DNA of 27,759 nucleotides from Pezizomycotina sp. ARF18 (lineage: Eukaryota > Ascomycota): NCBI GenBank assembly GCA_002224055.1, contig AZLU01000094.1, positions 1 to 27,759 on the forward strand. Direction: 5' to 3'. The position numbers and the translations under genes were made by a program. Of the stretch, positions 1-27,759 are shown piece by piece. The notes beneath the pieces were generated by a model. The model was given only the letters and a program-made list of their open reading frames with translations, did not search any database and was not told the origin of the DNA. Position 1 is the stretch's first letter, and every line of letters starts with the position of its first letter.

Positions 1-1850
1 TAACATAACATAAAATAAAATAAATAAAAATAAATATAATGCGATTTTTTTTTTCTAAAAATCAAGGCAAGAAATGGACACTTTCATTCATTATCACATC
101 GTCGCATCATGATGGCTTCAGCGTCGCCTAACATGGGCGACTCTCGTGGCTCTTCGTTTCTCATTGAATGCTCGGAAAAATACTCCTTAGTTGTCTCTAT
201 CAAAGCTAACGTTCTAATTTCTCACAAAAAAGGGATGACATATGCTGTCAATAGACAGCTCACGATCCACATACAGTTAAGTAGATAGTTTCGTCAAACA
301 TTAGAACACCTCTTATAAAGTATAGATCACACACCAAAAAAAATAAGGGGGTTTGCTAGCACCAGGGAAAAAAAAAAAAAATTTTTTCTGAACAAAACTG
401 CCTACTGACGGAAAAAATAAAATTCGCACCCTAGGGAAAAAAACAAAAAAAGGGAAACGCCGCCGAAAGCAAAGGGCAAGTGATGCAGAGTACCGTGTAC
501 ATAATCCACGGGATCGGTTTTGTGTGTTTGCCTGCCTTCGGAGCTCCCAGAGCTTCCATGGGATTTTCCTATCCGAGGAGGCTAGAAGATACATATATGC
601 TTCTTTTCCATCCTACCATCTCATGCGTTAGTTTAGCGGTTTTTCTTTTTTAAGCTGTGCGTGTGTGCTTCGCCTCAGCTCGGTTGGTGCATACCCAAAA
701 AAAAAGGTAGGCTTTTGGCTGCTTGCAAACCAAAGTTCCAAGTTCCATTTACCGACTTTCCCCAGGCGAGCGAGAGCTACCCTAAGAAGCTGCCCTTTTT
801 TTTTTCTCCCGTTTGAGTGCGTGTGTGATGTGTTAGCATAGGTGCAACTTACAAGTGTGCTAACGTGCGTAATACAGTCATAGGTACTTTGTACATGTAG
901 CAATATGCAAGTGGCTCCCTCCTTTTGCCTCACAAAAATTCTTACGGTAATTATTCCTCGTTCAACGGAGAAGCGACAGATTGATCGACCTGGCTGCTGA
1001 AAAGAAGAGAGTAGACACGCGCGCGCCGTCCCCAGTTGTCTACTAGTACGTAACCGGCCTGCTGTCTGTATACTCTCCGCAACTAATCCAGGGCCACACC
1101 ACGCCTTTTCACATGGACAGGCGAACTTTTAAGTCAGTCAACGTTAAAGCTTCTTTTCCTTATGATTTCGCCCTACAGCATCCAAAAAAAAAAAAAAAAA
1201 AAAGAAAGAAAGAAAGAAAGAAAGAAGCTAGACTTTTCACAATAATGATTGACGTGGATCCGGCGTTTCCTTTTTTAAACCTCGTGATGTTCGTGTTGGC
1301 AAGAAAAGAAAGGAAAAGAATGAAAAAAAAAAAATATTTATAAGCAGTGATACTTGACTACTACTACTATTCCTCACCCCCTTCATATCTATAAAGAAGA
1401 AGAGGAACCTACCTGAATTGAAGGCAGGGAAAGCAGAAACGAACACACAGCCGAAAAAAAAGAAAAAGAAAAAGTCGACTAAACAATAAGAAAGAAATTT
1501 TTCACGAACATAAAAAACCTCTCCTGCCTTGATAGCCAATACCTTCGATATTTCTCACCCACACCTTTCAGGGAATATAAAAATTATTTCCACTAGAAAG
1601 GAACGAAGTGCTCTTTTGCCCCGTCCAATAACTTTCTGAGGATAGAACTTTGGTCTGGTTAGTTCTGGACATCCCTCTCGCTCTTCTCTTTACAACCAAA
1701 AAGAAAAAAAAAAAAAAGAAAAAGAAAAAAGAAAAAAGAAATAATAATTAATACCTTGCTCATTTTACTTGCAAAAGAGTCATCTCGACCTCTCGCCCAC
1801 TCACAGCTCTTCATCCGCCCATCTATAAAGAACCTCTCACCCCGACCACC
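1..1850. other. Gene-free A/T-rich spacer
   Basis: I see no supportable gene here. Short open frames exist on both strands, but they consist of translated homopolymers (Lys or Phe runs) and carry no recognisable motif. An A20 run followed by GAAA repeats lies at about 1183-1226, and A/G-rich stretches lie at 1300-1335 and 1700-1745. Confidence 0.6.
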
Positions 1851-2492
1851 CCCTCCCCACCCTTCTCCTCTTACCTCTCTTTTTATAAAAATTTCTTATA
1901 TTTTATTTCACTTTTTTTTTTTTTTTTTTTAATTTTTTTTCTTTTATTTTTTTTCCCCTTTCCTTCTCTCCTCCCGCCTCCTTTACCAACCGACCCTCCC
2001 ACCGGTTTTCTTAACGATTTCCTACCAAACCTCCTCTCTACGACAATAAAGAACTCACGCTATTCCTCTACCTCCTCCTCCATCTCGAACACGCTTCCTT
2101 TCTTTTCTTTTTTCTCTCTCAATTATATTTATTATATTAACCTTCCAGAAGTTTATTAATCTCATTTCTCAGTTTCTATCGTGTTTCAAATCTCATCATT
2201 TGCGTTTGTGTAATTTTACGTTTTTTTTTTTTTTTTTTTTTTCCAAATTAACGATCTTCCGGGAAGACCATTTATCTTTTTTTTGATATATATACATTTC
2301 CTTTTCGCATCTTTGTATGACTTTGGACATTCATCTTAGCATATAACCTCAAGAAACCCTCCCCCCTCCTGACCTGCTTGAACATAGCTCCTTCCCTTAA
2401 CGAGCCTCAGACAAGCATTTTCGACCTTTTTTCCTTTTCCACCTTCACTCAGCTGTATAGAGCTTCACACTTCCCTCACCACACGATCCAAA
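1851..2492 (+). promoter_or_regulatory. Pyrimidine-rich promoter/5' leader
   Basis: This stretch is overwhelmingly C and T on the + strand and includes T runs at 1912-1930 and 2221-2242. A TATA-like TTTTATAAAA lies near 1881. Long CT tracts just upstream of start codons are common in filamentous fungal promoters and 5' leaders. It leads into the candidate ATG at 2493, which has the favourable context CCAAAATGCC. That it is a promoter is inferred from position and composition only. Confidence 0.45.
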
Positions 2493-3636
2493 ATGCCTGC
2501 CATTCTCCTCCCCCTCACTGCTGCCCCATTCGCTCCCCGGGCCCTCCTACCGTGGTCCTGGACACGACCGTCAACCCGTGGTTAACACAGACCTCAAGCG
2601 CGTCAACCGCCTCAAGCGACCACTCAACAGTGTCCCTCAGCACACGAATGCCTCACAGAACTTCTCTCCGGCCCATCAGCACTCTGGAATCTCTGCAGCA
2701 TCCTGGTACCTCGCGCTCCAGAATCCGAAATCCAGGTCATTCGAACCCCTCTCCGATGCTCTTTCCCGATTTCAATTTATCCACATCCAAGCCTACGTCG
2801 TATCGATTGATATGGTAATGTCGAACGAAATTGCCTACAAGCTAACACCAGAGACGATCTCCAGCCTGGTGGAATACCACAAGGACATTTACATGATCGA
2901 CCAAGCCGACGCTACGTGGCAGTGGACGAGAAGGACGCTGCGGTCAAGACGATGCACGAGGAATTCGTGCAGGCGGTCAACAAGTATGTCTTCCGCACGG
3001 ACAAGGTTGCCCTTGAGGGCATCGAAGATGATGGCTCGGCGAGTTGCTCTGCGGGCAGAGCGAAGAGGTCAGGAATGGCATCATGGGACTCTTCCTTCCG
3101 CTCCTCCCTCCGCCCCCGCGGATTGTGGAAGTCAGGGCTCCTGCTACTCCTACCATTCCTTCTCTCCAGCCACGGCCAACTGGTGGGCGCCGACTCCTCC
3201 GATCAACTCCCAGATTGCCCTCAACCGCCCGTTCTCCCGTCGAACGCTCCGGCGATGACCTCCTCGCCAAGCCCCGTTCCAGTGAACGTGACCGCTGCTG
3301 GTCTCCCAGCACGTGGTCCCTGGTCGATCTTCAGGATGATTTCCAGGACGAGAGCGACTTGACGCCGTCACGACGGCCGCACACACGGCTGCCCTGTCGG
3401 CGTCGGCTTCCTGGTGGAGCGCACCATCACCGAATCACCTCCAGCCTATCCCGCACCTCTCTATGGGGTGCGGTACAACCATAGGCTTCGGTGGTTTTGG
3501 ATGGAAACGCAGAGGTTCGCTGATTTCGCCACTACGGGGATGTGACTACATTCCGCCCCCCGAACCCAACCACTGGAGGAAAGGCACCTCAACGTTCAGA
3601 GAAAACGTGGTGCGTGGACTCTTTCGAATCAGATGA
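2493..3636 (+). CDS. Frameshifted protein, weakly BAG-domain-like
   Basis: This GC-richer block (about 2490-3640) carries coding-like sequence in all three + frames, so the gene is broken or contains indels. I start it at the ATG at 2493 because of its A-rich context after the CT-rich leader; the end is uncertain, and 3636 is the last plausible stop. The most protein-like part runs from about 2820 to 3060. It reads NEIAYKLTPETISSLVEYHK in one frame, then changes frame near 2915 and continues with MHEEFVQAVNKYVFRTDKV, LEGIEDDG and an Arg-rich RRVALRAERR. The pattern of a helix with TDKV, then GI-x-DG, then an Arg-rich helix resembles the end of fungal BAG domains, which bind Hsp70 as nucleotide-exchange factors. 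I am not confident of this. The part from 3060 on is Pro/Ser/Arg-rich and low in information. An unrelated hypothetical protein is the main alternative. Confidence 0.4.
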
Positions 3637-5076
3637 GGAAAACGAGGGTGATTTAAACAATCACAGAAAGCGTCGAAGTTTCAATAAGGTCATCTGGGCT
3701 AAAGGTATTCAATAAGATGAGGGGTTTATTTCATTCGGTATCCTTGGATTTTTCTTAAAAGGTCGTAAGGAAAGGAAAGAGAGGTTGAGTATCCGAACGC
3801 AACAAATCTGTCTGGTACAGTTTTCTTGCCATTTGATCTCTTTGAGCCTTTTTTAACCTTCTTTTTACTTCCCTTTTCGTTTCTTTCAAGCTTATCTTAA
3901 TGGAATCTCTATTCCCTCGTCTAACCTGTTACGCTTTGATGCACATGAATCAAGTCACACTTTCTTTGTATCAATACTGTATTTTTCTTTTACTTTCCTT
4001 TTATGTCTCGGTCTGTTATTTTGTTCCGTCTTTTTAGCGATTGTTTTTCTAGCGAGCGAGTTCTTTGAGTTTTAGCGAGTTTTAGCGTGCATTTTGATAT
4101 TTCCCCCTCCGTTTTTTCTCATCAATATTTTTTCTTTCTCTTGTTTTTTCTCACGTCTCCAAATGCATTTTCATGGGATCTCGGTGTTTTTGTAATTCAT
4201 TGTTAGCAAGCGAGCGATTTCTATATATTTTTTCATGTTTCTTCCCTCTCATGTGCTTTTCCGTTTTTTCCTTTTTTTTTTTTCGGGCCGGTTCTTCCTC
4301 ACTCTACGTGCGACTTCATCATTTCATATATAAACCTTCCCTTCGACTTTGCCCGGCTGCCTGAGTAGTGGGGAATTCCTTTGTTTGTTATGAATTCTCG
4401 AGAGTTACAAAGTCAACATGGACACCGTCAAGAAAAAAAAAAAAAAAAAAAAAGCGGATTGGTATTATCACACGACAAGAAACTCGAATTCGCTCAATTC
4501 GCCAGCACTATCTCGATAATAGGAAATCTGTTTTTCTTTTTCTGTCATCGGATCGCCTTCGATACCTATACCAACCACCAAAAGAGAAAAACCAAGAGAA
4601 AAAAATTCTATAAACCCACTCAAGAAAAAGCTAACTTAAAAAAAATATCACCACACAAATGTAAGAGGGAATACAAAAAGAAAACCTTCAAACACAAAAA
4701 GGGCTCTCGCTTTTTCAACTGGCTTGGAAAAGTGAGGCGGGGCATTTTACATATCGACAACTATAAAAAATTTCAAAAAAATTAATAATTAAAAAATTTT
4801 TCAAACTGTATATAGTATTGAGAGCATGGTTACTCCATTCTGCTCTTGCTCTTTTCTCCTTGTAGTAGCATCAAACTTTGCTCTTATGACGAGGTGATGG
4901 GAAAATGAATATATGGGTAATTATGCCACAAGTAAAGCCTGAGTTTTTCCATGTGTAGAATGCATCGCGATGACTATTAGCTTGTGATTGCTTTCCTTTG
5001 AAAATGTTCCACGTAAGTATATCTGAAGATACTCTCGAGAGACTCATTTCCAGGCATTTATCCCACTCTATCTCAC

Positions 5077-5120
<44 letters not shown>

Positions 5121-5952
5121 TATGGTGCTCATTGGCCGTTGGGGCTTTGTATATCAGTAAATACCTTTAAAAAAAAAGAAAAGAAAAGAAAAAAGGGAAA
5201 AAAAGTCAATATGACGATTTCATGACAAAAGTTCATCCTGCCACTTCACCCAAACGGATCCAAGTTCCCCTCTCCAGCAGACTATTTCGAGCGACTTTCT
5301 CACAAAGAAAAACACAAAGAGCGAAGATCCACTTGCTTTCTGTCAGGTAAAGCAATAGACGCATATAGATAAAAATTCAAAATAACAGTCACTTTTTACT
5401 TGTTATCTAATTTATCCATTTAGTTATTATTATTATTTTCTTACTCTTGTTTCATTTTCGGCTTTTTATTTTACGTGGCCGATGATATATAGATGCATGT
5501 ACGGACGTCGGGGTGGGTTGATTATTATTCCCGCTGTCGCTTTTTTTAATATCCATCAAAAGCACTCCGCGCGGATCCGATGTTCCGAAACCTGTTATCC
5601 TCCCCAATGTCAGTTGAACATTCGATTTTTCTGCAAGGGCAAAACTGTTTCATTAACCTCTTCAACCCCGCCTTTTTCCTTATTCATTTTTCTCTTCTTT
5701 CTGTCTTTCTACTTACTTATTTCCTTGCTTAATTCATGAAGGAAAATACGGTTTCGTCGTAATTTGTTCTCGCGTGTCTCTTGCCTCGGTAAAACTAGCT
5801 ACGTCACTGCACAAAGGGAAGACATTCACCAAAAAAAGTTAGGCTACGAGCTCGCTCGCTACTTTGTCTTCTCGTTCCATCTTTCTGTCTCTCCCTCTCT
5901 CACACATCAGGAAAAAAAAAAAAAGTAAAAAGGTATAAACAACATAATAACG
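3637..5952. other. Spacer between two + strand genes
   Basis: This is A/T-rich DNA with no supportable gene. The 3' side of the first gene (3640-4350) is T-rich, as in a fungal 3' UTR or terminator region. An A21 run lies at 4433-4453. The Lys-rich open frames around it are products of the A tracts. A Cys-containing 85-codon frame at 5482-5739 begins with ATG but shows no family motif and ends in Phe/Leu low complexity. A T20/A24 homopolymer palindrome lies at 5077-5120. The last 100 bases are CT-rich and lead into the next gene. Confidence 0.6.
5077..5120. repeat. T20A24 homopolymer inverted repeat
   Basis: Twenty T are followed directly by 24 A, giving a perfect 40-base palindrome. It could extrude as a hairpin and is a hard template for sequencing. 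The run lengths are probably not reliable in this assembly. Confidence 0.85.
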
Positions 5953-8326
5953 ATGGCCGCCTTACATTCGGCCTTGGCCTCGCTTGCGCCGCTTCGGTTC
6001 GAGGAGCTACCGACGGGCGAACAAAGCTCGCGGAGTTCATACGGAAGGCCTTCGAGGCCGCCGCGCTGGCCGTCGATACCGTGCCCCCTCCCCGCCTCCC
6101 CCGCCTTCGGCACTCCTTACGCCTGCTTCGGCAGCGGCGCGGTCCCGCTCGAATACCGCAAGCTCGCATCCTCGTCCACGCCGTCGCTGGTGAGGACCAG
6201 CCCCGCACGCTCTGCGCCCCCACACCCGGAACGGCAGCGTTGCAGAAGGAGTGGAAGGAAGTGAAAGTGAACGCCGGCCGCACAACATTAAAGTGTTCAA
6301 GCTCAGTTCTCAGGATGGGAATGGGGCGTGGTTCGCTCGACGGAGCGTACACGAGGGATCGGGTTCCGTAAATTTCGGAGGGGCCTGCGGAGGGAATTCG
6401 AGGAGAGCTTGAACCTCGGAGAGGAACAATCTTCCGGAGGTAGTAGTAGCAGTGGTGTCAAACCAGGTGTCAGGGGATCAGGTGCGAAAAGAGGATAGAA
6501 AGGAGAGTCGCCAAAGGCGTTGGTTGCTTGGATATCAACCTCCTATCCGCGCAGTTCCCCGCCGTAAGCGCTCGGGAGTTTGTGGAAGTTTGCATTTCGA
6601 GCGCTGGAGCTCACCGTTCTCCCCGGCCCGGAGAGGAAGCCTACCGCGCTCCGCAAAGTCCCGCGAGTTTACCCTTCTCTCTCGTCCGATACCTGACCAC
6701 CCTGAAGCTCAGCCTCGCGATGGTTCGTTCGCGGTAAGTACGAGTCTGTCGAGTACATCCGCGAAATCCCGCCGAGCATCGTCAAGTCGCGCTCCAGCGC
6801 AAGTTTGCCCGGTTATACGCGCAAGGAATTGAACGAAAAGTCTTCCGGCCCGACGAGGCAGCGGTCCCACACCACCGGCGTGATGCCCAGTAACATTTCG
6901 ATGATGGCCGCTGCCGCAAAAAGAGAGCTGCAGTGTCATCTTCGAAGACGGATCTAAGCCCGGTGTGACGATGATGCGGTGGTGACGATGATGGCGGTGG
7001 CGCTAGTTCCGGAATGGCAAGCCGTCTCAGCACGATACTGTCAAAGAAGAGAGAGGGAAGGATGACTACGATGATAATTATGATAACGACGATAACGATG
7101 ACGACTACGAAGGTGAAGACCCGACGGTGAGCATCCAGTCGAATGGATCATGATCACCAGAAGCGACCCGGGAGGGAGCGTCCTAGGTTTATGGTCGAGC
7201 GGGACACCAGGATCGATCGTCAGCGATGCGGAAAAGTTTCTCAATTGGGCAGTCGAGAAGGAACATCACGACGAGGCTTCGGACGACGAGCTACACCACG
7301 ACGACGGGAACGACGAAGATCGTTCTAACTCTCACATTATCATCAACGATGGCAGCGGCGAGGTTCCCGATACGGCAGATTCAGCGGATACCGCTTCAAA
7401 TTACGCACCGTCGCGGAAAGCAAATAGCACAAAACAGGCAAGCTCCCAGGCCGGGTCAAGCGAGGGCGATGACGATGACGACAAGGACGACGACGATGGA
7501 GACGATACGTCTGTGCTTTCATTCCAGACGGCTTCCAGCGGTGAATCCCACGAGTGTGCTGACGATGACTCGACGGTATCGTCAGCTAATACCGCCTCGA
7601 CGCGCACGGGATCCATGTCCTCTCCGCCAGGTAGACTGTCCACGCACGACCGCACGAACAGCATGACGTCTCTGACCTAAGCCTTCAGCGTCTAGCCACT
7701 GAGAAGATCGCCAAGCAGAGGACCAAGGATCTGGAGAAACAGAAGAAACTGAAAGAGAAGCAGGAGAAAGAAATGGCAAAGGAAAAAGAAAGGCAGAAGA
7801 AGCTCGAAGAAAAGCAAGCGTGAAGCTCTCAGGCGGCAGGAGAAATTCCTCAAGGAGCAGCAGAAAGCGGAAGAGAAGATGCGCCGCGAAACCGAAAAGC
7901 TTAACGAGCGCCAACGCAGGATCGAGCTGAAAGATGCAGAGATTAGGTGGTCCGCCGAGCGCGACGAACTCAAGAGGGGGATCAATAACCTGACGATGGA
8001 GAAGGAGATTATGGTCCACGAGATCGAACGGGTCTCGAAGGAAAGCGGCGAGCAAAAAGCGGAAAGGAGAAGCTGGTTAAGGAAATGGCGGAGCTGAAAA
8101 CGGAAAGGGACCAGTTAATTCAGGAGAATGAACGGCTTAAGAAGGAGGTCGAGATCCTAAAGGTTACGGCGGCGAATAGGAGTAGGGAAGGCAACGTAGT
8201 ATTGGCAATGACGTTCAGGACCAGGTCGCCGCGGGCGCTACCCCGACGCCTCCGGGAAGTAGGAATGGGTCTAAGGAACATCAGCGGGCCGTTGCACGAA
8301 GAACGCATGTGGAAGGGCATAAGTAA
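5953..8326 (+). CDS. DUF3074 (START-like) protein with coiled-coil tail
   Basis: The protein is a fungal DUF3074 START-like domain followed by an acidic linker and a long coiled coil. Domain landmarks occur in the expected order: N-terminus MAALHSALASLAPLRFEELP; then KLAEFIRKAFEAAALAVDTV (about 6020); GNGAWFARRSVHEG (about 6311-6352); LDINLLSAQFP (about 6530); HPEAQPRDGSFA (about 6700); KYESVEYIREIP (about 6736); HPVEWIMITRSDPGGS (about 7132-7179); PRFMVERG; and SIVSDAEKFLNW. These are hallmarks of the family, whose START-like fold is expected to hold a hydrophobic ligand; the ligand is unknown. The linker (7240-7680) is rich in Asp and Ser, and 7683-8160 is a Glu/Lys/Arg heptad coiled coil. 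The start ATG follows a CT-rich leader. The reading frame changes at least 12 times, mostly as if single bases were missing, so I read an intact gene with sequence errors. The stop is taken at 8324-8326. Confidence 0.85.
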
Positions 8327-10017
8327 GACCTAAGAGAGTTGGGGGAAAGGACAACGCTGGCTGCTACAAGGTGACTTATATCATATTTCTATAGCCTTCT
8401 GAAACTGTGATACCATCGATTGTTATTTCTTTGCTTTACATTTGGTATTGTTTTATTCTCTCTCTAGCTTTTTCTTCTTTTTTCTTTTTTTTCTTTTTCG
8501 TAAAGCGCATAGCGGTGTTTGCGTTTTGACAGGACTCTTGGTTTCTTGATCACAAGCGTGTTTTCATATTCAGTTTAACTTGAATCTCTTTTTAATCTAT
8601 ACTTGGAGTTCCATTCGGTTCAGTTCCGAATATATCTTTACATACTTAAGTATATATATTTGGTCTCTCTGTTCTTCCATTTTTTTTCTTTTAATCCAGA
8701 TTTACTCATGTTCTAGCCACATGGAATCGACTGAAGATTGCTTGCTCTCAGCATAAAGAAGTACGTTATTATACTTTGTAGATTGTATATGTATGACAAT
8801 TTGACATTGGTTTCAGTACAGTCTTCCTAACTTGACAACTAAAAGATTAATCCACAATTAAACACTAATATTACTAGTAGAATCCGAATATATTGGAAAA
8901 AAAAAAGGGGGGGGCTTTTTGGAACCGTTATTCTATCTATTATCAGCCTTACAGGCCACCAAAAACGATAACCCTCATGGCTCTGGAAGTTTATTAAAGA
9001 TATTTAAATAAATAAGATATATACATATCAGAGTGTGAGCTGCCTTATTGAGTGAGGTACTACTCCTACTACCCGCCTATCTAGAATAAGCATTATCTCA
9101 CGTTGCACAAAGTTTTTCAGGTTTCTTTGTGGAACATATTTGTGCCACCAGATTAGATTTGTAAAAAACAATATGTACTTGGATATTAAGCTTCCCGTAA
9201 TCTATTTATAAACTCAGAATATATATAAGTATACTCCCGCATTCGTCTTTAGATTCCCGAACTTTGTGCTGTTTAATTTTATTTTATTAGACTTTTTTTT
9301 AACATCTTTTTTCAATATAATTTATCAAATCCGAGAGTTCTTCAATGGCATATGGCAAGAAGAGAGAATAGGATTTGTGGCAGGATGAGATCGATATTTT
9401 TCGAGAAAGGGAGGAGAATTCGTTGTTCATTTATGGGAGCGTGTCGTCTGTATTGGGTCAACTACGAGGCCGGCAGCAATGGTCGTTGTTGAGAATTGGT
9501 GCGAAGAACAAGTATATTTTGATAACGCTACGCCATGATTCAATGATTGATTTTGTCGCACTGATCGAAGATATTCACAAGAAGAAGAAGTAGGAGAAGA
9601 AAGTAGAATACTATGAAAAAGTAGAAAACAAATTACACATAGTAGTAAATATCAAAAGGGAAAATGGTCGACTGAAAGGAAAATATATTCCTCAGAGTGT
9701 GGCTGAACAATTATATATATAACTTATGCATCATCATACAATGGAGGGAAAGAAAATACAATGAAGGGTAATTTGGACCGCTAAACAGACAATAGTTAAT
9801 GAACGTGCATGGATCAGAGCAGGTCGGTCTAACAAGTAATCCTGAAAGAGAAGGTAAGTGGAGAGCGCTAAAAGGTAGACAAAGAGAAACAGACAGGATG
9901 CAATGGCTATGATATCAGGAAGCCGGTGATAGGTAATAAGAACGAACAACTTCTACAGAAAGATAAGGAGCGGGAGAAAAGAAGAAGAAAGAAGAAGGAC
10001 GAAGAAAAAGACAGAGG
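8327..10017. other. Convergent intergenic region
   Basis: This region separates the 3' ends of two converging genes. It is A/T-rich, with T-rich stretches at 8460-8500 on the side of the + gene. On the far side, + strand A/G-rich sequence (9590-10010) is the complement of a T/C-rich 3' region for the - gene. A short open frame at 9375-9593 lacks an ATG start and has no recognisable motif. No gene is supported. Confidence 0.6.
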
Positions 10018-13000
10018 TTATGCTGCTGCTGCTGTGCCAGTGCGTGCGAGGAGGTTCGCTGCGTCTTCCCGAGTCATCGCGTTGACAACCATTTGCCGAA
10101 CTTGGCCGCCACTCTTCAACCTTACCAACCGCCAGGAACCTTCCACCCTTCATCTTCCCCGAATATGTAGAGAACGTTTTTACCTTCTGCGTCCCGGATA
10201 TTGGCCCGCAGAAGGTGTTGACCCTCGAACGTCTTATCGGCAAATTCGAGCGGCTTTGGGAAAGAAGGCAGGAAGAGCGACAGGTCTCGGCAAGTTCTTC
10301 CAGTATTTTATCCTGTTCGGCAGCACTGGGGGCTGAGGACGATGAGAACAGTTGACGCATAGTGGACGTCTTAACGTTCGATTTAGACGTGGCGTACTGC
10401 GGACAAAATGCCTCGATCAGTTTGATCGACCACGCCTTTTGGTCGAACTCTCGTTGCGGCGTCCGGTTGATCTCGTCATCTACGAATAGACCGGCCGTAG
10501 ATATATTGAGAGTGAGGCCATTGCTGTTACCATCTTTACGGCGACGAGGGACGCTTGGGCCTTCCCTCATGACCGTTATATATGTGCACCGCCTTGAGTA
10601 CGATCTTGTTCGGATCCGAGGTCGAGAATCTTTGCTGGGATCTGGCATGTGCGACTGTACGGACGTAGCCAGCGAGGAGGTGGCCGAATCGTTCCTACGA
10701 TGGCCACGATGGGCTGGAACCGGACGATCGTGTCTTCTCGGACATTGCGTCATGGTCGGAATCCACGACTGCAGCAGGAACCCGTTTCTTTGGCTTGTTA
10801 GGCGTGGGCGCGAAGATGGTTGAGATGAGGTTTCGTGGTCTTGGAAGGTAGATTTGGTAGGGGAGGATGTGCTTATGCTCTCCTTGCTTGTGGAGTGAGT
10901 ATGGCGATGGTGGTGCTTCTTGTGGTGACGCTTCGTTGGTGAACTCCTGCGGGACTTGGTGTCTGATGATCTGAATCCAGATCCGCGCTGAAGCGAACGT
11001 TTCGCCACCACCGAGGTCTTTGATAGGTGATGTTTGCGTAGGGCCGTCCAGGTTTCCTTTTGACAGGCTTGACCTCTTTTCGAGATCTTTCTTTTGCCAG
11101 TCCCGCTCGCTTTCACGTTTAGCGCTTTCGATCCTTTGCCTCTCACGTTCTTCCTCCTCTTCCTTCTCTTGCTGCTCTCGTTTCAACTTTTCCTCTGCGA
11201 TTTCACGATCTAATACTTCTTGGGCTAGACGCGCGCGCTCATTGTCCTTTCCAAAGCAGCCAGTATTGCTTGCCTAGATCTTTCTTCTCGCTCATTTTGC
11301 AGTCGGAGCCTCTCCGCCTCCTTTTCTTTCTGGATCTGCATTTCTAGCCTCTCTTGTTCCCTTTTTCTCTTTGTAGTTGTTCTTGCCTCAATTTCTCGGC
11401 TGCTTCGGCTTGTCTTAGCTGCTCGCGTAATCGCTCAGCTTCGAGCTGTTTCCTTAGACGTTCGTTCTCAAGCCGGAGTTTATGGCGCTCTTCCTCTTCA
11501 GTCCGGAGCTTTTCCAACCTAATTAGCTCGTCCTTGGCTTCTCTAGCAGCTTGATCTCTAGCCTTTTGAGCTTCGGCCAATCTAGCGAGCACAGAGAGAC
11601 GTAGAGCCTCTCGTTCAGCTGCAGCTTGACGCTCGGCTTTTCTTTCTCTTCCTTTTCTTTCTTCAACTGTCTCTCGCGCTCCTCCTCAACTCTCTTGCGT
11701 TCTTCCTCCAACCTCTTACGCTCCTCTTCCTCCTGACGCTCGAGCCGCGCCCTGGCCGCAAGCTCTCTTTCTTCAACTCCCTTTGCAATGGCTAGGCGTT
11801 CTCTCTCGGCTACCTCCCTCTGCCGGAGTTCCCGTGCTCGTTGCCTCTCAAACTCAGCCTTCTCTTTCTGCGAATCTCTTCCTTTTTGCGCGCATATTCT
11901 TCGTCCCTCTGTTTCTTTTCGGCAGCGAGTCTCTCCTTCTCTTGACGGATAGAATTTTCGAGCTTTCTATGCGCCTCCGCAAGCTCGGCCTCCTTTTTAG
12001 CCGCCTCGCTCCTGGCGTGGGATTCCCGAACCTCTTGCTCCTTAAGCTTTTCTGAAAGAACGTTGGACTGTTTTTGTAGGTCGTCGTGCGTTCTTTGGAG
12101 TTCAACCTCGATCTTTCTCCTTTTCTCTTCGTCGGCCTTGATACGCCTCGCCCATTCGGCTTCAGCTTGCAACCTCTCCTTTCTAAGCTGTTCTTCTAAA
12201 GCTCTCCTTGCTGCTTCTTCCGCCTTCATCCTCATTTTGAACGCTTCTTCATCTTGCGGGCGCGTTCCGCCAACTCCGCTTCTGTCTGTGCTCGTTTTTT
12301 CGCAGTCTTTCTTCTTCCGCCTGCAGCTTGAGCCTGAAAGCTTCTTCGTTCTTCCTGGCGCGTTTCGCTGCTTCCGCTGCCTCCGCTTCTGCCTTGGCCT
12401 TCTTCTTAGCAAGTTCAGCTTCCTCCGCTTCTGTCTTAGCTTTTTTCCTGGCCAATTCAGCTTCTTCAGCTTCTCGCTTTTTCCGAATCCGCTCCTCTTC
12501 CGCCTGTAGTTTGCGTTTGAACGCCTCCTCTTCCTCTTTGAACCGCGCTCCTTTCTGTTTCCTCCTGGCGACGTTTCTTGGCTTCGGCTTGCCGTTGGGC
12601 TTCTTCGGCCTGCCGGTGAATTTCCGCGGCCTGCCGTTTAGTTTCCTCTGCTCGCCGTTTCACTTCTTCCGCTTGGCGCTGGGCATCGAGCTGTCGCTTT
12701 AATTTTTCCCGCTCGTTCTTCAGCCTCTCCTTTTCCGCGGCCAGCGTCTGCTTCTCAGCGGCCAGCGTTTCTTCTTCCTGGGCGCGTTTGTATTCCTCCT
12801 CTGCGGCCGGAAATCTTCCTCGGCAGCAGTGGGCTGGGGATCATGCGGGCGACTCTGAGTGTTCCCTTTGGTCGACCTCGAGGATTTCGATGAAGAAGAC
12901 GAGGAGGATGAGCGATCGCCTGCCGGGGGCCGGCCGTTAGCCGTATTGTTACGTGTACCGCCGGCGCTCTTATGACCCGCAGTGCCGTTAGCACTCCCGC

Positions 13001-13426
13001 CCGCAGGGGAGACTTTCCGGGCTTGCCCTTAGCGTCGCCGTCGCCGTCCATTCCAAATGAACGCGAAGAAGCCGGACTTTTGAAGCCAAAACCCGGTGAA
13101 CACTGCCAGCGTAGCTACCCACAGCATGCCCGTCGCGGAGAGGTTTGCCTGAGGACAAGGTCCCTAAGCAGCCAGCAGACTAATTGCACGCCTACCGTCG
13201 CGCCGACACCCAGCAGGAATGAGTGCCTCTCCTGTTGAAGGCCGGGAGGTTAAATGATACCACCGCCGGCCGGGACCACGAAGACATCGACGTGCTGCGG
13301 CAGATTTGGGTTGCGAGGCTTCGGCGGTGTTCCCGAGGTTGTTTTGGCGTTCTCGTCGTGCTTGGGGGGAGGCGGCGGCGGCGCGTCATCGTCGTCGTCG
13401 GACACTGGACTCGCTCTCGGGCCCAT
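10018..13426 (-). CDS. Membrane-anchored long coiled-coil protein
   Basis: I start at the ATG at 13426-13424, which directly follows an in-frame TAG. The order on the - strand is: an acidic, Pro-rich N-terminus (MGPRASPVSDDDDDAPPPPP); VDVFVVPAGGG; a hydrophobic helix HSFLLGVGATVGVQLVCWLL (about 13230); a second, MLWVATLAVFTGFWLQ (about 13110); a Ser/Gly-rich linker; then about 1.7 kb of Glu/Lys/Arg/Ala-rich coiled coil (about 12800-11100) with repeats such as AEEAELAKKKAKAEAEAAE. A basic His-rich linker (KKHHHRHTHS) follows. The C-terminal region looks folded, with VLKAVHIYNGHEGRPKRP, NGLTLNISTAGLFVDDEI, GQHLLRANIRDAEGKNVLYI and GEDEGWKVPGG, and the end reads QMVVNAMTREDAANLL before the stop at 10018. 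Two membrane helices plus a long rod suggest a tether or scaffold; this is inference. The frame changes about ten or more times. I do not recognise a named family. Confidence 0.75.
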
Positions 13427-13769
13427 CTACAAGGCAGCAAGTAACCTAGAAGGGAAGTTCTGTTGATGTGCTCCCAGTTTCTCTCTTCCACTCTTCTCCC
13501 CCTTTACTATAGCCCTGTCGTAGTCATTAAAGGTGTTAGACTTGCGGTGACGGTAAACATATACAAGAAGCTCAAGACTAAAAAAAAAAAAAAATTGAGC
13601 ACGCACAAGGTCGCAATTGATCCGCCGTCCCGAGTTCACGTTGTCATGCGAAACCTGAAATTTGAAGAGTGTTGAGGTATTTCTGCGCTTAATATCGCGG
13701 CGGCCGAACAAAAAGAAATCAACGCCAAATAGAAGGTCCGGAGAAGAATGCAATATCAATAACTTTAAA

Positions 13770-13771
<2 letters not shown>

Positions 13772-13803
<32 letters not shown>
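13772..13803. repeat. T32 homopolymer
   Basis: Thirty-two consecutive T on the + strand, about 350 bases upstream of the coiled-coil gene start. It is the longest homopolymer I found in the window. Confidence 0.9.
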
Positions 13804-14700
13804 CAATATTCTTTGGATTTTCCTATTCTATCCGAAAGGGAGCAGGAAACTGTATAGCTCGACTGTTAGAGATCGCAAAACCTTACGTAATGACAGAACT
13901 GAAATTTGGTTGTGGCCAAATTCAACGCAGGAGTGAAACTAGACTTTCTCTCTGTAAATAAGATCACGAAACTCCTCACGGGATTAGAGAACCGCGCACA
14001 AGGGAAGAAAAAGTACAGAAGAAAGGGTGACTTTTTGAATCTGTGGAGTTAGATCTTGTCTTTGAAAAGGGGCAGAGAGAAGTAAGTAAGTAGCTAGTTT
14101 TGGCTCGAAGCTCAAAGCCAAGCTACCGAACGGCTGAGAGAGAATGTAGAATAACAGCGACGATTCTCAATTGACTAGCGACCGCCAGTGAATACCTCGT
14201 TAAAGACGAGTAGATACTACTGAAGTAAGTGATTGAGGATTTATCTGTGCGAACTTTAAGAGGTTAGAATATAGTAGTGACTCAGTTTCAAAATAACGCG
14301 GACTGGGATGATAGTAGTAAAGTAAGAAGAAGGACGAAAATGCGAAGAAGATGAATAAAATTTGGGAAGGTTTCGGAGCTGCTGTGCTTGTCACCAGGAG
14401 GCTGCTCTGCTGTTTTCTTACTAGCTTCAACTTCAGGCAGGAGGGACAGAAGAGAATTGAAAAAAAAAAAAATTTTTTTTGGGACTTTGCTAGTTCCGTA
14501 TTTTTTTATTTATTTTATTTTTTTTTTTTCGTTTGTTTTTGTTTTTGGGGAGCAGGGGGGCCGTCGGGGAAATTTAAAATACCCCCTACCTACCAAGTTA
14601 TTTTTTTTTTTTTTTTATATTTTGTCCTACTAGTAAACACCACCACACAGTAACACACAGCGACAGAACAGAAACAAGCGAAGATGGTAAACAACTTACG

Positions 14701-14702
<2 letters not shown>

Positions 14703-14746
<44 letters not shown>
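14703..14746. repeat. AAT trinucleotide microsatellite
   Basis: An uninterrupted AAT/ATA repeat of about 14 units in non-coding DNA. It is a candidate length-variable locus. Confidence 0.9.
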
Positions 14747-15020
14747 CTAATAAACGGGTGATATAGAATAATAACTAGTTAGAAATATACTTCAGAAAGA
14801 ATTAATAATATAATCTTTCGTGTGTGCCTCTATTTTACTTAGTCAATATACAGTAGAGTAAGTATTTATTCAAGTATATTGAGGTATTAATTATCAGAGC
14901 AAAGTGACTGACTATTCACTCTTAAGTATTCCTTTCCCGCAAGCTAAGGGAACCTTTTGACGTGTCAAAAAAGAAAGAAAGAGAGAAAAGGATAGAATAG
15001 GGAAAAATAATTCTTTCCCC

Positions 15021-15057
15021 TTTTTTTTTTTTTTTTTTTTTTTTTTTCTCTTTCTCT

Positions 15058-15089
<32 letters not shown>

Positions 15090-15136
15090 TCTCTTGCTTC
15101 CCCCCCCCCCCCCCCCGTTGTCCGTTGTCCGTTGTC
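15021..15136. repeat. Compound pyrimidine tract: T27, CT repeats, C17, GTTGTCC repeats
   Basis: The order is T27 (15021-15047), then CTCTTT and CT repeats to about 15090, then C17 (15100-15116), then three near-copies of GTTGTCC (15117-15136). About 70 bases are pure pyrimidine on one strand. Mirror-like homopyrimidine tracts can form triplex DNA; that is general knowledge, not shown here. Confidence 0.9.
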
Positions 15137-17212
15137 GGGGCACCAGGAAAGGGTCGCGGGCGGTAAACTTGGGAGCAACAACACATGCAAACCCCCCCAA
15201 TCACTCAACAATATATAATATCACCAACCACGTCAACGGTCAGAATATAATGGATTAAAATAAAAAAGAAAAATAATAATAAATACGGAATAGCGCTACT
15301 CTTTTTTAACCAAGTAATGCAATAGCGTAGTATTTACCCCAAGTACTTACTACCTCTCTATGACCGAGAGAGGATAGGATGGGGATCAGGCATGTCAAGC
15401 AAGTACCCATCGCGCGAAGAAAGCATGTACGTAATGTAAGTACATGGTCTCTTTCAATATATCATCTTTTTGCCTGAGCTGCAGGTCGCTTTTTCATTAT
15501 TTTTTTTTTTGGCTCACACCCACGCACACATACACAGACCTGCTTGTTCGTCAATCAATCCCATCCCATGCATTTTCCGGCAAAAATTTTACGTGCATGT
15601 GTCCCCCGGGGAACTGGCATTGGGATAACTTGAGCTTGATGATCCAGAGGATCACAGCCTTTTCTTTCTTTCTTCCTTATTTCTTATTGTTTCCTTTTTT
15701 TTTTTTTCCTTTTGGTCAATTGGGATTCCAATTATACATAAAAAAAATAAATAAAATAAAGATCACGATGCCCGTCGGGCCGCTCCAGTTCTCCAGCAAA
15801 TGAGAGAACGGGGTTCGTTGACGCAAAAGACGCAATGGCAGTGCTTTTCTTTTTTCGCTCGATTTATATTATTGTTCTCATTTCCAAGGCGCCTCCCCTG
15901 GTGGGCTTGCCGGAGTGTTATCGAAAAGAAAAGAAAAGAAAGAAAGAAAAATATTGAGGAGCTCCATGATTCGCTTGATGAAAAAGAAAAACAATCAAAA
16001 CGGTAAAAAGGAAGCTCAGGAGTTCAGAAGATAACTGGAGGAAAACAAAAAAGAGAAACAAATTTATGGAAACAAAACAAAAAAAAAAAAAACAGAACAG
16101 AACAAAGAGTAGCAACCTTCCAAATCAAGTATACTTCCGCATATATTGGTTGAAAATATAGTAATAATAGTAATAATGAATCAAATAAATAAGAAATATT
16201 TTATCATTCGGACGTGATAGCTCGGATAGCTGTCAATCTTAAGTTGCAAGATATATAAACAGTCAAATCCGCATCTCTTTTTCTTTGCCCTCACGATTTT
16301 AGTGCCAGTTTACAAATGAGACTATTTCTCTCTCGCGGTGCCTTGAAAACAGAGAGTTCACATACTTAATCAGCTGTCAATTTATATCGAATATGCAGGC
16401 TTAAATAACATAACTACAACACTTGTTTTGATACCATATACCAGTATATATGTATATATCGTTCATCGTGAGCTATATGAAAGCAGAACAGACCATATTT
16501 GTCAATTTCGAAGCTACTTTTGGGAATCTCTTTCGAGCTACAAGTCGTAATTGTCTACTTAATTTTAAAACATGTGCACACCGAAACCCGAAGGATCAAT
16601 ACCACAGTTACAAGAAAAGTTCAGAGCACTTGGGAATATATCCAATACTACTATCTATAAATTATAAATTACTTAGTGCTAGTGAATGTATTAAAGGCGA
16701 AACATGATCGTCATTCGTGCACGTTAATCGTTACAATAATAGCAGAGCATGCAAAAAAAAAACAAGGGAAATAAACAAATAGGAGGCAAGCAAACCATTA
16801 TAACGACATCACTCGATAAAGAAGAAAAAGACCTCAACCGAATAAAAGCAAATAAACAATAGGAATACTTGCAATGGGCAAGAGACAAAGGAAAGAGAGA
16901 GGAGAGAGCCACCCATTCGTTCATTATAGTCCTGATTATCCAAAAAAAAAAAAAAAAAGCCGAGCAAGACAAAAGAAAGAATAATATATAGAAAAATGGG
17001 CTCGTGTATTTGCATGCATCAAAGTGACGAATAACAAAAAAAAAAAAAAAACCTACATGAGGAGGATTAAGAATGTATTCCACGCCAGAAAATTTCCTTT
17101 CCCAACTTTATCGTCAACTCATAATCGGAATATAAAATATATTGATCCTCCGGGCAAACAAAGACTAGGAGCGATCTAGAAAAAAAAGAAAAGAAAAAAA
17201 AACGAATAGGCG

Positions 17213-19662
17213 TTACAGCCCTTCGTTCAAGGGACCACCCGTAGTGGAAACTGGGCGCTTCCTGACCGAACCCTTGCGAGGCGGTGGTGCTGCCGCATCG
17301 GAGGACATTCTCTGTTTTCCTTTGGGATCTGTAGGTCGGAGGATAACAAATATAAGTATGCATTATATATATATCAATCCAGGTTCAGGTTTTTATTTTG
17401 CGAAAATTCATAATCTCTCGTCTCCTCTTTGACTATGAATAATATCTAACGCCTTTCCTAATTGTGATTCTAATGCATTGCGTGGTACTATTGTTCATCC
17501 GGACCAGGGGAAGAGGGAAAAAAGGGGGGGAAAAGAATAAAAGATAGAGGAACAAAATGAGAAATCATAAGGAGAAACTCGAGAAGACATGGATATAGGC
17601 GAGACGAACAAGGAATGATAGCAAAGAGTACAATAATAATATAAAGTATAGGATCTCTCTTTGGGATACAAGATAAGCTAAGATTTTTGTTCCATTATAT
17701 GCATGATTGGGGGCGAACGGGTCCCCCAGGACATGAAATTACTGGGTTCTCGAGTGTTATTCTGGGATTTTGAATTGTTAGGGGATCCTCCGGAACAAAA
17801 AAAAAAAAAACGAAGGGAAGAAACCTTAGATACTCATGACTTTATAAAAAGAAAATGACGAAAAAAGCAATAGAGTTACAACAACAGAAAGAGAGTCGTA
17901 AACAAAGCATGTAGATTTGAATCGTTCAAGAATGATTGATGGCGTTCTTAACTCTTTATACATGGCCATTTTTCTTGTACTTTTTGTCTTCCGATATTCC
18001 CCTGCTGAGCTCTTCGATGACCTTTCCAAATGCTTCACCGGTCTCGTGCCCATACGCTTTTCAAAGGTCATCAGAATAAATGCTCTAGTAGAAATTTGAA
18101 GGAAGACGGAAGGAGATGGAAAGAATGGCAAGACAGGAAAGGTAGCTAATTTTTCCCCCGACGTATATCCCTTTTTCGTGCATATATTTTAGAATGGATA
18201 AGTTTGAAAGTTTTAACGCTTACCTCCTACTGCTTTTCCGATACTCATGTTGCGGACCTGATCCTGAAGGGAATCGATAGTCTTCATCTGGTCGTAATAA
18301 AGCCTCTTAACTTTGTCGTATTTGAGCTTCAGGATTTCGTCGGTGTAGCCGGCGCCGCCTTGCGCGCCGGCCTGATCCTTCGCCGTTACGGGCGCAGACC
18401 TTCTCTTGTCGACGCCGTTGCCTGAACCTGCTGGTGCAAGGCGTTGACTTGATCTTCGAGATCCCGGATGCGGCTCTGAAGACGATCCCTTTCCGCCTTG
18501 GCATTTTCTCGTTCAGCCGCCGCCTCTTCCCGTTTCTCGTTGACGGCGTCTTCCTTAAGACGGGCGATAGCGTCCTTCTCCCGAACGACCGCGTCGCGCT
18601 CGCGCATAATAGCATCCTTCTCCCGGATGATCGTGTCCCGTTCCCTTTTGATGGCGTTGAGTTCTCTGCTGTTCAAATCTTGTTCCGATCTGAGAGCATC
18701 CCTGTCCTTCGTGAGAATGTCGAGGTCGCGCAACAGGTCGTTGCGCTCAGCTTGCAGAACCTCGACGTCCTTGGTAAGATCTTCTACCTGCTGTTCGCGC
18801 TGGAAATATAGCTTCTTCACTTTGGTGTATTTGGTAGTCAACGCTTCGAGATCCTGGACGGCGCTTGCGTTATCGTTCTCCGGAGGCCTGGTGCGAAGCT
18901 GTAGAGTGCAACAAGAAAAACAATTACGTTAGTGGGGGAAAAAAAAAAATCTCTTATTACTTCTGCCGCGAAAGATCAAAGAAGATCAAAGGGAAAAAGA
19001 AAAAACAGAGGTTTCATCTTCCGCTACAGGAAAATCACGCCTGCCGCTTCGCGATCACTAACATCCTCGTTTTCGGCGTTCAGCCGTGAATTTTCCGATA
19101 GTAGAGAGGTCAGTTTCCCTTCAAGTCTCTGATACTCGTTCATGAGGCCCTGGAGATAATCCGCAGCGGATTCCAAGATGCCATCGTTATCGTCCTCGGC
19201 GCTGTAGTTTTGTTGCTGTTGCTGCTGCTGGGCCAATGCGCCGCCGGTGGCGGCGGCAGAATTTCCAACCCCAGAAATTTCCCCCTCTGGAGCGCCCAGT
19301 TGATCACGGCCGTCATCGTCGACGTTTGCCGCTGGCGGTTGTTGAGTCGAAGACATCCTGCGACGACCTAGTCTGACGGAGCCGTTGTGAATTCGAATTC
19401 CTGATAACTCGAGGGTTAGACACGGTGGTTGATTCGGAACCACGGCCCTTGAAATCTAACGGAGACGACGACGACGGATTGGCGAAGTCTGCCGAGCGTT
19501 GGGGCCAATCGGCAATGGTGTCCGGGAAGGCGAATCCGGGTTGTGGTGCAAAGTGAAAAGAGGGATCAGGAGGGCCCCCTGCGTCTTCTCCCTCTTTAGT
19601 AGGATCAGTTAAGATCAACAATTCGTGCGTAGATTTTCGAGGTGAATTGGGTTTATAAGAAG
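17213..19662 (-). CDS. Spliced coiled-coil protein (5' exon missing)
   Basis: An exon opens after the acceptor TTACAG at 19662 and reads SYKPNSPRKSTHELLILTDP, later FPDTIADWPQRSADF and RLRQTRSSQD. It then shifts frame near 19350 to STQQPPAANVDDDGRDQLG, a poly-Gln stretch and NEYQRLEGKLTSLLSENSRL. Intron 18899-19062 joins NAENED to LRTRPPEN in phase. The next exon (18898-18224) is coiled coil: ALTTKYTKVKKLYFQREQQV, then repeats of the type RERDAVVREKDAI, one frameshift near 18420, and LKLKYDKVKRLYYDQMKTID. Its donor G|GTAAGCG is phase 1, as is the acceptor at 17328, which gives the tail DPKGKQRMSSDAAAPPPRKG ending at 17213. That last intron is 895 bases long, unusual for a fungus, and may hide another exon. 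An ATG at 19356 is an alternative start. I recognise no named family; a scaffold role is inference. Confidence 0.7.
18899..19062 (-). other. Intron in the coiled-coil gene
   Basis: A GTTAGT donor after codon GAT and a CTCTACAG acceptor flank 164 bases in phase 0. Splicing turns two truncated frames into a continuous heptad segment (NAENED joined to LRTRPPEN). Without splicing the frame runs to a stop shortly after the donor. Confidence 0.75.
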
Positions 19663-20156
19663 CTGTAATATGTTTAAATCTCGAATAAGCTTAATTGAGG
19701 CGTGCTTATTATACTCTCTTTTTTTTTTTTTCTTTTCTTTTCTCCTGGATAGTATTGATATTGTTATTAAAGAAATATAGGTTGATAGATTAATTCCTTT
19801 GTTTTTTCTTCCCCCTAATTTCCTCTTTTTAATTTCGAGTACGAAGAAAAAAAGCACATATCCCTGGGCTCCTTGAAAAAAAAAAAAAAAGAGGCAATAA
19901 GGATATAAAGTAAATAAATAGCCAATTACTTATAATAATACCGTAAAGTCGAATTGTCGAACAGAACAATCTAGTTGGGCTTAAACCTGCTAATTTGCTT
20001 GCACGTACAGAGAGAGAGAGAGAGGGAAAGAAAAATGAAAAGGAAAGGTGTACGGATTAAAAAAAAAAAGGAATTAGTACCAATAGGAAAAAAAAAAAAA
20101 AGGAAATTCTGAGAATAATTCAACCGGTCTTATATTAGATGCTTGCTGCTGCTGCT

Positions 20157-20192
<36 letters not shown>

Positions 20193-21133
20193 GATATATA
20201 TAATACGGGGAATAGGATAGGATGTATTGTATTGCACTTGTTACTTCCCAGCCACCAACATTTAGAAAGAAGTACCTTTGATTGTATTGAACTTGAGTGT
20301 GTGCCTGAAAAGAAAGAAGGCTGGTAAACACTACTAAATAATAATAATACCGTATCGACAATTATCGCGCAAACGACAAGGATATAAAAGCAAGTATCTG
20401 CGAATATTATTGTGATTTTCTCGTGCAGAACCATTTTCTTCTCCTTGTCATACACCTCAGATGATTACTTATTCTAATTCTATATAATAAATAACATTAT
20501 TATTCTAATTCTCAAGTATAAATCCGTTTATATATATATATATTTGGCTATATACCAATTTATTCTGCTGTCCGAGAAGAAGAAAAAAGGAAGAGAAAAA
20601 AAAATATGAGCGGCTCTATCGGAGGAAAATTACAAACGCCAGATCGAAAAGGTTTCGGACAGTTTGGACGGCTCAACTGCCCATTGCAGCTTCGCTACTC
20701 TACCACGGCCCCCAGGACTTGCCGATGTTGATAACTATAGCTTACTTGGTAGGTAGCGAAATTGGGAGATATAATAATAAGTAACAACGAAGGCTAACCA
20801 AACTCACCCTTTGTATTTAGTAGAAACTATATAATAAACATTAACACCTAAACCTAGAAAATATTTTTAAACGTGAACCTCTTTCCATGTACCAAACTTA
20901 AATCCAACAGAAAAAGACCAATAAAATTTGCGCATGGTGTTACAAGGTTTTTGTTTCATTTTCCTATTCCATCACAGAAGTTTCAAAGACCCCCAAGCAA
21001 AATAGCACGCTCCTATCAAAGGTTTGTTATTTTATTTAAAAAAAGAAAAGCAAAGCAAACGTCGCTAGCATCCAGTGCTAGGTCTAAGCGAGGAAATACT
21101 GATAAAAGCAAGCTACCGCTATGAAAAATCAAT
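19663..21133. other. Spacer; should contain the missing 5' exon
   Basis: This is A/T-rich DNA with a T30 run (20159-20188) next to a GCT repeat and many A runs. The coiled-coil gene that enters at 19662 through an acceptor site needs an upstream exon somewhere here, but I could not identify it. A GC-richer island lies at about 20606-20745. Confidence 0.5.
20606..20745. other. GC-richer island with a 41-codon open frame
   Basis: In a strongly A/T-rich spacer, about 140 bases have clearly higher GC. On the + strand an ATG at about 20606 opens MSGSIGGKLQTPDRKGFGQF and stops after 41 codons. On the - strand no long frame is present. It could be the missing first exon of the neighbouring - strand gene, a small gene, or a non-coding RNA; I cannot decide. 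Confidence 0.3.
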
Positions 21134-22631
21134 TTAATGCTCTACTTTGGTTGAAGTAGAATTTCCCTGTGAATACCAAGGGTGGTGACGCTTACTGAGA
21201 GGGCTCAGCATACCGCCCTCTCCAAAGTCGCCTTCAAGGACCATGACCTGATCATCCTCGTCGGGAAAAAATTGCCGATTGTCATCGTAATTGTTTTCTA
21301 CGATAAAAAGTATCTGCATTAGCACTAGCTTGTCAAGAATTTAGGAGCAGTAAGGTTATAAACTTTTTGATATAAGAAAGGAAGGAAGGAAAGATATTCC
21401 TGCCGGGAGCTCACCAATAAGGGACGGATCAATATTCCTAAGCAAGTGATCATTAGACGAAGGGTTTTCGGGAAACATCCCCTCGCGCTTTCGGTGCCTC
21501 TGAGGCTTGGGCAGTCCCATATAGGTTGTCAATTTCGGTCTGCTCCACCCCATGGCCTCGCTATCGCCGTAATCATCTTCGGCTTCCTCTTCCTTAAAAT
21601 CGGAAGAAAGTTTCTTCCTCGTGATATTCGGTGTTTCTGTTGACGGGCCTTAGCCCTTTCGGAACGGTGGTTTGATTTATATCTCTATATTGCAGAATTT
21701 TAGAATGAAAATCCATAATAGCACATAGCAGATGGACGGAATACGGGGTTTTTGGACGTCAGGTACTTACCGAAAGGAGGGACCAGGGATCATGGATTGC
21801 AACGCCAAACTCGCTCTCCTTAAGGCTTGTTATCACAAACCCCTTACAATTCTTGAGTGAAAAAGGGAGCATTAGCTTTTTTGAAATTAATAAATATATA
21901 TATATATATATATTATCTTTTCTTTTTTATCTGGAGAAAGGGATTTGTGAAGCAGCGGACTGCGATATTAAGAGCTATCTCATGAGCTCACCTCGGCTAC
22001 CATAACCAAATCTGCCAACTTCTGCTCATAGGATGAGATCGATTTGACCTTTGTTTTCTTAGGCCGCATACTAAAAGGTAGTTGCTCTTGAGAATAAAAG
22101 CCTTTCACTGGGGCTTTTATAGAACGAGTGGTGTTAACTCTTGTCTCTCCATTTCGACCTAAGTAAAGAAAGACGGGAAAGAAAAAGTTTAGTGAGTGGA
22201 CCAAGTCAAGTCAAATGCTGAAATGACAGCAAGGGAGTCCCCTTCTCTCTTTTCCTCAGGGAAAGCAGTGTTGTTGTTACTTACAGCCCACTTCCAAGCA
22301 CTGCTGATGAACATATCGTCAGTTATGCTTTGGAATTGCTGGTGAACCGTTCCATTATCCCTGTCGAGGGAATATGCCACTTCTTCATGGCTGGAACAAG
22401 CGTGTTGACCGTGTTCTGCATCCTTGCACATCGAAACCTTTGCTCACGAATGTGCTGCAGTATGGAGGCCTGGTTGCTCAGTCCGAAAGCGTTTACGGAA
22501 TCTACGCGGTTCCTAGCATACGTTGAGGAAAAACCTTCGTTTTGGCAAGCTTTGGCATTAATTGAAACGCCGAACTTCCATGCAAGTTTGAAGAATTGCA
22601 TAAGACTCTAGCGGAGACATCAGCTTATGGA

Positions 22632-22664
<33 letters not shown>

Positions 22665-22985
22665 GGAGAGAGAGAGAGAGAAAAAGTTTGACGATTTGGA
22701 CTCAGGAAAGTGCTTACCAGGGTGTCGTTTCCCGACATATTCAAGCCCCAACATTGCGGAGATATTTAATCAACTCAGTTTCGATGTCGATTTCTGGAGC
22801 GACGCCAGTACCTATGAAATTGGCCAGCATCTCCTGGATCTGAAACAGTAAATCCTCCAGCGATGGCGCCGTTAACCCCCTCATGAGGACGATGTCATAG
22901 AAGGTCTTTTCTGTTATCTCGGGAAGTATGTTTACACCGACAGACCGGCGGCAAAGAGCGCCTGGAGGTTTAGTTCTCCGGCCAT
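21134..22985 (-). CDS. Six-exon gene of unknown family
   Basis: The start is the ATG at 22985-22983 (MAGELNLQALFAAGLSV). One missing base then leads into NILPEITEKTFYDIVLMRGL, LEDLLFQIQEMLANFIG and LEYVGKRHP. Proposed exons are 22985-22718, 22607-22285, 22158-21992, 21825-21771, 21682-21415 and 21297-21134, all with GT donors and AG acceptors. Exon 2 holds MQFFKLAWKFGVSINAKAC and, in another frame, TDDMFISSAWKWA. Exon 3 holds FYSQEQLPFSMRPKKTKVKS and EQKLADLVMVAE. Exon 4 gives ALRRASLALQSMIPGPSFR, which joins YKSNHRSERAKARQQKHRIS. The last two exons join in phase to give LLRNIDPSLI and ENNYDDNRQFF, and the protein ends STSTKVEH. The tail is acidic and likely disordered, while the N-terminal half is helical and looks conserved. 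Some junctions do not agree in phase, which fits the indels seen elsewhere. I do not recognise the family; basic clusters suggest a nuclear protein, as inference only. Confidence 0.6.
21298..21414 (-). other. Last intron of the six-exon gene
   Basis: The donor GTGAGC follows ATTG, and the acceptor TATCGTAG precedes AAAACAATTACG. Removing the 117 bases keeps the frame and yields PSLIENNYDDNRQ. Both flanking segments are coding-like, so this is the best supported splice in the gene. Confidence 0.75.
22634..22681. repeat. T15A16 inverted homopolymer plus GA repeat
   Basis: Fifteen T, sixteen A and then a GA repeat lie inside the proposed first intron (22608-22717) of the six-exon gene. It is the second T-to-A homopolymer palindrome of the window. 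Confidence 0.85.
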
Positions 22986-23700
22986 AGTGTCTACTCTTCG
23001 TCAAATTTCTTTCTGTCTAATAGAAAGGCGACGAAAGAAAGGAAAAAAGGGAAGGTATTGATATATAGAATAGGGGCGGACGTAAGAAGGGTGAATGTTA
23101 TCAAAAGCAGATCTTTGTCTCTAAGTTGACCTATGTGGACTCTTGTGGAAAAAGTAGGATGATGGAGGGAAGAAGGAAAGGAAATAAAATGAGATGGAAA
23201 GGACATTATTTATAGGCATCACTGTGAGTGAAATTATCTTGAAGAAATTATTCGAATATTCAATACAAATCCAATGGCCCGGAGATAGATTTTCTTATTG
23301 AAAGAAATATAATTTCTTCGATGAGTTTCGGTGACGCTGTGAGGTAAGTGAAGTCAACTATTTTTTTTTTTCTGTCCACGATAGTATTGTCCGCGAAGTT
23401 TATTATTGAATAGCAAGCCAGAGCTGCACGTGCTACCCCCTATGCGTTGGAAGATCGCAACAATCGTAAGGAATTCAAAAATGAGTTCAGTCGGTAAATA
23501 ACAATGCTTGGGGCAATAGGCTGTCCCCTTACAAGAACATCACTCAGAGGATATATAGAACCTTCAGAGGATTTTGGTTTTAAAACTAAAATCAGCCCTC
23601 AAATTTGATACTGTAGCGCATGAAACTTACAAAATATCAGTCTCTACTACATCCGATATTGATATATCACTTTATAGCTCTGCTAAATGCACGAGGAATT

Positions 23701-23766
23701 TATAAGGGTCAGAAATTCCACTTGGAGACGCCTTATAAGGGGCAGAAATTCCACTTGGAGACGCCT
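23701..23766. repeat. 33-base tandem duplication
   Basis: Two adjacent 33-base copies (23701-23733 and 23734-23766) differ at one position, the ninth base (T versus G). The unit begins TATAAGGG and contains AAATTCCACTTGGAGACGCC. Confidence 0.9.
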
Positions 23767-23804
23767 TTGAAACTGGTAGTAGCTACTAACACATAATTGG
23801 CAAT

Positions 23805-23836
<32 letters not shown>
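23805..23836. repeat. AC/AT dinucleotide microsatellite
   Basis: About nine AC units pass directly into about seven AT units, in non-coding DNA. Confidence 0.9.
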
Positions 23837-24074
23837 CGTAGAGAATATCCACTATTGAAGTACAAACATATATTTAATTGATTAATCGCGCTATGCTGAC
23901 TGTCAGAGGATATACAATGACCTTCAAGACGATATGACTTTGTATAAATATTTAGAGTAAAAATCGTGGTGTAGAACATGTCGTACAGGGGGTATTGTCG
24001 CATTGCAGCTTACTTTAAAAAAAGAGGAGAAAATGAGAGAAGTAAAATGACGACGCTATTTCTTTGCTGAGAGC

Positions 24075-26104
24075 TCAGCTGGGCCCTGATTCCATCATTG
24101 TGACAGTGCCATTTGGGAACACCGTTAGTGCCTTCGTAAAGTCGCCTGCTTCAGATCCAGCAAGAAAACCGAAGCGAACATAGAGTTTCTCCCGTTCTCT
24201 AATCTTGCCCTGATCGCGTTTCTCTTGACCCGAGCCGCTTTCGTCGTCACTACTAGCAGGCCCAGCCAAGAAGAGCCTGTTGTGTGCTATCGTCTGGACT
24301 AGCTGATGTATTCGGACTTTCTTCCTTGGACTGGTCGCATGATGTCAGAGAGATTGCGTCTCTCGATAACAAAGGAGTACTCGTTCCACGGTACTTCTCA
24401 CATCGTTCACAAGAACGGATACGGAATCCCATGGCCATTGGGGTGCCACCAGATACCGTCACATTCGTAGCACCAACGGTAACGTTCTTCACAGACGGAA
24501 GTGCAGAAAACTGAAGCCCGTCTCCATGAGGTCTTTATCGGTCTGAAGGATGCTATCCCAACCCCATCTGGCAAGCCGTTGATGAAAAGACCAATAAGAA
24601 GCCTTGCCAACGAGCGACGGCCTCGTCTGCATCCTCGTTCCTGGCAGAAAAAGCAGGGCAAGGATGTAATGGTGTATACGAAGGGAGAGATTGGGAATCG
24701 CCTACAAAAAGCAGAGGACCAATCCCATGCACCGTAAAGGGCAAATATCTCGGGCATCGTGCCTTGAGCCGGATGTGGAGCGCTTGCACTACGGCAATCA
24801 CAAGGAGCAGGGTGATAATTATGGCCAGCGCAGCTTTCGCACAGGCTGCTGCTCCAGGTCGCGAGGCGTCATCGCGAAATTGGAATTACAACGGTCGAAG
24901 GTATAGTTGTTAAGAGCACCAAACCAAACGCTCCCAGCAGATCGTTTCTCGATCTGGGCATCGAGTCCCATCAGCGTGGGACGAATGATCCACCTCTCCA
25001 GAACAACAGCCGTGAAGCGGTCGGCAGGAACCGGCCCATGATAATCGAAACGAGCGTGTACGGGTCGGTCGCAAACGGAGGATCCGTGCCCATCCCGTTG
25101 GAACCAGACGGAACAGAAAATAGAAGCGAAAACACGTCGGGCTGGTGTCAAAAGAGATACGAGAATATTGAACGTCAGGGTAAGCCAAAAGCTGTCCATC
25201 GCGATATCCGAACACTTGCTAGCGGAGACGCCTTCGAACGTGTAGAGATGGAAAAGCGGCGTCAATGCACCGAGCCTATGCCATTTGAGAGCGAGTTTAC
25301 AAAAGAGGATTGCGTCCCCGTGTACACTAGCTTGCCGCAACCACCCACGCTATCTTGATGACCCCAGCGTGGATGGCGGCCGGGCATATGAAGCTGTCGG
25401 CTCTGTAATGTCGCGTCTCTGGATCAACATCTGGCGACGGTAGGCCCCTCCAATGACATAGGGTTGATAAATAACCTCCTGGTCGCCGACAGCTCTGGGG
25501 TTTAGAACCTGTTCCGTTCCGCAGTTGCCCGGGCACCGAAATATGAAAGACGAGTTCGAAAATGGTCTACAGTCCATGCCGTCCAGCGAGCATTGATTGT
25601 TTTTATACCTAGAAAGTTGAAAGTTGAAAGAAAGAAGAGGAAGCACAGCTCAGCAACAAGTAAAAGAATAAATAAAACGAGATGCATCGTGCCTGCTTTT
25701 GAAAGGACTAACCATAAAGTACTCCCGCAACTAAGCTGTACTGACTTTTCTCCGGTGAAGCGATAAAAATGCTCCACCATGACGAAGGAGAACAGCCAGC
25801 AAAAACATCCGAACAGCCATAACCACATCCTATGCCTTCTCTTGGGAAGATATCGATCCAGTAGAGCCAGAGGTAGGTTTGAACGCGAGGAAAGAGCGGC
25901 TGGATTTGTGAACTACCGGCGGCCGTGGTCCTTTAACCCATTCCAGGATTTTATTCTTCCATAGTTGAAACCTCGCCGTTCCCCTAAGTAAACGGGACGC
26001 AAGGGAGGCGAGGGCTCCTCGATGGAAGGCGAATAACTGGGGGATGGCGGAAGGCCATACTCGGGGTCGTCATTTCCAACACCGATGGTGTCTAACCGGA
26101 CCAT
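24075..26104 (-). CDS. LCCL-domain multi-pass membrane protein
   Basis: The start ATG at 26104 gives a Pro/Ser-rich cytosolic-looking N-terminus (GLPPSPSYSPSIEEPSPPL). Next come FTNPAALSSRSNLPLALLDR and a first membrane helix (MWLWLFGCFCWLFSFVMVEH). Intron 25609-25712 leads into the LCCL domain, with Cys-rich NNQCSLDGMDC, FRCPGNCGTEQVLNP, ADSFICPAAIHAGVI and DSVGGCGKLVYTG. These match the LCCL signature (FxCPxxC, then SxICxAAIHAGV, then GGxG). The downstream part has several hydrophobic segments, for example AALAIIITLLLVIAVVQALH, plus LNNYTFDR, LIGLFINGL and repeated NVTV. It ends with LYVRFGFLAGS and a stop at 24075. This matches the fungal LCCL membrane-protein architecture. LCCL domains are extracellular or lumenal; the function of the fungal members is unknown. 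The frame changes at least eight times, and one in-frame TAG lies near 25913. Confidence 0.85.
25609..25712 (-). other. Intron in the LCCL gene
   Basis: The 104-base intron has a GTTAGT donor and a CTTTCTAG acceptor after a CT-rich stretch. The split codon TG|G restores Trp in the sequence LWYKNNQC, so the phase is exact. Confidence 0.8.
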
Positions 26105-26677
26105 TACCAGTAGGTAGGAAGCCGAGTAAGCCTAGATAGGGTCTGTGGAACGACGATGCAAAAAGTACAAAGTTGGTGCGAGGTAAAATTGAGGTGGATA
26201 GTGGCGGGGTAAATATAGAACAGCGAAGTTGATTTCGATATATAGAGATAATAATCTCTAAGAAGAGAAGACGGCCCTTTTCGAGTCGAGTCAGGTTCTA
26301 GTACTGATGTCTGTATACAGCCGGAAGTTGCTTCTCAGCGGAAATAAAAGAATGGAGAATAGTCGATAGCTTCTTCGTCTTTTGCTTAAGCTGCTGTACA
26401 TTAATTAAGTCTGCCCCTTTCGATGAACCGGTCTGGGAGGTCGATGTAACGTGTGTTGTGTGCCCTGCATAAGCAAGTACAGGACAAGAAAATAACCCGT
26501 ATAAAATAGAAATAGAAATAACCCTGCGTATTTTTGCCACTGCGATAGGCAGGCGCAGGAGTAAATAAATAAAAGGCGGTTGGTTTCAGTTTTTCCCGGA
26601 TGTGGCGGATACGTGTGTACCGGTATCAGTCGCACTTTTTTTGTTTTGCCTAGAGGCCAGAGCCCATAGGTACTAAG

Positions 26678-26745
26678 TAGGTAGGTAGGTAGTAGGTAGG
26701 TAGGTGCCTATAGGTACGTACCTCTACTACCTCTACGGTCTACCG
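26678..26745. repeat. TAGG tandem repeats with an inverted partner
   Basis: Several TAGG units (26678-26705, with one TAG interruption) are followed by TACCTCTACTACCTCTAC, so the segment can partly fold back on itself. TAGG/TACC repeats of this kind are frequent in intergenic DNA of some Sordariomycetes. Confidence 0.8.
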
Positions 26746-26780
26746 ACTCTACCCCAAGTTTGCCGATAACGCCACGCCTT

Positions 26781-26804
26781 CCCACCCCCACCCCACCCCC
26801 ACCC
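26781..26804 (-). promoter_or_regulatory. G-quadruplex motif
   Basis: On the + strand there are five C runs of 3, 5, 4, 5 and 3, each separated by a single A. The - strand therefore has five G runs with one-base T loops, the most stable class of predicted quadruplex. It lies between two divergent genes, about 680 bases from one start and 375 from the other. Regulation is inference. Confidence 0.8.
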
Positions 26805-27179
26805 TCTTCACTGGGAATTTCCACCCTTTTGCTTTTTTTTTTTTTTTTTTTTTTTTTTTGAGATCGCTAATCTTGAAGCTTCTACCCCTTTTTTTATCCA
26901 CTTATTATCTAAAGTAGTTAAGTTATACCAATAATAATAATATCGCCTATTCATCTATCCTTTAAAGCTTCCAAGTAGTAAAGCTGGATGGTACAGACAC
27001 CTGTTTCGTTCCGCGTTCTCTTTTCTTTCCTTAGTCAACGTTTTTAGGAGATTGTAGGCATCGAAGTAACTAAGTATTCCCTACTACTTTTTTTTTTTTT
27101 TTTTTTTGCGGAAAGAAGCTCGTCCGTGATGGTCTAGCAGATAGTTACGAAGTGAGATACCCTCTGAAAAGGTCGCGCG

Positions 27180-27759
27180 ATGTCCGCAACCACACGAGAT
27201 CACGAAACCGACCGCTCTGGAACGGAAAGCCGCCACAGGAACGGCCCGTAGAACGAGGAGGAGGAACCTCTCGTTTCAAGAGGCTCCTTGAGGAGGAGCA
27301 CTACGAAGAGAGTAACCTGATGGGAGCCGTGAACACGACACTCAAGGGTACGACCACGATGACCACCGATGTTGACAGCACGGACTTGGAAGAGGAGGAT
27401 GAAGAGGGCGAGGTTTCTAGAACAGGGAAGCCCGGCTTATGGTCTGGATGTTGAGTTTTACAAGTGGAAACTCGGCCTTTTATTCGGCTTTGACACCGCG
27501 ATCATAAGCTCCCGCCCTGCTGTCGCTGTCGGATCCTCCCCTGGCTCAAGCGTTTCCAGCATTATCTACGTCAGAGAAGTCGCTCGTTACGTCGATAACA
27601 TCCATCACCGCCCTCATCGCTTCGCTAGCTTCTGGACCGCTGTGCGATGCCGTTGTCGAAGGAAAACGATATTCCTGGCGGCTCTCGTCTTCAGTATTGG
27701 CGCCATATGGATGAGTTCGCCCAAAGCGTTGGCGTCTCGTCTGCGGCGTGCTGTCGTGG
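27180..27759 (+). CDS. MFS sugar/inositol-type transporter, N-terminal part
   Basis: This is the 5' end of a major facilitator superfamily sugar porter, cut by the window edge. I start at the ATG at 27180 (MSATTRDHETDRSGTESRHR). The ATG frame shifts near 27245 into an acidic cytosolic tail (TDLEEEDEEGEVSRTG). Then LMVWMLSFTSG leads into LGLLFGFDTAIISS, the first transmembrane signature of sugar porters. SEKSLVTSITSITALIASLA and SGPLCDAV form the second helix and the start of the loop motif, which continues in another frame as RRKTIFLAALVFSIGAIW. The DxxGRR-type loop is split by a frame change near 27650. The closest architecture I know is the fungal myo-inositol transporter group, but the substrate cannot be read from this fragment. 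At least five frame changes are present, mostly consistent with missing bases. Confidence 0.8.

Follow-up and report, generated by a model that had tools for sequence, protein, structure and literature searches.

The window, by which we mean the whole 27,759-nt stretch of DNA analysed here, makes up positions 1–27,759 of contig C94 (150,719 bases) in an assembly of 46.36 Mb and 408 contigs. When it was scanned with Pfam in three frames per strand, leaving out the − strand of 1–9799, the + strand of roughly 9003–9799 and the last 58 bases, DUF3074 (PF11274) alone scored above cut-off, at 60.4 bits (gathering score 27.5). The match covers profile positions 77–185 of 185 (E = 2.8e-16; E = 7.8e-16 in a further scan), is the single one located genome-wide and has 10 stops within the matched stretch. 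DUF3074 is absent from all 14 prokaryote control genomes, and we take it to be a fungal family. Its presence agrees with a fungal source for the assembly, as do the intron-sized gaps in HSP70 and CCT genes and the spread of 5S rRNA genes across contigs (both below), and such a source is very likely. The gene is listed in Table 1 with the other features of the window.

Table 1. Coding stretches and domain matches in the window
Feature	Position	Strand	Basis
Coding stretch, no family assigned; 6 frame changes called by the model within 654 bases	2781–3434	+	Frame model
DUF3074 (PF11274) gene, first to last landmark	5953–8159	+	Pieces in all three + frames
Longest part of the DUF3074 gene that codes in a single frame (about 460 bases)	7204–7665	+	Landmark from 7204; frame-model segment 7218–7665
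Coding stretch with 6 model frame changes	11436–12912	−	Frame model; + strand pyrimidine-rich (skew profile)
Coiled-coil-like coding stretch with one model frame change	18248–18901	−	Frame model
Possible LCCL domain, two pieces in different frames	25354–25577	−	Pfam, both under cut-off

Elsewhere in the window, two ORFs of the first coding stretch gave a sole weak Pfam match, LIM_bind, under the cut-off (E = 0.064), and the ORF at 18389–18928 gave 34 weak matches, mainly coiled-coil, of which the best was TPR (E = 1.9e-5, 25.3 bits, cut-off 27). The two LCCL pieces, at 25354–25416 (E = 0.00046, 20.8 bits, cut-off 22.6) and 25464–25577 (E = 0.029, 15 bits, likewise under cut-off), are separated by a gap that could leave room for a short intron. 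None of these weak matches (LCCL, LIM_bind, TPR and other coiled coils) was relied on, nor were those to Orf78, Holin_BhlA, PBP1_TM, Flavi_capsid, TetR_C_29, TFIIF_alpha and Peptidase_S64. Between 11001 and 13000 the strands are asymmetric, with AT skews of −0.50 and −0.54 and GC skews of −0.27 and −0.17, consistent with purine-rich coding sequence on the − strand. A-rich or T-rich stretches at 1181–1226, 1698–1748 and 1892–1954 have matches at numerous sites of the genome, on either strand, and look like simple repeats rather than a mobile element. Nothing in the window reached an Rfam gathering score, and most of the sequence from 13 kb to 27.7 kb held no gene recognisable by the Pfam scans or by the codon-usage frame model described below.

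The DUF3074 gene cannot be followed in one frame. Sixteen peptides picked by eye along its length (13 from the ORF list and 3 read off the DNA) have start positions whose remainders modulo 3 run 1,0,0,2,1,0,2,1,2,2,1,0,1,0,1,0. The frame changes at 13 of the 15 steps between these landmarks; 10 steps correspond to one base lost and 3 to one gained or two lost, and the remaining 2 leave the frame unchanged. An earlier note on this DNA had counted 12 steps (10 with one base lost, 2 with two lost or one gained, none unchanged), and its claim that the frame shifts with a bias towards loss is borne out, with 10 of 13 changes being the loss of one base here and 10 of 12 there. The GTCCT that it had pointed to near 7181 stands at 7180–7184, where the landmark frame does change. 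At 9 of the 13 changes (7 losses and 2 others), the neighbouring landmarks overlap or lie no more than 21 bases apart, so that no intron fits, and at the other 4, gaps of about 70–370 bases make an intron possible. The pieces of the gene scored by Pfam share a single frame (remainder 1) and are separated by stops, and Pfam alone is therefore no demonstration of the shifts.

A frame model trained on the codon use of this genome, which places breaks approximately, called 24 frame changes in the 4,893 bases of the window that it labelled coding, or one per 204 bases, and 75 in 14,164 coding bases of HSP70 and CCT stretches, or one per 189. Simulated intact coding sequence (72 kb) gave 0 changes, and simulated genes gave 277 in 70,965 bases at 0.5% errors (one per 256) and 420 in 69,159 bases at 1% errors (one per 165), in a control built from the model's own codon counts and hence favourable to it. 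Losses make up 59 of the changes in the HSP70/CCT stretches, with 16 others, and 14 of those in the window, with 10 others. The model is insensitive: it labelled nothing as coding in 2 of 12 HSP70/CCT stretches (on C24 and C20) and treated 6282–6725 of the DUF3074 gene as non-coding. In the window it found coding stretches that keep one frame for 448 and for 479 bases, and it did not call the longest stop-to-stop frame there (409 amino acids; 9953–11182, − strand) coding. Homopolymers are not enriched around the 99 model breaks (mean longest run 2.67, compared with 2.76 in other coding DNA), in a test for which the breaks are roughly placed and each loss makes the run that it falls in shorter.

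Frame breaks of the same kind occur on other contigs, where HSP70 and CCT genes are broken into series of adjoining pieces that lie in differing frames. Our count used 68 of 71 rows, excluding 3 on C44 and C10, and comprised 13 loci and 55 junctions, with a few of the pieces overlapping or nesting. At least one frame break with no room for an intron is present in 12 of the 13 loci; for the thirteenth, which has none, just two pieces were found. No intron fits at 33 junctions, of which 25 correspond to one base lost and 8 to two lost or one gained (p = 0.002; among these 8, two bases are lost net in 6). The absence of any frame-keeping junction among the 33 tight ones is partly by construction, as pieces in the same frame are reported as one match. 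The other 22 junctions, with net gaps above 30 bases, are likely to mark an intron or a missed piece; 14 of them change frame, and 9 have a net gap of 56–88 bases, a size typical of fungal introns.

Untranslated sequence shows the same losses. The assembly has 15 5S rRNA hits (L071–L085) scattered on several contigs, and 11 of these were compared by counting from the printed alignment, after L082–L085 had been set aside beforehand as divergent or partial. The 11 copies fall into two main sequence types plus one variant (L078). Comparison within types shows, over some 1,320 bases, 13 losses of a single base and 1 gain, or about 1%, and 12 of the 13 losses lie in runs of at least two bases, compared with a background of 39% (p = 1e-4). 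Losses or gains affect 7 of the 11 copies, and 4 have no loss at all. Substitutions were found in L078 (2) and L080 (3) and may be real variation; some of the losses could be real as well, given that L080 also carries its 3 substitutions and that 4 of the 11 copies are free of losses.

A direct comparison of two copies of one sequence comes from C50, a contig of 231,088 bases that is probably mitochondrial (L041, L059, L060 and L066). It carries 33 of the 54 tRNAs among the matches listed, has 26% G+C in the aligned stretches and has tRNAs with the anticodon TCA, labelled SeC by ARAGORN, at 5 places among the 11 loci scanned; a TCA anticodon read as Trp is expected in a fungal mitochondrion. 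The start of C50 recurs towards its end, offset by about 215.4 kb, in a BLAST match that extends to the last base, as in a circle assembled beyond its closing point. The contig is thus likely to be an untrimmed circle of about 215 kb, which is large for a fungal mitochondrion. Two stretches of the overlap were compared under three alignment scoring schemes. Under every scheme, the 3,078 aligned columns of C50:3687–6732 and C50:219081–222151 contain 34 single-base indels and 0 mismatches; one copy lacks 29 bases and the other lacks 5. Of the 34 indels, 29 lie in runs of at least two bases, which make up 57% of the bases (p = 4e-4). The second pair, which reaches the contig's last base, has 63–65 indels and 5–7 mismatches in about 1,805 columns, with 59 of 65 indels in runs of at least two (again, 57% of bases). 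MAFFT gave 33 and 50 mismatches for these pairs by turning nearby gaps into mismatches, and its counts were rejected in favour of the 0 and 5–7 given by BLAST and the three schemes. Were the two copies a genuine repeat, one would still not expect them to have diverged almost entirely through indels.

Several biological explanations can be set against these observations. Real pseudogenes in a decaying region would account for the broken frames of the recognisable genes in the window, and yet the HSP70 and CCT genes on other contigs are broken likewise. Because essential chaperone genes can hardly nearly all be dead, decay is excluded as the general cause. Natural decay also adds substitutions, and the first C50 pair has indels only; the hallmarks of decay, substitutions alongside indels and the sparing of essential genes, were not found. 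We therefore regard pseudogenes as very improbable, and their dismissal in the earlier note is upheld by the broken chaperone genes and the organellar copies together. Spliceosomal introns in place of errors are a comparably improbable cause. They have room at the wide HSP70/CCT junctions, including those in the typical size range and those that change frame, and at 4 of the DUF3074 landmark changes. The 33 tight HSP70/CCT junctions and the 9 tight DUF3074 changes leave no room for them, and introns, although they account for part of the frame changes, do not account for the pattern and are excluded as its sole cause.

Programmed translational frameshifting would make shifted genes normal. Euplotes ciliates shift frame by rule in translation, at AAA-TAA or AAA-TAG, and have, as the present assembly does, genes in shifted frames genome-wide; the recognisable genes here also retain their motif order across the shifts. 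Against such a mechanism, the 5S rRNA genes and the organellar copies carry the same losses, and translational frameshifting is no explanation for the former, which are untranslated. AAATAA or AAATAG was found within 12 bases of 0 of the 99 model breaks, with 0.0 and 0.1 expected by chance at these approximate positions. Nor did the breaks reveal a convincing shared shift site: the commonest enriched 4-mers exceed background about twofold, enriched 5- and 6-mers rest on few cases, and all k-mers were picked from many. In affecting 5S genes, in offering no shared site and in differing between copies of one sequence, the breaks are unlike those of Euplotes, and we consider a mechanism of this type even less probable than decay or introns. 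The same very low standing is given to the idea that the species tolerates dense true frameshifts in its genes, to which the errors seen elsewhere merely add. Indels with few or no substitutions between the C50 copies fit neither decay, nor programmed frameshifting, nor introns.

We conclude, with a probability of about 0.97, that the frame breaks are consensus indel errors in a draft assembled from unpolished long reads, and they are very likely a technical fault that runs through the whole assembly and is not peculiar to this locus. Breaks occur genome-wide and include essential genes, untranslated sequence is affected likewise, indels far outnumber substitutions between compared copies, and homopolymers are favoured, though not around the model breaks. 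Points that speak against this explanation are the modest excess of losses in the model's calls for the window, the one chaperone locus with no tight break, the 5S losses that could be real and the 5–7 mismatches of the second C50 pair. In this explanation the consensus would retain about 0.5–1% single-base indel errors, mainly losses in short one-base runs, each of which would shift the frame of the gene struck, giving about ten breaks per 2-kb gene.

The earlier note had proposed unpolished long-read sequence with a deletion bias, and this proposal is supported by the HSP70/CCT genes, the 5S rRNA genes and the organellar copies, although it had overlooked introns. Its statement that breaks fall on both strands agrees with the frame model, which called 17 changes on the + strand and 7 on the − strand of the window. 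Three further statements hold in part. That every gene is split is true of the recognisable genes, to which the statement is confined and few of which are seen between 13 and 27.7 kb. The deletion bias is clear in the landmarks, the HSP70/CCT genes and the 5S copies and weaker in the frame model's calls for the window. The placing of breaks in short homopolymers is confirmed between compared copies, 5S and organellar, and is not seen around the 99 model breaks in coding DNA.

The error source appears to be long reads, and we lean modestly towards PacBio continuous long reads over nanopore, because the C50 copies show hardly any substitutions and A/T runs as long as 33 bases persist in 77.5 kb of nuclear DNA. 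Older nanopore data shorten long runs. A study of unpolished long-read assemblies (PMC12007338, Kastor) describes long-read errors that are mainly short homopolymer indels and, in a nanopore assembly, deletions that follow runs of two to eight bases. The present assembly resembles the cases described there in its short indels tied to homopolymers and in its many seemingly frameshifted genes. It differs from them, as far as that text goes, in that the genomes there are small and mainly sequenced by nanopore, whereas here a 46-Mb draft, probably fungal, has very few substitutions.

The overlapping ends of an organellar contig provide a built-in error gauge for such a draft. Gene predictions, pseudogene counts and gene-loss claims drawn from this assembly would not be reliable, and it would be a false positive in screens for frameshifting or fast decay; in the organism itself, the genes are most probably intact.
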